64,000 bases of DNA. It comes from Buxus sempervirens. Lineage: Eukaryota; Streptophyta; Magnoliopsida; Buxales; Buxaceae. This document shows positions 1 through 64,000 of this stretch, piece after piece. Where the stretch lies: positions 6,758,001 through 6,822,000 of the forward strand of contig OX387184.1 of the NCBI GenBank assembly GCA_947561395.2, given 5' to 3'. The notes under the pieces were generated by a model. It was not told where the DNA came from. It searched no databases and saw nothing but the letters and a program-made list of their open reading frames with translations. The first letter of the stretch is position 1. Each line of letters opens with the position of its first letter. The translations under genes were made by a program, and so were the position numbers.

Positions 1-2
1 CA

Positions 3-248
3 CCAGAAATTACCGATGAGAAATTGAAGGAGCTGCTCCAGTATTTTGACACCAACGGGGACGGCCGAATAAGCAAGAAAGAACTCGTTGAAGGTCTGCG
101 CAAACGTGGTGAGTGGTTCTGTAGTTGGAAAGGCAGTCGCGTCTTGGTTCATGCCGACGCTAACCACAATGACTACGTTGATCCGGAGGAGATGGAGATG
201 CTCGCCAAGTATGTAGCTTCTAAGCGATGGGGATATGTTCTTTTTTAG
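3..248 (+). CDS. EF-hand calcium-binding protein (calmodulin-like), C-terminal part
   Basis: The frame is open from the window edge, so the gene starts upstream; the first in-window codons read PEITDEKLKELLQYFD. Two EF-hand loops are visible: a canonical one (DTNGDGRISKKE, residues about 16-27 of the visible part) and a second, DANHNDYVDPEE, with D at positions 1 and 3, N at 5 and E at 12. Both fit Ca2+-binding loops. The protein ends WGYVLF at a TAG. The family acts as small cytosolic or nuclear Ca2+ sensors. The insert between the two loops (around GEWFCSWKGSR) is unusual for plain calmodulin and suggests a calmodulin-like protein. This is the only host gene recognised in the window. Confidence 0.85.
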   Translation, partial: PEITDEKLKELLQYFDTNGDGRISKKELVEGLRKRGEWFCSWKGSRVLVHADANHNDYVDPEEMEMLAKYVASKRWGYVLF

Positions 249-1103
249 GGTCTTCCATCTCCGTAAGTGATTGTCATGTTTCTGTTATGACTTATAAACT
301 CGTAAGCTGTAACTTTTAACTTATCTCCATGGGGTGACAATGGACTTACTTGTGTGCTTAGCCTCATGCAGTTACCCGTTATAGTATTATAATTATAATG
401 ACCCTTGTGAACGTCACTGGTGTAATTCCATTCTTCTTTCTGTGCTTTCTTCTGAATCACTGAACTCAGAGAATTAGATCTCATCAGATCAAGAATTGAA
501 ATATGTCTCTGTTGCAAGGCCCCAGCAGGGTTTTCAAGAGATTATTTCCCCGGCCGGCCGAGAACAAATATAAAAGATTTTAATAGAAACTCTTTCTTTC
601 AATTAAGTACATAGAGTTTGGGGTCTTCTTTTTCATCTCGGATTACTATATAATTTCCACAAGCACAAATTCCACCTTTTATGGGCCCAAAAATTCGTTC
701 ACAACGTAATCCATCACTTCCCATGCAGTTTATTAGTTTTGTAACGAACAAGTGACATGGCTACGTAAGTGAAGGATCGACATCCTCTCCTGGGTCCCAT
801 GAAGGGGAACTAAGAAAGCTTCACCTTGCTTTTTGTATTCCAAAGGCTTGGCGCCTTGGCCATATCATTGTGTGTTTAATTATTATTCTTATTCTCATTG
901 TCATTTCTGTTGTTATATTATGAGTTTTTTTTGAAGGAGATTCTGCCAAGTGTGATGTCTTAAAGTTAGGAATTTTTTCTTGCTGCAAATGTAAGCAATT
1001 TCTTCTTGTTAAAAATAAAACGGAAGTATGTAAAGCATGACGTCCCAGCTCGCAAATGATATGAAATTTATGAAATCAAAGAAGGGAAAAAGGTCATTTT
1101 TTG
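249..1103. other. Intergenic, 3' flank of the EF-hand gene
   Basis: No convincing coding region. The first few hundred bases probably hold the 3' UTR of the EF-hand gene. The rest is AT-rich with short homopolymer runs. I see no RNA gene or transposon end here. Confidence 0.5.
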
Positions 1104-1882
1104 CCGAAATCCATAAAAAAAACTTATTTCTAAAAAAGGTCACTTTTTAGAAATAATTAAATTACAGAATCACTTTTTGAAAATGGTTAAATTATAGAAT
1201 CACTTTAATTGGGACACAAACGCATTGTACGTGGGATACAATTAAGCGTAATCTACATGAGATATGAGCGCATTATATGTGGATACAAGCGTTTTTTAGC
1301 TACAATAAAGTGACACTATTTTTAATCTTTTTTTTTTTTGAAAAGTGACCTGGTAGGTCAATTAAGTTTGAGAAGTGATTCTTTTTTTTGTTGGCAAAGT
1401 GACATTTTTGTTAGACTTGTTTTTATAAATGCAGGACAAAAAGTGACATTTTTAATAACTTCCCCAAATAATTATTAGATTTCTTTAAATGTTCTTATGC
1501 CACTCTTTTTCCCGAAATCCATCAAAAAACTTATTTCCAAAAATGGTCATTTTTAGAAATAATTAAATTACAGAATCACTTTTCAAAAATGGTTAAATTA
1601 AGGGATCATTTTTCTTGGGACACAAGCGTATTATAAGGTGGGATAAGCTTCCTTACATGGTATACAAGCGTATTCTACCTAAGATACGAGCGCATCATAT
1701 GTGGACAGTAAAGTGACACTAATTTTTAATTTTTTTCTCAAGTAACCTTCTAGGTCATTTAAGTTTGAAAAGCGAATTTTTTTTTGTTGCAAAATGAGAT
1801 TTTTGATAGATTGTTGTGACCCTTTTTAATAATTTTCTCAAAGAATTATTAGATTTCTTTGAATGTTCGGACGCCACTCCTT
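1104..1882. repeat. Degenerate direct duplication of about 400 bp
   Basis: Copy 1 starts at 1104 and copy 2 at 1511, both with CCGAAATCCAT. Both continue through the same order of landmarks: CTTATTTC, GGTCA, AGAAATAATTAAATTACAGAATCACTTTT, GGGACACAA, GATA(C/T)GAGCGCAT, AAAGTGACACTA, AGTTTGA, and finally ATTATTAGATTTCTTT. Copy 2 is slightly shorter and diverged by substitutions and indels. No terminal inverted repeats or reading frame mark it as a known transposon class. Confidence 0.7.
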
Positions 1883-3365
1883 ATCCTTTCAACGGACAAT
1901 ATGGCACGTGAGGCCTTATCTCATTCTGCGGATATATTGTTTGGATTTGTTGAGAAATCAACACGTACACGTGCTTTGATGGCATATGCTGCTTTAATTA
2001 AAAATAAAATAGAGGTATATGGAGACCCCTTGGGAATCGTGCCAATAAAAATTTTCAGCTTTCCACGAGAGCCCTTACACATCAATGTCAATGTCCATTA
2101 ATAAAAGGATAGAATGGTAAAAAATGCCTCAAATCTTCTAAAACCTAAAAACTTGATTTTATAACTATTTCCTCACACGACGTATAGTACTGCACGCGCA
2201 CGTTGCTAGTATATTTAATTTCAGGACAGTTCTTCTTCCAGATGCTTGAACAGCTACTATTTTTTCAGCTCTTTATTGGTTTGTTTGATCATCAAAGAAA
2301 ACAACATCTTCCAAAAACTACCCGAAGGAACTGCATCTGCAAACAACAACTTGCTCATAGAAAATTTTTAATCAAATCGATCTTTTTTTTATTTGATCTC
2401 TACTTGGTTTTTGGTTCAAACCGAACCAATTTACACAGTTACAATCAAAAACTAGTTTGCAACTGTTTGCCATATTTATTTCCTGAGAATCACCTATTCC
2501 TGAAGCGAGTCCTCAAACGAGCAATAACATGGAAGTGAACAAAATATATAGCAGATTAAGGGCATTGGTGTAGGACAGACACAATACTCGATCCGATCTC
2601 CCAAGCTGATCTATTGTGTCGTAGATCTAAGCAGGCACATACTTGTTTAGTATGGGAAGCCGAAAAGAAAAAAACCAAGTTGCTTCTGGAGTCTTAACGT
2701 AATACGTAATTATATCGTAGGCTTTATCTGACTTTCTCAAAGCTAGAACGTTACAATCATTCACACCAAACTGCTTCCGAGAAAAATCCATCAGATGACC
2801 AATCTCGTTTTCGTTGGGCCTTCCCTTAGGGTACGATTTTGGCGGAGTTGGGAGTCTAGAGTTGCAGTTTTTTGTTCGTAAGAATTTGGGGTTTTCTCTT
2901 CGCGGGAATAGCTTTGTATTTGCATCCAGATTCTAGTGAAATCCTCTCGTCATCTTCTCCCGTGGACGTAGGCTTTTCCAACCAAACCACTTTAATCGTT
3001 TGCATTGTTCTCTGTTTTCGTTTCTCCTTTTATTATTATTTTGTTATTTCGTTTGTATATTCCACAACAGAGTCCATCACCTTTGGCGTCAGCGGACATG
3101 ATCCCACATTTGCTCTTCCAGCTGCTGAACTACCCTCCGGCGCTTCGGATGGCATCTCGCAGCTCATCTTTGCTTGTTCGCCTGTCACCGTTCAGGTCGA
3201 ACCGCTTTAACCACGTTTTAAACTCCTTTGAGGGGTCATCTCATGCTTGCCATGGCTTGGTGTTTCTCCTTTAAATTGACTACGAGCAATGACCATTTCA
3301 GTATAACTTCGATTTAAGACTCTACAAAAGTGACATAAGCTAACAAACTCTCGAAATGCATAAAA
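1883..3365. other. Intergenic, no supported gene
   Basis: Short open frames occur (around 1859-2101, 2203-2538 and 2872-3274), but none shows a recognised domain, consistent codon bias or flanking splice signals. The 2800-3220 part is somewhat richer in G+C and could contain a fragment of an old exon. I cannot name it. Confidence 0.4.
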
Positions 3366-3545
3366 CAATGGATGAGGGACTGTACAGCTTTTATCTACAA
3401 TGTTATTTGTAGCATCTATAGGAGGGTTCACTTATTTTTTATCCATTTTTTTAGTTTTTATTTTTTTTTTGTAGGGCCTATATTGAACGGCACTCCTTCA
3501 ATGCTGTAAATAAAAATGTAGATAAAGGCCGTACAGTCCGCATTC
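3366..3545. repeat. Imperfect foldback (inverted repeat) of about 170 bp
   Basis: GGACTGTACAGCTTTTATCTAC near 3375 is mirrored by GTAGATAAAGGCCGTACAGTCC near 3520. The arms stay alignable for about 55-60 bases, with scattered mismatches and a centre near 3436-3476 rich in T. This could be a small foldback MITE or the stem of a hairpin transcript. No clear target duplication was found. Confidence 0.6.
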
Positions 3546-4557
3546 CGGTAAAACAATGGCGAGTTGAGTATGCCGCATGCTTCATTATATCTACGATCGT
3601 CTTCTCTTACTTTCTCTAATCATATCTATTTTTTTTTCAGTTACTCTCTAAACATTTAATTATGATTACAATAATCATGCTTTTATTTTAGTGCTCTGTA
3701 GAATCCGGCCTATCAAATCAAAGAGGCGTTTGATAGGCAAGTAGGTGAGAATATTCGTGTTAGTGGACACGATCTTAGGAACCTCTTATCTTCATTTATT
3801 CGAGGTCAAGGTTTTAGCGAGCATCTTTGGTTGTATAATTGGATTAGGTGTGTGGATTATGATTGCTGATGAGGGAGCGTGTACACTTCATCATGATGAT
3901 TTCATTTAGCACTACCGCCTAATCATGCTATTTTACCTTTATTAGTTGTCACTATTTGTATTATAAATTAAAGACGTGTACTAAAACAATTAGGGCTGAT
4001 CATTGGATAGCTCGAGCCAGGCCAGAGGTCACACATAAATGATATGGTCTTTGTCCAATCCCGCCCAACTCTTGTGACTTAATAATCAAGCCCGTCCAAT
4101 GAGGGTAGTTAAATACCTAAGCACGCCTAATAATAATCACTTAATACTTCAGAAGGAGATAAAAACATTAATCTTTTCTTTTTATGATAATTAAAAAAAA
4201 ACAAAACATTGGGAAGAAATTTCACTTGCTAACAAAAAGTATCACTGTTTTAGAGAAGAGATGGAAGAGTGAAGACTTATGGAGTATATACGAGTATTTT
4301 AGGGTTAGAAAATAAAGTAGTAATTAAATTGTAAAAAGTAAAAACCAATTAAATAGCTAACTTCGGGTTGGGACCGCCCGACATTTCTTATTTCTGACCA
4401 AGCGTATTCAAATATTTCGGGTTCTGTGATCAACAATTCTATGATCATGCCCATCCAAAAACGAGTTCTTACCTCGGGCCGACCGACCATGAACACCATT
4501 AAAATTAAACAATTGATTGATGTCAACTTCCCTCTTAAGTTTAGGGTGCAAGCCTAA
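3546..4557. other. Intergenic, no supported gene
   Basis: AT-rich sequence with no coding region I can support. Clusters of CGGGC/GCCCG words around 4010-4110 and 4370-4490 hint at an old, unrecognised repeat, but I found no ends. Confidence 0.4.
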
Positions 4558-5293
4558 GGCTGCGTTTGGATAGCCAGAATAGTCCGGATTTTGCAAGAAA
4601 ATGAACTTTCCGGCAAAATGTGTGCGTTTGGATAGCCGGAAAGTATGGGTCCCACGGAAAATGAAATCAGTCAAACCCCTTTCAACGGCCTTTTTGCTTG
4701 GTTTTATTTTCCGACCAAAACGGTCGGATTTTGCAGGAAAACCAAATATGAGTTGTGTTCTTACCTATTTGCCCCCCCTTTTTTTTAAACCCTCTTTCTT
4801 TGGTGTTTGGGGTGTTGTGTGTTCTTCATTTAAAATAAATAAATAAAAGTAAAAAAAGGGGGTGAAGTGTTGCATGTACTTTATTAAAAAAAATTAAGTA
4901 AAATAAATAGGGGTTGGGTTGGGTTGTTGCTTGTTTCCTATTAAAAAAATTTTAAGTAAAAAATTAGGGGATTAGGTTGCGTGTCCCTTATAAAAAAAGG
5001 ATATATATATATATGGGATTACTAATATATTATATATATTAAAAAGGTTAAGTTTATTCATAAAAAGAGTTAGTGTTTCCTGTATTTTTGTTTTCAATTT
5101 TATATGGACAAAATTAAAGGGTAAAATAGGAAAATGTAAAACACAATAGGATTTTCCACCAGTTTTCATAAATTTTCCGGATGTATCCAAACACCTTTCA
5201 GGAAATTTAACTTTCAATTTCCGGAATATTACTTTCTGGCATATTACTTTCCCAATTAACTTTCCAACTTAATCCGGCTATCCAAACATAGCC
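4558..5293. mobile_element. MITE, PIF/Harbinger-like (Tourist type), 736 bp
   Basis: The left end GGCTGCGTTTGGATAGCC (4558-4575) and the right end GGCTATCCAAACATAGCC (5276-5293) are terminal inverted repeats matching at 16 of 18 positions. The element is flanked by TAA on both sides (4555-4557 and 5294-5296), the 3-bp target duplication typical of PIF/Harbinger. Inside, a second copy of the end sequence occurs at about 4623-4640 (GTTTGGATAGCCGGAAAGT) and an inverted partner near 5176-5195 (CCGGATGTATCCAAACACC), so the inverted symmetry is deep. There is no transposase. Bases 4800-4980 contain a degenerate roughly 60-bp tandem repeat (GGGGTTGGGTTG and ATTAAAAAAATT words). Confidence 0.85.
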
Positions 5294-5877
5294 TAATGAT
5301 TGTGCCCGAGTTCACTTCACGTAAACAACTTTCCCGCTCGTTGATAGCTTGAATCATAAAAAAAAATATAATTAAAAAAAGTTCACATTTCATTTAGGGA
5401 ATAAATTACTTGGTAAAAACCTAATTTATTTTGGCTTTGTGAGCTTTCTAAGCAGCCAAGGTGCATGTTGTTTCCATGCAACATGCAACATCCAATCAAA
5501 GCTTGCCACCTTAATCCTGAAAAGTTTTTTTTTTTTACTTTTTAAGGATTGAGGTCACAAGCATTAATTGGTTATAATTGAACCTTGCGATTAAACTCTC
5601 GATGATATGAATCCCATAAGAATTCAAAGAAAAAACCTATAGATTTGACTCCCAACCCTAGGAATCAAATAAATGCACTTGTTGCGATTTAGACGCTAGA
5701 TTAGGAGTTGACATCCTCTGCAGCAGGGCATGCCTGACCACTGTGGATGTAATTCATATTTGTGCTCCAAGACCGAGGTCTTGGGTATTGGAAAGGCTTT
5801 CTGAAGGGACGGTGAACGTGGTGAACGTTGTACGTGTTTAACATTCTTGTTTTTGTCCTTCTTGCATTAGTTGTCGT
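5294..5877. other. Intergenic, no supported gene
   Basis: No coding region or RNA gene found. A small self-complementary stretch (CATGTTG...CAACATG) lies at about 5463-5490. The sequence ends at the boundary of antisense LTR C1. Confidence 0.45.
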
Positions 5878-6422
5878 TGTGAGACATGGAAAATCAATTT
5901 AATGACTTTCTAATCATCACACGGGATTCATTAAAATAAGGAGTCGCCATCATTCTATTTAAGTGTAAATGGACATTAAAATATCAAATCAAATAAAAAA
6001 AAGACAGAAATTAGAGTAAAAATAACTCTATTTTAAAATAAAAAACAAAAACAACCAGAGATAGGTAAGGGGATTAAGTTATGAACAGAGGAAGGTGTTA
6101 GGCACCCCTATTCATCCACATAGGGTGGTTGCCAAGTATTGTTCATGTTAAAAATAAAGAAAGCTTGCTTAATAAAGAAAAATTATCAAAGTGACAAAAG
6201 TGTATGGTTTTTCATATGAATAACCTGATTAATTCAGAGCCTTCAATATGATTACACCATTCTAAGGGTTTCATGATTAAAATAAAATTGAGATAAAAAT
6301 CAAATAAAACCAACCTAAAGTGAAACCTGAAAAACTAGCTTTAGGCTAAACCATTAAAATGTTGAAAAACTAAATTGAAATCTCTTGATTAAAACATTGA
6401 AGAATAAAGTTCTTTGGGGTAC
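5878..6422 (-). mobile_element. Antisense LTR fragment C1, left half
   Basis: The sequence starts TGTGAGACATGG, the reverse complement of the CCATGTCTCACA end of the A and E LTRs. It then follows their U5 backwards: CACACGGGATT, GGAGTCGCCA, GAAGGTGTTAGGCACCCCTATTCATCC and TTTCATG. No primer site lies outside the end, so this is a solo LTR or the 3' LTR of an antisense element. It is cut at 6422 by element A, whose 5-bp duplication GGTAC is 6418-6422; it resumes at 50228. Confidence 0.85.
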
Positions 6423-6524
6423 TGTAGACACCCCAAATTGCACTAAAAATGAGAAAATAATTGAAAATATTAATTGGGATTTAAAACAGGCCAAAAATGT
6501 ATGAAAATGGATAATTTGAGCCTG

Positions 6525-6629
6525 GACCGTATTTTATCTACGGGCTAAGCGCGCCCGAATTCTAAATACGGGCAAGCAGCGCCCGTAGTAAATATACGGA
6601 CATCGTGGGACCGTAAATCATTTACGGGC
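6525..6629. promoter_or_regulatory. Alternating heptamer array, period 14 bp, upstream of the A promoter
   Basis: Eight heptamers start at 6525, 6539, 6553, 6567, 6581, 6595, 6609 and 6623, each separated by exactly 7 bases. They alternate between the GCCCGTA type (GACCGTA, GCCCGAA, GCCCGTA, GACCGTA) and its complement TACGGGC (once TACGGAC). The array ends about 200 bp before the TATA box. The 3' LTR has the same array at 48507-48611 with one C-to-T change at the CpG of the fifth heptamer. Confidence 0.85.
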
Positions 6630-6829
6630 ATTCTAGACTCGTGCGAGTTTTATTCTTCTCTCGATTTCTGAGCCTTATCTTTAGCCCAATATCCCTTTAA
6701 ATGAGCGAATTAGATGTTTTATTCGTGCGAAATATCTTTGTGGATAAAGGATGGGCATGATCTTGTGTTTAACTCAAATTGAAACTCTATCTTGCCAAAC
6801 CTTGGACCAACCATGCCCCTGGGTGTGTC

Positions 6830-6838
6830 TATAAATAG
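6830..6838 (+). promoter_or_regulatory. TATA box of the A LTR
   Basis: TATAAATAG in the context TGTCTATAAATAGAGG. Transcription would be expected to begin about 30 bp downstream (near 6862), just before the short exon that ends at the donor at 6944. Confidence 0.75.
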
Positions 6839-6940
6839 AGGCTCTTTCCTCTAGCTAAGGGCCACGAAATTTTGAGTCCAAGGAATTCTAAGAAGCTCCC
6901 AAGAGAAGAGAAAGAACTCCTGCTGCTCTGCCTGCTCAAT

Positions 6941-6950
6941 CCAGGTAAGT
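6941..6950 (+). promoter_or_regulatory. Probable 5' splice site in the A leader
   Basis: CCAG|GTAAGT is a near-perfect plant donor about 80 nt after the expected transcription start. Its likely partner is the acceptor TTGCCAG at 11178, just before gag. E and B have matching pairs. Splicing would remove the primer site and nearly all of the leader. Confidence 0.55.
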
Positions 6951-8242
6951 CCCCTATCCTTTTTATTTTCTGTCTTCAATTCTAGAAGTAATAGGATCAT
7001 CTCTATTGCTGTAGAATAAGGCCATATCTGTTTTTGTATCCCTAAACTTGTCTCTAAGTACCTCAAGGGTCTCTCTAGCCGTAAAACGTGAAGAGAGAAC
7101 TAGGGGAAAGGGGAACAGGTGGATCCCTAGAATAGAACCCCATATCTGTTTTTTTCCTTTTTTCATAGAATAAGGCCTGTGATTGTGTTTGTGTAACCAA
7201 ACCCATCTCTAAGTACCTCAAGAGTCTCTCTAGCCGTAAAACGTGAAGAGAGAACTAGGGGAAAGGGGAACAGGTGGATCCGTAGGGTAGACCCCCATGT
7301 GCTCTAATTTGTGAGATGTGGCTGTTTTGAATATCCTGATAATGTTTTAATGCTTTTTATGATATATCTGAATGAATAACATGAATCTATGATGTTTATA
7401 GCATGAGATCCCCACTTTTTGACAAAATTTGGATTTTTGCCACTTTTGCACCTACAGCACTGTTTTCGTGATTTTTGTGGTTTTAGGCTAGGATCTTGGA
7501 TTTATCATGATCAATATGGTAGATCTGAATCCAGAAGCCTGAAAGCAAATTCTAGGGTTTCATGATATGGTTTTTAAATTGTTTTTTCCTTTTTGAGAGA
7601 AGACCCTACGGTCTAAATTCTCCCCTTTTGGTGTTCTTCATCAACGTGGGTATTTTTGGTTTTTATTTTCAAATTTAATGTGAAATTTGGGCTTTATCTA
7701 TGTCCTGGACTGTTCAAGTTAAATTGTGAAATATTTTATAAAAATCATATTTTTCCAGATTTCTAGAATTTTGACTTGAAGCCAGATTTTTGGATTTTTC
7801 ACCTTAAATTGATTTTATTTGATTTTATCTCAATTTTATTTTGATCATGAAACCCTAGGAATGGTATGATCATATTTGAAAGTTCTGGATCAATCAGACT
7901 ATTCATATGAAAAAACCATACAGTTTTGTCTTTTTTGTGATTTTTCATGATTTTTATAGCAAGCTTTTTCCTTTATTTTAAACATGAACAATACCTGGCA
8001 ACCACCTTGTGTGGATGAATAGGGGTGCCTAACACCTTCCCCTGTTCATAACCTAATCCCCTTACCCATCTCTGGTTGTTTTTAAAGGAGGGTTATTTTT
8101 ACCCTAAAATTGCCTTTTGTGCTTATTTAATATTCTGGTGTCCATTCACACCTAAATTGAATGGTGGCGACTCTTTGTTTTATATAATCCCGTGTGATGA
8201 TTGAGGAAATCATTAGATTGATTTTTTCCCATGTCTCACAAC

Positions 8243-8260
8243 TGGCGACTCTGCTGGGGA
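8243..8260 (+). other. Primer-binding site of element A
   Basis: TGGCGACTCTGCTGGGGA begins 2 bp after the 5' LTR. It is complementary to a tRNA 3' end of the form ...CAGAGTCGCCA, which fits the tRNA-Arg priming reported for Ogre elements. The tRNA assignment is from family knowledge. Confidence 0.85.
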
Positions 8261-9473
8261 CTTGTGGATTTGAGCCTTTTAGTGTTTTAGTTCATGTTTT
8301 TGATATTTTTGGATTTGCTTGCTATTTTGTGTTCTTAAGCATGTTGAGTATGTTTTAAATCTGAATTATTGCTTAAGAATTCATGGGGGTAGAAACATGC
8401 TTAATTTTGATTTATAGGATTGTTTCTACAAACATGCGTAGGGGAGGTCCGTTTTGCTGAACCATGCTTATTTCTTGCTATATTTTTATGATAGCATGTT
8501 TTCAGCATGATCTCCATTATGATTTTGGGTGTATAAACATGATTATATGTTTGCATGATTAGATGATTTTTTATGAGCATGTTTTGGGTGCTATAGGATT
8601 GCTTTATTTACTTGTTTATTTTAAATATGCTTTCCTATTATGCCTTGGTTTGTTTATGCATGGCTGCGAAAAGAGTGGCAAGGGTTTGGGACGTTGTGAA
8701 TGCAACCTATTTTTACAATGCACTGTGCACCTTTTATTTTTACACAGCCTACCCTTAACCTATAGGAAATTGAACCCGAATGTGTGTAGCTTGGCGCAAC
8801 GAGGTCGATACTTCGGAAAGCGAAAGTGAAAACATTCACCTTAGAACTTTGAGCTAATGATGTGATGATAACGTGGATCTGGGATTCTGGTCATCACTAG
8901 GCTTGAGTGCTAAGTTGCCATTAAGCCAAAACCCAAAACCCCTACGCTTGAAGGTGGAGTTACACGTTTTTGGCTAAAGTACACAATTACGTGGGGATAT
9001 GGGTTTGTATGATTGTGGGAAGGCCGTATGCATGGCTTACAAACCAGGGCATAATGCGGATGCCATATTGAAGGTAAACGAGGTAACAAGGTAATCCTAT
9101 TGTTTTGCATTATTTTCATGTCATAGGGGTGTCATGGTACCCATTGGTTCGGGATAAAATTGGTCCCAAAATTTACATGTTTTTAAAATTGGTACAGCCC
9201 ATAGGAAGAGTCTCTAACTCTGTTTAGAATCAATCCTACCCGATGTTCATACAAGAGTCAACAAAAGGGTACCAAATTCTTGAGTATGGTGTCAATTTGG
9301 AGGGCACATGTGCCCTCCCAAGCATGTGTTTTTACAAAAAGGCCAAGGACCACTTTGGGACAGTTTAGAAGCTCTGCAATGGGTGAACCGTACGTTTGGA
9401 TGACCAATGAAAGTGATCAGACCATGTAAAAACTGGAAAAACATAACAGGGTTCCGTAAAACCGCATTTAGTA
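8261..9473 (+). other. Leader of element A, with a conserved non-coding block at about 8653-9118
   Basis: No gene. About 460 bp from GCATGGCTGCGAAAAGAGTGG to near 9118 aligns with E 28550-29019, sharing GGGACGTTGTGAATG, GTGTGTAGCTTGGCGCA, TTCGGAAAGCGAAAGTGAAAA, CTACGCTTGAAGGTGGAG and GTGGGAAGGCCGT. Neighbouring leader sequence aligns poorly. Frames through it are short and not conserved, so conservation is probably at the RNA level. It could be a packaging or dimerisation signal. Confidence 0.65.
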
Positions 9474-9592
9474 CACGGGCTGGGCTTGCCCGTATTGGTT
9501 ATACGGGCTAGGCTCGCCCGTGTTTTCCATACGGTCACGGCTTGCTCGTAATTTGAATACGGGCAGGGCTGGACCGTACTGTGTATACGGTT
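9474..9592. promoter_or_regulatory. Second alternating heptamer array of element A (leader)
   Basis: Nine heptamers start at 9474, 9488, 9502, 9516, 9530, 9544, 9558, 9572 and 9586, again exactly 14 bp apart. They alternate between TACGGGC-like words (CACGGGC, TACGGGC, TACGGTC, TACGGGC, TACGGTT) and their complements (GCCCGTA, GCCCGTG, GCTCGTA, GACCGTA). The geometry matches the LTR array although the spacer sequences differ. Confidence 0.83.
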
Positions 9593-9744
9593 TTCTCGGA
9601 ATATTCAACTTTAATCAGTTTTTCCTACTAAAATCTTCCTTTAACCTTTAAATAATGATAAAGGGAAACAAGTTTGAATAAAATGCTTCAAAAAAAAAAA
9701 AAACAAAATAATTGAATAAAAGAAATGTGAGAGAAAGGTTCCTT

Positions 9745-11050
9745 GGGCTTCTGAAAGCCTTTGAATTTCAGACTTTTTAAAAACTCTTGGGCTTCTGAAA
9801 GCCTTTGAATTTCAGACTTTTTCAAAACTCCTGGGCCTCTGAAAGCCTTTGAATTTCAGACTTTTTCTCAAAAATCCTTGGGCCTCTGAAAGCCTTTGAA
9901 TTTCAGACTTTTTCTCAACAACCTTCGGGCCTCTGAAAGCCTTTGAATTTCAGACTTTTTTCTTTTGGGCCTCTGAAAGCCTTTGAATTTCAGATCTTTT
10001 GGGCTTCTGAAAGCCTTTGAATTTCAGACCTTTTTCTTTTGGGCCCCTGAAAGCCTTTGAATTTCAGACTTTTTTTCTCAAAAAACTCCTGGGCCTCTGA
10101 AAGCCTTTGAATTTCAGATTTTTCAAAAATCCTGGGCCTCTGAAAGCCTTTGAATTTCAGACTTTTTCTCAAAAACTCTTTGGGCCTCTAAAAGCCTTTG
10201 AATTTCAGAACTCTTGGGCCTCTGAAAGCCTTTGAATTTCAGACCTTTTTCTTTTGGGCCGTCTATAAGCCTCTGAATTATAGACACCTATCCTTTGGGC
10301 CGTCTAAAAGCCTCTGAATTTTAGACAAATCATTTCTTTGGGCCATCTAAAAGCCTCTGAATTTTAGACACAACTCCTTTGGGCCGTCTATAAGCCTCTG
10401 AATTATAGACACATATCCTTTGGGCCGTCTAAAAGCCTCTGAATTTTAGACAAATCATTTCTTTGGGCCGTCTAAAAGCCTCCGAATTTTAGACAATCAT
10501 TTCTTTGGGCCGTCTAAAAGCCTCTGAATTTTAGACAAATAATTTCTTTGGGCCGTCTAATTTCTTTGGGCCGTCTAAAAGCCTCTGAATTTTAGACAAA
10601 TCATTTCTTTGGGCCGTCTAAAAGCCTCTGAATTTTAGACAATCATTTCTTTGGGCCGTCTAAAAGCCTCTAAATTTTAGACAATCATTTCTTTGGCCCG
10701 TCTATAAGCCTCTGAATTATAGACACATATCCTTTGGGCCTCTGAAAGCCTTTGAATTTCAGATCTTTTTCCTCGGGCCTCTGAAAGCCTTTGAATTTCA
10801 GACCTTTCTCAAAAATCTCTGGGCCTTTGAAAGCCTTTGAATTTCAGACCTTTTTCAAAAATACCCCTAGGCCTCTGAAAGCCTTTGAATTTCAGATCTT
10901 TTGCAAAAAAAAAAAAAATCCCTGGGCCTCTAAAAGCCTTTGAATTTCAGACTTTTTCCAAAAATATCCCAGGGCCTCTGAAAGCCTTTGAATTTCAGAT
11001 CTTTCTCTCTTTTGTGGGACTTGTTGGAAGCCCTAGAATATTCCAACAAT
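9745..11050 (+). repeat. Tandem array of about 30 hairpin units before gag of A
   Basis: Units of about 35-48 bp each contain a stem with a 9-base loop (GCCTTTGAA or GCCTCTGAA). Three arm types occur: TCTGAAA/TTTCAGA (about 9750-10245 and 10737-11000), GTCTAAAA/TTTTAGAC (about 10300-10680) and GTCTATAA/TTATAGAC (10261, 10386 and 10700). Arms change together, so pairing is kept. The array ends with a related single hairpin, TTGGAAGCCC...TATTCCAA, near 11023-11045, which is also found before gag of E. Confidence 0.85.
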
Positions 11051-11175
11051 TCAAAAAAAAAAAGCAAATAAAGAAAAAAAAATCCAAACTCGTGTTCACC
11101 CAGCTTGCACATAGGCATTCCTAGGCATGTGAATGAGATTAAATGGGCACTGATATTTTTCCTTTATTGTTTTGC

Positions 11176-11180
11176 CAGGT
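11176..11180 (+). promoter_or_regulatory. Probable 3' splice site before gag of A
   Basis: TTTTTCCTTTATTGTTTTGCCAG|GTACC is a polypyrimidine tract ending in CAG. From here to the gag ATG at 11233 there is no other ATG. E (30469) and B (57613) have the same arrangement, with CAG|GTAC. Confidence 0.5.
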
Positions 11181-11232
11181 ACCAAGTACACTTGCAACCA
11201 TAGCTCCTGTAACCAGATCAAGAGCTCGCGCC

Positions 11233-12416
11233 ATGAATCCCATTGAGAATGAAGATGATACTCCTCACCCAGATATGGTCCTGCTTCAGGAGCAAGTGGC
11301 AGGATTAGCCCAAATGCTAGAGAACATACTATCAGTGCAAGCCCAACAAGTTCAAGCCCAGAACCAAGCATCCACTTCCAACCAAGCACCTCCACCTCCA
11401 ATCAATATCCCACCTCCGGTTCAACCCATTCCTGAACCCATTTCTGAACCTACCCCTGAACCTATACTGATCAGGGAGGAGATGGTTGAGTCTGAGAAAG
11501 AGAATGAAAAAGAAAAGATGAGGGATGAAATAGAAAGAAAATTCATGCACAGGCTGGAGATGATCCAGGATGAAATGAGGGAAGTGAAAGGGATACGTAA
11601 CTTTGGGGGCACCAATTTTGAAGATCTGTGCCTATACCCCGATGTATGTCTACCGGCCAAGTTTAAATGCCCAGATTTTGATAAATATGATGGCACTGGC
11701 TGCCCAATGAGCCATTTGAAGTTATACTGCGGGGCTTTATGCCAGTTTGGCCGGGATGACGGCATACTAATTCAGCTCTTCCAGAGGAGTTTAACTGGAG
11801 CTGCTTTGAAGTGGTTTACCACTTTGGATCATGGGAAAATAAGAAGGTGGAAGGATTTAGCAGATTCCTTTTTGGCACAATACAGGTTCAACTCTGAGAT
11901 TATACTAGATAGGTATGATATGATGAGGATGACAAAGAGAAATGATGAGACCATAAGGCAATATGCTAAAAGGTGGAGGGAGTTGGCTGCACAAGTCAAG
12001 CCACCCGTGGGAGAACCAGAAATGATTTCAACTTTCATCATGACATTGGGGCAACCATTTTATAGTCACTTGGTGGGTCAAACTACCACCAACTTTGCTG
12101 CCCTAGTGCAAGTGGCAGACAGAATTGAAGATGGGATCAAGTCTGGGAAAATAGCTGATTATTCTGCAGTGTTGAACCAGGAAGCTTCCACCACTTTCTC
12201 TACACAGAAAAAGGAGAATGGTAATGGAAGAATAAAGAATAAAGAAGGGAGAGAAGCAGAAGTGAATATGGTGCAACTTCCCAGGGAACCCTTTCAAATA
12301 AATGTCCATCCACCTCCTATCAAGCCAACCCATCAATTTCCTTTGCTGCCTATTCAAATTAATGTCCCTTCTGCACAGCCTGTGAAGGAGGAAACAGAAG
12401 TAAGGAAGAGAAGGGA
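11233..12416 (+). pseudogene. gag: gag of element A, 5' part (interrupted by D)
   Basis: The chosen start is the ATG at 11233 (MNPIENEDD), because the frame opens earlier (11143) only within the likely leader intron. The protein has a Q/P-rich N-terminus and an acidic coiled-coil-like segment (residues about 80-115). The retrotransposon gag core is at residues about 130-320, with FEDLCLYPDVCLPAKF, FDKYDGTGCPMSHLK, LFQRSLTGAALKWF and RQYAKRWRELA, colinear with E and B gag. Gag packages the RNA in cytoplasmic particles. Element D is inserted after codon position 2 of a Glu codon, and the frame continues at 22134. Confidence 0.85.
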
Positions 12417-15400
12417 TGTAAAATCCCAAAATTTTAATGAAATTAAAATTTATGATTTTAGTAATTAAGTAATGCAAGGGCAAAATTTTACAGATTTGGA
12501 GTGGAAAGGGTTGACTTGAGTTGGGTGAACGGGTTGGTTAATTTTATTAAAATGGACGAGGGCTTGGCTAAGAATTATTATTGGTCGATTTTATGTTGAT
12601 TCAGTGGATGGAATGAGTAGAATCAAGGTATCCAAATTGTGTTAGTATAGGAAGATGCTGGAGTGGCAACCATGGGATCAAGTTTTAATCAGCTCCTTGG
12701 CGGCATCTATAAAAAGAGTCTAGTTTCAGATTGGAAGTTTTGTTGGTTTGTGGTACAACCGTATGTGAGATTTCAGAGAGAAGAAGAAGGAAAGCTGGGA
12801 TTGAGAGGTTAGATCTGGGAAGTAAGTGAGATCAGGAAGAGATCTGATCTGAACCTCTTCTCCGTTTGATGTGGAGCTGAAATACATTTGCAGCAGCAAC
12901 TTCAATTCATCTAGGAGCAGAAATCTCAGCAAGATAAATCAAAATTCAGGTAAGATTACTATAGTTAGGTTAGATTTCATTGAGAGTTATCAGAGAATCT
13001 CAGATCTGTAGAGATCTGATCAATTTATTAATTTCTACAGAAGTGTTCAATCGTTTGGTTTGAGCTGGAACCGATTTTCCCTATAGCAGCAACTTCATTC
13101 CTCTTGGAGCAAATTAACCTTGTGAATTCAGATCACCTGGGTAAGTTAGCATCAAATCTAAGGTTCTTATTTAATTCTAGTGATAATAGAGATCAGATCT
13201 CAGATCTGAGGTGAGTTGTTTGGATTGAGGTCAATTTCAGAAAATAAAGGTTGGCGGCTGTATTGGTTTTGGTTGCTGAAGGTGTGATTGACAAATTGAG
13301 AGAGGTTGAGCTGGGAATTACCTTCAATCAGGTAAGTAGCATAAATTGATTCGGTTTAGATGTTTTGAATTGATGTTGAATTGAATCAGAATAAATATTT
13401 GATCGTACCCTGTTTCTGGTTAGTAATTGACGCCTGAGCATGAGTAGCCTCTAAATAGGTTTCAAATGAAACTTAAAAGTAGAGTTGCTGATTTATTAGA
13501 TGAAATGAAGTGTACTGTGGGTAGCATTCTTTTTCTTTAGATTTATAAACGAAAATTTTATATTAAATTGGATCTAAATCTGCTATACGTAATTTTGGCA
13601 TTTATGATCAATTGTAACTAATGTCGCTCCACTATATGATCCAATTCGGTTTTCATTATCTCTGAAGAACTGAACGAACTTCAATTCTCTCTCTATCTCT
13701 CTCTTCCCAATTTTTCCGAATAATTACTGTTATGCCTATTTTCAATACATGCCAGTACTGGTTTATGCCGACCAGTTCCAGGGCTGGTACCATGGTCATT
13801 ACAGTCAGATTTGAGACTACAGCAGTCAAGCACCAGATAGTGTTCGCTTACAAAACTTGTTTTCCAAGCTTTTAAATTAACAGAATCCGAAGTTAAAAGA
13901 AAACTTAATTACATGACACTACATCACACCTTTCTCACTTAGCCAGGCTTATTTGAAGCTTGTGGCATTATTATATTCAGAATGTGAGTTTGGAGGATTT
14001 CCAATGTTGGATAATTGTCCATCCGATTTAAGAACAATCATTTAGTTAATAGGAGGTGATTCGGTGGATAGTATGTAGGGTGGTTTCACTTGAGGAATGT
14101 TGTCAGTCATAGCAATTCAGTTTTTACTGGGACATTGCTTTGGAGGTATAGCTTCGCAATGTAGAATATACGTAGCAAGCTGTCACTATGATATTAGTTA
14201 TTGTGAGAGTGGTTTAAATAAATGGGCAAAAGCGGTCAGGTCTTTCCCTAAGAAATATAATTGTGTTTCTTTCTCTAAGTTTATGTGATTTCTCCTATTT
14301 GTCTAGGATACAAGTCTCGTATTTGGGGTACCCATGCTGGTTATGGCAAAAGTTCTTGTGTGTCCTATCTCCCTCCTAGTCTTCTAAAAAGCTGTCTTGT
14401 GATTCTTTTCTTAAATGAGATCCAAGGCCAAGCGAGCATAGTGAGTTGAAATCCTTATTTGGAGATCATAATCATGCATTCTTGAACACTTGCTTGACTA
14501 AGAAATTTGGATGCTAGACTTTGGGTCACATTCTCTTTCGGATTCCTCTTTTACATGCATATATAATGAACACATCTACCCTTCCGTTTTTCCCTCAGTT
14601 TGGTTTGGAAGCCTCCAATTTCTTCCCAGTCAAGACATTTTGTTCCGACTGTAAGTTATAAACAAAACTAATATTAATGATGTTCTTCAGAAGAGGAAAT
14701 GCAGGGCATTTATAGGTCTGTATTTTGTGCATGAGATTCAGAGCCTGCTGTTGCCTTATTGTTATACAATGATATAAGAAGGGAGATAGAGAGTCATTGT
14801 CTCCAGCTCTTGGAACTTTTGTGGATTATTGCAGCTGCCGTAAGTCAAATGTACAAGTGGAAACCATTGGGATGGGGGTGTAAGAGGTAGATCATTTTTC
14901 AATTCTTATGCCATGTCATCATGTGGGATATTTGGAGAGTAATAGGAAGATATTCAAAAAAACTAAACTTGAGGAAGCAAGTAAAGGACTATTTAGGAAT
15001 AAACAAATGGGATTTGAGTGAAATTTTAGGATGCTGAGGTAAGTGTATAAAAGGAGTTATAAAAGAATACAAAGGGTTAAAGGAAGGCATTGAGAATAAA
15101 AAATAGAAAATGTTGTTTTGAGTAAAGTATCTACATGAGAGTTACGGTTTGGGCATAAAAACCAGTTATATAAGACTACATTTAGTGTAGGAAGTAAATT
15201 CTGATTTTTCATCTTTTTGAATTGCTGGTTTAATCGAGGTTTGGCAGTTTTACAACTTTGACTATAAAAAGGGAATTTTATGCAATACTTCGAAAAAGGA
15301 CTTGAAATCAAATTAATTTGGATAAATGTGATTATTGGTTTTCTTCAAGTACTTGAACGATGTTTTTGAGAGTTCTTTGATGGTTTGATGGTCATCTTAC

Positions 15401-16319
15401 CTCCGTGTATCTCGGAGATGCCCTGTGTATCTCGGGATGTTGTTACCTCCGTGTATCTCGGGGATGCCCCGTGTAGCTCGGGATGATATGATTGAGATTG
15501 AGATGGATTGTGCTTACTAGATTTCTTTATTGGTTTTGGTTTTAGAGTCTAGTGGGCATAGCTCGATATGGATCCATGTTAGGAGCTAGATAGTGGGAAG
15601 GATTGTTCTTTGCTAGTCCTAACACTTTGTTCACGCACGCGTTCCATCGTGTATCTCGATGAGGCCTTCTCTGTATCTGGTTGGTTGCGGCTATGATGGG
15701 ATAGTACATGCCAACCCATTACTGTATCTGGATGGGTTCTTCCGCAATAAGTCGATGACCGTGTAGCTCGGCTTCGCTCATAAGCCGGAAGGTGGCATAG
15801 TGAGCATGGTCTTATACTAGTTAAAGGCAGTCTTATTTCATGAGTCCCGTAGAGACTTATTAACTGCTGTTTTGATGTTACACATGCGATTGTTAAAACT
15901 GGATTATTCTTGTATCTTATACTGATCGATGAATTACTGTTGGATTATTCTGATTATTCAGAAAAGATGTGTTATCGCTACGGTTGCATGATTTACAACT
16001 GTTGCATATTTTAGAACTGATAAACTGTATTTTAGCATGCATGTGCTGCTTACTGGGATATCCGTATCTCATTACGTTCTGTTTTGTTTTGTTTTCAGTT
16101 TCTGGTAAGGATGGCACCCGCGGGTATATGCTTAGTTCATGTGAGTTAGTATTGGTTATGGTATTTTATTGTTAAGCTTGGGTTATAGTGCACTCTGATT
16201 ATCCAGTTATTGATTGATTCATGTTTTTCCTTCACTCTGATTTGCTATCCTGGGTTATATAATAACCTTCGGAGATAAGTTACGGTTTTACCTACGTAAC
16301 TTGGATTCGGGGTGTTACA
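12417..16319 (+). repeat. 5' LTR of element D
   Basis: 3903 bp, ends TG...CA. A TATA box (TATAAAAAG) lies at 12708. Three donor-like GGTAAG sites follow at 12950, 13141 and 13332. The first two are each preceded by a similar sequence (GCAGCAACTTCA...GGAGCA), suggesting a duplicated leader exon. At about 15398-15485 and 15645-15770 the words GTGTATCTCGG, GTGTAGCTCGG and CTGTATCTGG recur about ten times. Confidence 0.9.
12708..12716 (+). promoter_or_regulatory. TATA box of the D LTR
   Basis: TATAAAAAG in the context CGGCATCTATAAAAAGAGTC. The same site lies in the 3' LTR at 18517. It is about 240 bp before the first donor-like site. Confidence 0.65.
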
Positions 16320-16321
16320 GA

Positions 16322-16333
16322 TGGTATCAGAGC
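16322..16333 (+). other. Primer-binding site of element D
   Basis: TGGTATCAGAGC starts 2 bp after the LTR. It is the standard plant site complementary to initiator methionine tRNA. This differs from A, E and B and shows that D belongs to another lineage. Confidence 0.9.
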
Positions 16334-18212
16334 ATATCAGAGTTGTGAATGGAAACATGATATAGGAATAGGAAACCCTAGGATGGCCTTGGGGGTTGAA
16401 TGCTCGTTAGATAGCACCTTTAAAGCAGGAATTTAGGTTGAGAGTGTTCCTTTTACATCTATGGTAATATTTATTATTGTTAAAGGTAAGTTACTCGTTC
16501 TCTTATACTATATCTATTCTGTGGAGATATGGAATCTTATTTGAGATGTGGAGTATTATTTATATTATTAATTTTGTATAAAAAAAAAAAAGGTTAATGA
16601 AGTTCTATTCAAAAGGAAATTGAAGATTCTGAGAAGTAGTGATGAGGAGATAAACAGTAAGATGAAAATTTTTGGAGATGTGAGATAATTGCAATTATTA
16701 TTGAGAATATTGGAAACATTAATTTGGTGATAGTTGATTAAGCATGCCTACTATTGTATGCTTAATTGAATGATGAGCCAGATGTATATAGCTATACTTG
16801 AGTAGTGTAAAGGCATCGGCCAATGCTGAACAGATACTTGGGTATTAAGCTTTATACAAATGGGGTATGTAATGTAATATCTATATATAATCAAGAAATT
16901 GTTTTGTGCTATATTGCTTAAATTAAGCTAGAAGGGGATTTACATGATTTCTTCCCTATTCTTCATATAGGTGCACATATATGAAAAGGGTGGGAGACAG
17001 CAAGTCATGATATTCTCTTCTGAGTTATTTTCGTTTTATTAGTAAGTATGGATATTGAGAGTAAGAAATTATAAGTGGTTAAATTTATGAGGATTATTGA
17101 GGATTCATTGGTAATTTAGAAAATTAGTGAAGGCGCGGCGGAAGCACAGTGGATCTAAAAGATAAAGGATGGAATATCTATTATTAGAAGAATTTTCCAT
17201 GTTAGAATTTAGTATTGGCAAATATGATGTTCAGATTTATAATATTGGAGGAAATATCTTTGAGAAATAAGGAGAGGTATACCAATCATAAGAATTCGAT
17301 ATGCCTATTATCTCAAAGAAAATATAATGAGAAATTTATAGAGAATTTTCCTTCGGATTTTAGTTTTGTGATTGATTCTAACAAAGAAGGCAATGAAATT
17401 TTCAGTGGTGATAGATGTGAGGATTATTTCTAGGAATTGAAGTTACACTAGTTTATAGCTTTAGTTTTTGGTTATGCTTTTGGTAGTGAGGATTTATATA
17501 ATTGATGAGATGCCTTTCAAGTTGGTTTCGGCTGTGTGAAAATTACCATAGGAAGGAGTGGGTACCTTGTGTTCCTTTAGAAGGGATTTATTTCATTTAT
17601 GATCTAGGTTTGAAATTATAGGGGTGGCATTTAAGTTGGTGGCATGGTTATATTAAGGTAAGACTAGAAATAATTTCAAATCCAAAAGTTGGTGATATAT
17701 TCTAGTTTAGTGGAACCTTAAAATGAGATAGAGGAGCAGGAGAGAGTCATCGTGACAATATGATATAATACTAATCCTCATTATTCTTCGGCTCACGAAA
17801 TCCTAGTCCCTTTATATATGGTTATGAAATTGCAAAGAGGCTCACAAGAAAAAAATCAACATTCATAGTGGTGGATTGATTATAGCATGGGCTATGGGGA
17901 TTCCGATTGATTTAATATTCTTGGGAGAAATAAATATCAGACTCACTTTGAGACACATTAGCAGAGATGAAACTGTCTTAGATTTAGGGTATAAGGATGA
18001 GTTATTGAGTTTTGAGCTAGTATCAGTGTGCAAGAGGGTGCACAGATCTACAGGATGGTATACGAGGAGAAGTCGGTTCAAGTAAACATAAGCATATACT
18101 TGGGAAAGAGACGATGAGATAAAGTAGATTTATCTGGATCTGGTTATTACGTCATGAAGTGGAAACACGTGGGTGGTAGCATGATATGAAATTTCGAGGA
18201 CGAAATTTTTTT
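16334..18212 (+). other. Internal region of element D, no intact gene
   Basis: About 1.9 kb, AT-rich, with only short frames (for example 17215-17433 and 17876-18085). The stretch near 18055-18085 (GTATACGAGGAGAAGTCGGTTCAAGT) weakly resembles the coding end of chromoviral integrase (YEE.PVQ). It may therefore be a decayed remnant of pol; this is a tentative reading. Confidence 0.55.
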
Positions 18213-18223
18213 AAGGAGGGGAG
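18213..18223 (+). other. Polypurine tract of element D
   Basis: AAGGAGGGGAG lies directly before the 3' LTR start at 18226 and would prime plus-strand synthesis. Confidence 0.8.
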
Positions 18224-18225
18224 TA

Positions 18226-21200
18226 TGTAAAATCCCAAAATTTTAATGAAATTAAAATTTATGATTTTAGTAATTAAGTAATGCAAGGGCAAAATTTTAC
18301 AGATTTGGAGTGGAAAGGGTTGACTTGAGTTGGGTGAACGGGTTGGTTAATTTTATTAAAATGGACGAGGGCTTGGCTAAGAATTATTATTGGTCGATTT
18401 TATGTTGATTCAGTGGATGGAATGAGTAGAATCAAGGTATCCAAATTGTGTTAGTATAGGAAGATGCTGGAGTGGCAACCATGGGATCAAGTTTTAATCA
18501 GCTCCTTGGCGGCATCTATAAAAAGAGTCTAGTTTCAGATTGGAAGTTTTGTTGGTTTGTGGTACAACCGTATGTGAGATTTCAGAGAGAAGAAGAAGGA
18601 AAGCTGGGATTGAGAGGTTAGATCTGGGAAGTAAGTGAGATCAGGAAGAGATCTGATCTGAACCTCTTCTCCGTTTGATGTGGAGCTGAAATACATTTGC
18701 AGCAGCAACTTCAATTCATCTAGGAGCAGAAATCTCAGCAAGATAAATCAAAATTCAGGTAAGATTACTATAGTTAGGTTAGATTTCATTGAGAGTTATC
18801 AGAGAATCTCAGATCTGTAGAGATCTGATCAATTTATTAATTTCTACAGAAGTGTTCAATCGTTTGGTTTGAGCTGGAACCGATTTTCCCTATAGCAGCA
18901 ACTTCATTCCTCTTGGAGCAAATTAACCTTGTGAATTCAGATCACCTGGGTAAGTTAGCATCAAATCTAAGGTTCTTATTTAATTCTAGTGATAATAGAG
19001 ATCAGATCTCAGATCTGAGGTGAGTTGTTTGGATTGAGGTCAATTTCAGAAAATAAAGGTTGGCGGCTGTATTGGTTTTGGTTGCTGAAGGTGTGATTGA
19101 CAAATTGAGAGAGGTTGAGCTGGGAATTACCTTCAATCAGGTAAGTAGCATAAATTGATTCGGTTTAGATGTTTTGAATTGATGTTGAATTGAATCAGAA
19201 TAAATATTTGATCGTACCCTGTTTCTGGTTAGTAATTGACGCCTGAGCATGAGTAGCCTCTAAATAGGTTTCAAATGAAACTTAAAAGTAGAGTTGCTGA
19301 TTTATTAGATGAAATGAAGTGTACTGTGGGTAGCATTCTTTTTCTTTAGATTTATAAACGAAAATTTTATATTAAATTGGATCTAAATCTGCTATACGTA
19401 ATTTTGGCATTTATGATCAATTGTAACTAATGTCGCTCCACTATATGATCCAATTCGGTTTTCATTATCTCTGAAGAACTGAACGAACTTCAATTCTCTC
19501 TCTATCTCTCTCTTCCCAATTTTTCCGAATAATTACTGTTATGCCTATTTTCAATACATGCCAGTACTGGTTTATGCCGACCAGTTCCAGGGCTGGTACC
19601 ATGGTCATTACAGTCAGATTTGAGACTACAGCAGTCAAGCACCAGATAGTGTTCGCTTACAAAACTTGTTTTCCAAGCTTTTAAATTAACAGAATCCGAA
19701 GTTAAAAGAAAACTTAATTACATGACACTACATCACACCTTTCTCACTTAGCCAGGCTTATTTGAAGCTTGTGGCATTATTATATTCAGAATGTGAGTTT
19801 GGAGGATTTCCAATGTTGGATAATTGTCCATCCGATTTAAGAACAATCATTTAGTTAATAGGAGGTGATTCGGTGGATAGTATGTAGGGTGGTTTCACTT
19901 GAGGAATGTTGTCAGTCATAGCAATTCAGTTTTTACTGGGACATTGCTTTGGAGGTATAGCTTCGCAATGTAGAATATACGTAGCAAGCTGTCACTATGA
20001 TATTAGTTATTGTGAGAGTGGTTTAAATAAATGGGCAAAAGCGGTCAGGTCTTTCCCTAAGAAATATAATTGTGTTTCTTTCTCTAAGTTTATGTGATTT
20101 CTCCTATTTGTCTAGGATACAAGTCTCGTATTTGGGGTACCCATGCTGGTTATGGCAAAAGTTCTTGTGTGTCCTATCTCCCTCCTAGTCTTCTAAAAAG
20201 CTGTCTTGTGATTCTTTTCTTAAATGAGATCCAAGGCCAAGCGAGCATAGTGAGTTGAAATCCTTATTTGGAGATCATAATCATGCATTCTTGAACACTT
20301 GCTTGACTAAGAAATTTGGATGCTAGACTTTGGGTCACATTCTCTTTCGGATTCCTCTTTTACATGCATATATAATGAACACATCTACCCTTCCGTTTTT
20401 CCCTCAGTTTGGTTTGGAAGCCTCCAATTTCTTCCCAGTCAAGACATTTTGTTCCGACTGTAAGTTATAAACAAAACTAATATTAATGATGTTCTTCAGA
20501 AGAGGAAATGCAGGGCATTTATAGGTCTGTATTTTGTGCATGAGATTCAGAGCCTGCTGTTGCCTTATTGTTATACAATGATATAAGAAGGGAGATAGAG
20601 AGTCATTGTCTCCAGCTCTTGGAACTTTTGTGGATTATTGCAGCTGCCGTAAGTCAAATGTACAAGTGGAAACCATTGGGATGGGGGTGTAAGAGGTAGA
20701 TCATTTTTCAATTCTTATGCCATGTCATCATGTGGGATATTTGGAGAGTAATAGGAAGATATTCAAAAAAACTAAACTTGAGGAAGCAAGTAAAGGACTA
20801 TTTAGGAATAAACAAATGGGATTTGAGTGAAATTTTAGGATGCTGAGGTAAGTGTATAAAAGGAGTTATAAAAGAATACAAAGGGTTAAAGGAAGGCATT
20901 GAGAATAAAAAATAGAAAATGTTGTTTTGAGTAAAGTATCTACATGAGAGTTACGGTTTGGGCATAAAAACCAGTTATATAAGACTACATTTAGTGTAGG
21001 AAGTAAATTCTGATTTTTCATCTTTTTGAATTGCTGGTTTAATCGAGGTTTGGCAGTTTTACAACTTTGACTATAAAAAGGGAATTTTATGCAATACTTC
21101 GAAAAAGGACTTGAAATCAAATTAATTTGGATAAATGTGATTATTGGTTTTCTTCAAGTACTTGAACGATGTTTTTGAGAGTTCTTTGATGGTTTGATGG

Positions 21201-22128
21201 TCATCTTACCTCCGTGTATCTCGGAGATGCCCTGTGTATCTCGGGATGTTGTTACCTCCGTGTATCTCGGGGATGCCCCGTGTAGCTCGGGATGATATGA
21301 TTGAGATTGAGATGGATTGTGCTTACTAGATTTCTTTATTGGTTTTGGTTTTAGAGTCTAGTGGGCATAGCTCGATATGGATCCATGTTAGGAGCTAGAT
21401 AGTGGGAAGGATTGTTCTTTGCTAGTCCTAACACTTTGTTCACGCACGCGTTCCATCGTGTATCTCGATGAGGCCTTCTCTGTATCTGGTTGGTTGCGGC
21501 TATGATGGGATAGTACATGCCAACCCATTACTGTATCTGGATGGGTTCTTCCGCAATAAGTCGATGACCGTGTAGCTCGGCTTCGCTCATAAGCCGGAAG
21601 GTGGCATAGTGAGCATGGTCTTATACTAGTTAAAGGCAGTCTTATTTCATGAGTCCCGTAGAGACTTATTAACTGCTGTTTTGATGTTACACATGCGATT
21701 GTTAAAACTGGATTATTCTTGTATCTTATACTGATCGATGAATTACTGTTGGATTATTCTGATTATTCAGAAAAGATGTGTTATCGCTACGGTTGCATGA
21801 TTTACAACTGTTGCATATTTTAGAACTGATAAACTGTATTTTAGCATGCATGTGCTGCTTACTGGGATATCCGTATCTCATTACGTTCTGTTTTGTTTTG
21901 TTTTCAGTTTCTGGTAAGGATGGCACCCGCGGGTATATGCTTAGTTCATGTGAGTTAGTATTGGTTATGGTATTTTATTGTTAAGCTTGGGTTATAGTGC
22001 ACTCTGATTATCCAGTTATTGATTGATTCATGTTTTTCCTTCACTCTGATTTGCTATCCTGGGTTATATAATAACCTTCGGAGATAAGTTACGGTTTTAC
22101 CTACGTAACTTGGATTCGGGGTGTTACA
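18226..22128 (+). repeat. 3' LTR of element D
   Basis: 3903 bp, the same length as the 5' LTR. The stretches compared, including all predicted short peptides, are identical. Followed by target duplication AGGGA (22129-22133). Confidence 0.9.
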
Positions 22129-22133
22129 AGGGA

Positions 22134-22647
22134 ATTCTCTAAACTGCCTATGAGACCATCTGAACTTTTGCCTACCTTACTTCAGAAGGGTTACGTGACT
22201 TTGAAGTTGCCAAATCCTCATGCAAGCAAAGGGAAGGGTTATGATTCATCTGCAATCTGTGATTATCATATGAGCACTCCAGGGCATACCACAGATCGTT
22301 GCTTGGCCCTAAAGCATGCAATCCAGGATTTGTTGGATAATAACTCCTTATCATTCAATTCAGTCACTCCCATCCAACCTACCGATAATAATGGAGCAGG
22401 CAGCTCAAATGCAATAGGGGCAATTTTCTCTGGAGAAAGAAGATTTGACCCTTCTCAGCTTATCGCTCCTATTGGTCCAACAGTCAGGGTTTATCTTGAA
22501 AGAAATGCTCCTGGTTATGAGCAGAAAGGCTTGCCTCACCCAGCAGGAGAAAGAAGTTTTCTGAAAAAGAAAGAAAAATCAGCTTTTGCCTTTAAGAACA
22601 TGGGCAGTTTTCGAACTCCCATGTTCTTTGAAAAGAAACTCCCATAA
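22134..22647 (+). pseudogene. gag: gag of element A, 3' part
   Basis: This continues the A gag frame across D. D plus its 5-bp duplication is 9717 bp, a multiple of 3, and the two parts together make 566 codons. Visible parts are the motif LPTLLQKGYVTLKLPNP and a zinc-knuckle-like C-x2-H-x5-H-x4-C (CDYHMSTPGHTTDRC), then FDPSQLIAPIGPTVRV. The frame stops at TAA after FFEKKLP, the same place where E's gag-pro frame stops. E has about 700 more codons (protease, G-patch) before that point, and these are deleted in A. It was probably functional gag before D arrived. Confidence 0.8.
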
Positions 22648-25515
22648 GAAGAATGCACATTTCCTGAGGATCCTAAGGAGCCTTGTTCTCAGGAAGTGAT
22701 TTCAATAAAGGCTCTTCAAAAAAAATAAAAAAAAGATTTTTCCCTTTAACATTTTTCTAGAAAAAAAAAAAGTTTTCAGCAAGGTCCTTTTACTTATGAA
22801 TCATATTTCCTATTGAATTTTATTAAGTTGAATATGACTTCGACATTGGGCTCAATTTTGAGACCAAAATCGAAGAAAAAGACATTTTATGTGAAAATTC
22901 AAATCTTTTTAAGTGTCATGAGAAGAATATTTTGCAAAATTATGAAATGATCAATTTTATGGCCTTTGGAACCAAAGATGATCAACAGTCTTCAACAGAA
23001 AAGATAGAAGAAGATTTGAAGTTTCTTCATTAGAATACAGAAAGAATCGCACCACTTGCTGATTCGTTCAAAGGGAAGTTGATAATATTGTTTGAAGAAA
23101 TTTTGGGGCTTTGCACTTGAAAATATGGGAGAAGATTTGACATTTTCGTTGGAAATAGAATTGGGCATCATTTGATTGAAAGAATCCAAATTCATAAGAT
23201 TGATCAAAAGGTGAAGAAATTGTTCATAACAGAAGTTCTATTTGAAGAGGCTTTCATGTTGACAGAAGGTGATTAAGAAGAAGAAAAAGAGAAGAAAAAA
23301 TCCTGAGCCAGTCATGTAGTACAACTTTACCAAGTCTAAAAATTCAATTTTTCTTAAAATGATAAGAGGCCTTTCTTTCTTATATCCCCAAAAATTTTAA
23401 AATCCCTAGTTAAACCCTTTGAGCTTGATACATTTTTCCAAGTAACCTAAACTGAGAATTGTAACCCCACACTGTGGCAAATTTATTAAGGCATAAAAAA
23501 AAGGAATGAAGGGACAATTATTGAAGTTCAAAAGGGATTTTGAATATGTTTTCAGAAAAGGGGGCAAAGAAATGAAAAAAAAAAAGGAAAAAAGAAAAAG
23601 GAAGAAAGAAGAAAAAGAGTTCATCAAATGCTATGGGATATTTAGAGAATGTCTTCAAAATTGTGAAGAAAAAAATGGAAAAAAGAAGTTCAATACTGGA
23701 GAATAAGTTTCAAATGAAGAAATCAAATTAAGGGAAGAACTTCATTACTGGGGGCAATTTTGTATTCATTCCAAGGGAAGAAATGCCTTAAAAATTACAA
23801 TTTCAGTTAACCCATTTGATCATATGGTATTTGAGCCTTTTATTCCTTTTCTTTCTAAACTAACACCAAGCCTTCGTTTCGTCCCATTCATAAGTCCTCT
23901 TTGATTAAGAAATTTTGAATTAAGGTAGCTTTGACTACATAGTTGTTGGTGATGAAGGATAAAAATAAAAAAAAAAGAGAAAAAAAAGAAAAAAGAAGAA
24001 AAAAAAGAAAAAGGAAAAAATGGAGAAAATGTAGTGAAAACTCGGAAGGGCGCTACATGGCAAATAATCAGCTATCTACAAGAAGGAAATCGTCAGAGAG
24101 GAAAGTCTAGAATTGGCATAGATCTAGGTGAAGTCCTCCTGTTGGTGGTTACTTTTGAGATATAGTCACTCTTCAAGTGATTGAGGAAAGTCTTCTTTTC
24201 AAGACTGAAGCAACATAATCAGAACTATGATATGAATCATCTATGAACAAGTTGATGGCCATCAAAATTGTCATTAGGAAATTATTGCTGAAGTTGAAGT
24301 CATAAATTCTCATACCATGGATATAATGAAGAAACAACTATTCTTCAATTACATGAAGGAAGATGTCTTTCTAGACTGGGGCAAAATAGTCAGATTGAAA
24401 GAGTCGTCATATCTAGAGCATTAATTGACAAGCTGATGGTCATGGGGATGACTCTAAAGGTTCCAAAGGTTGATTTTGGTCTTTCTTCATTTTCTGAAAT
24501 AATCTTCTCATTATTCAACTTGATTTTAATTCTTTTGGACTATATGCTAATAAGTGATTGGATCATTTTTTCAAAAAAAATAAAAATATAAAAACACAAA
24601 AAAAACAAAAAAAATATATATGTTTGGCCTATGATGAGAATCTATATCTTTTCATAAAACACTGTTTTTGCAAGCATTAGAGAATTCTGAGGCCACTAGT
24701 ATAAAACATATTTTCTTATGTTTGCATTTGCATTCTTCTATTAGGGTTTCTTTTTGGCAAAGGTAAAAAAAAAAAAAGAAAAAAGAAAAAAGAAAAAAAA
24801 AAGAAAAAAAAGAGAGGATCATCTCTGCTGAGGGGCAAATACTTCTTCAAACAGTCAAAACCGGGGCATGCTCAGTGTCTTTCCTGCTGGGTTTTCATTG
24901 GAATGAATTCCAACATCGGGAAGAAGCATTCAAGCTTTAGTCTTCGAATTTGAAAGAAAAAAAAAGGCTTCGAAGCAATGGCATGTTTTCTTCGTTAAAC
25001 AAGGGTTCCCAATTCTTCAATCATGAAGAAGGATTTTACTGGGGCAGCAAGAAGGCATGAAAGACAGATCATGGGTTGTAAAGGCATGAGGTTAGATCAA
25101 CAGATCATGATCCATCAATCAAGATGAGGGCATTCACTTGGGACATTAAAAAGCATGAAGACAGGTTATGGGCAGTAAGGGCACATACATCGTTATTGTG
25201 AGAGCAAGGAGATAAAGAAGCAAAAGCAAGTTGCAGAACATTCAAGCACAGGTTCGGGCATCAAATGACACCCAGGTATATCAAATAAGAAAATCAATCA
25301 GGAAAATTCAAAAAGTGAAAAACATCAAAATCAATTGAGTTTGCAGTGGTCAATTTTAAATCCACATTCTTTTCAAAATTTGCTTGTCTCAGATTTCTTT
25401 TCATAGCCACGAGAGCTCCAAGAAATCTGAGATAAGGAAGAGACGCCACCCCACTTCAAGCAGGGGTTTCATTGGCTATCTTCGAATCCATGTTTTTATC
25501 ATTTCTTTGTTTGAC
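22648..25515 (+). other. Decayed or deleted pol and 3' untranslated region of element A
   Basis: No long frame. Bases 22650-22920 align to E 34235-34460 just upstream of RT (GTTGAATATGACTTCGAC is shared). Bases 23340-23470 align to E just after pol (37840-37950). 23830-23900 aligns to E 38140-38210, and 24440-24760 to E 38430-38760. RT, RNase H and integrase are therefore absent. Purine-rich runs occur at 23570-23620, 23960-24020 and 24765-24815. No antisense genes like those of E are present. Confidence 0.7.
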
Positions 25516-25611
25516 CAAAGTGTAGACACCCCAAATTGCACAAACAATCATAAAAAATCATTATCTCCTGGAAAGCCAGCACAGAATTTGAAGAAAATAT
25601 ACTTTTACCTG

Positions 25612-25751
25612 TATCCGGATACTCAATCCGGCTACAAGTGCTCCTCCCCATATCCGGATAGTCATGCCGGATATGTGTGAGCCTTAGCGTATCCGGTACC
25701 ATGTACCGGATACCTTAAGGCCCTTTGTTATCCGGTCTGATGTACCGGATA
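25612..25751. promoter_or_regulatory. Array of four 23-bp dyads, period 39 bp, in the E promoter
   Basis: Units TATCCGG-N9-CCGGATA start at 25612, 25651, 25690 and 25729, exactly 39 bp apart; the first has CCGGCTA in its right half. The third is nearly a perfect inverted repeat (GTATCCGGTAC, 3-base loop, GTACCGGATAC). The array ends about 160 bp upstream of the TATA box. The copy in the 3' LTR is at 45780-45919. Confidence 0.88.
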
Positions 25752-25908
25752 CCTTAAGTTTGCTCAAAATTAGGGTTTTCCGAGAGCTTTTCACTTTTAC
25801 CATCATGTCCCTCATTAAATGAGGGGAAATCGCGGAAATAGCCTTAGGGTTTAGGTTGGAGGGGTTCTAGACATTAATTTGTGTCTACCAATGACCTTAG
25901 CCCTTGCC

Positions 25909-25917
25909 TATAAATAG
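25909..25917 (+). promoter_or_regulatory. TATA box of the E LTR
   Basis: TATAAATAG in CTTGCCTATAAATAGGAGCC. Expected start of transcription is near 25940, about 85 nt before the donor at 26024. Confidence 0.75.
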
Positions 25918-26020
25918 GAGCCTCCTCCTTGAGCAAATGGGACACAACTCTTGTTTTGAATTCTCGCAAAGAAGAACTCCAAGAGAAGAAGGAAACCGCT
26001 GTGGAATCGTCTCCAGAATT

Positions 26021-26029
26021 CAGGTAAGC
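26021..26029 (+). promoter_or_regulatory. Probable 5' splice site in the E leader
   Basis: TTCAG|GTAAGCC matches the donor consensus. The likely acceptor is CTCAG at 30469. Splicing would shorten the leader from about 4.6 kb to about 150 nt. Confidence 0.55.
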
Positions 26030-27797
26030 CTCAACTTTTCTTTTATTTTCTGTCTTTACATTCCTAGATCTAGATCTCTTCTTCTACCTTTCTGTAGTGT
26101 AAAGCCTTGTTTGTATGTGTGGAAATCCTTCCCCGGCTCAAAGTATCTCAAGACTCCCCTAGCCGTAAAACGTGAAGGCGGATCTAGGAGAAACGAGACT
26201 GGGGATTGACCCTAGTGCTAGAACCCATGTAGCATAAGGATTTTGATTGATTGTAAACCGTTCCATATTCAAAGTACCCTTGATTATCTTAAAGAGAACA
26301 GAGGGAAACGATAATGGAACGGAACCCTAGGCTATGCTAGAACCTATTTTGTTGAATATATGCATGTTGTATTGATCTTGCTTGGTTTTACACTCTTGCA
26401 CATACATATCACTATTTTGGCGGGATAGGCTCATATTTGGGGTTTATTGCATTTATTGTGATAAATCTCAAATAAATGGCCTAAATCAATTCTGGAGTGT
26501 TTTTAATTGCTTTTCAAAGGTTTTGGATTCATCTCACACGAATCACACACTTTTTATCAATTTTCGGATTTGATTTTCTTCAAAAATGGCTTAGCTTGAC
26601 AGCACCTGTACCCTTACTTCGGACATCCGTAACTTCATCATCCGGATGAATTTTGGGGTGATTCTAGAACCATGGGAAAGGTGTGGCTGTCTAGTTTATG
26701 TCCACCAAATTTCATGAATTTCTCTCTAGCCGATTTTTGACACCTCTCTGTCGAAGTTGAGTGGACAGTTCAGGTCCAAGTACAGAACTTGTCACTTTGA
26801 CGGACCGCCATGTGTTCGTTTTAAGTCTGATTCGAATGATTTTTGTTTCTGAGTACTCCTTTATGAGTCTATTTTCAAATCCAGTTGGTTTCATAATTTT
26901 TGGACTCTATTTGAATTATTGGTAGCCGATTTACTCAGAACTGCTCATTTGCATTTTTCTGGGTAAATCTGTGATCTTCGGGGCCTGTTCGGGTGACCAC
27001 CCAAGGCACGTCCGAAGGGATTTTTGTATGAGGCTAGTTTCTCTGGAAAGATGGCCATACAGACTTCAATCACACCAAATTTCACGGATTTCTATTTAGT
27101 GGATTTTTCTAGACAATTTTCCAAAGTTGCCCACTTACTACTTTTAAAAATCCCCAACAGCAACTTCAAAGGAGCATAACTCCTAGATTTTTCATCAGAA
27201 TGAAGTGAAATTTTGCATGAGGCTCTTATTTACCCTAATATTTCAAATGGATTTGGTTTGGTTCAATTCAGAATTGGATTTGAATGATTTTAAGGCAAAT
27301 GGCATACTTTTTACCAAACTTCCCGGATTTGATTTAACTTGGTTTTGATCAACTTGTGTTTTGATTTCCACCTCTTTAATGTTCCAGAAGTGATATTGAC
27401 ATAGGAGGAGATCTAAAATCCATTTGGATCTCCATGTGAATATATCATACACTTGTTCCTTTTTTAAGGCTTTTTTTCATGATTTTTAGCAAGCTTCTTA
27501 TTTTCTTTTTAGCATGAACATACACTTGGCAACCACTTCGTGTGGATGAATGGGGGTGCCTAACACCTTCCCCCGTTCATAATCTAATCCCCTTACCCAT
27601 CTCTGGACTTGATTTTCAAGTAGGGTTATTTTTATCCTAGAATTTGTCTTTTGGCTATTTTTGCCTACTTTTGAATTCTTTGGTGTCCATTCTCACCCCA
27701 AAATCATGAATGGTGGCGACTCTCCCAATTTTTGCGTTGAGCCCGCGTGTTGACGGAGGGACGATCACTCCGGTGATTTTTTCCCATGTCTCACAAC

Positions 27798-27815
27798 TGG
27801 CGACTCTGCTGGGGA
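27798..27815 (+). other. Primer-binding site of element E
   Basis: TGGCGACTCTGCTGGGGA, identical to that of A and B, starting 2 bp after the LTR. Family knowledge points to tRNA-Arg. Confidence 0.85.
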
Positions 27816-29159
27816 CGTGTGGATTTAAGCCATTTTGTGTTTGTTCATGCTTTTCTATACTTTTGGATGCTTGCTATTTTGATTACTCTATTTGGGCATA
27901 TTGTTACATTTCAAATCAGATTGGTATGCTTTGGATAATGGCATAAGCATGTTGCTTGATTTTTGTTGAAAAGAAAACCCATATTGTGATATGACTTGGC
28001 TATATTATGTTATAGCATGTGTTATTTTGGGGTTTGAAGGCCATGAGCTAAAAAAAAATACAATATTTGAAATCTGGAAATTTTGTGTGTATTTTGGGTA
28101 TTCAAGCATGTTTTGCCATGAATAAAGTTTTTTGTGCTTAATGTTTGTATGATGCCATGCCTTTGATTTGGGGGTATAGGAAGACTTGATTTGAGCATGA
28201 AAGTAAAGGAAAAAAAATCTGGAAATTTAGTGCCATATTTTGGGAGTTTTAAAGCATGCTTTTACCATCAAAACTTTTCTTGTATCATGTCAAGTAGTGC
28301 TAAATTTTTAGGCATCAACTTGGGGTAGAAATGGTATACTTTGAGCATGAAAAAGAGCATGAAATCTGGGATTTTAGGGAATGCTTTTGAGTTTCAAGCA
28401 TGCTTACATGAGTTGATTGTTGTTTGCACAAATAACATGTTTTGTATACCACTTTTTGGGCATGTAATATTTTAGTGCATATTTGGTGCTTGCTTGCTTG
28501 TATTTAGCCTCATTATTTTTGTCATATGTACCTTGGCTTGAAATTGAATGCATGGCTACGAAAAAGAGTGGCAAGGGGCTGGGACGTTGTGAATGTTACC
28601 ACAATTTAAAATTGCACTTGAGCACTTGAAACAGTTTGCACAGCCTACCCTTTACCTATTAGGAAGTTGAACCATGAATGTGTGTAGCTTGGCGCACCGA
28701 GGTCGTGACTTCGGAAAGCGAAAGTGAAAACATTTACCTTAGAATTTGGGTCAATGATGTGATGACAATGGGATCTGTGATTCGATTCCGGGCATCACTA
28801 GACTTGAGTTCTAAGTTGCCAATTAAGCCAAAACCCAAAAACCATACGCTTGAAGGTGGAGAAACACGTTTTCGGCTAAAAGCACACAATTGCGTTTGGG
28901 GAATTGGGTGTAAATGTGGGAAGGCCGTTTGCATGTTTTACAGGCCAAGGTATAATGTGAATACCATATTGAATGAAGGTAATACAAGGTGGCAAGGTAA
29001 AACCATGTTCTTTTCATGAATTTGGGGATTTTGCAAATATAATGTCCAAGCCCAATTTGGGGCAAGTTTTGAAGGTCAAATTAAGGTGAACATCAATTGG
29101 GAATGAAAAAAAAATCAAATCTGGTGAAAAAAATGAGTCAAAAAAGGCCATTTCGGCAA
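27816..29159 (+). other. Leader of element E, including a conserved non-coding block (28550-29019)
   Basis: No gene. The first part is AT-rich with many GCATG words. The block from GCATGGCTACGAAAAAGAGTGG (28550) to about 29019 aligns well with A 8655-9118, far better than the flanks. Candidate packaging or dimerisation RNA. Confidence 0.6.
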
Positions 29160-29299
29160 TAACCGGCAACTCAGGCCGGTTAATAACAACCCTGTTCATA
29201 TCCGGTACATATTTCCGGATAAAAAGGCATATGCGTGAATCCGGTTATGGTAACCGGATACAATAAGGCATATTATTATCCGGAATGTTATACCGGATA
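29160..29299. promoter_or_regulatory. Array of four 23-bp dyads in the E leader, period 39 bp
   Basis: Units start at 29160 (TAACCGG-N9-CCGGTTA, both arms changed together), 29199 (TATCCGG-N9-CCGGATA), 29238 (AATCCGG-N9-CCGGATA) and 29277 (TATCCGG-N9-CCGGATA). Spacing is exactly 39 bp. Same unit and geometry as the LTR array, with different spacers. Confidence 0.87.
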
Positions 29300-29590
29300 C
29301 GTTCAAAAATGCACAAATTGGCTTTTCAGCCCAAGTTTTCAGAATAAAATGCCTAAAACACTGTGGATCACCCTTAGGCACCCCGAAAAGAACATAAAAA
29401 ATGTTCCAAAAAAGAAAAAAAAGAAAAACAAACAAAATAAAATATTATTTCAGGATTTAACCTAAGTTTGAAAATCAAAGAGGAAACCAAGGTGTCATAT
29501 TTTTTGACACCAACTCAACTCAAACATGTGTCAATCAAACTCTGGAACTTGAAAACTGAGAAAATTCAGCAAATTTGAAGAAGAAAAAAA
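29300..29590 (+). other. E leader between the dyad array and the tandem array
   Basis: No gene or motif supported. AT-rich, with an A-rich run at 29401-29440. Confidence 0.5.
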
Positions 29591-30335
29591 AACCTTTGGT
29601 TGGTTATTTTTATCAATCAAATCAAAAAAAAAAAAATGAAAACCTTGGTTGGTTATTTTTATCAATCAAATCAAAAAAAAAATGAAAACCTTTGGTTGGT
29701 TATTTTTATCAATCAAATCAAAACATTTGTGGGATACTTGGATAGAATATTCCAAGACACCTTTGGTTGGTTATTTTTATCAATCAAATCAAAACATTTG
29801 TGGGATACTTGGATAGAATATTCCAAGACACCTTTGGTTGGTTATTTTTATCAATCAAATCAAAACATTTGTGGGATACTTGGATAGAATATTCCAAGAC
29901 ACCTTTGGTTGGTTATTTTTATCAATCAAATCAAAACATTTGTGGGATACTTGGAAGCCCTAGAATAGTCCAAGACACCTTTGGTTGGTTATTTTTATCA
30001 ATCAAATCAAAACATTTGTGGGATACTTGGATAGAGTAGTCCAAGACACCTTTGGTTGGTTATTTTTATCAATCAAATCAAAGCATTTGTGGGATACTTG
30101 GATAGAGTAGTCCAAGACACCTTTGGTTGGTTATTTTTATCAATCAAATCAAAACATTTGTGGGATACTTGGATAGAGTAGTCCAAGACACCTTTGGTTG
30201 GTTATTTTTATCAATCAAATCAAAACATTTGTGGGATACTTGGATAGAGTAGTCCAAGACACCTTTGGTTGGTTATTTTTATCAATCAAATAAAAAAAAT
30301 TTTGGGACCCTTGGAAGCCCTAGAATATTCCAACT
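29591..30335 (+). repeat. Tandem array of about 11 units before gag of E
   Basis: Each unit starts CCTTTGGTTGGTTATTTTTATC. The first three are shortened and end in A runs; later ones are about 70 bp and end in a small hairpin CTTGGA-N8-TCCAAG. The loop is TAGAATAT or TAGAGTAG; in two units it is the longer AGCCCTAGAATA type that also ends A's array. The array sits at the same place as A's array but has mostly different sequence. Confidence 0.88.
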
Positions 30336-30460
30336 CAAAACAAAAAAAAAAACAAAAAAACAAAAATTTTTTTTCTGGCTGGTGTTCACTTAACCTACTG
30401 GTTTACATATATAGGGGTGTGACTCAAGTTAAGTGGAAGCTAACATGTTCTATTCATTTT

Positions 30461-30471
30461 TTCCCTCAGGT
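30461..30471 (+). promoter_or_regulatory. Probable 3' splice site before gag of E
   Basis: ATTTTTTCCCTCAG|GTACATT, with a good pyrimidine tract. No ATG lies between this site and the gag ATG at 30536. Same position and CAG|GTAC form as in A and B. Confidence 0.5.
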
Positions 30472-30535
30472 ACATTCAACCCAGGTGCACTTATTTGCAG
30501 TCATTGCTCCCGTAACCAGATCCAAAGCAAGAGCC

Positions 30536-33500
30536 ATGAATACTGAAGAGAACCAAGCCCAAGCTACCGTCCCTGCTCAGGACTTTACTCAACTGCAGGA
30601 GCAAGTGGCCGGTCTGGCCAAAATGCTGGGGGACCTATTGGCGGCTCAGGCCCAACAGGCCCAAGCCCCGAACCAGGCATCTACTTCTCATCAGGCACCA
30701 CCACCTCAGGCCTACATTCCGCCTCCGGTTCAGCCCATGCCTGAGCCCATTTCTGAACCAGTCCCTGAACCCATTCTGATCAGGGAAAATATGGCGGAGT
30801 CTGAGAAAGAGCTGGAGAAAGAAAAGGCCCGAGATGAGATGGAGAAGAAAATGCTGCTGAGGATAAAGAGAATCCAGGCAGAGCTGAAAGAGGTGAAGGG
30901 GGGAGGCAGCCATGCAGGCACCACCTTCGAGGACCTGTGCATGTACCCGGACGTCTGTCTACCGGCTAAGTTCAGGTGCCCGGATTTTGACAAGTTTGAT
31001 GGCACGGGCTGCCCATTAAGCCATCTGAAACTATACTGCGGGGCCCTGTGCCAATTTGGCCGGGACGATGGAATACTGATCCAGCTCTTCCAGAGGAGTC
31101 TGACCGGGTCAGCCCTTCGGTGGTTCGCTACAGTGGACCATGGAAGGATTAGAAGGTGGAAGGACTTGGCCGATGCTTTCCTGGACCAGTACAAGTTCAA
31201 CTCTGAGATCGTGCCAGACCGGTACGACATGATGAGGATGACCAAGGGGAAGGATGAACCGGTGCGGCAATACGCCAAGAGGTGGAGAGAGGCCGCCTCC
31301 CAGGTCAGGCCACCTATGCAAGAGCCGGAGATGATCTCCACATTTATGGGCACACTAGGGCAGCCCTTTTACAACCATCTGGTGGGCCAGATCACCACCA
31401 ACTTTACAGCCCTGGTGCAGGTGGCTGACCGGATCGAAGAAGGGGTCAGGTCAGGAAGGCTGATAGACTACTCTACTTTGACTGGGCAGTCTGATTCCTC
31501 TGCCTCCATGGCCCAGAAGAAAGGGGCCGGGTTTAAAAAGACGGGGGCCCGAAAAGAAGGGGAGGTGAACCTGGTCCAGGCTCCTCCAGCCAAGAAGCCA
31601 CTGCACGTGAACATCTCGGCACCCCAACAGGCCCAGCAGGCCCAGCAGTCGTACCAGACCCCGATGAATGTCAACTTCTCTCCCTCTGTGCCAGCTAACA
31701 CAAGGAGAACTTTTTCTAAGGAGGAGCGGGATGCCTGGTTCGCAGCAAGGAAAAACCGAGTCTTCACTCCCCTACCCATATCTCTTTCCCAACTATTGCC
31801 AACCCTGCTAAAGGGTGAGTACTTGACTCTGAAAGAGCCCAACCCGAATGCCACCAGGGGGAGGAATTTTGACACATCGGTCACCTGTGATTTCCACATG
31901 GGTGCACCGGGGCATTCTACAGATACCTGCTGGGTATTGAAGCATGCGGTCCAGGACCTGTTGGACCAGAAGGCCTTAGTGTTCAACACTGCTGCACCCG
32001 CCCCGTCGGGGAATGATATTGGGCAGAATCCTCTGCCTTACCACAATGGGGCAGGCCCATCCAACTCCATCACTGCCATATCCACCACCAGAAGGGCCTT
32101 TGACCCATCACAGCTTATAGCACCAGTAGGGACCACTGTCCAAGTCCGTTTCTTCCAAGAAGAGGAAGAGGAGGAGATCAACATGGTCTCCCAAAAAAAT
32201 AATCTTGCTGCTGAGGACATAAGCTCCTCCTTGAACCGGGTCTCTTCTCTGATGGCCCAGATAAATACTGCAAGGCCTCCATTGGTCTTCAATTGCAGTC
32301 CATCCATTTGCTCCCCATCCAAGCCGTCTAAGGCTCCACTGGTCATCAATCTTGACCCCACCACTGCTTCCATCACTTCTTCTGTCCCCACAAAATCCAA
32401 ACTTCAACCCTTGGTTGTAAATGTGCAGCCAGCCCATACTATCCCTAAACCGGCCCATACATCCCGGTCCAAACTCCAGCCATTAGTGGTTAACATCCCT
32501 AAACTAGCCTATTCTGAGGCCGCTGTACCATGGAACTACAGCGAGGGAATCACGGCTACGGTTCCAGCGGTTAGAAACCTGAACCAGGAGGAGGTGAACC
32601 TCATGACGAGGTCGGGGAAATGTGCAGGGGGTGAAGAGAAAGAAAAAGAGACAGAAGTAGAGAAAGAAAAAAAAGAAAATGAAGAAAAAAGAAAACAGAA
32701 GGGAAAAAATAAAGTGGGAGAAGACACCCCCCAGGGTGCAGAAAATGAGGCATCGGACCTCATAAAAATCATAAAGAAAAGTGAATTTAATCTTGTGGAT
32801 CAGCTAAACAAGGTCCCGGCCCAGATTTCAATACTGGGCCTTTTGCTGAATTCCGAAAAGCATAGGGATGCATTGTTAAGGGTGCTACAGAGTGCACACG
32901 TATCCCAGACCATTGATCCAGACCAGCTTGGTAAAATGGTTGGTCAAATCTTGTCACATAATGTGATAAGTTTCTCAGAGGGTGAGATCAGCCCAAGTGG
33001 GTGTTATCATGTTGACCCTTTGCACATCACTGTGCTTTGTAAGGGCTGCATGGTTGCACGGGTTTTAATTGACAACGGGTCAGCGTTAAACGTTTGCCCG
33101 TTAATCACTTTTACCAAGCTGGGTCTGGACCAGTCAAGGATCAAAAGAAATGGGCGGATAGTGAGGGCTTTTGATAGCTCCAAGACCCACTCCCTAGGGG
33201 AGATTGAACTGCCGGTCACAATTGGGCCGAATATCTTTAACATCACATTTGAAGTGATGGATATACCCGCAGCCTTCAATCTACTCCTAGGAAGGCCGTG
33301 GATACATTCGGCTAGGGCAATACCATCCACGCTCCACCAGAGGGTGAAATATATAAGAGGGCAAAGGGTGATAACAGTCCTAGCTGAAAACTTGGTGCCG
33401 CCCATCGTGTCACCTGATGTACCCTTGATCAATGTGGACCTAACTGTCGACAAGATTGCATTCCACTCATTTCAATTTGAGGCGGTAAATTACATACCTG

Positions 33501-34240
33501 GGGGGTGTGAGAAAAAGAAAGAAAAGGGGACCACTGCAGAAAAGATGGTCAAGAAAGTGATGGAGAAATACCACTTTCACCCAGGGAAAGGCCTGGGGAT
33601 CAATCTGCAGGGGATGGTGGAGCCAATCACGGCTAAGAAACTGATCCCCAAGGTAGGGTTGGGCTTCAAGCCCAGAGGCTGGAGAAGAATGAAGCACGAA
33701 GAAGGGGAGAGCAGAAGCAAAGGAAAACTCCCTCATTTAAGGGAAAGTTTCCCTAAACCCGCTTATATAATCCAAATTTCTCCTCCTATGGACCAATCAA
33801 AACCTCCCTACTACAATGTCAACCCATTTCAAAAGCCTTCTGTTTCGGCCTTACAACCCTATAACCCATCTCCAATACTGGGAGCAGTGGATGGGCCTGG
33901 ACCACAGCCCGAGCAGCAGGTGGATTTTTCTGAAGATGTGGGTGCATTCTTCGCCATGACTGAGGGCGAAAAGACAGGGGTAGACATGGAACTACCATTC
34001 ATTGACTGGGCCGCAGTAAAGGTTCCAGACAAGGTCATTTCTGAACTGGGTCCCGTAGCAGAAAAGGGCAGTACCCACCCGGTGATGATGGCATCGGATG
34101 CTGGGCTTGAGGAGCAGGCTTTCCCTATTTCCCCTGCTCCCCAAAATTTTGTACTGAACAATTGGGAGGAAACTCCCCTTACCTTTGAAGCAGCGTTAGT
34201 TCGGCAAACTGACGCGGCTTCCAAAAAAAAACTCCAATAG
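30536..34240 (+). CDS. gag-pro: Gag-protease polyprotein with G-patch, element E
   Basis: Start chosen at the ATG at 30536 (MNTEENQAQ), after the probable acceptor; the frame itself opens at 30269. 1234 codons. The Q/P-rich N-terminus and a charged helix are followed by the gag core (about residues 130-310: CPDFDKFDGTGCPLSHLK, QLFQRSLTGSALRWF). A zinc-knuckle variant C-x2-H-x5-H-x4-C (CDFHMGAPGHSTDTC) follows at about residue 450. A long linker holds repeated PLVxN words and a K/E-rich stretch (about 700-740). The aspartic protease has active-site motif LIDNGSALNV (about residue 845), and a G-patch (PGKGLGINLQGM...GLGF) lies at about 1008-1050. It ends KKKLQ-TAG after an A9 run; pol is in the -1 frame. 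Confidence 0.9.
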   Translation: MNTEENQAQATVPAQDFTQLQEQVAGLAKMLGDLLAAQAQQAQAPNQASTSHQAPPPQAYIPPPVQPMPEPISEPVPEPILIRENMAESEKELEKEKARDEMEKKMLLRIKRIQAELKEVKGGGSHAGTTFEDLCMYPDVCLPAKFRCPDFDKFDGTGCPLSHLKLYCGALCQFGRDDGILIQLFQRSLTGSALRWFATVDHGRIRRWKDLADAFLDQYKFNSEIVPDRYDMMRMTKGKDEPVRQYAKRWREAASQVRPPMQEPEMISTFMGTLGQPFYNHLVGQITTNFTALVQVADRIEEGVRSGRLIDYSTLTGQSDSSASMAQKKGAGFKKTGARKEGEVNLVQAPPAKKPLHVNISAPQQAQQAQQSYQTPMNVNFSPSVPANTRRTFSKEERDAWFAARKNRVFTPLPISLSQLLPTLLKGEYLTLKEPNPNATRGRNFDTSVTCDFHMGAPGHSTDTCWVLKHAVQDLLDQKALVFNTAAPAPSGNDIGQNPLPYHNGAGPSNSITAISTTRRAFDPSQLIAPVGTTVQVRFFQEEEEEEINMVSQKNNLAAEDISSSLNRVSSLMAQINTARPPLVFNCSPSICSPSKPSKAPLVINLDPTTASITSSVPTKSKLQPLVVNVQPAHTIPKPAHTSRSKLQPLVVNIPKLAYSEAAVPWNYSEGITATVPAVRNLNQEEVNLMTRSGKCAGGEEKEKETEVEKEKKENEEKRKQKGKNKVGEDTPQGAENEASDLIKIIKKSEFNLVDQLNKVPAQISILGLLLNSEKHRDALLRVLQSAHVSQTIDPDQLGKMVGQILSHNVISFSEGEISPSGCYHVDPLHITVLCKGCMVARVLIDNGSALNVCPLITFTKLGLDQSRIKRNGRIVRAFDSSKTHSLGEIELPVTIGPNIFNITFEVMDIPAAFNLLLGRPWIHSARAIPSTLHQRVKYIRGQRVITVLAENLVPPIVSPDVPLINVDLTVDKIAFHSFQFEAVNYIPGGCEKKKEKGTTAEKMVKKVMEKYHFHPGKGLGINLQGMVEPITAKKLIPKVGLGFKPRGWRRMKHEEGESRSKGKLPHLRESFPKPAYIIQISPPMDQSKPPYYNVNPFQKPSVSALQPYNPSPILGAVDGPGPQPEQQVDFSEDVGAFFAMTEGEKTGVDMELPFIDWAAVKVPDKVISELGPVAEKGSTHPVMMASDAGLEEQAFPISPAPQNFVLNNWEETPLTFEAALVRQTDAASKKKLQ
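34224..34240 (+). other. Gag-pro/pol junction: A9 slippery run followed by a stop
   Basis: The run of nine A then CTCCAATAG includes A-AAA-AAC, a classic -1 frameshift heptamer, in the correct phase: slipping back one base enters the frame of the RT ORF. Element A stops its gag at the same aligned place (CTCCCATAA). Ogre elements are known to splice an intron between protease and RT, so splicing is the alternative. Confidence 0.5.
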
Positions 34241-37200
34241 TGGAATGCCATTTCCCTGAAGGTTCTAATGGGCCTTCGCCTTCAGGGGAATTATGTTTAG
34301 AAGGCCCACAAAAAACCCAAAAAGATTTTTCTATTTTTTCTAGAAAATTTAATTTTTTCAAAAAAGTCCAAACCACTTATGAGCCATATAATCAGACCGA
34401 ATTGGACCAGGTTGAATATGACTTCGACCTTGAGCTCGACTTTGATCTCATGGGGGTCGAAGAAGAGACCGAGGTCGAAGAAGAAGACGTTCCAAAAGAA
34501 ATTGAATACCAATTGGAACGTCATGAAAAGGGGGTCCAACCTAATATTGAGGAGACCATATCCATAAATCTTGGGACCAAAGATGACCCAAAAATTGTAA
34601 AAATCGGGTCATGCTTGTCTGATGTGCAGAAGAATGAAATGTCACAGTTCCTTGCAGATTACAAGGATGTGTTTGCTTGGTCATATCGGGACATGCCAGG
34701 GTTGGACACGGACATGGTGGTGCATAAGTTGCCAATTTTACCAGGGGTTAAGCCGATTAAGCAAAAGCTGAGAAGATTGAAACCTGAATGGACCTTAAAG
34801 GTCAAGGACGAAGTGGTCAAGCAGTTCCAAGCTGGATTTCTGGCAGTCTCTACGTACCCAGAGTGGCTCGCAAACATAGTGCCAGTACCAAAGAAGGACG
34901 GGAAGGTCCGAATGTGCGTGGATTATAGAGACTTAAACAGGGCAAGCCCAAAGGATGATTTTCCGCTTCCACACATCGACATTCTGGTCGATAATACTGC
35001 GGTACATAGCCTGTTCTCCTTCATGGATGGTTTCTCAGGATATAATCAGATCAAGATGGCTAAGGAGGATCAAGAGAAAACAGCATTCATCACGCCTTGG
35101 GGCACATTCCACTATACAGTCATGCCATTTGGGCTTAAAAACGCTGGGGCAACATACCAGCGGGCCATGACTGCACTATTTCATGACATGATCCATAAGG
35201 AGATGGAGGTCTACGTGGACGATATGATTGCCAAATCATGCAAAGAGGAGGACCACTTGATCAATCTGAAGAAAGTGTTTGATCGGCTCAGGAAATACAG
35301 TTTACGGCTTAACCCGGCTAAATGCGTCTTTCGGGCTACATCAGGGAAATTACTGGGGTTTATAGTGAGCCGGAGAGGAATTGAAATCGACCCGGCTAAA
35401 GCCAAGGCCATAATTGAAATGCCAGCACCCAGAACTGAGAAGGAGGTCAGGGGCTTTCTTGGAAGGATTCAATACATAAGCCGGTTCATAGCACAGCTCA
35501 CTGCTATCTGTGAACCAATTTTCAAACTTCTAAGGAAAGATAACCCTACGGTCTGGAATGAGGACTGCCAGCAGGCATTTGACACCATAAAGAGGTATTT
35601 GCTGAACCCACCGGTACTAGTGCCACCAACTCCAGGAAGACCGCTGATCCTGTACTTGTCAGTGTTGGAAACGTCGATGGGATGTGTCTTGGGGCAACAT
35701 GATGAGACTGGTAGAAAAGAAAGGGCAATTTACTATCTGAGTAAAAAATTCACAGAATATGAAGCTAAATACTCACCATTGGAAAAGACTTGCTGTGCTC
35801 TAGTGTGGGCCACTCAGAGGCTAAGGCATTATTTCCTTAGTCACTCCACACTATTGATATCCCGGATGGACCCGCTGAAGTATTTATTTGAGAAACCGGC
35901 ACTGACTGGCAGGACGGCAAAGTGACAACTACTATTGTCCGAGTTTGACCTCACATACATCACCCAGAAGGCGATCAAGGGTCAAGCCATAGCTGATCAC
36001 CTGGCTGCACATCCTCTGCCAGAATATCAACCCTTGAAGACCAACTTTCCCGATGAGGCTATTCTGTACACTGAAGAGGAGGACAGTGAGAGTTCTTGGC
36101 AGATGTTCTTCGATGGGGCCGCCAACATGAATGGGAACGGAATAGGGGCAGTCTTGGTTAAACCAGATGGTTCACACATCCCAATTGCAGTAAAGCTGAG
36201 ATTCCAGTGCACCAATAACATAGCAGAATATGAAGCATGCATAATTGGATTGCAAGCAGCCATGGATCATGGAGTAGAGGAACTTGACGTATATGGGGAT
36301 TCGAGTCTTATCATCTTCCAAACAACTGGTGAGTGGAAAACCAAGGATCACAAATTGATCCCCTATCACCAGTACTTGGAAGAAATAAGCACAAATTTCA
36401 CTCGAATTTCCTTCAACTATATGCCAAGGGCCAAGAATCAGTTTGCGGATGCTCTAGCAACCTTGGCTTCAATGGTCAGCATACCAGAAGGAGTAGACAT
36501 CAGACCGCTGGAAATTAAGGTCCGAGATGAACCGGCTTACTGTCTCGTTCTAGAGGGAGAGCCAGAAGAAGAAGCACCATGGTTTCAGGATATCAAGAAC
36601 TTCTTGAATAATCGGAGTTTGCCAGAAAATGCCACTGCGACTGAGAAGAGGACAATACAGAGATTGGCTGGTCAATTTCTGCTAAGTGGTGGACATGTGT
36701 ACAAGAGGTCACATAACGACATTCTGCTAAGATGTGTTGCCAAGGCTGAATCGGAAAGGCTGATTGAGACTGTACATGGAGGAGTCTGTGGGCCCCATAT
36801 GAGTGGGCACATGCTGGCTAAGAAGATCCTGAGGCTGGGATACTACTGGACGACCATGGAGCATGATTGCTGTATACATGTCAGGAGGTGCCATCAATGC
36901 CAGATATATGCAGATAACAAGCATGCACCCCCAGGCGAGCTGCACAACATGACATCACCCTGGCCCTTCTCTATGTGGGGCATAGATGTCATCGGCATGA
37001 TCTCCCCTAAGGCATCGAACGGACACAGATTCATCCTGGTGGCGATTGACTATTTCACTAAGTGGGTGGAAGCAGCCTCATATGCAAACATCACTAGCAA
37101 CCATGTTATTAAATTTTTGAAGCACAACATTATTTGTCGCTATGGACTGCCAAGTGCCATAGTATCAGACAATGCTTCAAATATTAAGAACAAGGACATG

Positions 37201-37827
37201 AAGAAAATGTGTGAGCAGTTTCAGATCACCCATCATAAGTCAGCTTCGTACAGGCCAAAGATGAATGGGGCAGTGGAAGCAGCAAACAAGAATATAAAGA
37301 AAATCATTCAGAAGATGGTAGTGAGTTACAAGGATTGGCATGAAATGCTGCCACTTGCTCTACATGCCTACAGAACCTCGATCCGGACTTCAACTGGGGC
37401 AACCCCATACTCCCTAGTCTATGGGATGGAAGCAGTCTTGCCCATGGAAGTAGAGATCCCATCACTCCGAGTGCTCATGGAAGCAGAACTAGAAGAAGCC
37501 GAATGGGTCCAGTCCAGACATGATCAACTTAACCTGATAGAAGAAAAGAGGTTGAAAGCACTTTGCCATGGACAGTTGTACCAGAAGAGAATGGCCCGGG
37601 CTTACAATAAGAAAGTGAGACCCAGAACTTTCCAAGAAGGAAACTTAGTGCTAAAGAAAATTCTACCATTTTTGGAGGATCCTCGTGGTAAGTTCAAGCC
37701 CAATTGGGAAGGCCCATATGTCGTCAAGAAAGTACTGTCAGGGGGTGCACTCATCTTAGCAGAAATGGATGGGTCAGATTTTCCTGAGCCCATTAACTCT
37801 GATGCGGTAAAAAGGTATTTTCCTTGA
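34241..37827 (+). pseudogene. pol: Pol of element E: RT, RNase H, second RNase H, integrase; one in-frame TGA
   Basis: The frame is open from 34240 to 35925 and from 35926 to 37827 in the same phase. RT has CVDYRDLNRASPKDDFPLP, MPFGLKNAGATYQR and the catalytic YVDD near 35212-35223. The first RNase H follows (YLSKKFTEYEAKYSPLEK). At 35923-35925 TGA replaces the Trp codon that B has (GRTAK-stop against GRIAKWQ). The second, archaeal-like RNase H starts at MFFDGAANMNGNGIGAV (about 36100) with a typical D...E...D pattern. Integrase shows an H-H-C-C finger (H..GHMLAKKI...CHQC) and the D, D, E residues in GIDVIG, VSDNAS and GAVEAANK, ending at 37827. Without readthrough, second RNase H and integrase would not be made. 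Confidence 0.88.
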
Positions 37828-38779
37828 GTGAATATGTCTAGGAAATGATCCGAGGCCATTTTTCTTTATTTCCTTCAAAAATTTTAATCCCTAGTCTAGC
37901 CAAGTTGAGCCGGTTCGTTTCTTTGATCAACCCAAACCAGATTTACAGTCAAATTGGGGCAAAGCCAATTGGGGCAAAGTAAGGAAAGAAAAAGAAAAAG
38001 AGAGGAAAAGCAATGGAAATGGCAAATGAAAGCCAAGTGTGAAAAAAAAAGAAAATGCAAAAAAATGCAATTTGGGGAAAAAGGGTTAAATTCGTCATGA
38101 CTGTAAGTTCGGTTGACCTATTTCCACACTTGAAAAATTTTGGGCCTTCAATACCCTTTCTTTCATAAACTGAGCCTAGCCTTTATTTCGTCCTATTTTT
38201 AAGCCCTCGGTGATCTTAGCTTGTTCATTCAAATATCAGAGTAAGATGGGTGATGACGGAATTCAGAAGCCGGCCCTAGTGAAAACCGTAACTGGCGCTA
38301 AGGGCAATATTGGCGAAAAGGCAAAAAGAAAAAAAAATAAGAAAAATGAAAGAAAATCAGAGGTTGAGTTGATCATGGGGATCCGAGCTTCAAGCAAAGT
38401 TGGCATGAGCAGAATGGGGCAGTTTTGGCAGTTGGGAATGACTCTAAAGGTCCTAAGATGGACGGTTCTGATCCCTCAGTATTTTGTGGACTACCCTATT
38501 CATTATTTAACCTGGTTCTAATTCCTTTAATTATAGGTGATTAAGTGCATGGACCAAATTTCAAAAAAAAATATATACAAAAAAAAATATAAAAAGGAAA
38601 AATTATACTTTGGCCAGTGATGAGAAATCAAATACTTTTCATAAAACCTTTGTTTTTACAAGCATCTGAGCATTCTGAGGCCAATAATATAAAAACTTTA
38701 TTTTGAATTAAATCCTTTGTATTTCCACTATTGGAGTTCAATTTTGTACAAAGGTATGAAAAATGTGCAGGAAATAAAG
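37828..38779 (+). other. Spacer between pol and the antisense genes of E
   Basis: No gene. A/G-rich runs at 37979-38070 and 38320-38350. Much of it aligns with A 23340-24760, so it is ancestral 3' untranslated sequence. It would also contain the 3' UTR of the antisense gene on the opposite strand. Confidence 0.55.
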
Positions 38780-39690
38780 CTAGTCTCCTAGCCGCTCCTC
38801 AAGCTCCCGAATCCGAGCTGCCTGAGCTGCAATGACTCCTGAAGCCCCCTCTGCAGCGGGATCACTCAGGAAGGAAATGACCTCATCTGAAAGGGCCTGC
38901 TTAATCCGCATACCCCTAAGGCTGGCCAAAGTATCCTGGTACTTCTGCCGGATCATACGGACCTCGAAGCGACGAGCCTGCCTCTGCTCCTCCAGCTTCT
39001 CTTCCACGGCAATACGGCGTGAGACCTGCTCCTCAAGCTGCCTCTCCAGATAAGCTCTGTATCCTGAGCTCCTGGGCCTCCCGTACCCATATCTGCTGAA
39101 GCCGCTTATGAGAAGCCCGCTCAGACTCTAGAATGTCCTCATAGATGGGAGCCAAGACTACAGGAGGATCTTCGGGTACTGGGGCCTGAGTCTGTATCTG
39201 TTCCTTGATCCAGAAGAGATAATCCTTCACATGGGTTTCCGAGAAGACGGGACCATGCATAAAGCGGACATAAGACCACTCCTTCATCAACCAGGCATTC
39301 AGCTTCATAGAAAGAGGCCCAAGACGATCCTCATATCCACATGGGATGATAATCCCCTGGGTCGCTCGGAACTGACGAAGGACCCGCAGAGGAAGATAAA
39401 GCACTGCATGTCTCAGGCCAGCCAGAATCAAAAAGTTGCGGTCTCGGAAGCTAATCACTGTCTCCGCATTAGGCTGGTAAGTACCAGGCCATCTCACCTG
39501 GTCATCCTGAAGCGAGCCCAAGAAAGTGAACCAGCCCTGTTTGCCCCCTGGAATATCGGGGCACCCCCTGTTGCTCATCAAGAGAGGGACTTTCAGACTC
39601 GGGAAGAAGTGTCGATTGATCTCTTCAATCTGGCTCAAATGATCAAGTAGCCAAAGCTGCAAAGGAAGAGAGAGGTGTCAGCACATTGTA

Positions 39691-39735
<45 letters not shown>

Positions 39736-40494
39736 CAAAAAAGGCAAAAAGAAAGCCAAAAAGAAAGAAAAAAAAAACTTGTATACCTGCAGGATCTGGG
39801 CACATGCTAAGAAGCGTTTTGACTTCCTGTTGTAGCAGTCAGTCAAGGCCTGATATATCCCAGCTAAAATCATAGGGGCCAACCTCTCCCGCTCCCTGAC
39901 CTGGCATATCACAGAAATCAAGGCCAAGTCCACCTCGTCATCCTCCCGTGGGAAAAGCAACTGGTTGACCACTATTAGGGTCAACGCATTGAATCGGGCC
40001 TCCTTATCTTCTCCCCTCAAAAGCTTCTCAGTCAAAAAAGCCTTAGATAGGGTCAAAAGGGTGTCAGAATCCCCCAAGTCCTTCTTCCCTATGCCCAAAA
40101 AAGTAGAAGCTTCCTTCTTATAACTGGGCCTAAGAGGTGGATTCACCACCTTCTCATCAAACCTCAGGCCCAGGATGGTTTCCACCTCTTCAATGGTTGG
40201 GGTCATCTCATGGGTCCCAAAACGGAACAAGTTGAGATCAGGAACCCAATGACCAATCATGGCCTCTATAATCTCCCACTTGAAGGGAACCTTGGGAATG
40301 AGCAGGGTATGACCTAGATTGGTAGTACCCCATCTCCTCTCCTCATCTAGAGTCATAGAGTTAACCCACCTGGTGTAAAAGGAATCCACAGGGTTGTACC
40401 TAGTGAGATTTGGGGGTTTTGATCTAAAAGGCTGTTTTGCAGGGGAGGCAGTGTGGACAGACAATAATGGGGCAGAAGATGATTCGGATTCCAT
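38780..40494 (-). CDS. Antisense DUF7745-like ORF1 homologue of element E, two exons, C-terminal frameshift
   Basis: Exon 1 is 40494-39787 (236 codons) and exon 2 starts at 39656. The 130-bp intron has donor CTGCAG|GTATAC and acceptor CTTTGCAG|CTTTGG, both phase 0, and contains a long T tract. The start MESESSSAP is chosen because a TATA box (CTATAAATG, 40604-40612) would place transcription near 40575, after the upstream ATG. The protein is colinear with B ORF1: LFRFGTHEMTPTIEEVE, ILGLRF, RPSYKKEASTFLG, LRVLRQF. B reads straight through at the intron position. Exon 2 stops at 39033 after SLSGEAA. A one-base shift near 39057 would continue into the coiled coil RAYLERQLEEQ to 38780, so the C-terminus is probably frameshifted. 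Function unknown. Confidence 0.8.
39657..39786 (-). other. Intron of the antisense ORF1-like gene
   Basis: 130 bp, GT...AG on the minus strand, phase 0. It contains about 45 consecutive T on that strand (39690-39734 as A), so the length may vary or be misassembled. Junctions fall exactly where the B homologue is uninterrupted (CAPLLH against CAQILQ, then IWLQDHL against LWLLDHL). Confidence 0.8.
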
Positions 40495-40603
40495 TGGATT
40501 TGACGGGAGCAAGCTAGAACTAAAGAGGAGGAAGAAAAAGGCGAAAAAGGGGGTTTCTAAACTCAAAAACTCGTAAAAAATGCCCAAATCCCGAGACTGG
40601 TTG

Positions 40604-40612
40604 CATTTATAG
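40604..40612 (-). promoter_or_regulatory. TATA box of the antisense ORF1-like gene
   Basis: CTATAAATG on the minus strand, about 110 bp before the chosen ATG and directly next to the dyad array at 40625-40763. Confidence 0.6.
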
Positions 40613-40624
40613 CATCTTTTAACA

Positions 40625-40763
40625 TATCCGGTAACTCAGACCGGATACAAAGGCTTTGGTAATATCCGGATAAGTATACCGGATACGAAGGATCCCATGA
40701 ATATCCGGTATGACATACCGGATACAAAGACCAATCAATGTATCCGGTATGTCAGAGCGGATA
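40625..40763. promoter_or_regulatory. Array of four 23-bp dyads upstream of the antisense ORF1-like gene
   Basis: TATCCGG-N9-CCGGATA units start at 40625, 40663, 40702 and 40741 (spacing 38, 39, 39). The third is a near-perfect inverted repeat (TATCCGGTAT, GAC, ATACCGGATA). The last has GCGGATA. Same unit and period as in the LTR and leader, now 13 bp from an antisense TATA box. Confidence 0.87.
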
Positions 40764-40970
40764 CCGAGAAAAAAATGCAAAAAAAGAGCTAAGGATGAAA
40801 AAATCTGAATTTTTTACCTGTTTTACCTGCTTACAAGTCATAATTGCATAGAATGGAGAGCAAAAGATGTGCAAGACATGATAGATTGAATAAAAAGTTT
40901 TTTCATATATATCTGAAAGTTTTTGTACAGGGATGATAAAATACAAGAAAATGAAAAATATAATCCTAAT
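40764..40970. other. Spacer between the dyad array and the end of the PMD gene
   Basis: About 200 bp of AT-rich sequence. On the minus strand it follows the PMD stop codon and probably holds its 3' UTR. No other feature seen. Confidence 0.45.
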
Positions 40971-43652
40971 CTACTCCTGTGCAGGATCATCCCCATGTCC
41001 TCGGCCGCGTCCACCTCTACGGCGTCTCCCCCAAAGGGCTCGGCCTCTAGAGTATGCAAGAATCCGCTCGGCCGCATGGCGAGGATGCCGACCTACCACC
41101 TGCTGAAGATGATACTCCAAGCAATAATCCTCGAGATCTGGGGGAGGAGCAGGAGTAGAATCGGGGGAAGAAGCCTCGGGCTCAGCAGCAACCGGCCCAA
41201 CTGGGCCCTCATCCAAAGCATCCTCTGCTCCCGCAGCTCCAGAAGGCCCAGCATCAGCAGCAGAGGGGCCAGGATCAGAAGTAGCTGAGTCCACAGAAAA
41301 GAGAAAAATCAGAAGATTCAGATATAAGGAAGAATAAAAGAAGAGGATGAAAAGAAGATCATACCAGGAATGTCTGCAGAAGGAGCAGGAGGATCCGGCT
41401 CGTCAGGATCAGCAGCTGGGACATCCTCGGGATCAGAGGCCCGAGCAGGAGATGGGTCAGGAATCAGGAAATCATGCTCAAAGAAGGCATCCTGATCATG
41501 GACCGGGCCCTGCACAAGTCAAACAAGCATATCAGAATAGCAGAAACAGAAAATAATGAAAGAAATGAACATATGAGAAGGCCAGATACCTGTCTAGCCT
41601 GGAGCTCAGCAACCAAGGCCTCCAGCTCCCTGATCCGGGCATCCCGCTGAGCCACGACCGCATCGTGCTCCGCGATCATATCATCGATCGCAGCCCGCTG
41701 GCTCTCGAACCGGTCCCGAATGGAGTTCAGCTCGTGTACCTGCCAGCAAGAACGGAAGCATGGTCAAAAAGGCAGAAGGAAGGAAAAGAGGATAAAAATG
41801 GGAAGAATACAAGACTTACCGTGTCCTCATGGATCCGGATACGGATCCCGCCAATCTCAGTCACCCCAGCACGAGTGGGTCGATCCATCAAGCATCCAAT
41901 AGACACCCGCTGGAACCACTCGTCATAATCTCCAGCTACTGTAAGCCCCTCCGCATCCAAGAAGTGATCGAACTGATCAACATCAAAGCCCGGGAGGAGT
42001 GTGTCGGGACCCACAGCAGGAGGAGGGACGGGGATGCGAAGTGCGCCAGTGTGCTGGTAGTACAGGCGCTCTCCCAAGTACATCACCCTACCAAGCCTCC
42101 CAAGGAAGCACTGGTAAGACTGACGTCGGAGATCTCGCTCAAAAGCATCCTGTACTGCCATCTCACGGGCGACTCCGACATCCACGTCATCTGGACGGGA
42201 TAGAATGAGCTGCAAAGAAGCGAAGTGGTCAGATACAGGAAAGAAAATAAAAGAAAAAAAGATAGAGGACTTACATCAGATCGGCGTGCACGGTCTAAGT
42301 GCACCCGAGCGGTACGAGGCTGGCTCCTATCGGCATCTCGAACCTGGGCCGACCATCGCAGGGCCACAGGGAAATCCGCAACCTCAGGAACCGGGGAGGG
42401 GCGGAAGAAGGTCATATAGGTGTACATGAACACCTAGCAAAAGAATAATCAGTCAGAAAAGGATAAAAGCCTAAAGAATTAAGCCAGACAGATAAATGCA
42501 ATACCTGTAGAATCTGCCAGAAGAACCGGCTGCTAACTCCATCACCTCTCGGAGATGCTAAGCCTCGAACCGCTCGGCACAGCCCGGCCAAGATGGTCCC
42601 ATAGATCAGCCGACCCCATGCTAGCTGGCGGGTCTGATGGAAATCTCTCAAGGCGTCCAAAAAGAGCGGACTGACACCAGTCGTATCCTCCGGGAAGAAG
42701 CAGCTCCCCAACATCAGCAGAAATACATGTCGGAAGATCGGCGCAAAGGCTGCATCCTCCACAGAAACGGTCTCGTGCCTCCTCTCAAAATGGCGAGCCA
42801 GACTCTCCCGCAACCAACTAATGGAGAGCCGGCCACTCCGCCCATCCCAAGCAGTAGGAGGCAGGGCCTGATATCCCAGGAGAAGTCCCATATCCTCCGC
42901 AGAAGGCCGCTCCAAGACGATGGTCCGCCCCGTCAGAGGAATGCCAGTAATCATCACAAAATCGGAGGGGCGGATCCCCAGCTCCACGTCCGGCAGGTGG
43001 AACGACTGTGTCTCTGGAAAGTATCTCTCCATCATGGCAAAGATGAGTGGACGGTCGGCTCTGAATGATGGAATGCTGAGGAAGTGATCCAGATGACACC
43101 TCCCAAACTCCCGCCTGAGTGCTGGAGAAAGCGACTGAGCTAGATCACTAAATCTGCCCCAGCTACCTCGTAAGTGGGAGGAATAATAGGGAAGCGGCAC
43201 ATCTGCCCGGATGCACATAGAGGGGTGGCTATCCAAGCCATGGAGGAGCTCTGTATCATGCACAGAAGCCCTCAGCTCCTCAGAGACCCCTGCCAGAGCT
43301 ACAGCAACCCCCTCTGGAGCCATATCTCTGGCTCTGCCTCGGCCTCTACCACGGCCTCTCTCGCCCTCAGGGGCCTGATCCTGAACTCTGCCTCTGCCTC
43401 TGCCTCGACCTCGAGCCGGTGCAACCACGGGCTAAAATCCAAGGGCAGTGTGAAGATTGTGTGGGAAAGGAGAATAGAAGAAAGAAAAGAAAGGAAAATT
43501 TTTTGAAAGCCTACCTCAGCAGAGCTCTCTCGAGAGCCGCCTAATGGCTCGGACAGGGTGGCACTAGAACTAGTCTCAATCCGAGCTCGAGAAGAAGAAG
43601 GCCGGTCGGCCGGGTCAACCTCCTCACGCACACGAGAGCGACTCCTAGCCAT
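40971..43652 (-). CDS. Antisense plant-mobile-domain (PMD) protein of element E, 7 coding exons, 740 aa
   Basis: Exons on the minus strand: 43652-43515, 43431-42505, 42433-42275, 42209-41820, 41739-41590, 41509-41365, 41284-40971 (138, 927, 159, 390, 150, 145 and 314 bp; total 2223). All six introns are GT...AG and 65-83 bp long; five are phase 0 and the last is phase 1. An RG-rich N-terminus (RGRGRGRVQ) leads into a PMD/aminotransferase-like domain (about residues 150-350) with SFHLPDVELGIRPSDF, ITGIPLTGR, SWLRESLARHFERR, AFAPIFRHVFLLMLGSCFF and RLIYGTILAGLCRA. Exon 5 encodes a coiled coil (RIRELEALVAELQARQ). The tail is acidic/proline-rich, then RRRRGGRGRG. Host PMD proteins (MAIN, MAIL1) are nuclear and linked to silencing and gene expression. 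Nothing looks broken. Confidence 0.85.
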
Positions 43653-44675
43653 CTACAACAGGGAAGTGTCCTATGAAATTCAGTCCTACTTTACTTTGAA
43701 TCTCAATTCAGTTCAAATTTATCAGGAATACTACTTTGTTTTGATCTATATTCATGGCATATTTGTTAGGAGTAATGCTTTACTTTTGGGTCCAGATTCA
43801 ATTCATATTTAATAGGACTTTGGTCTCTTCAAAGCTATTGTCAAGAATTCTAACTTAACCTGGTTGTCTGTCACAGTTCAAGTGTTTCTGGGAAGATTTG
43901 AGACTAATGCAGAAGTTGTAATGAGTGGTTCTCCAGATACGAGTTGGTCTCAGGAATCATCAAGGTGGCAAAAACACAGGGAAATATAATAGTTCGGTAC
44001 AATCAGAGCATTACTACAATTTGAATGAAGGAAATGTCAATTGCAAGAAAAGAAATACCATATGATCAAGAATTGGCTATCAAGTCCGAAAAGAGCCAAT
44101 GGCATCAATTCAGAATAACATCAAGGTGATCATGCAAAGAGAAGTCAAGAGCAAGTCATGGGCAGACAGAGTATCAATTTATTCAGAACAGATGAAAATA
44201 AAAAAAAAAATCAATCAATGAAGGCATCAAAATCAGGTTGTCAAGCTTCTTCTAATCAAGAGGAACCATGGGAATTCAGCCAAGACAAATATGGGGAAAT
44301 GCAAAATCATGCCATTCAGTGGGAAAGGCAATCCCAATCAGTGCAAGTAAAAGTCATGACATCACAAAAAAATTTGAAGCATTGTAATCCAGCATGGTTT
44401 GTCCAAAACAACCAAGGCAATGGCAAGATTGGATTCATTCAGAAATTCAAACTCAAACTTGGCAGAAATTCAGAAATTCATGCAATTGACAGAAATCCAG
44501 ACTTGGCAGATGCAGGCAATTGGGGAAATGGACAATTCTCCACAATTAAGAGAAATCCTAGCATGGCAAAATTTCTTGGATGTAAGCACATTACAAAGAA
44601 AAAATAGCACATGGCATTGAAATTCGTCCAAATAAGCATGAATGGATTACCCAGAACAATTCCAATCTCACTAAC
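43653..44675 (-). other. Probable 5' UTR intron of the antisense PMD gene
   Basis: On the minus strand CCCAG|GTTAGTGAG (donor at 44675) and TTCCCTGTTGTAG|ATG (acceptor ending at 43653, directly before the start codon) bound 1023 bp. An open frame on the plus strand (44158-44607) has no recognisable domain and is probably spurious. Confidence 0.5.
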
Positions 44676-45000
44676 CTGGGCAAGCAGTGGAGAAGCAAGT
44701 GTCTGATTACAAATGGGACTCAAGGGACCAGTAGCCGGAGCAAGACCTCCAATGTCAGGCTGAGAAATCACAAGAGAATGGGAAAAATCGAGCTAGGGCT
44801 CGACTGCGGCTGTCAAAGAGCAATCACTGAAGTCGCCGGAGTTGCAGGTCGTCGCCGGCAGCAATAGGTATCGCCGGAGTTGCTGGAGATCGCCGGAGAA
44901 GCAGGACGAGTCGTCGGGTGAAGAAGAAGAAGGAGATGGCCGGTCTGGGTAATCGGAGCAAGAAGAAAAGGAATGAAAGGTCGCGGTCGCGCGCGACTTA
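44676..45000 (-). other. Probable 5' UTR exon and promoter side of the antisense PMD gene
   Basis: On the minus strand about 325 nt contain no ATG and are rich in CTCCGGCGA and TTCTTC words, as in plant 5' UTRs. It ends at a good donor. The likely start of transcription is near the dyad pair at 45014-45075; I see no clear TATA box. Confidence 0.45.
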
Positions 45001-45013
45001 AGTAAACATGCGG

Positions 45014-45075
45014 GATCCGGATACTCAGGCCGGATACCCGCAGACCCTGTATTATCCGATTACACTTACCGGATA
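45014..45075. promoter_or_regulatory. Two 23-bp dyads upstream of the antisense PMD gene
   Basis: Units at 45014 (GATCCGG-N9-CCGGATA) and 45053 (TATCCGA-N9-CCGGATA), 39 bp apart, matching the unit and spacing of the other arrays in E. Confidence 0.8.
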
Positions 45076-45675
45076 CTAAAGAAAAAAAGAAAAAAAATAG
45101 AAAAAAGCAGAAAATAATAGAAAAAAATAGAGGAAAAAACAGGAAAGAATAGAAAAAAAAGGGAAATGAAAAGAAAAAAAAAAAAAAAAAGAAGAAAAGG
45201 AAATGAAAAAAAAAAAGGAAAAAAGAAAGAAAAAAAAAAAAAAAGAAGAAAAGAAAAAAAAGAGAAGGAAAAGGAGGGAGCAAACTTGTGCTATAATTCT
45301 TACTATTTTCTCAAAATCCTATTTTTGCCTTGAAATCCACCTCACAGCCACGAGAGCTCTGTGGAATTCGGGACAACTTTGGGAAATGTGCCTGGTCAAA
45401 AGGATGATATCCACTCAATTTTCAACTTGGTTTGATAAAAAATCAGTTTTTCAAAAATCCTATTTTTGGGCTTAAAATCCACTTCACAGCCACAAAGGGC
45501 TCAGTGGAATTTAAGAACTCTTGGAGAGATGCCCCCTTAAAGTGAGGGCTTTTTGGCAAATCTCCACTCAAAAATGGTTTTCTACAGAAATTGAATTAAA
45601 CCGAGCAAATCATGCTCAAGGGAATGCAATTTGGGCTTGTCTACTCTTTGCAGCTCACTGCTTCGCAGCTCCCGC
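45076..45675. other. 3' untranslated region of E with an A/G-rich tract
   Basis: 45076-45275 is almost pure A/G (long A runs with G or GG breaks). After it come two copies of a CAC(C)TCACAGCCACGAGAGCTC-like segment (about 45335 and 45480). The same words occur near the 3' end of A (25400 and 48185), so this is shared lineage sequence. No gene. Confidence 0.55.
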
Positions 45676-45684
45676 AAAGAGGGG
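45676..45684 (+). other. Polypurine tract of element E
   Basis: AAAGAGGGG just before the 3' LTR at 45689; A has AAAGAGGGGG in the same place. Confidence 0.8.
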
Positions 45685-45688
45685 CAGT

Positions 45689-47963
45689 TGTAGACACCCC
45701 AAATTGCACAAACAATCATAAAAAATCATTATCTCCTGGAAAGCCAGCACAGAATTTGAAGAAAATATACTTTTACCTGTATCCGGATACTCAATCCGGC
45801 TACAAGTGCTCCTCCCCATATCCGGATAGTCATGCCGGATATGTGTGAGCCTTAGCGTATCCGGTACCATGTACCGGATACCTTAAGGCCCTTTGTTATC
45901 CGGTCTGATGTACCGGATACCTTAAGTTTGCTCAAAATTAGGGTTTTCCGAGAGCTTTTCACTTTTACCATCATGTCCCTCATTAAATGAGGGGAAATCG
46001 CGGAAATAGCCTTAGGGTTTAGGTTGGAGGGGTTCTAGACATTAATTTGTGTCTACCAATGACCTTAGCCCTTGCCTATAAATAGGAGCCTCCTCCTTGA
46101 GCAAATGGGACACAACTCTTGTTTTGAATTCTCGCAAAGAAGAACTCCAAGAGAAGAAGGAAACCGCTGTGGAATCGTCTCCAGAATTCAGGTAAGCCTC
46201 AACTTTTCTTTTATTTTCTGTCTTTACATTCCTAGATCTAGATCTCTTCTTCTACCTTTCTGTAGTGTAAAGCCTTGTTTGTATGTGTGGAAATCCTTCC
46301 CCGGCTCAAAGTATCTCAAGACTCCCCTAGCCGTAAAACGTGAAGGCGGATCTAGGAGAAACGAGACTGGGGATTGACCCTAGTGCTAGAACCCATGTAG
46401 CATAAGGATTTTGATTGATTGTAAACCGTTCCATATTCAAAGTACCCTTGATTATCTTAAAGAGAACAGAGGGAAACGATAATGGAACGGAACCCTAGGC
46501 TATGCTAGAACCTATTTTGTTGAATATATGCATGTTGTATTGATCTTGCTTGGTTTTACACTCTTGCACATACATATCACTATTTTGGCGGGATAGGCTC
46601 ATATTTGGGGTTTATTGCATTTATTGTGATAAATCTCAAATAAATGGCCTAAATCAATTCTGGAGTGTTTTTAATTGCTTTTCAAAGGTTTTGGATTCAT
46701 CTCACACGAATCACACACTTTTTATCAATTTTCGGATTTGATTTTCTTCAAAAATGGCTTAGCTTGACAGCACCTGTACCCTTACTTCGGACGTCCGTAA
46801 CTTCATCATCCGGATGAATTTTGGGGTGATTCTAGAACCATGGGAAAGGTGTGGCTGTCTAGTTTATGTCCACCAAATTTCATGAATTTCTCTCTAGCCG
46901 ATTTTTGACACCTCTCTGTCGAAGTTGAGTGGACAGTTCAGGTCCAAGTACAGAACTTGTCACTTTGACGGACCGCCATGTGTTCGTTTTAAGTCTGATT
47001 CGAATGATTTTTGTTTCTGAGTACTCCTTTATGAGTCTATTTTCAAATCCAGTTGGTTTCATAATTTTTGGACTCTATTTGAATTATTGGTAGCCGATTT
47101 ACTCAGAACTGCTCATTTGCATTTTTCTGGGTAAATCTGTGATCTTCGGGGCCTGTTCGGGTGACCACCCAAGGCACGTCCGAAGGGATTTTTGTATGAG
47201 GCTAGTTTCTCTGGAAAGATGGCCATACAGACTTCAATCACACCAAATTTCACGGATTTCTATGTAGTGGATTTTTCTAGACAATTTTCCAAAGTTGCCC
47301 ACTTACTACTTTTAAAAATCCCCAACAGCAACTTCAAAGGAGCATAACTCCTAGATTTTTCATCAGAATGAAGTGAAATTTTGCATGCGGCTCTTATTTA
47401 CCCTAATATTTCAAATGGATTTGGTTTGGTTCAATTCAGAATTGGATTTGAATGATTTTAAGGCAAATGGCATACTTTTTACCAAACTTCCCGGATTTGA
47501 TTTAACTTGGTTTTGATCAACTTGTGTTTTGATTTCCACCTCTTTAATGTTCCAGAAGTGATATTGACATAGGAGGAGATCTAAAATCCATTTGGATCTC
47601 CATGTGAATATATCATACACTTGTTCCTTTTTTAAGGCTTTTTTTCATGATTTTTAGCAAGCTTCTTATTTTCTTTTTAGCATGAACATACACTTGGCAA
47701 CCACTTCGTGTGGATGAATGGGGGTGCCTAACACCTTCCCCCGTTCATAATCTAATCCCCTTACCCATCTCTGGACTTGATTTTCAAGTAGGGTTTTTTT
47801 TATCCTAGAATTTGTCTTTTGGCTATTTTTGCCTACTTTTGAATTCTTTGGTGTCCATTCTCACCCCAAAATCATGAATGGTGGCGACTCTCCCAATTTT
47901 TGCGTTGAGCCCGCGTGTTGACGGAGGGACGATCACTCCGGTGATTTTTTCCCATGTCTCACA
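45689..47963 (+). repeat. 3' LTR of element E
   Basis: 2275 bp, the same length as the 5' LTR, with about four differences noticed by eye. Followed by target duplication CAAAG (47964-47968). Confidence 0.93.
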
Positions 47964-47968
47964 CAAAG

Positions 47969-48390
47969 CAAGTTCAATTAATCAGATGTTTTTCAAATGT
48001 GCAATTTTGAGTTGTGTCCGTTCTTTGCTGTCCATTGTGCTACAACTGCAGGCCACCCAGAAAAATTGTCTTTTTTATTATTTTCTCCGCACTTATCAGG
48101 AGATCAATGTCTATATTAGTTGTAAGTTGCAAGGATTGCCACCTTACCCACTTTTGTTTTAAAAATTTTGTCTCAAATCTCACTTCATAGCCACGAGAGC
48201 TCAGTGAGAGGAGAGAGGAGGATTTGGCCCTTAAGCTGAGGGACTTCTAGCAAATCTTCCGCAATAAATTCTTTTTTCCAAAATCTTCCACTTAATCCTT
48301 GCAAAGTGCAATTAGTCAGACAGAGATCTCAAAAAGTGCAATCTGTGGGGTCTTTTTGCTCTCTGCTGGTAATTGGTTCCAATCACCAGC
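47969..48390 (+). other. 3' untranslated region of element A after E
   Basis: No gene. Includes TCATAGCCACGAGAGCTCAG near 48186, also found upstream of E at 25403 and in E itself. Confidence 0.5.
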
Positions 48391-48400
48391 AAAGAGGGGG
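48391..48400 (+). other. Polypurine tract of element A
   Basis: AAAGAGGGGG followed by CAGC and the 3' LTR at 48405. Confidence 0.8.
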
Positions 48401-48404
48401 CAGC

Positions 48405-50222
48405 TGTAGACACCCCAAATTGCACTAAAAATGAGAAAATAATTGAAAATATTAATTGGGATTTAAAACAGGCCAAAAATGTATGAAAATGGATAATTTG
48501 AGCCTGGACCGTATTTTATCTACGGGCTAAGCGCGCCCGAATTCTAAATACGGGCAAGCAGCGCCTGTAGTAAATATACGGACATCGTGGGACCGTAAAT
48601 CATTTACGGGCATTCTAGACTCGTGCGAGTTTTATTCTTCTCTCGATTTCTGAGCCTTATCTTTAGCCCAATATCCCTTTAAATGAGCGAATTAGATGTT
48701 TTATTCGTGCGAAATATCTTTGTGGATAAAGGATGGGCATGATCTTGTGTTTAACTCAAATTGAAACTCTATCTTGCCAAACCTTGGACCAACCATGCCC
48801 CTGGGTGTGTCTATAAATAGAGGCTCTTTCCTCTAGCTAAGGGCCACGAAATTTTGAGTCCAAGGAATTCTAAGAAGCTCCCAAGAGAAGAGAAAGAACT
48901 CCTGCTGCTCTGCCTGCTCAATCCAGGTAAGTCCCCTATCCTTTTTATTTTCTGTCTTCAATTCTAGAAGTAATAGGATCATCTCTATTGCTGTAGAATA
49001 AGGCTATATCTGTTTTTGTATCCCTAAACTTGTCTCTAAGTACCTCAAGGGTCTCTCTAGCCGTAAAACGTGAAGAGAGAACTAGGGGAAAGGGGAACAG
49101 GTGGATCCCTAGAATAGAACCCCATATCTGTTTTTTTCCTTTTTTCATAGAATAAGGCCTGTGATTGTGTTTGTGTAACCAAACCCATCTCTAAGTACCT
49201 CAAGAGTCTCTCTAGCCGTAAAACGTGAAGAGAGAACTAGGGGAAAGGGGAACAGGTGGATCCGTAGGGTAGACCCCCATGTGCTCTAATTTGTGAGATG
49301 TGGCTGTTTTGAATATCCTGATAATGTTTTAATGCTTTTTATGATATATCTGAATGAATAACATGAATCTATGATGTTTATAGCATGAGATCCCCACTTT
49401 TTGACAAAATTTGGATTTTTGCCACTTTTGCACCTACAGCACTGTTTTCGTGATTTTTGTGGTTTTAGGCTAGGATCTTGGATTTATCATGATCAATATG
49501 GTAGATCTGAATCCAGAAGCCTGAAAGCAAATTCTAGGGTTTCATGATATGGTTTTTAAATTGTTTTTTCCTTTTTGAGAGAAGACCCTACGGTCTAAAT
49601 TCTCCCCTTTTGGTGTTCTTCATCAACGTGGGTATTTTTGGTTTTTATTTTCAAATTTAATGTGAAATTTGGGCTTTATCTATGTCCTGGACTGTTCAAG
49701 TTAAATTGTGAAATATTTTATAAAAATCATATTTTTCCAGATTTCTAGAATTTTGACTTGAAGCCAGATTTTTGGATTTTTCACTTTAAATTGATTTTAT
49801 TTGATTTTATCTCAATTTTATTTTGATCATGAAACCCTAGGAATGGTATGATCATATTTGAAAGTTCTGGATCAATCAGACTATTCATATGAAAAAACCA
49901 TACAGTTTTGTCTTTTTTGTGATTTTTCATGATTTTTATAGCAAGCTTTTTCCTTTATTTTAAACATGAACAATACCTGGCAACCACCTTGTGTGGATGA
50001 ATAGGGGTGCCTAACACCTTCCCCTGTTCATAACCTAATCCCCTTACCCATCTCTGGTTGTTTTTAAAGGAGGGTTATTTTTACCCTAAAATTGCCTTTT
50101 GTGCTTATTTAATATTCTGGTGTCCATTCACACCTAAATTGAATGGTGGCGACTCTTTGTTTTATATAATCCCGTGTGATGATTGAGGAAATCATTAGAT
50201 TGATTTTTTTCAATGTCTCACA
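48405..50222 (+). repeat. 3' LTR of element A
   Basis: 1818 bp, the same length as the 5' LTR. Differences noticed: GCCCGTA to GCCTGTA near 48567, GGCCATA to GGCTATA near 49005, CACCTT to CACTTT near 49784, and two at the right end (TTTCCCATG to TTTTCAATG). Target duplication GGTAC follows. Confidence 0.93.
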
Positions 50223-50227
50223 GGTAC

Positions 50228-50761
50228 AGATCTGATCCGGATCTTTTATTAGTTGAGAGATCTAAGTCAGATACACCCATGATGATAAAAACATCAAAAT
50301 GGAGAGTTTAGACCATAGGATCCTCTCTCTAAGATTAAAATAACTTCAAAATCACATCATGAAACCCTATAGGTTACTTTCAGGCTTTTGGTTTTAGATC
50401 TACCATATAGATCATGGTAGATCCAGAATCCTAGTCAAATATCACAAAAATCAAGAAAACAGTGATGTAGGTGCCATGGTGTGAAAAATCCAAAATATAA
50501 GAGGAAGTGGGGATCTCATGCTATAAACAGCATGGATCCATAGGATTCCTCCAGATTCAAAATAAAACATTTAAAACATGAACAGAGTAGTTAAAAGAAA
50601 TCCATATCACAGATGACAACACATAGGGGCCTATCCTACGGATCCACCTGTTCTCTTTTTCCCTAGCTTTCTCTTCACGTTTTACGGCTAGAGAGGAGTC
50701 TTGAGGTACTTGGAGATAGGTTTGAGAATACAAACATAATCAAATGGCATTATTCTACAAG
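50228..50761 (-). mobile_element. Antisense LTR fragment C1, right half
   Basis: Continues C1 after the A insertion. Read on the minus strand it follows the A LTR backwards: TTTCATGATG, GGTAGATC, ATCCCCACTT, then CGGATCCACCTGTTC and ACGTTTTACGGCTAGAG as seen on the plus strand at 50640-50690. It stops at the equivalent of A position about 7008, so the LTR 5' part is missing. Confidence 0.8.
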
Positions 50762-50863
50762 TGTAAGACATGGAAAAAATCAATTCAATGACTTCCTCAT
50801 CATCACACGGGATTGGTTCAAAACACAGAGTCGCCACTATTCTGTTTAGGGGTGAATGGACAC
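50762..50863 (-). mobile_element. Antisense LTR end C2
   Basis: TGTAAGACATGG...CACACGGGATTGG...GAGTCGCCACTATTC...GTGAATGGACAC repeats the same U5 end that C1 shows at 5878. It is therefore a second antisense copy, apparently inserted in C1, and is cut at 50863 by element B. The rest would lie beyond the window. Confidence 0.75.
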
Positions 50864-51425
50864 TGTAGACACCTGATTTTTGCACCCCTAAAATGGCAAA
50901 AAAATGAAAAGTCAAACTAAAAGTCAAACCCTGAGGGGGTCAAAAATTGACCTTTTGACTCAAGTGAATTTGGCCATCAAACTTCATCTCATTGAAAAGA
51001 GCATTTCGACACGATTCTAACGCAACTGAATTTGCTGGAATCGGAGTCCGGATGGAAAAGATATGAGCTGGTCAAACTTTTGGAGGGCGAAAAGTTGACT
51101 TTTTGCTCGACCCCAATTCGACTGCCAAACTTGATCCCTATGGATAGGTGGTTCCGAGCTGATTCCAACGACACTAAGTTTGTTGAAATCGGACACCAGA
51201 TAAAGAAGTTATGAGCAGTTGAAGTTTCAGAAAAAACTGCCCATGTGGCAAAAAGGCAGCAAAAATGGACTAAACCAATAAAATAAATAAGATAAAAGTG
51301 TTTAATAATATTTTAATAAAGAGAATCTCGTTTTCTAATAAAATAATCGGAAAAATCGGATAAAAATCCTGCAATAAGCCAAATTGAATAAAGTTTTGAA
51401 ATCCACACATTTTTAAAACGTGCGG

Positions 51426-51628
51426 GACCGTATTTACATTACGGGCAAGGCATGCCCGTATTTAAAATACGGGCACGCTTCTAGAAGGAGGACACGCGTC
51501 GCCGTACGGCGGAACACGCGTCCCGTACGGCCGAATCTGCGATAATTGCAAATATTCGTTTTTCGCCCGTATTTGAATTACGGGCAAGGCACGCACGGGC
51601 AAGGCACGCCCGTAATTCAAGTACGGGC
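51426..51628. promoter_or_regulatory. Alternating heptamer arrays upstream of the B promoter
   Basis: First block: GACCGTA 51426, TACGGGC 51440, GCCCGTA 51454, TACGGGC 51468, each 14 bp apart. Second block: GCCCGTA 51565, TACGGGC 51579, CACGGGC 51594, GCCCGTA 51608, TACGGGC 51622 (14, 15, 14, 14). Between them lie GCCGTACGGC and CCCGTACGG. The last heptamer is 14 bp before the TATA box. Confidence 0.8.
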
Positions 51629-51642
51629 ACGGGATTTTTGCC

Positions 51643-51651
51643 TATAAATAG
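51643..51651 (+). promoter_or_regulatory. TATA box of the B LTR
   Basis: TATAAATAG in TTGCCTATAAATAGAGAGG, the same form as in A and E. Confidence 0.75.
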
Positions 51652-51961
51652 AGAGGCCACCCCCCTTCATTTGAACAAGCCTTCTCCTCTGGCGATGACC
51701 CTCTCCCTCCTGGTGCACTCCATGGCCAAACCCTGCCATACCACCACTCCACCACCCTAGACCTTTTTAATGCCCAAATTGCCCCTCCATCCCAAAACCA
51801 TGCTCAAATACCCATAACCTTGTCTTAGCTTTGACCTTTCCTCTCCTTAGATTGAAGAATCTAACCAAGCCCTTCCCAATTCATCCCAGCAAACCTAGGA
51901 GGACGCGGAAGCGCTGCCCGAATCTTCAAAGAACCACAAATCTAACAAAACAAGCTAATTG

Positions 51962-51974
51962 CATTGTAAGTATT
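51962..51974 (+). promoter_or_regulatory. Probable 5' splice site in the B leader
   Basis: GCATT|GTAAGTATT is a strong plant donor, placed as in A and E relative to the promoter, although farther from it. Probable partner: acceptor at 57613. Confidence 0.45.
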
Positions 51975-52439
51975 CTCTAATTTGAATAAATTTAGCTTAT
52001 TCCATTGTCTTCTTTACTTATTTTTTTTTTAATCCCAATGCTACTAACTCATTTGCTGTTTGTTTTGAGAATCATGAAAAGATGATAATATAAAATGGAT
52101 TGTTACAATAAGGAGAAAAGAAGAGAAGAAGAAAGTGTCTAAAGGATGCTTTAATCCACCAACTTAATGATTCACTTGGTTTTTTTTAACATGAAATGCT
52201 GATATGTAAATCTTTAAAACATACCCTATCCTCTCTTGAATGAGGAGTGTGGTTGGTTGAACAAAAGAAAGAAGAAAGGAGCTCAAGACCCAAAAGAGAA
52301 GAAATGGCCTTTTAGGCCAAATGAAGCCAATAAAGTATCCTGAAGAATCTGGAAGCCCAGTTGAAGCTGCAGAAACACTAAAGGAAGCCACCGGAGTGAT
52401 CCCAAGAAGAATCGGCAGCAAAAGCACAGAATTCATTTC

Positions 52440-52542
52440 GCCCGTAAACTCAGGCCGGTCCAGCCTGGACCGTGTCTTATTCACGGGCAGAGGGGACCGG
52501 AATCCATTCACGGGCAGGCTAGACCGTGGAGCAAACACGGGC
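52440..52542. promoter_or_regulatory. Third heptamer array of element B, inside the LTR
   Basis: GCCCGTA 52440, GCCGGTC 52454, GACCGTG 52468, CACGGGC 52482, GACCGGA 52495, CACGGGC 52509, GACCGTG 52522, CACGGGC 52536: steps of 14 or 13 bp. Degenerate compared with the array before the TATA box. Confidence 0.65.
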
Positions 52543-53291
52543 GAAATGTAAAATAATGTAAAATTTGTCTTTTCTTGGTTTGGTTGGACCAATTTCGGTC
52601 TAAACCGGTCTGAACCATTCCCCTTAACCACTTTGGGCTTTCTTAAGCCCATTTTTGACTTTGGGCCCATACGGGCCCACCAACACCTCCCTGGGCCCAC
52701 TTGTGGGGCCCACCTTAGACTGGCCCATACCAGGCCCGTTTTCAATAAAACGGGCCCAGGCCACTAGACTTTGGCTAATGGGCCCATTCCAAGCCCGTTA
52801 AGCCCAAACTAAAGTTGTAAATATATAAAACTTAATAAAATAACCAAATGGGTTACCCAATAACCCAATTGGGCCTAAGGCCCAACCTTGGCAACCCACG
52901 GGTCTTCCAACGGGACCCGGGTACCGACCCACTTCACTTAAATAAATAAAAAGATAAAATCAAATAAAAAGGGACCCACACCTTCAAAGGGCCCCGCCAG
53001 ACCTAACAAGTCAGCATGCTGGTCTAGAAAGGGTGAATTTGACTCAGAAACCAGGGAGACCCGAGGGACCCGTCAAACCGACGGGGCGGACCGGGGTGTC
53101 TTTAGGACTTTCCCGGATCGTAACCGAGGACTTAGCTAGATCTCTAAAAAGCCGCAGACCAGACTTAGACCCGATTAGGGCAAAACCGTGTCTGCCTGCA
53201 CTCTCAGGCAGTGGCGACTCTGAAAATCCCGAGGCACGCGCCAAAGGCGCGCCCGGTGTGCGATCTAGGCCAGGTTTAGGTGCGCACAGCT

Positions 53292-53309
53292 TGGCGACTC
53301 TGCTGGGGA
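53292..53309 (+). other. Primer-binding site of element B
   Basis: TGGCGACTCTGCTGGGGA, 3 bp after the LTR end, identical to A and E. Probably tRNA-Arg. Confidence 0.85.
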
Positions 53310-54608
53310 TCCCTCAACCCAGTCAGACCCTGGTTATCAAATGAGTCAATTTAGGAGGATATAGACTAATTTAGGAAGTACTTTTTGTCCAACTTTAGTG
53401 GTTTATGGAACTTATGTAATTACATGATATTGGGGGATCCTGTCAAACGGACATGATAATCGCCTAAGGAAAGTGGTTTTTAACAGGGACCAATGTGACC
53501 CGCCCACTTACCTGGGGATCCACCCAAATATTGTATTACATACTGTTCTGTATTCTCACTATAAAAGCGACATTAAGGAACCCTTAATCAGCCTACTATC
53601 CGAGAATCACCCGATTAGACACAGCACTTGGCTCCATTGCACATACAAGCACTTCACTACACCGTGAATGAATTTTTTAACTGCATAGGGTGACATGCAC
53701 GAGGGAGTCTGCATGGATAATCTGAACTGAATGCTGTCTACAACAGGTGAATGCTCTTCTTAACCAAAACCTAGATCTCTCTAGCAGCCACCCTTCTTCA
53801 ATCGAGAAACTTACTTTTGGGATGGTATTAGCCCTACGCTCCCGTGGCTTGCCGGGGAAAGCAGGGTAAACCCATCTCCCCAGGTCTCTGGATTCTTCAA
53901 GCGCCATTGGTTTCTTGCCATGGTACGCGAAGGGTCTAGTACTTGGCTCAGACCCTTGAAGGCAGGCGCCTTGGGCTGGGTATCCTTCCCCACCTATTAC
54001 TTCTGATAAACCCTGATGTGAGCATGAACATGAACGAACAAATAAGGGTAAAATCAATCTGGGGCATTAACCCCCACCTTTGTCGGTCTTAACCCTAATT
54101 TAAGGAAATTAACCCGATTCGATCCGTGCATTCAAGTCAGTCTGGGTTCAGTCGAAAGCCGGCCAGATCAGACAGAAATGGGTCAGAACAGGGGCAGAAA
54201 AACCCTAGAGATAGGATTTCAGCCCACCTGCCAAATGGCAAATTTGTACCCTCCTTCTGGGTTCTCAACAACCCTAAAGGTGATTCTCTTTTCAGGTTTA
54301 TTTTTGTAAATTTCGCCCTCGAAGGCAAGTTGTAAATATTGTTTTTAGTCCGACACAAGGGGCAGATGAGAGAACAGATGAAAGAGCAGATGAAAGAACA
54401 GATGAAAGAAAAGGCCGGCTAAGACCTGAACATTTAAAGGACATAACCCTTAAAACCCATAACTTGAGTGTTTGGATTTGATTTTTGATTGCATAAACTG
54501 CTTAGGCCTTGATTTAATTTTTGCATATCTTGTTGCATGCCTTAGACTAATTTAGAGTTTTTGGTGGAAAACCCTAAATTGACTTGGAATTTCAATCGGA
54601 TAGTCGGC
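53310..54608 (+). other. Leader of element B before ORF1
   Basis: No supported gene. A short GA(G/A)CAGATGA repeat occurs at 54360-54410. I do not see the conserved leader block of A and E. Confidence 0.5.
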
Positions 54609-56042
54609 ATGGCATCTTCATCCTCGACTGAGAGAGTTCGCTTCCCTAGGATAGAGAAGTGTGCCTTTGATACCCCTTGGATCCGTTCTTGGACAAGGCA
54701 ATTGCAAGGAGATGAGCAAGTTCAATGGGAACAGAAATACCACATGGGACAAACTCTGTCCCTATTAAATGTGCCCATTAACTGGGATATGATTCAGACA
54801 GCCCTACCTTTCTGGGATCCCCAACTTTCACTCTTTAGGTTTGGAACTAATGAGTTGACACCCACAATTGAGGAATTTGAACTATTCCTCCGATTTCGTG
54901 ACCATGGAGAACCAGCTAGGCCAAGTCTCAAAGATAGTTACAAGAATGAAGCTTGTACTTTCTTTGGCCTACCCAGAGGAGAATTCCAGACTTTAGGAGG
55001 TGACCAAGCATTCACGCGGGTCTCTAAAACCTTCCTTGCTGAAAAGATAAGGGATAAGAAGCAGGAAAGACCCCGTGTTTGGTGGGACACCTTCACCCTC
55101 GTGGTTCTGTCACAACTCTTCTTTCCTACTGGGGGAGACACCATTAATTTGGCCCTCATGGAAATTGTGGACCAACTCCAAGTGAAATTCCGGATTGCAC
55201 CATTAATCCTTGCTCAGCTATATCATGCCTTGACCATGACCAAGAACGGAACTAGGAGGTTTCAAGGATGCGCTCCTCTCCTACATATCTGGCTTCAAGA
55301 TCACCTGATGGTTGCTGAACCTGTCAGCCCACGTTATGGGTACATCCGTGACAATGTCACCCTGATGGCCCGAAGAGAGATTAGACCAGACTTACCCTCC
55401 AGAGAGGACTGGTTTGACCACTTTCTCCAACTGAAAGGAGAAACGGACATAAGATGGGGAGGCACATTTGACCAAACATATACCCCCGTCATAGCTTTCA
55501 GGAAAAGACATTGCCTAGCCTTGATAGGCTTAACCCATGCCATGCCATACTATCCGGTTCGAATTTTGAGACAGTTTGGGAAGTCTCAGGGAATACCGAT
55601 CAAGGATGAGGCGGAAGGATTAACTGGCCCACTTACATGGGAATTGAAGAAAAAATTGGTGAAGGAATGGCAACACGTGCACATACTCCAAGAGGACATT
55701 TTCACTGCATCCGATGTTCGTAATTACGAACAATGGATTGCTCGAGAAACTGGCCTAGACAGCCCACCTCCTCTCCATATCGTCACCTCTGACGATATCC
55801 CAGTTCCGCCCCTTGACACATACAGGGATAGGGTGGCCGAACTGCGGGAATCTCATTCTCGGATCCACCGTGCATACGTGGATTCCGAGCGTAAAAACAA
55901 ACAGGCCAATGAGGCCCTTCAACAGCAGCTTGACACCATGCGCAGACGCGCAAATGAGGACCGGCGTCTGCGGAATAAACTTCTGCGTGCCTTGAAAAGG
56001 CGAGACGTGTCCTCTCATTTTGATGATGACCAACCTAGCTAG
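54609..56042 (+). CDS. ORF1 (DUF7745-like) of element B, sense, intronless
   Basis: 477 aa from the ATG at 54609 (MASSSSTERVRF); the frame opens at 54561 without an ATG. Conserved stretches shared with E's antisense gene include LFRFGTNELTPTIEEFE, KDSYKNEACTFFGLP, FLAEKI, QLFFPTGGD, QDHL and YPVRILRQFGKSQGI. The C-terminal 90 residues are a charged coiled coil (ESHSRIHRAYVDSERK onward). Ogre elements carry an ORF1 of unknown function here. If the leader intron is used, ORF1 lies inside it and can be read only from unspliced RNA. No damage seen. Confidence 0.85.
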   Translation: MASSSSTERVRFPRIEKCAFDTPWIRSWTRQLQGDEQVQWEQKYHMGQTLSLLNVPINWDMIQTALPFWDPQLSLFRFGTNELTPTIEEFELFLRFRDHGEPARPSLKDSYKNEACTFFGLPRGEFQTLGGDQAFTRVSKTFLAEKIRDKKQERPRVWWDTFTLVVLSQLFFPTGGDTINLALMEIVDQLQVKFRIAPLILAQLYHALTMTKNGTRRFQGCAPLLHIWLQDHLMVAEPVSPRYGYIRDNVTLMARREIRPDLPSREDWFDHFLQLKGETDIRWGGTFDQTYTPVIAFRKRHCLALIGLTHAMPYYPVRILRQFGKSQGIPIKDEAEGLTGPLTWELKKKLVKEWQHVHILQEDIFTASDVRNYEQWIARETGLDSPPPLHIVTSDDIPVPPLDTYRDRVAELRESHSRIHRAYVDSERKNKQANEALQQQLDTMRRRANEDRRLRNKLLRALKRRDVSSHFDDDQPS

Positions 56043-56664
56043 ACTCTGGGTTTGTTTGTTTTGTTCATGTAATTGCTTGTTCTGAATTTTGGCATTGTAC
56101 TTCTTTTTCCATTTTGTGCTAGATTTAATAAAGTCAATTAAGACATCCCCCAATTCCTTTTTCAATTTGGACCCAATCCATCAACTTCAAAACTTTCAGG
56201 CGATCTGAATAAAGAACTCGCCAAATCCTTTAACCCAAGGGTTCTGAATAAAGAACACCCAATGCTTACCAACTTCCCCATATTCAGAAACTATCAATTT
56301 CAAATTCGAGTCTTAAATCTTTAAGGGTTCTGAATAAAGAACACCCAATTCAAAATTTTTAGGCGATCTAAGTAAAGAACTCGCCAAATCGTTTAAACTT
56401 TTAAAAGCAAAGGGTTCCAAAAAAGAACACCCCATTTTCTCTACCAACTTTAAAACTTTCAGGCAATCTGAGTAAAGAACTTGCCAAAGGAATTTTTAAA
56501 CCCATAGGGGTTCTGAGTAAAAAACACCTCCATCCTTATCAACTCTCAAACTCTCAAGTGTCAAACTTAAGTCTTAAAACCCCAAGGGTTCTGAATAAAG
56601 AACACCCTATCCCTTGAGCTCAGATCACACCCGTCTGATTTAAAAGATCACACGGTCAGCCTAT
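56043..56664 (+). repeat. Degenerate repeats GAATAAAGAACACCC / AATAAAGAACTCGCC after ORF1
   Basis: After a short AT-rich stretch (56043-56190), two related units alternate to about 56615: GGGTTCTGAATAAAGAACACCC and AGGCGATCTGAATAAAGAACTCGCCA. Each has self-complementary ends (GGGTTCT...AGAACACCC and GGCGA...TCGCC). About ten units; spacing irregular. Confidence 0.7.
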
Positions 56665-57120
56665 GGGGCACTGAAGCCACTGGTGTTTAAACCAGAAAAT
56701 TGGCGGAGGATCGTCCTGGCATAGCATACCCCGTTGTGTGGCACCAAGGTCAAGCAACTAAGCTAACGACAAAGGTACGCTCGGGTATCCCTAGCCGAAC
56801 TCTTGGGGCACTGAAGCCACTGGTGTTTAAACCAGAAAATTGGCGGAGGATCGTCCTGGCATAGCATACCCCGTTGTGTGGCACCAAGGTCAAGCAACTA
56901 AGCTAACGACAAAGGTACGCTCGGGTATCCCTAGCCGAACTCTTAGGGCACTGAAGCCACTGGTGATTAAACCAGAAAATTTGGTGGAGGATCGTCCTGG
57001 CATAGCCTTCCCCGTTGAGAGGCGTCAAAGTCAATGGTGATTAAACCAACGACTAGCTAAGACACGCCCGGGAACTACTAGCCGAAGTCAGGTGCTAAGA
57101 CCATCAGAAATTAAACTAAA
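56665..57120 (+). repeat. Tandem repeat, 140-bp units, element B
   Basis: Units begin GGGGCACTGAAGCCACTGG at 56665, 56805 and (AGGGCACTG) 56945, exactly 140 bp apart. The first two are almost identical, the third diverges, and a partial fourth (GGTGCTAAGACCATCAG) follows. Confidence 0.85.
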
Positions 57121-57219
57121 AATTGGTTAAGGTACACCTGGATGTTGCTGTTTAGCTCATCCCCTGCGGAGACTTAACATAGTCCAACCTTGTGATACTG
57201 AGCTCAAACCAACCTCTTA

Positions 57220-57545
57220 AACCGGGTTCTCTTTCCCAACCATTTGGTTAAAACAAATCAGCTCCGGGTTCTCTTTCCCAGCCGTTTGGCTAAAATAGAC
57301 CAGTCTAAACCGGGTTCTCTCTCCCAACCAGTTGGTTAAAACAGATCAGTTTAGGGTTCCCTTTCCCAGCCATTTGGCTAAAATAGACCAATCTAAACCG
57401 GGTTCTCTCTCCCAACCAATTGGTTAAAATAGATCAAGTTCTAGATTCCCAATCATTCTCAAAATAACTCAAATAAATCAATCCTTAAATTCATTTGGGT
57501 TCTCTTTCCCAACTATCTTAGGATAGTTAAAATAGATCTGTAATC
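57220..57545 (+). repeat. Hairpin repeats directly upstream of gag of B
   Basis: About six copies of GGTTCTCTTTCCCA followed by a small palindrome: AACCATTTGGTT (57238), AGCCGTTTGGCT (57280), AACCAGTTGGTT (57326), AGCCATTTGGCT (57368), AACCAATTGGTT (57415) and a longer AACTATC/GATAGTT stem (57511). The arms change together (AACC/GGTT and AGCC/GGCT). Confidence 0.75.
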
Positions 57546-57604
57546 ATTTAAATTGATAATGTGACTGCATAAACCATATAAAAATTGCACTAATTAATTG
57601 TTGT

Positions 57605-57615
57605 TTCAAGCAGGT
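57605..57615 (+). promoter_or_regulatory. Probable 3' splice site before gag of B
   Basis: TTGTTGTTTCAAGCAG|GTACC, the same CAG|GTAC form and place as in A and E. No ATG between it and the gag ATG. Confidence 0.45.
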
Positions 57616-57669
57616 ACCAAAATTGCTTTCCGAAGCCCGTACCTCTTAAGATCCAGGAAGAGACTTGAA

Positions 57670-60600
57670 ATGGAACAATCAAGGGAACAGACCTCGCCAG
57701 GGCAGGACCAGGCAGAGTCCAGCCAGGCACAGACAGTGACTGATCTGCAACAGAGGATTGATAGCATGGGTACCATCATTCAGGAGCTAATGACAGAATT
57801 AAGAGAACTCAGAATGGCTCCCCCTGCTGCACCAGTGACTCTGCAACAACCGGTTGCTCCACCACAGGCGGATGCTCCACCACCATACCCTGCGTACCCA
57901 GCTCCGTTGGTACCACCTCCACCTCCGCAAGCCGTCCCTCTTCCACAGATTATTGCACCTGCCCAACTGGGGCAAGAAGAGGAAGATTGGTATAGAACAC
58001 AGCAGGCCCAGTTTGATGAAAAGATGGCAGCCACTAAGTCAGAAGTAGATGCTTTGCGTGAAGAGCTGAAAAGCCTACGACCCAGTGCGGTCCCCATGGA
58101 GGCTACTTTAGACAGTCTCTGCTTCTTCTCTGATGTCCAACTTCCACCAAAATTCAAGTGCCCTGACTTGCATCAGTTTGATGGCACCGGGTGCCCATTA
58201 AACCACCTCAGGTCATACTCTGGAGATATGTGTCAATATGCCAAAGATGAAAAAATAATGATACAGTTCTTTCAGAGATCGCTGACAGGAGCAGCATATA
58301 CTTGGTTTTTGAGTCTGGACAAAACCAAGATTAAGACCTGGAATGATTTGGCCGCAGCATTCATTCAGCAGTACCGTTTGAACAGTCAAATTATGCAAAC
58401 TAGGGCAGAACTGCAGAGGCTGACAAAGAAGAATCAGGAATCTGTACGGGAATATGCCAAACGTTGGAAAGAATTGGCCACACTAGTTCAACCCCCACTA
58501 CTGGAACAGGAGATGACCTCCTTGTTCTCATCATCACTTGGACAGCCATTCTTTTCCTTGCTACTAGGGCAAAGTACTTCCAATTTCAATGACTTGATTC
58601 TGACAGCAGACAGGATTGAAGATGCTGTAAGAGCTGGAAAGATAGATGGTAGTGGTCAAGGCCCTACACAGAGAAGGGTTGCGACAGGACAGAGTAACAG
58701 AAATCAGGGGCAAGAGCCCAGAAGGCAGGAGACCCAGGCTGTTAATTATGTACAGCCAACGCAGCCTTACCACATTTCTCAGAGGCCTGAAGGCCAGGGG
58801 CAACCCATGAGAAGAACTAGAGAAGAGGCGGAGGCAAGGATGAAGAGGGTGTTTACCCCGTTGCCTTACGCACCAGCAGAATTATTGGCCACCCTGCTGA
58901 AGAAGGGGTACTTACAGATCAAGCCTCCAAATCCTCGAATGGTAAATTCACGAAGCTATAATACAGCAGAAAGGTGTGAATACCATTCTGGAGCTCCCGG
59001 GCATTCCACTAATCGATGCTGGGACTTGAGGCATGATATACAGGATCTGATAGACAGTAAGAAGATCTCTGTAGAACCCCCAGCACCAGCAGCACCTACT
59101 CCACCTACTGGCACAACTACCAATCCTCTCCCAGACCACTCTAAGGCTTCTGGCAGCGGAACAGTACATCAGATCATTAATGATCAAGGCAATGAACTAC
59201 AGGTTGACCCGTCCTTATTGATCGGACGACCGGGGCAAGTTGTTAGGATTCATCTCCATGAAGGGGCAATCTATCAACAGATACATGTCATCAATGAAGA
59301 GGAGGAGGAAGAAACCTTCATGGGATTCCCTCTGGTGCACTTCAACTTTCCTGAACCAGAACCTTTCTATCCTCCACCCGTCCCAAACTCACCCCCATTG
59401 AACATTTTTGACATGATGAACTCGTTCAATGAACCTGTGGACTTCCTACTGGAACCACCCACCCTCAACTTACACCACCTTCACCTTGACCCAACCTACT
59501 CCGCTGTGCCTCCACCTTACCAATTCCTACCTATGTACCATGATTCCACCATCACTTCCACTGAAAGAGAAATCGATCGGATCACCCGTTCCGGTCGATA
59601 TATCAACCCTAACCCTCCACCTGCACCAGAGGGAGAAACTAGTGAAGAAAGAACAAGGAAAGAAAAAGGGAAGGATGTGGCTGCTGAATTGCCACAGACC
59701 CACAAGAAAAAAGGAAAGGCCCCAGAAGAAGAGATTGAAAGACTCCACTATAGTGCCTTCACTCCGGAGTATGATCTAGTGCAGCAGTTGAATAAGACAC
59801 CAGCCCAGATATCCATTATGCGTCTCTTATTGGATTCAGACAAACATAAGGACGTGCTTATGAGAATACTGGGTGATACTCATGTGCCTGACGACATCAG
59901 TCCTGAGCAGCTGGAGACAGTAATGTCTATAATTGCTACGCCAGAAGCAATCTCCTTTTCCTCAGCAGACTTGCCCCCTGAAGGATACAATCATACAGAA
60001 CCTCTGTTTATCACAGTAAGGTGCTTCGACTTGATGGTAAGACGGGTCATGATCGATAACGGGTCAGCTCTGAACATCTGCCCAGTCACGACCTTCCACA
60101 GTCTGCAGCTGAACGCTGAGTTGATCAAACCCAGCTCCAACAATGTCCGCGGGTTTGACAATGCCAAGAAGGATTCCCTTGGGGAAGTTACTCTGGAAAT
60201 TACAATTGCTGAAAGGGCCTTCTTCATCACCTTTGAATTGATGGATATCAATGCCTCCTTTAATTTGCTGATTGGAAGACCTTGGTTACACCAAGCAGGG
60301 GCAGTCCCGTCCACCTTACATCGAATGATCCGATTTATTTCGGGAAATCAATTGATTACGGTGCATGCAGAAAATCACAGAGAATTTGAGCAAGGAGGGG
60401 TACCTGTGATTGATTATGAACTGCCTACTTCCCTGAACTTCCAAGCCATTGAAATGGTGCAGATAAACAGCATTCCTACTCCTCTGCAATCAGACTTGTC
60501 CCGCAGAAGGAAAAGGAAGAGTATGTTCGGTGCTGCTGAATGTGCCGACTGGGGCCTCCGAGTAGGAGAAGGTTTAGGCAAATACAAGCAAGGCATCAAG

Positions 60601-63600
60601 TCTGCAATCCAGCCATGTGACAAATCTGTGGGCTTTGGACTGGGGTTTGTTCCTGAACCTGAAGACTATGCCAGGCTGTTTGGTAGGAAAGCTGAACGAA
60701 AGAGGGCACGAGCAGAAGGAAGAGACCCACACTGGCCCATCTGTGTACAGGGCCAGTTATATCATCACTTTGCTAATATGGAGAGAGAAGCTGCACAAGC
60801 CATTCAGAACATAGTCCCCCAGGGATGGGGCGCTGAGTTCAATGATCCAGTTGAGCAAGCGGAAGCTAATTATCTGCAAAGGTTATGGGATGAACCTCCC
60901 TTGCCCCAGGAGACAGTTACAGAAGAGAACTCAGAAGCTCTCAGTGGGATGATGGAAGAACTGTCTGCTTTGTTCTCTTGGCAATCAGTTGACACTGAAA
61001 AACCAGCTATCCCAGAAGAAGCATTCGCCTACCCACCAGATAATATCGAGGCGCCGCCAACTGAGGATGAAGAAGAAGAACCGGCTCAGTACATCTACAT
61101 GATGGAAAGCCAGAATAGTTCAGGAGAACCCACTCCAAGGCAAAGGTCTCCCCCACCTCCTATCTGCATTATACACCCAAGTACACGGGATGGTCTGGGT
61201 CAGATGTTCCAGAATATGCCCCAAGTACTGGGACTGCCCACTGAGCTGGCTTACCATGAAACTTATGGTAACTGGGCCCCTGACGAACATTCGTCCAGCA
61301 GGAAGGACGAATCATCTGGAAAATCTGTAACCAAGGCATTGCCTAAGGTGGAGCCACCCAACCAAGTCACTATTTTGGTTCCAGGGACTGTCATCCGCCG
61401 CGGGGTATGGATCAGTATATCCTCAAAGGATTCGAGTCAGAATCAACCAAAGAAGGGCACAGTTGATGACCCCATCTGCATCTCCTCTGACAGCAGCATC
61501 AGCATGATACAGACTGGAAAGGTGAATGCGGTGACCGCTGTAACCAAAAACAAGCACGCATTGCAGAACTGGAGTTCGACGCCACTTGCCACTCGCAAAG
61601 CCGAACTACCACAGGGAGTTTCTTCCACTTTTGAAATTCCCCCTGTAGATATTGCTGCACTTTTTAATAAATGCGTGAAGTCTTTTGATTATTTTTCTGC
61701 TTCTGTGAATAATTCTGCAAGTAAGCAAACCCAAAATCACAACCTTAGTATCAATCTCGACGCACACCCGAAAAATTCGGAGCACGAGATAGATAATCAG
61801 GCTGCCAAAATCAAACAAAAACAAAAAGGTCAAAAAGAACAAAAAGAAATCCATAGTGTCGAGCAAGAATCAGATAACAACACTTACTCATCACAACCCG
61901 ATGATTCAGAAATTATCCCCAGTGATTCTTGTGAACTTGAGGATAATAATGAATCATGGGAGACCCCACCTGAAATCCAATTTGCCTTGGACAGACATGA
62001 AAAAGGTCTCCAGGCTAATATTGAGGAAACTGAACCTATCAACATAGGTGACACAGCACAACCAAGGATTCTCCAAGTTGGTAAAAAGCTGACATTATTA
62101 CAGAAAACACAGATAACTGATTTTCTAAAAACCTACACTGATGTGTTTGCATGGTCATATGAGGATATGCCTGGATTAGACACGGGTTTAGTTGTGCACC
62201 GGTTACCTATAAAGTCTGAGGTCACACCAGTGAAGCAAAAACTCAGACGCATGAAACCAGAATGGGCCCTGAAGATCAAAGAAGAGGTCGCCAAGCAGTT
62301 AAAAGCTGGGTTCTTGAAAGTTACAGATTACCCAGAATGGTTAGCGAACATTGTGCCAGTCCCCAAGAAAGATGGAAGGGTCAGGATGTGTGTTGACTAC
62401 AGGGATCTGAACAAGGCGAGCCCGAAAGATGACTTCCCGCTGCCACACATTGATATACTGGTTGATAATACTGCAACTCATTCCATGTTCTCCTTTATGG
62501 ATGGATTCTCTGGGTACAACCAGATAAAAATGGCACCTGAAGACATGGAGAAGACTTCCTTTATTACACACTGGGGCACATACTGCTACAAGGTGATGCC
62601 ATTCGGATTGAAGAATGCAGGCGCCACATACCAGCGAGCAATGACTTTGCTATTCCACGATCTGATGCACAAAGAAATGGAAGTATACGTGGATGACATG
62701 ATTGCAAAATCAAAAGAAGAGGAAAATCATTTGGTGAACCTTGGAAAGGTGTTTGACAGGCTCAGGGAATGCAAGCTCAGATTGAACCCGAATAAGTGTG
62801 TATTCGGTGTTACTTCGGGGAAGCTACTCGGATTCATTGTTGGAAAACAAGGAATTGAGGTTGACCCTGTCAAAGTAAAGGCAATTCTGGAAATGCCTCC
62901 CCCATCCACAGAAAAAGAAGTAAGAGGTTTCCTTGGTAGATTACAGTACATCAGTCGGTTCATAGCACAGATGACTCCTGTGTGCGAACCAATATTCAAA
63001 TTGCTAAAGAAGGATAACCCAGTGATCTGGAACGAAGATTGCCAAGAAGCGTTTGACAAAATCAAGGCCTATCTAGTGAGCCCGCCAACTTTGGTTCCCC
63101 CTGTACCCGGACGACCTTTAATCATGTACTTATCAGTTACGGAAACAGCTGCTGGATGTGTCCTAGGGCAGCACGATGATACAGGAAAAAAGGAGCAAGC
63201 AATTTATTATCTGAGCAAGAAATTTACCAATTATGAAATAAGATACACATTGCTTGAGAAGACCTGTAGCGCATTGGTATGGGCAGCTCAAAAACTCCGG
63301 CATTATCTTCTCAGTCATACTGTCCTTTTGATCTCAGATACAGATCCCCTGAAGTACATTTTTGAAAAGCCAATCTCCACTGGAAGGATAGCCAAGTGGC
63401 AGGTTATCTTATCTCAGTATGACATTGTCTACACCACGAGAAAGGCAATAAAGGGACAGGCAGTAGCAGATCACTTGGCAGAACACCCCGTGCCCGACTA
63501 TCAACCACTTCTCACCGGGTTGCCAGATGAAGAAATTATGTGTGCCGAGTCAGCAGAAGAGGAAACTGGATGGCAGATGTTCTTTGATGGAGCCGTTAAC

Positions 63601-64000
63601 ATCAATGGGAAGGGAATTGGAGCAGTAATCATTTCCCCAGAAGGAGTCCATCATCCAATAGCAGCAAAACTCTTGTTCGATTGCACTAACAACATGGCAG
63701 AATACGAAGCATGTGTGTTAGGCTTGCGAGCCGCAATCGAAATGAATATTCAAGAGTTAAAAGTTTATGGTGATTCCTGTCTAATCATCTACCAAGTAAT
63801 GGGAGATTGGCGGACTAAGGATCCAAAGTTGGTGCCATATCAGGAACTGATTAAGGAATTGGAAGGGCAGTTCAAAAACGTGACATTTGATTATATGCCA
63901 CGAGACAGGAATCAGTTTGCAGATGCCCTGGCAACACTGGCATCTATGGCAACCATCACTAGTGACACTTGGGTACAACCATTGGAGATAGAAGTGCGGC
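57670..64000 (+). CDS. gag-pol: Gag-pol polyprotein of element B (partial: open at window end)
   Basis: Start at the ATG at 57670 (MEQSREQTSP). Frame phase is the same at every point checked from gag to RNase H, and I found no stop in it, giving at least 2110 codons. Order by residue: Q/P-rich N-terminus; gag core about 140-330 (FDGTGCPLNHLR, FFQRSLTGAAYTWF); knuckle variant CEYHSGAPGHSTNRC about 436; protease IDNGSALNICP about 795; G-patch (VGEGLGKYKQGI...GFGLGF) about 960-995; RT about 1460-1760 with YVDD near 62684; RNase H to about 1930; second RNase H (MFFDGAVNINGKGIGAV) about 1970 to the edge. Unlike E there is no stop between protease and RT, and the Trp codon that is TGA in E is intact. 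Confidence 0.88.
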   Translation, partial: MEQSREQTSPGQDQAESSQAQTVTDLQQRIDSMGTIIQELMTELRELRMAPPAAPVTLQQPVAPPQADAPPPYPAYPAPLVPPPPPQAVPLPQIIAPAQLGQEEEDWYRTQQAQFDEKMAATKSEVDALREELKSLRPSAVPMEATLDSLCFFSDVQLPPKFKCPDLHQFDGTGCPLNHLRSYSGDMCQYAKDEKIMIQFFQRSLTGAAYTWFLSLDKTKIKTWNDLAAAFIQQYRLNSQIMQTRAELQRLTKKNQESVREYAKRWKELATLVQPPLLEQEMTSLFSSSLGQPFFSLLLGQSTSNFNDLILTADRIEDAVRAGKIDGSGQGPTQRRVATGQSNRNQGQEPRRQETQAVNYVQPTQPYHISQRPEGQGQPMRRTREEAEARMKRVFTPLPYAPAELLATLLKKGYLQIKPPNPRMVNSRSYNTAERCEYHSGAPGHSTNRCWDLRHDIQDLIDSKKISVEPPAPAAPTPPTGTTTNPLPDHSKASGSGTVHQIINDQGNELQVDPSLLIGRPGQVVRIHLHEGAIYQQIHVINEEEEEETFMGFPLVHFNFPEPEPFYPPPVPNSPPLNIFDMMNSFNEPVDFLLEPPTLNLHHLHLDPTYSAVPPPYQFLPMYHDSTITSTEREIDRITRSGRYINPNPPPAPEGETSEERTRKEKGKDVAAELPQTHKKKGKAPEEEIERLHYSAFTPEYDLVQQLNKTPAQISIMRLLLDSDKHKDVLMRILGDTHVPDDISPEQLETVMSIIATPEAISFSSADLPPEGYNHTEPLFITVRCFDLMVRRVMIDNGSALNICPVTTFHSLQLNAELIKPSSNNVRGFDNAKKDSLGEVTLEITIAERAFFITFELMDINASFNLLIGRPWLHQAGAVPSTLHRMIRFISGNQLITVHAENHREFEQGGVPVIDYELPTSLNFQAIEMVQINSIPTPLQSDLSRRRKRKSMFGAAECADWGLRVGEGLGKYKQGIKSAIQPCDKSVGFGLGFVPEPEDYARLFGRKAERKRARAEGRDPHWPICVQGQLYHHFANMEREAAQAIQNIVPQGWGAEFNDPVEQAEANYLQRLWDEPPLPQETVTEENSEALSGMMEELSALFSWQSVDTEKPAIPEEAFAYPPDNIEAPPTEDEEEEPAQYIYMMESQNSSGEPTPRQRSPPPPICIIHPSTRDGLGQMFQNMPQVLGLPTELAYHETYGNWAPDEHSSSRKDESSGKSVTKALPKVEPPNQVTILVPGTVIRRGVWISISSKDSSQNQPKKGTVDDPICISSDSSISMIQTGKVNAVTAVTKNKHALQNWSSTPLATRKAELPQGVSSTFEIPPVDIAALFNKCVKSFDYFSASVNNSASKQTQNHNLSINLDAHPKNSEHEIDNQAAKIKQKQKGQKEQKEIHSVEQESDNNTYSSQPDDSEIIPSDSCELEDNNESWETPPEIQFALDRHEKGLQANIEETEPINIGDTAQPRILQVGKKLTLLQKTQITDFLKTYTDVFAWSYEDMPGLDTGLVVHRLPIKSEVTPVKQKLRRMKPEWALKIKEEVAKQLKAGFLKVTDYPEWLANIVPVPKKDGRVRMCVDYRDLNKASPKDDFPLPHIDILVDNTATHSMFSFMDGFSGYNQIKMAPEDMEKTSFITHWGTYCYKVMPFGLKNAGATYQRAMTLLFHDLMHKEMEVYVDDMIAKSKEEENHLVNLGKVFDRLRECKLRLNPNKCVFGVTSGKLLGFIVGKQGIEVDPVKVKAILEMPPPSTEKEVRGFLGRLQYISRFIAQMTPVCEPIFKLLKKDNPVIWNEDCQEAFDKIKAYLVSPPTLVPPVPGRPLIMYLSVTETAAGCVLGQHDDTGKKEQAIYYLSKKFTNYEIRYTLLEKTCSALVWAAQKLRHYLLSHTVLLISDTDPLKYIFEKPISTGRIAKWQVILSQYDIVYTTRKAIKGQAVADHLAEHPVPDYQPLLTGLPDEEIMCAESAEEETGWQMFFDGAVNINGKGIGAVIISPEGVHHPIAAKLLFDCTNNMAEYEACVLGLRAAIEMNIQELKVYGDSCLIIYQVMGDWRTKDPKLVPYQELIKELEGQFKNVTFDYMPRDRNQFADALATLASMATITSDTWVQPLEIEVR

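Follow-up and report, generated by a model that had tools for sequence, protein, structure and literature searches.

Fixed-spacing dyad arrays in Ogre-type retrotransposons of Buxus sempervirens: candidate sites of a dimeric regulator

Arrays of short dyads with regular, family-specific spacing were identified in three neighbouring retrotransposons (E, O and X) within a window of Buxus sempervirens DNA, i.e. the whole analysed stretch of 64,000 nucleotides. The conservation of the half-sites suggests that these arrays are likely DNA sites for a dimeric regulator. The fuller proposal, that the dyads are such sites and that the regulator is also encoded by the element as a member of the PMD family, is held with a confidence just short of even. 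All tests of the arrays refer to this one window (64 kb).

Structure and classification of element E

25521-47963, element E, Ty3/gypsy, Tat/Ogre-type, with antisense DUF7745 and PMD genes
25521-27795, + strand, 5' LTR (3' LTR at 45689-47963; flanks CAAAG)
30269-34240, + strand, gag-protease ORF (Retrotrans_gag, G-patch)
34240-37827, + strand, pol (RT and RNase H, followed by a second RNase H and integrase)
39033-40494, - strand, antisense DUF7745/PMD-family gene, ATG at 40494
40971-43652, - strand, antisense PMD gene, RGRG-rich, with several inferred exons and the PMD domain in 42412-43428

The two LTRs of E exhibit 4 differences in 2275 bp, none of them inside the dyad array. The pol region comprises two ORFs in one frame, separated by an in-frame stop (35923-35925), with the domain order RVT_1, RT_RNaseH, RVT_3, Integrase_H2C2, rve. 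Ogre elements are also recognized by the region between the gag-pro and RT-INT ORFs, which averages about 274 bp; the mechanical gag-pro and pol ORFs of E, with their program-made bounds, abut at 34240. A second (archaeal-type) RNase H between the RNase H and the integrase is regarded as a criterion of Ogre elements, which suits Retand equally (PMC6317226), and it is present in E. An extra ORF with a plant mobile domain has been reported in 57% of Ogre elements (PMC6317226); PF10536 and/or PF24924 were matched in the antisense ORFs of E and in a sense ORF of X. Transposase_28 gave no match in the ten window proteins scanned. The antisense DUF7745 gene has one inferred intron, running from a donor near 39786 to an acceptor near 39657; in the antisense PMD gene, both the end and the borders between exons were placed by eye.

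Rfam and tRNA scans of the 64-kb window gave no match, no relatives of E pol (query: one ORF) were found in viral contigs, no homologues of the E PMD protein were detected among a capped set of 8000 candidates scored, and a PDB sequence search with the X DUF7745 and E PMD proteins yielded no match at E up to 1.

Dyad arrays of element E

25612-25751, E LTR array, dyads at 25612, 25651, 25690 and 25729 (3' LTR copy at 45780-45919)
25909-25916, + strand, TATAAATA 3' of the E LTR array (again at 46077)
29160-29299, E leader array, dyads at 29160, 29199, 29238 and 29277, no TATAAAT[AG] within 310 bp
40604-40611, - strand, TATAAATG for the antisense DUF7745 gene, separated from the array by 13 bp
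40625-40763, array 5' of the antisense DUF7745 gene, dyads at 40625, 40663, 40702 and 40741
45014-45075, array 5' of the antisense PMD gene, dyads at 45014 and 45053, no TATAAAT[AG] within 310 bp

The search for TATCCGG-N9-CCGGATA with up to 3 mismatches returned 19 matches, against a mean of 0.98 and a maximum of 5 in shuffled sequences (n=100, none reaching 19). All 18 units listed in an earlier note on this DNA were thereby recovered at the same positions within the E arrays; since the two LTRs repeat each other, 14 of them are distinct. The remaining match (38932, 2 mismatches) is isolated and was set aside as no array member. The steps between units (39,39,39 in the LTR; 39,39,39 in the leader; 38,39,39 upstream of the DUF7745 gene; 39 upstream of the PMD gene) equal 39 bp in 9 of the 10 distinct cases, with the single exception of 38 bp that had been noted before. 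A motif-blind scan for recurrent dyads (arms of 7, up to 1 mismatch, loops of 3-14) ranked the E family first, with the O/X family lower in the list. All 14 distinct units fall outside the stretches taken as coding, which make up about 53% of E (one LTR, introns included). Two other candidates were dismissed: the sites with TCCGG between 4580 and 5290, judged by eye to be inverted-repeat, MITE-like sequence and no arrays, and GATCCGGATA at 41832, which sits within an inferred PMD exon. The viral contigs searched contained no exact match to one and a half units of either the E or the O/X dyad.

Conservation is concentrated in the half-sites. Between E units these are 93% identical, a value inflated by the collection of units through their match to the consensus, while the outer spacers reach 30-34% and the inner ones 34-37% (random: 25.5%). 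The earlier note had proposed this very comparison as a check that could turn against its reading, and the outcome is in its favour. Its remark that the spacers differ is accurate for the overall identity and requires one correction: inner spacers of same-index units are 50% identical, and the core ACTCA recurs in the first unit of each of the four E arrays (p about 0.002). The arrays therefore share some ancestry, and copying of whole arrays has probably taken place, as far as the shared core tells; one simple tandem duplication including the spacers nevertheless fails to explain them, as had been claimed. In O, on a 14-bp grid, the half-sites are 86% and the spacers 36% identical, the latter figure being computed with one spacer, read from both sides, serving both halves of a dyad.

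Relationship of the arrays to promoters

The motif TATAAAT[AG] occurs at most 310 bp downstream of 4 of the 8 distinct arrays in the window, namely in the LTRs of E, O and X (array 1) and at the antisense DUF7745 gene of E; random placement equalled this result in 10 of 20000 trials, with the 310-bp distance picked after inspection of the data. It was not found within 310 bp of the two leader arrays, the PMD array and X array 2. Thus, the assertion that the unit marks every apparent promoter of E stands for the LTR and for the antisense DUF7745 gene (formerly called ORF1-like) and is too strong for the other two arrays: no promoter sign was found at the leader array, and the PMD array is linked to its gene solely via an inferred 5' UTR exon. 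The bacterial-type promoter scan is uninformative for plant DNA.

A different dyad in the relatives O and X

6525-6643, O LTR array, TACGGGC-N7-GCCCGTA with half-sites on a 14-bp grid (copied in the 3' LTR at 48507-48625)
6830-6837, + strand, TATAAATA 3' of the O LTR array (again at 48812)
9474-9592, O leader array, dyad as in the O LTR, no TATAAAT[AG] within 310 bp
51426-51628, X LTR array 1, dyad of the O type, interrupted grid, ending 14 bp before TATAAATA at 51643
52440-52542, X LTR array 2, half-sites degenerate and mainly in steps of 13-14 bp, no complete dyad at up to 3 mismatches
54561-56042, + strand, X DUF7745 ORF, sense, 5' of gag

In both relatives the dyad is TACGGGC-N7-GCCCGTA, its half-sites lying for the most part on a 14-bp grid; the arrays hold 15 matches to CGGGC-N7-GCCCG at up to 3 mismatches (LTR copies counted). 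The geometry differs accordingly: 21-bp units with a 28-bp step in O and X, 23-bp units with a 39-bp step in E. The LTR array begins 91 bp from the LTR start in E and 102 bp in O, and the distance from there to the TATA box is 297 and 305 bp, respectively. The dyads are unlike, and the O array is counted from its first half-site (the first full dyad lies 14 bp further). By gag, O is nearer to E (68% identical), yet it bears the dyad and spacing of X. This lack of correspondence between dyad type and gag similarity, as read from the sequences, is new here. With the settings used, only the arrays align at the DNA level between the O and X LTRs, and AACTCAGGCCGGT is common to X LTR array 2 and unit 1 of the E leader. 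The DUF7745 gene is antisense in E and has an array and a TATA box to itself there; in X it is sense, behind the LTR promoter, and the stretch from the primer site to the ORF holds no dyad array. The non-autonomous O has kept both 5' arrays, and a short piece of its DNA matches the beginning of the second ORF; a tblastn comparison of O with the E antisense proteins, RT and integrase revealed no match.

What may read the dyads

Fixed geometry together with half-sites conserved far above the spacers fits a dimeric DNA-binding protein, and to this extent the interpretation offered in the earlier note is partly supported. Such a regulator would read two inverted half-sites, and several dimers side by side would form an upstream activating (or anti-silencing) block, allowing RNA polymerase to use the LTR promoter and both antisense gene promoters; the 5' leader would hold a further block. 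If the regulator were, as we infer, a PMD-family product of the element itself (DUF7745 or PMD), the element would switch on its genome RNA and its regulator jointly, and each dyad type would keep its own circle of users. The unlike dyads of E and O at nearly the same LTR address are easier to understand if reader and site co-evolve. Since O has no tblastn match to the E antisense proteins, RT or integrase and still has arrays, nothing requires that the factor be encoded by the element on which it acts. The structure model of X DUF7745 is poor (mean pLDDT 39.4), so that a DNA-binding fold is neither shown nor excluded by it; pLDDT exceeds 70 only over 41 residues (about 440-480), inside a long C-terminal helix (419-486), which as modelled is compatible with dimerisation. 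A homologue search with this protein retrieved one distant match (P0001) among 5732 candidates.

Alternatively, the dyads could be sites of a recruited host transcription factor, dimeric and CGG/CCG-reading, of which the families use different paralogues or spacings; we consider this possible, if on the doubtful side. LOB-domain factors prefer TCCGGA-like sites, and the 10 of 45 literature listings covered gave no usable support for linking them to the dyads. We know of no host factor that would suit both the 23-bp/39-bp and the 21-bp/28-bp geometry, and the divergence of dyad and spacing between E and O also speaks against this explanation. On the other hand, a host reader would account for the arrays retained in the non-autonomous O, and a CGG-CCG core across two superfamilies equally easily means a host reader: that core is shared by 12 of the 13 Sirevirus repeats in Table 3 of PMC2829016 (available in part), where a Citrus unit (AATCCGGCTWRCCGGATT) is very near to the E arms. 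In the same source, Sirevirus families devoid of the extra gene still have LTR repeats, and stress-related host factors were proposed by Bousios et al. (PMC2829016).

A role of the arrays as RNA (or extruded DNA) hairpins in packaging, dimerisation or small-RNA targeting, as considered for Sirevirus palindromes, appears improbable. The array RNAs do fold far better than shuffled sequences in 8 of the 9 stretches folded (z from -3.6 to -8.8), and small-RNA hotspots lie over Sirevirus palindromes according to the available parts of PMC5311732 and PMC10760457 (citing Bousios 2016). However, repeated palindromes by themselves account for strong folding, hairpins do not require fixed spacing, the PMD array folds at chance level (z -1.0), and the RNA of a promoter does not contain the array upstream of that promoter. 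Among the deviating arm pairs of E, 5 of 6 are one-sided and unpaired, with the only compensated change in unit 29160, and none of the 10 in O is restored to a Watson-Crick pair. These mostly uncompensated changes favour DNA half-sites over RNA stems, and stem conservation as the main constraint was rejected in spite of the good folding. Neutral minisatellites, spreading via slippage and gene conversion as other leader tandem repeats do, would agree with the several tandem repeats in this window, with the ACTCA shared by the first units, and with the frequent family-specific tandem repeats of Retand relatives (PMC11963269, available in part). Neutrality predicts an equal fate of half-sites and spacers, though, and their identity gap led us to reject this explanation, to which we give hardly any credence; the unlike dyads at nearly the same address in E and O speak against it as well.

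Returning to an element-encoded dimeric regulator, one may speculate that Ogre-type PMD/DUF7745 proteins are dimeric, sequence-specific activators or anti-silencers, and that each element group has a dyad code of its own at LTR, leader and antisense promoters. Such a code could be swapped between relatives, so that the non-autonomous O would join the circuit of another element, and the host MAIN/MAIL1-DOWN circuit would be a domesticated descendant. In this full form the model is rather unlikely. To our knowledge, no role has been described for the extra PMD-family genes of Ogre elements. The fixed, family-specific dyad before the LTR promoter and the DUF7745 gene offers a concrete target sequence for binding and reporter work.

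Comparison with known systems

The Tat lineage is known to carry genes in antisense in the interval from pol to the 3' LTR, for whose products DNA binding is predicted, and the one of Grande (2013) is reported to have a promoter of its own. Those of Retand/Grande encode Transposase_28, unlike the DUF7745/PMD genes of E, and the available part of that work describes no dyad array (PMC11963269, Vicient 2025). For MAIN and MAIL1, host PMD proteins, the DOWN promoter motif was found in 25 of 26 genes down-regulated in all mutants examined (PMC7156037, PMC9899485; both available in part); it was not enriched in pp7l down-regulated genes, and binding by MAIN/MAIL1 is putative (PMC7156037). The likeness consists in PMD-family proteins linked to a short promoter motif and to the expression of the genes that carry it; the DOWN motif itself (CATGCAGTTT, MORC1 promoter) is unlike the E and O/X dyads. 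The E dyads would give a route to the DNA partner of host PMD proteins.

A looser parallel is provided by VANC and the VANDAL transposons, where short repeated motifs in non-coding parts differ among related families of plant transposons (PMC5735166, PMC10398659; both available in part). VANDALs are not LTR retrotransposons, and the VANC21 motifs are arrayed in one orientation, in contrast to the dyads described here (PMC5735166). For VANC, binding and loss of methylation have been demonstrated (Hosaka 2017, PMC5735166; Sasaki 2023, PMC10398659); for the dyads of E, O and X, binding is proposed from the sequence. The VANC domain DUF1985 had no match among the 10 window proteins scanned (E up to 1).

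The closest known counterpart are the repeated motif (RM) boxes of Sireviruses, palindromes that differ by family, occur in many copies and almost always have a CGG-CCG core; they sit in CpG-rich stretches, in the LTR 5' of the TATA box and again 5' of the extra gene (Bousios et al. 2010, PMC2829016). RM boxes are CGG-CCG palindromes in at least 8 copies; E has CGG-N9-CCG 18 times, and O and X add their 15 matches. The position agrees as well, 5' of the LTR TATA box in E, O and X and of the antisense DUF7745 gene in E; it does not for the E PMD array, which has no such TATA box, nor for the X DUF7745 gene, which has no array of its own. The CpG observed/expected ratio is 0.78-1.78 in 8 arrays, against 0.50 for E, and two flanks are likewise high (1.16, 1.01). 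The available part of PMC2829016 contains no description of RM unit spacing. Sireviruses are Ty1/copia elements with an ENV-like extra gene, while E, O and X belong to Ty3/gypsy: in E, unlike in a Ty1/copia Sirevirus, RT lies ahead of integrase and there is a second RNase H. Moreover, E has antisense DUF7745/PMD genes as its extra genes, and a leader array is found in E and in O. Hence the earlier statement that no such system has been described holds for the Tat/Ogre literature found, and not for the palindrome-array promoter design as such, which is already known from the Sirevirus CGG-CCG palindromes (PMC2829016). New here are the Ogre setting of the dyad arrays and an array at an antisense-gene promoter, by which the design would extend from Ty1/copia Sireviruses to Ty3/gypsy.

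Dyad arrays in element E

The arrays of the 23-bp dyad TATCCGG-N9-CCGGATA in element E, a Tat/Ogre-type Ty3/gypsy element with antisense DUF7745 and PMD genes, are a real, constrained feature and are probably regulatory. All 18 dyads claimed in the earlier note were recovered at their positions by a motif scan, and the family ranks first in a recurrent-dyad scan that was run without a prior motif. This figure includes both copies of the LTR array, so that the number of distinct units is 14; the step is 39 bp in 9 of the 10 distinct cases. The arrays of E are:

25612–25751 (3' copy 45780–45919), LTR array
29160–29299, leader array
40625–40763, array of the antisense DUF7745 gene
45014–45075, array upstream of the antisense PMD gene

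Among the 14 distinct units the half-sites show 93–94% identity, within as well as between arrays, a value inflated by the fact that the units were picked by their half-sites; the outer 16-bp spacers between units show 30–34% and the inner 9-bp spacers 34–37% (50% for same-index units of different arrays), low figures that are unaffected by this choice, with a random expectation of 25.5%. The filler had been described as variable, which the low spacer identity bears out, with the modest correction that an ACTCA spacer core has been kept in unit 1 of all four arrays (mean identity 0.69; permutation p 0.002). Owing to this common core, the four arrays probably derive from one ancestral array, the filler of which has since largely been lost.

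A second dyad in related elements

The window is made up of plant LTR retrotransposons nested in one another:

25521–47963, element E; LTRs 25521–27795 and 45689–47963; CAAAG flanking both sides
LTRs 6423–8240 and 48405–50222, element O, a relative of E; flanks GGTAC
12416–22128, element S; LTR of 3904 bp, 100% identical; flanks AGGGA
50864 to beyond the window end, element X, a further relative

Both E and S are nested within O, the insertion point of S being the O gag region; the LTR ends of S are unlike those of E, O and X. The two LTRs differ at 4 positions in E and at 5 in O, one of the latter within an array half-site. X starts with TGTAGACACC, as do the LTRs of E and O, and has near 53293 a primer-site-like TGGCGACTCTGCTGGGGA, the same as in its relatives. 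E exhibits the pol domain order RT, RNase H, second RNase H, integrase and possesses extra genes of the PMD family; by the features given in PMC6317226, these traits are consistent with the Ogre branch of Tat. In its pol, an in-frame stop (35923–35925) separates RNase H from the second RNase H, a G-patch domain is encoded at 33542–33664 (residues 1092–1132 of the gag-protease ORF), and the leader contains a minisatellite (29688–30315, 71-bp unit, 96% matches). The sequence that received O seems to be an older relative, since inverted pieces 79–86% similar to its LTR flank O on both sides (5876–6325 and 50223–50863), the LTR compared being that of O. The stretch 4560–5290 was judged by eye to be MITE-like, its ends being inverted around GTTTGGATAGCC...GGCTATCCAAAC.

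Analysis of O and X revealed a different dyad, TACGGGC-N7-GCCCGTA, with 16 matches (≤3 mismatches) versus 0.35 expected: 12 in O (both LTRs and the leader), 3 in X array 1, two of them overlapping, and one isolated at 25167. The arrays are:

6525–6643 (3' copy 48507–48625), O LTR array
9474–9592, O leader array
51426–51628, X array 1
52440–52542, X array 2

In both O arrays the direction of the half-sites flips every 14 bp. This grid is broken in X array 1, while X array 2 has half-sites with ≤2 mismatches at steps of mostly 13–14 bp, and no full dyad with ≤3 mismatches was found there. Though the dyads differ, the arrays start 91 bp (E) and 102 bp (O) into the LTR, and 297 bp (E) and 305 bp (O) before the TATA box, the O distances being counted from the first half-site at 6525 (the first full O dyad is at 6539); unlike these, the X arrays lie 562 and 1576 bp from the LTR start. 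The gag of O shows 68% amino acid identity to that of E (391 aligned positions) and 47% to that of X (234), so O is nearer to E, yet its dyad is the one common to O and X. At the settings used, DNA alignment of the O and X LTRs was restricted to their arrays. The 13-mer AACTCAGGCCGGT, present in E leader unit 1 and X array 2, is the sole 13-mer common to the arrays of these two elements; its sharing is suggestive only, because E (one LTR) and the whole X LTR have ten 13-mer matches. The O leader also contains a minisatellite (9740–11004) of ~40–48 bp units with the imperfect palindrome CTGAAAGCCTTTGAATTTCAG, which may or may not be functional.

Arrays, TATA boxes and antisense genes

The dyads had been proposed to mark the promoters of E. 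Of the 10 TATAAAT[AG] sites that the window has on its two strands, 6 are ≤310 bp downstream of an array, namely in both LTRs of E and of O, in the X LTR and at the antisense DUF7745 gene. Among the 8 distinct arrays, 4 have a linked box, a number reached by random placement in 10 of 20000 trials, with the 310-bp limit chosen once the distances were known. The shortest gaps are 13 bp, at the antisense DUF7745 gene, and 14 bp, at X array 1. Neither leader array (E or O) has a TATAAAT[AG] within 310 bp downstream, and the same holds for the PMD array and X array 2. For the PMD gene we infer a 5' UTR exon (donor near 44675, acceptor immediately upstream of the start codon at 43652), with which the promoter would fall near the PMD array. 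This gene apparently ends near 40971 (exons read by eye), which places the DUF7745 array between the two antisense genes. The DUF7745 gene of E (39033–40494) is antisense, downstream of pol, and has an array; that of X (54561–56042) is sense, upstream of gag, and no array was found between the X primer site and the DUF7745 ORF. A promoter element would be expected to give such a distribution. The gene has been relocated and inverted between these related elements.

CpG observed/expected is 0.78–1.78 across the 8 distinct arrays versus 0.50 for the whole of E; the array flanks are mostly CpG-low, except for values of 1.16 beside the PMD array and 1.01 beside X array 1, on one side in each case.

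DNA sites, RNA stems and the candidate reader

Arm pairs deviate in 6 of 98 cases in E, 5 one-sided and unpaired and 1 a two-sided compensation, and in 10 of 56 across the 8 units of the O 5' LTR and leader, none returning to a Watson-Crick pair and 4 being one-sided changes to G-U. This is the pattern expected from independent half-sites. Strong folding as RNA, with z between -3.6 and -8.8, is seen in 8 of the 9 array stretches and follows from repeated palindromes anyway; the PMD array RNA lacks it (z -1.0).

The element-encoded candidates for a protein reading the dyads are the DUF7745 and PMD proteins; a host factor is nearly as likely. With tblastn at E up to 1e-4, O matched neither the antisense proteins of E nor its RT or integrase, and it gave only short DNA matches to E, one of them at the start of the second ORF. 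As O gave no matches to the E antisense proteins, an element-encoded factor would have to serve it in trans; X, which combines this dyad type with a DUF7745 gene, is the sort of element that would supply one. The predicted structure of the X DUF7745 protein (mean pLDDT 39.4) is unusable save for part of one long C-terminal helix, and sequence searches for solved relatives of the X DUF7745 and E PMD proteins found none.

Comparison with known systems

VANC of VANDAL elements (PMC5735166, PMC10398659) offers a model of a transposon-encoded protein whose short targets are repeated; its DUF1985 was not found in the ten window proteins scanned. MAIN and MAIL1 are host PMD proteins tied to a promoter motif, with binding unproven (PMC7156037, PMC9899485). 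Antisense genes and tandem repeats are reported in Retand (Vicient 2025, PMC11963269), and the available part of that paper describes no dyad arrays; nor are any described for Tat/Ogre elements in the titles or abstracts among the matches listed from the openly licensed literature. The nearest known system is the repeated motif of Sireviruses, over whose palindromes small RNAs have been reported (Bousios 2016, as cited in PMC5311732 and PMC10760457). Like this motif (PMC2829016), the E dyads are palindromes with a CGG-CCG core in at least 8 copies, placed upstream of the LTR TATA box and of an extra gene, but E is a Ty3/gypsy element, and so works alike rather than being a member. What is new and testable is the occurrence in related elements of two dyad types that do not track gag similarity, with E and O holding different dyads at nearly the same LTR address.
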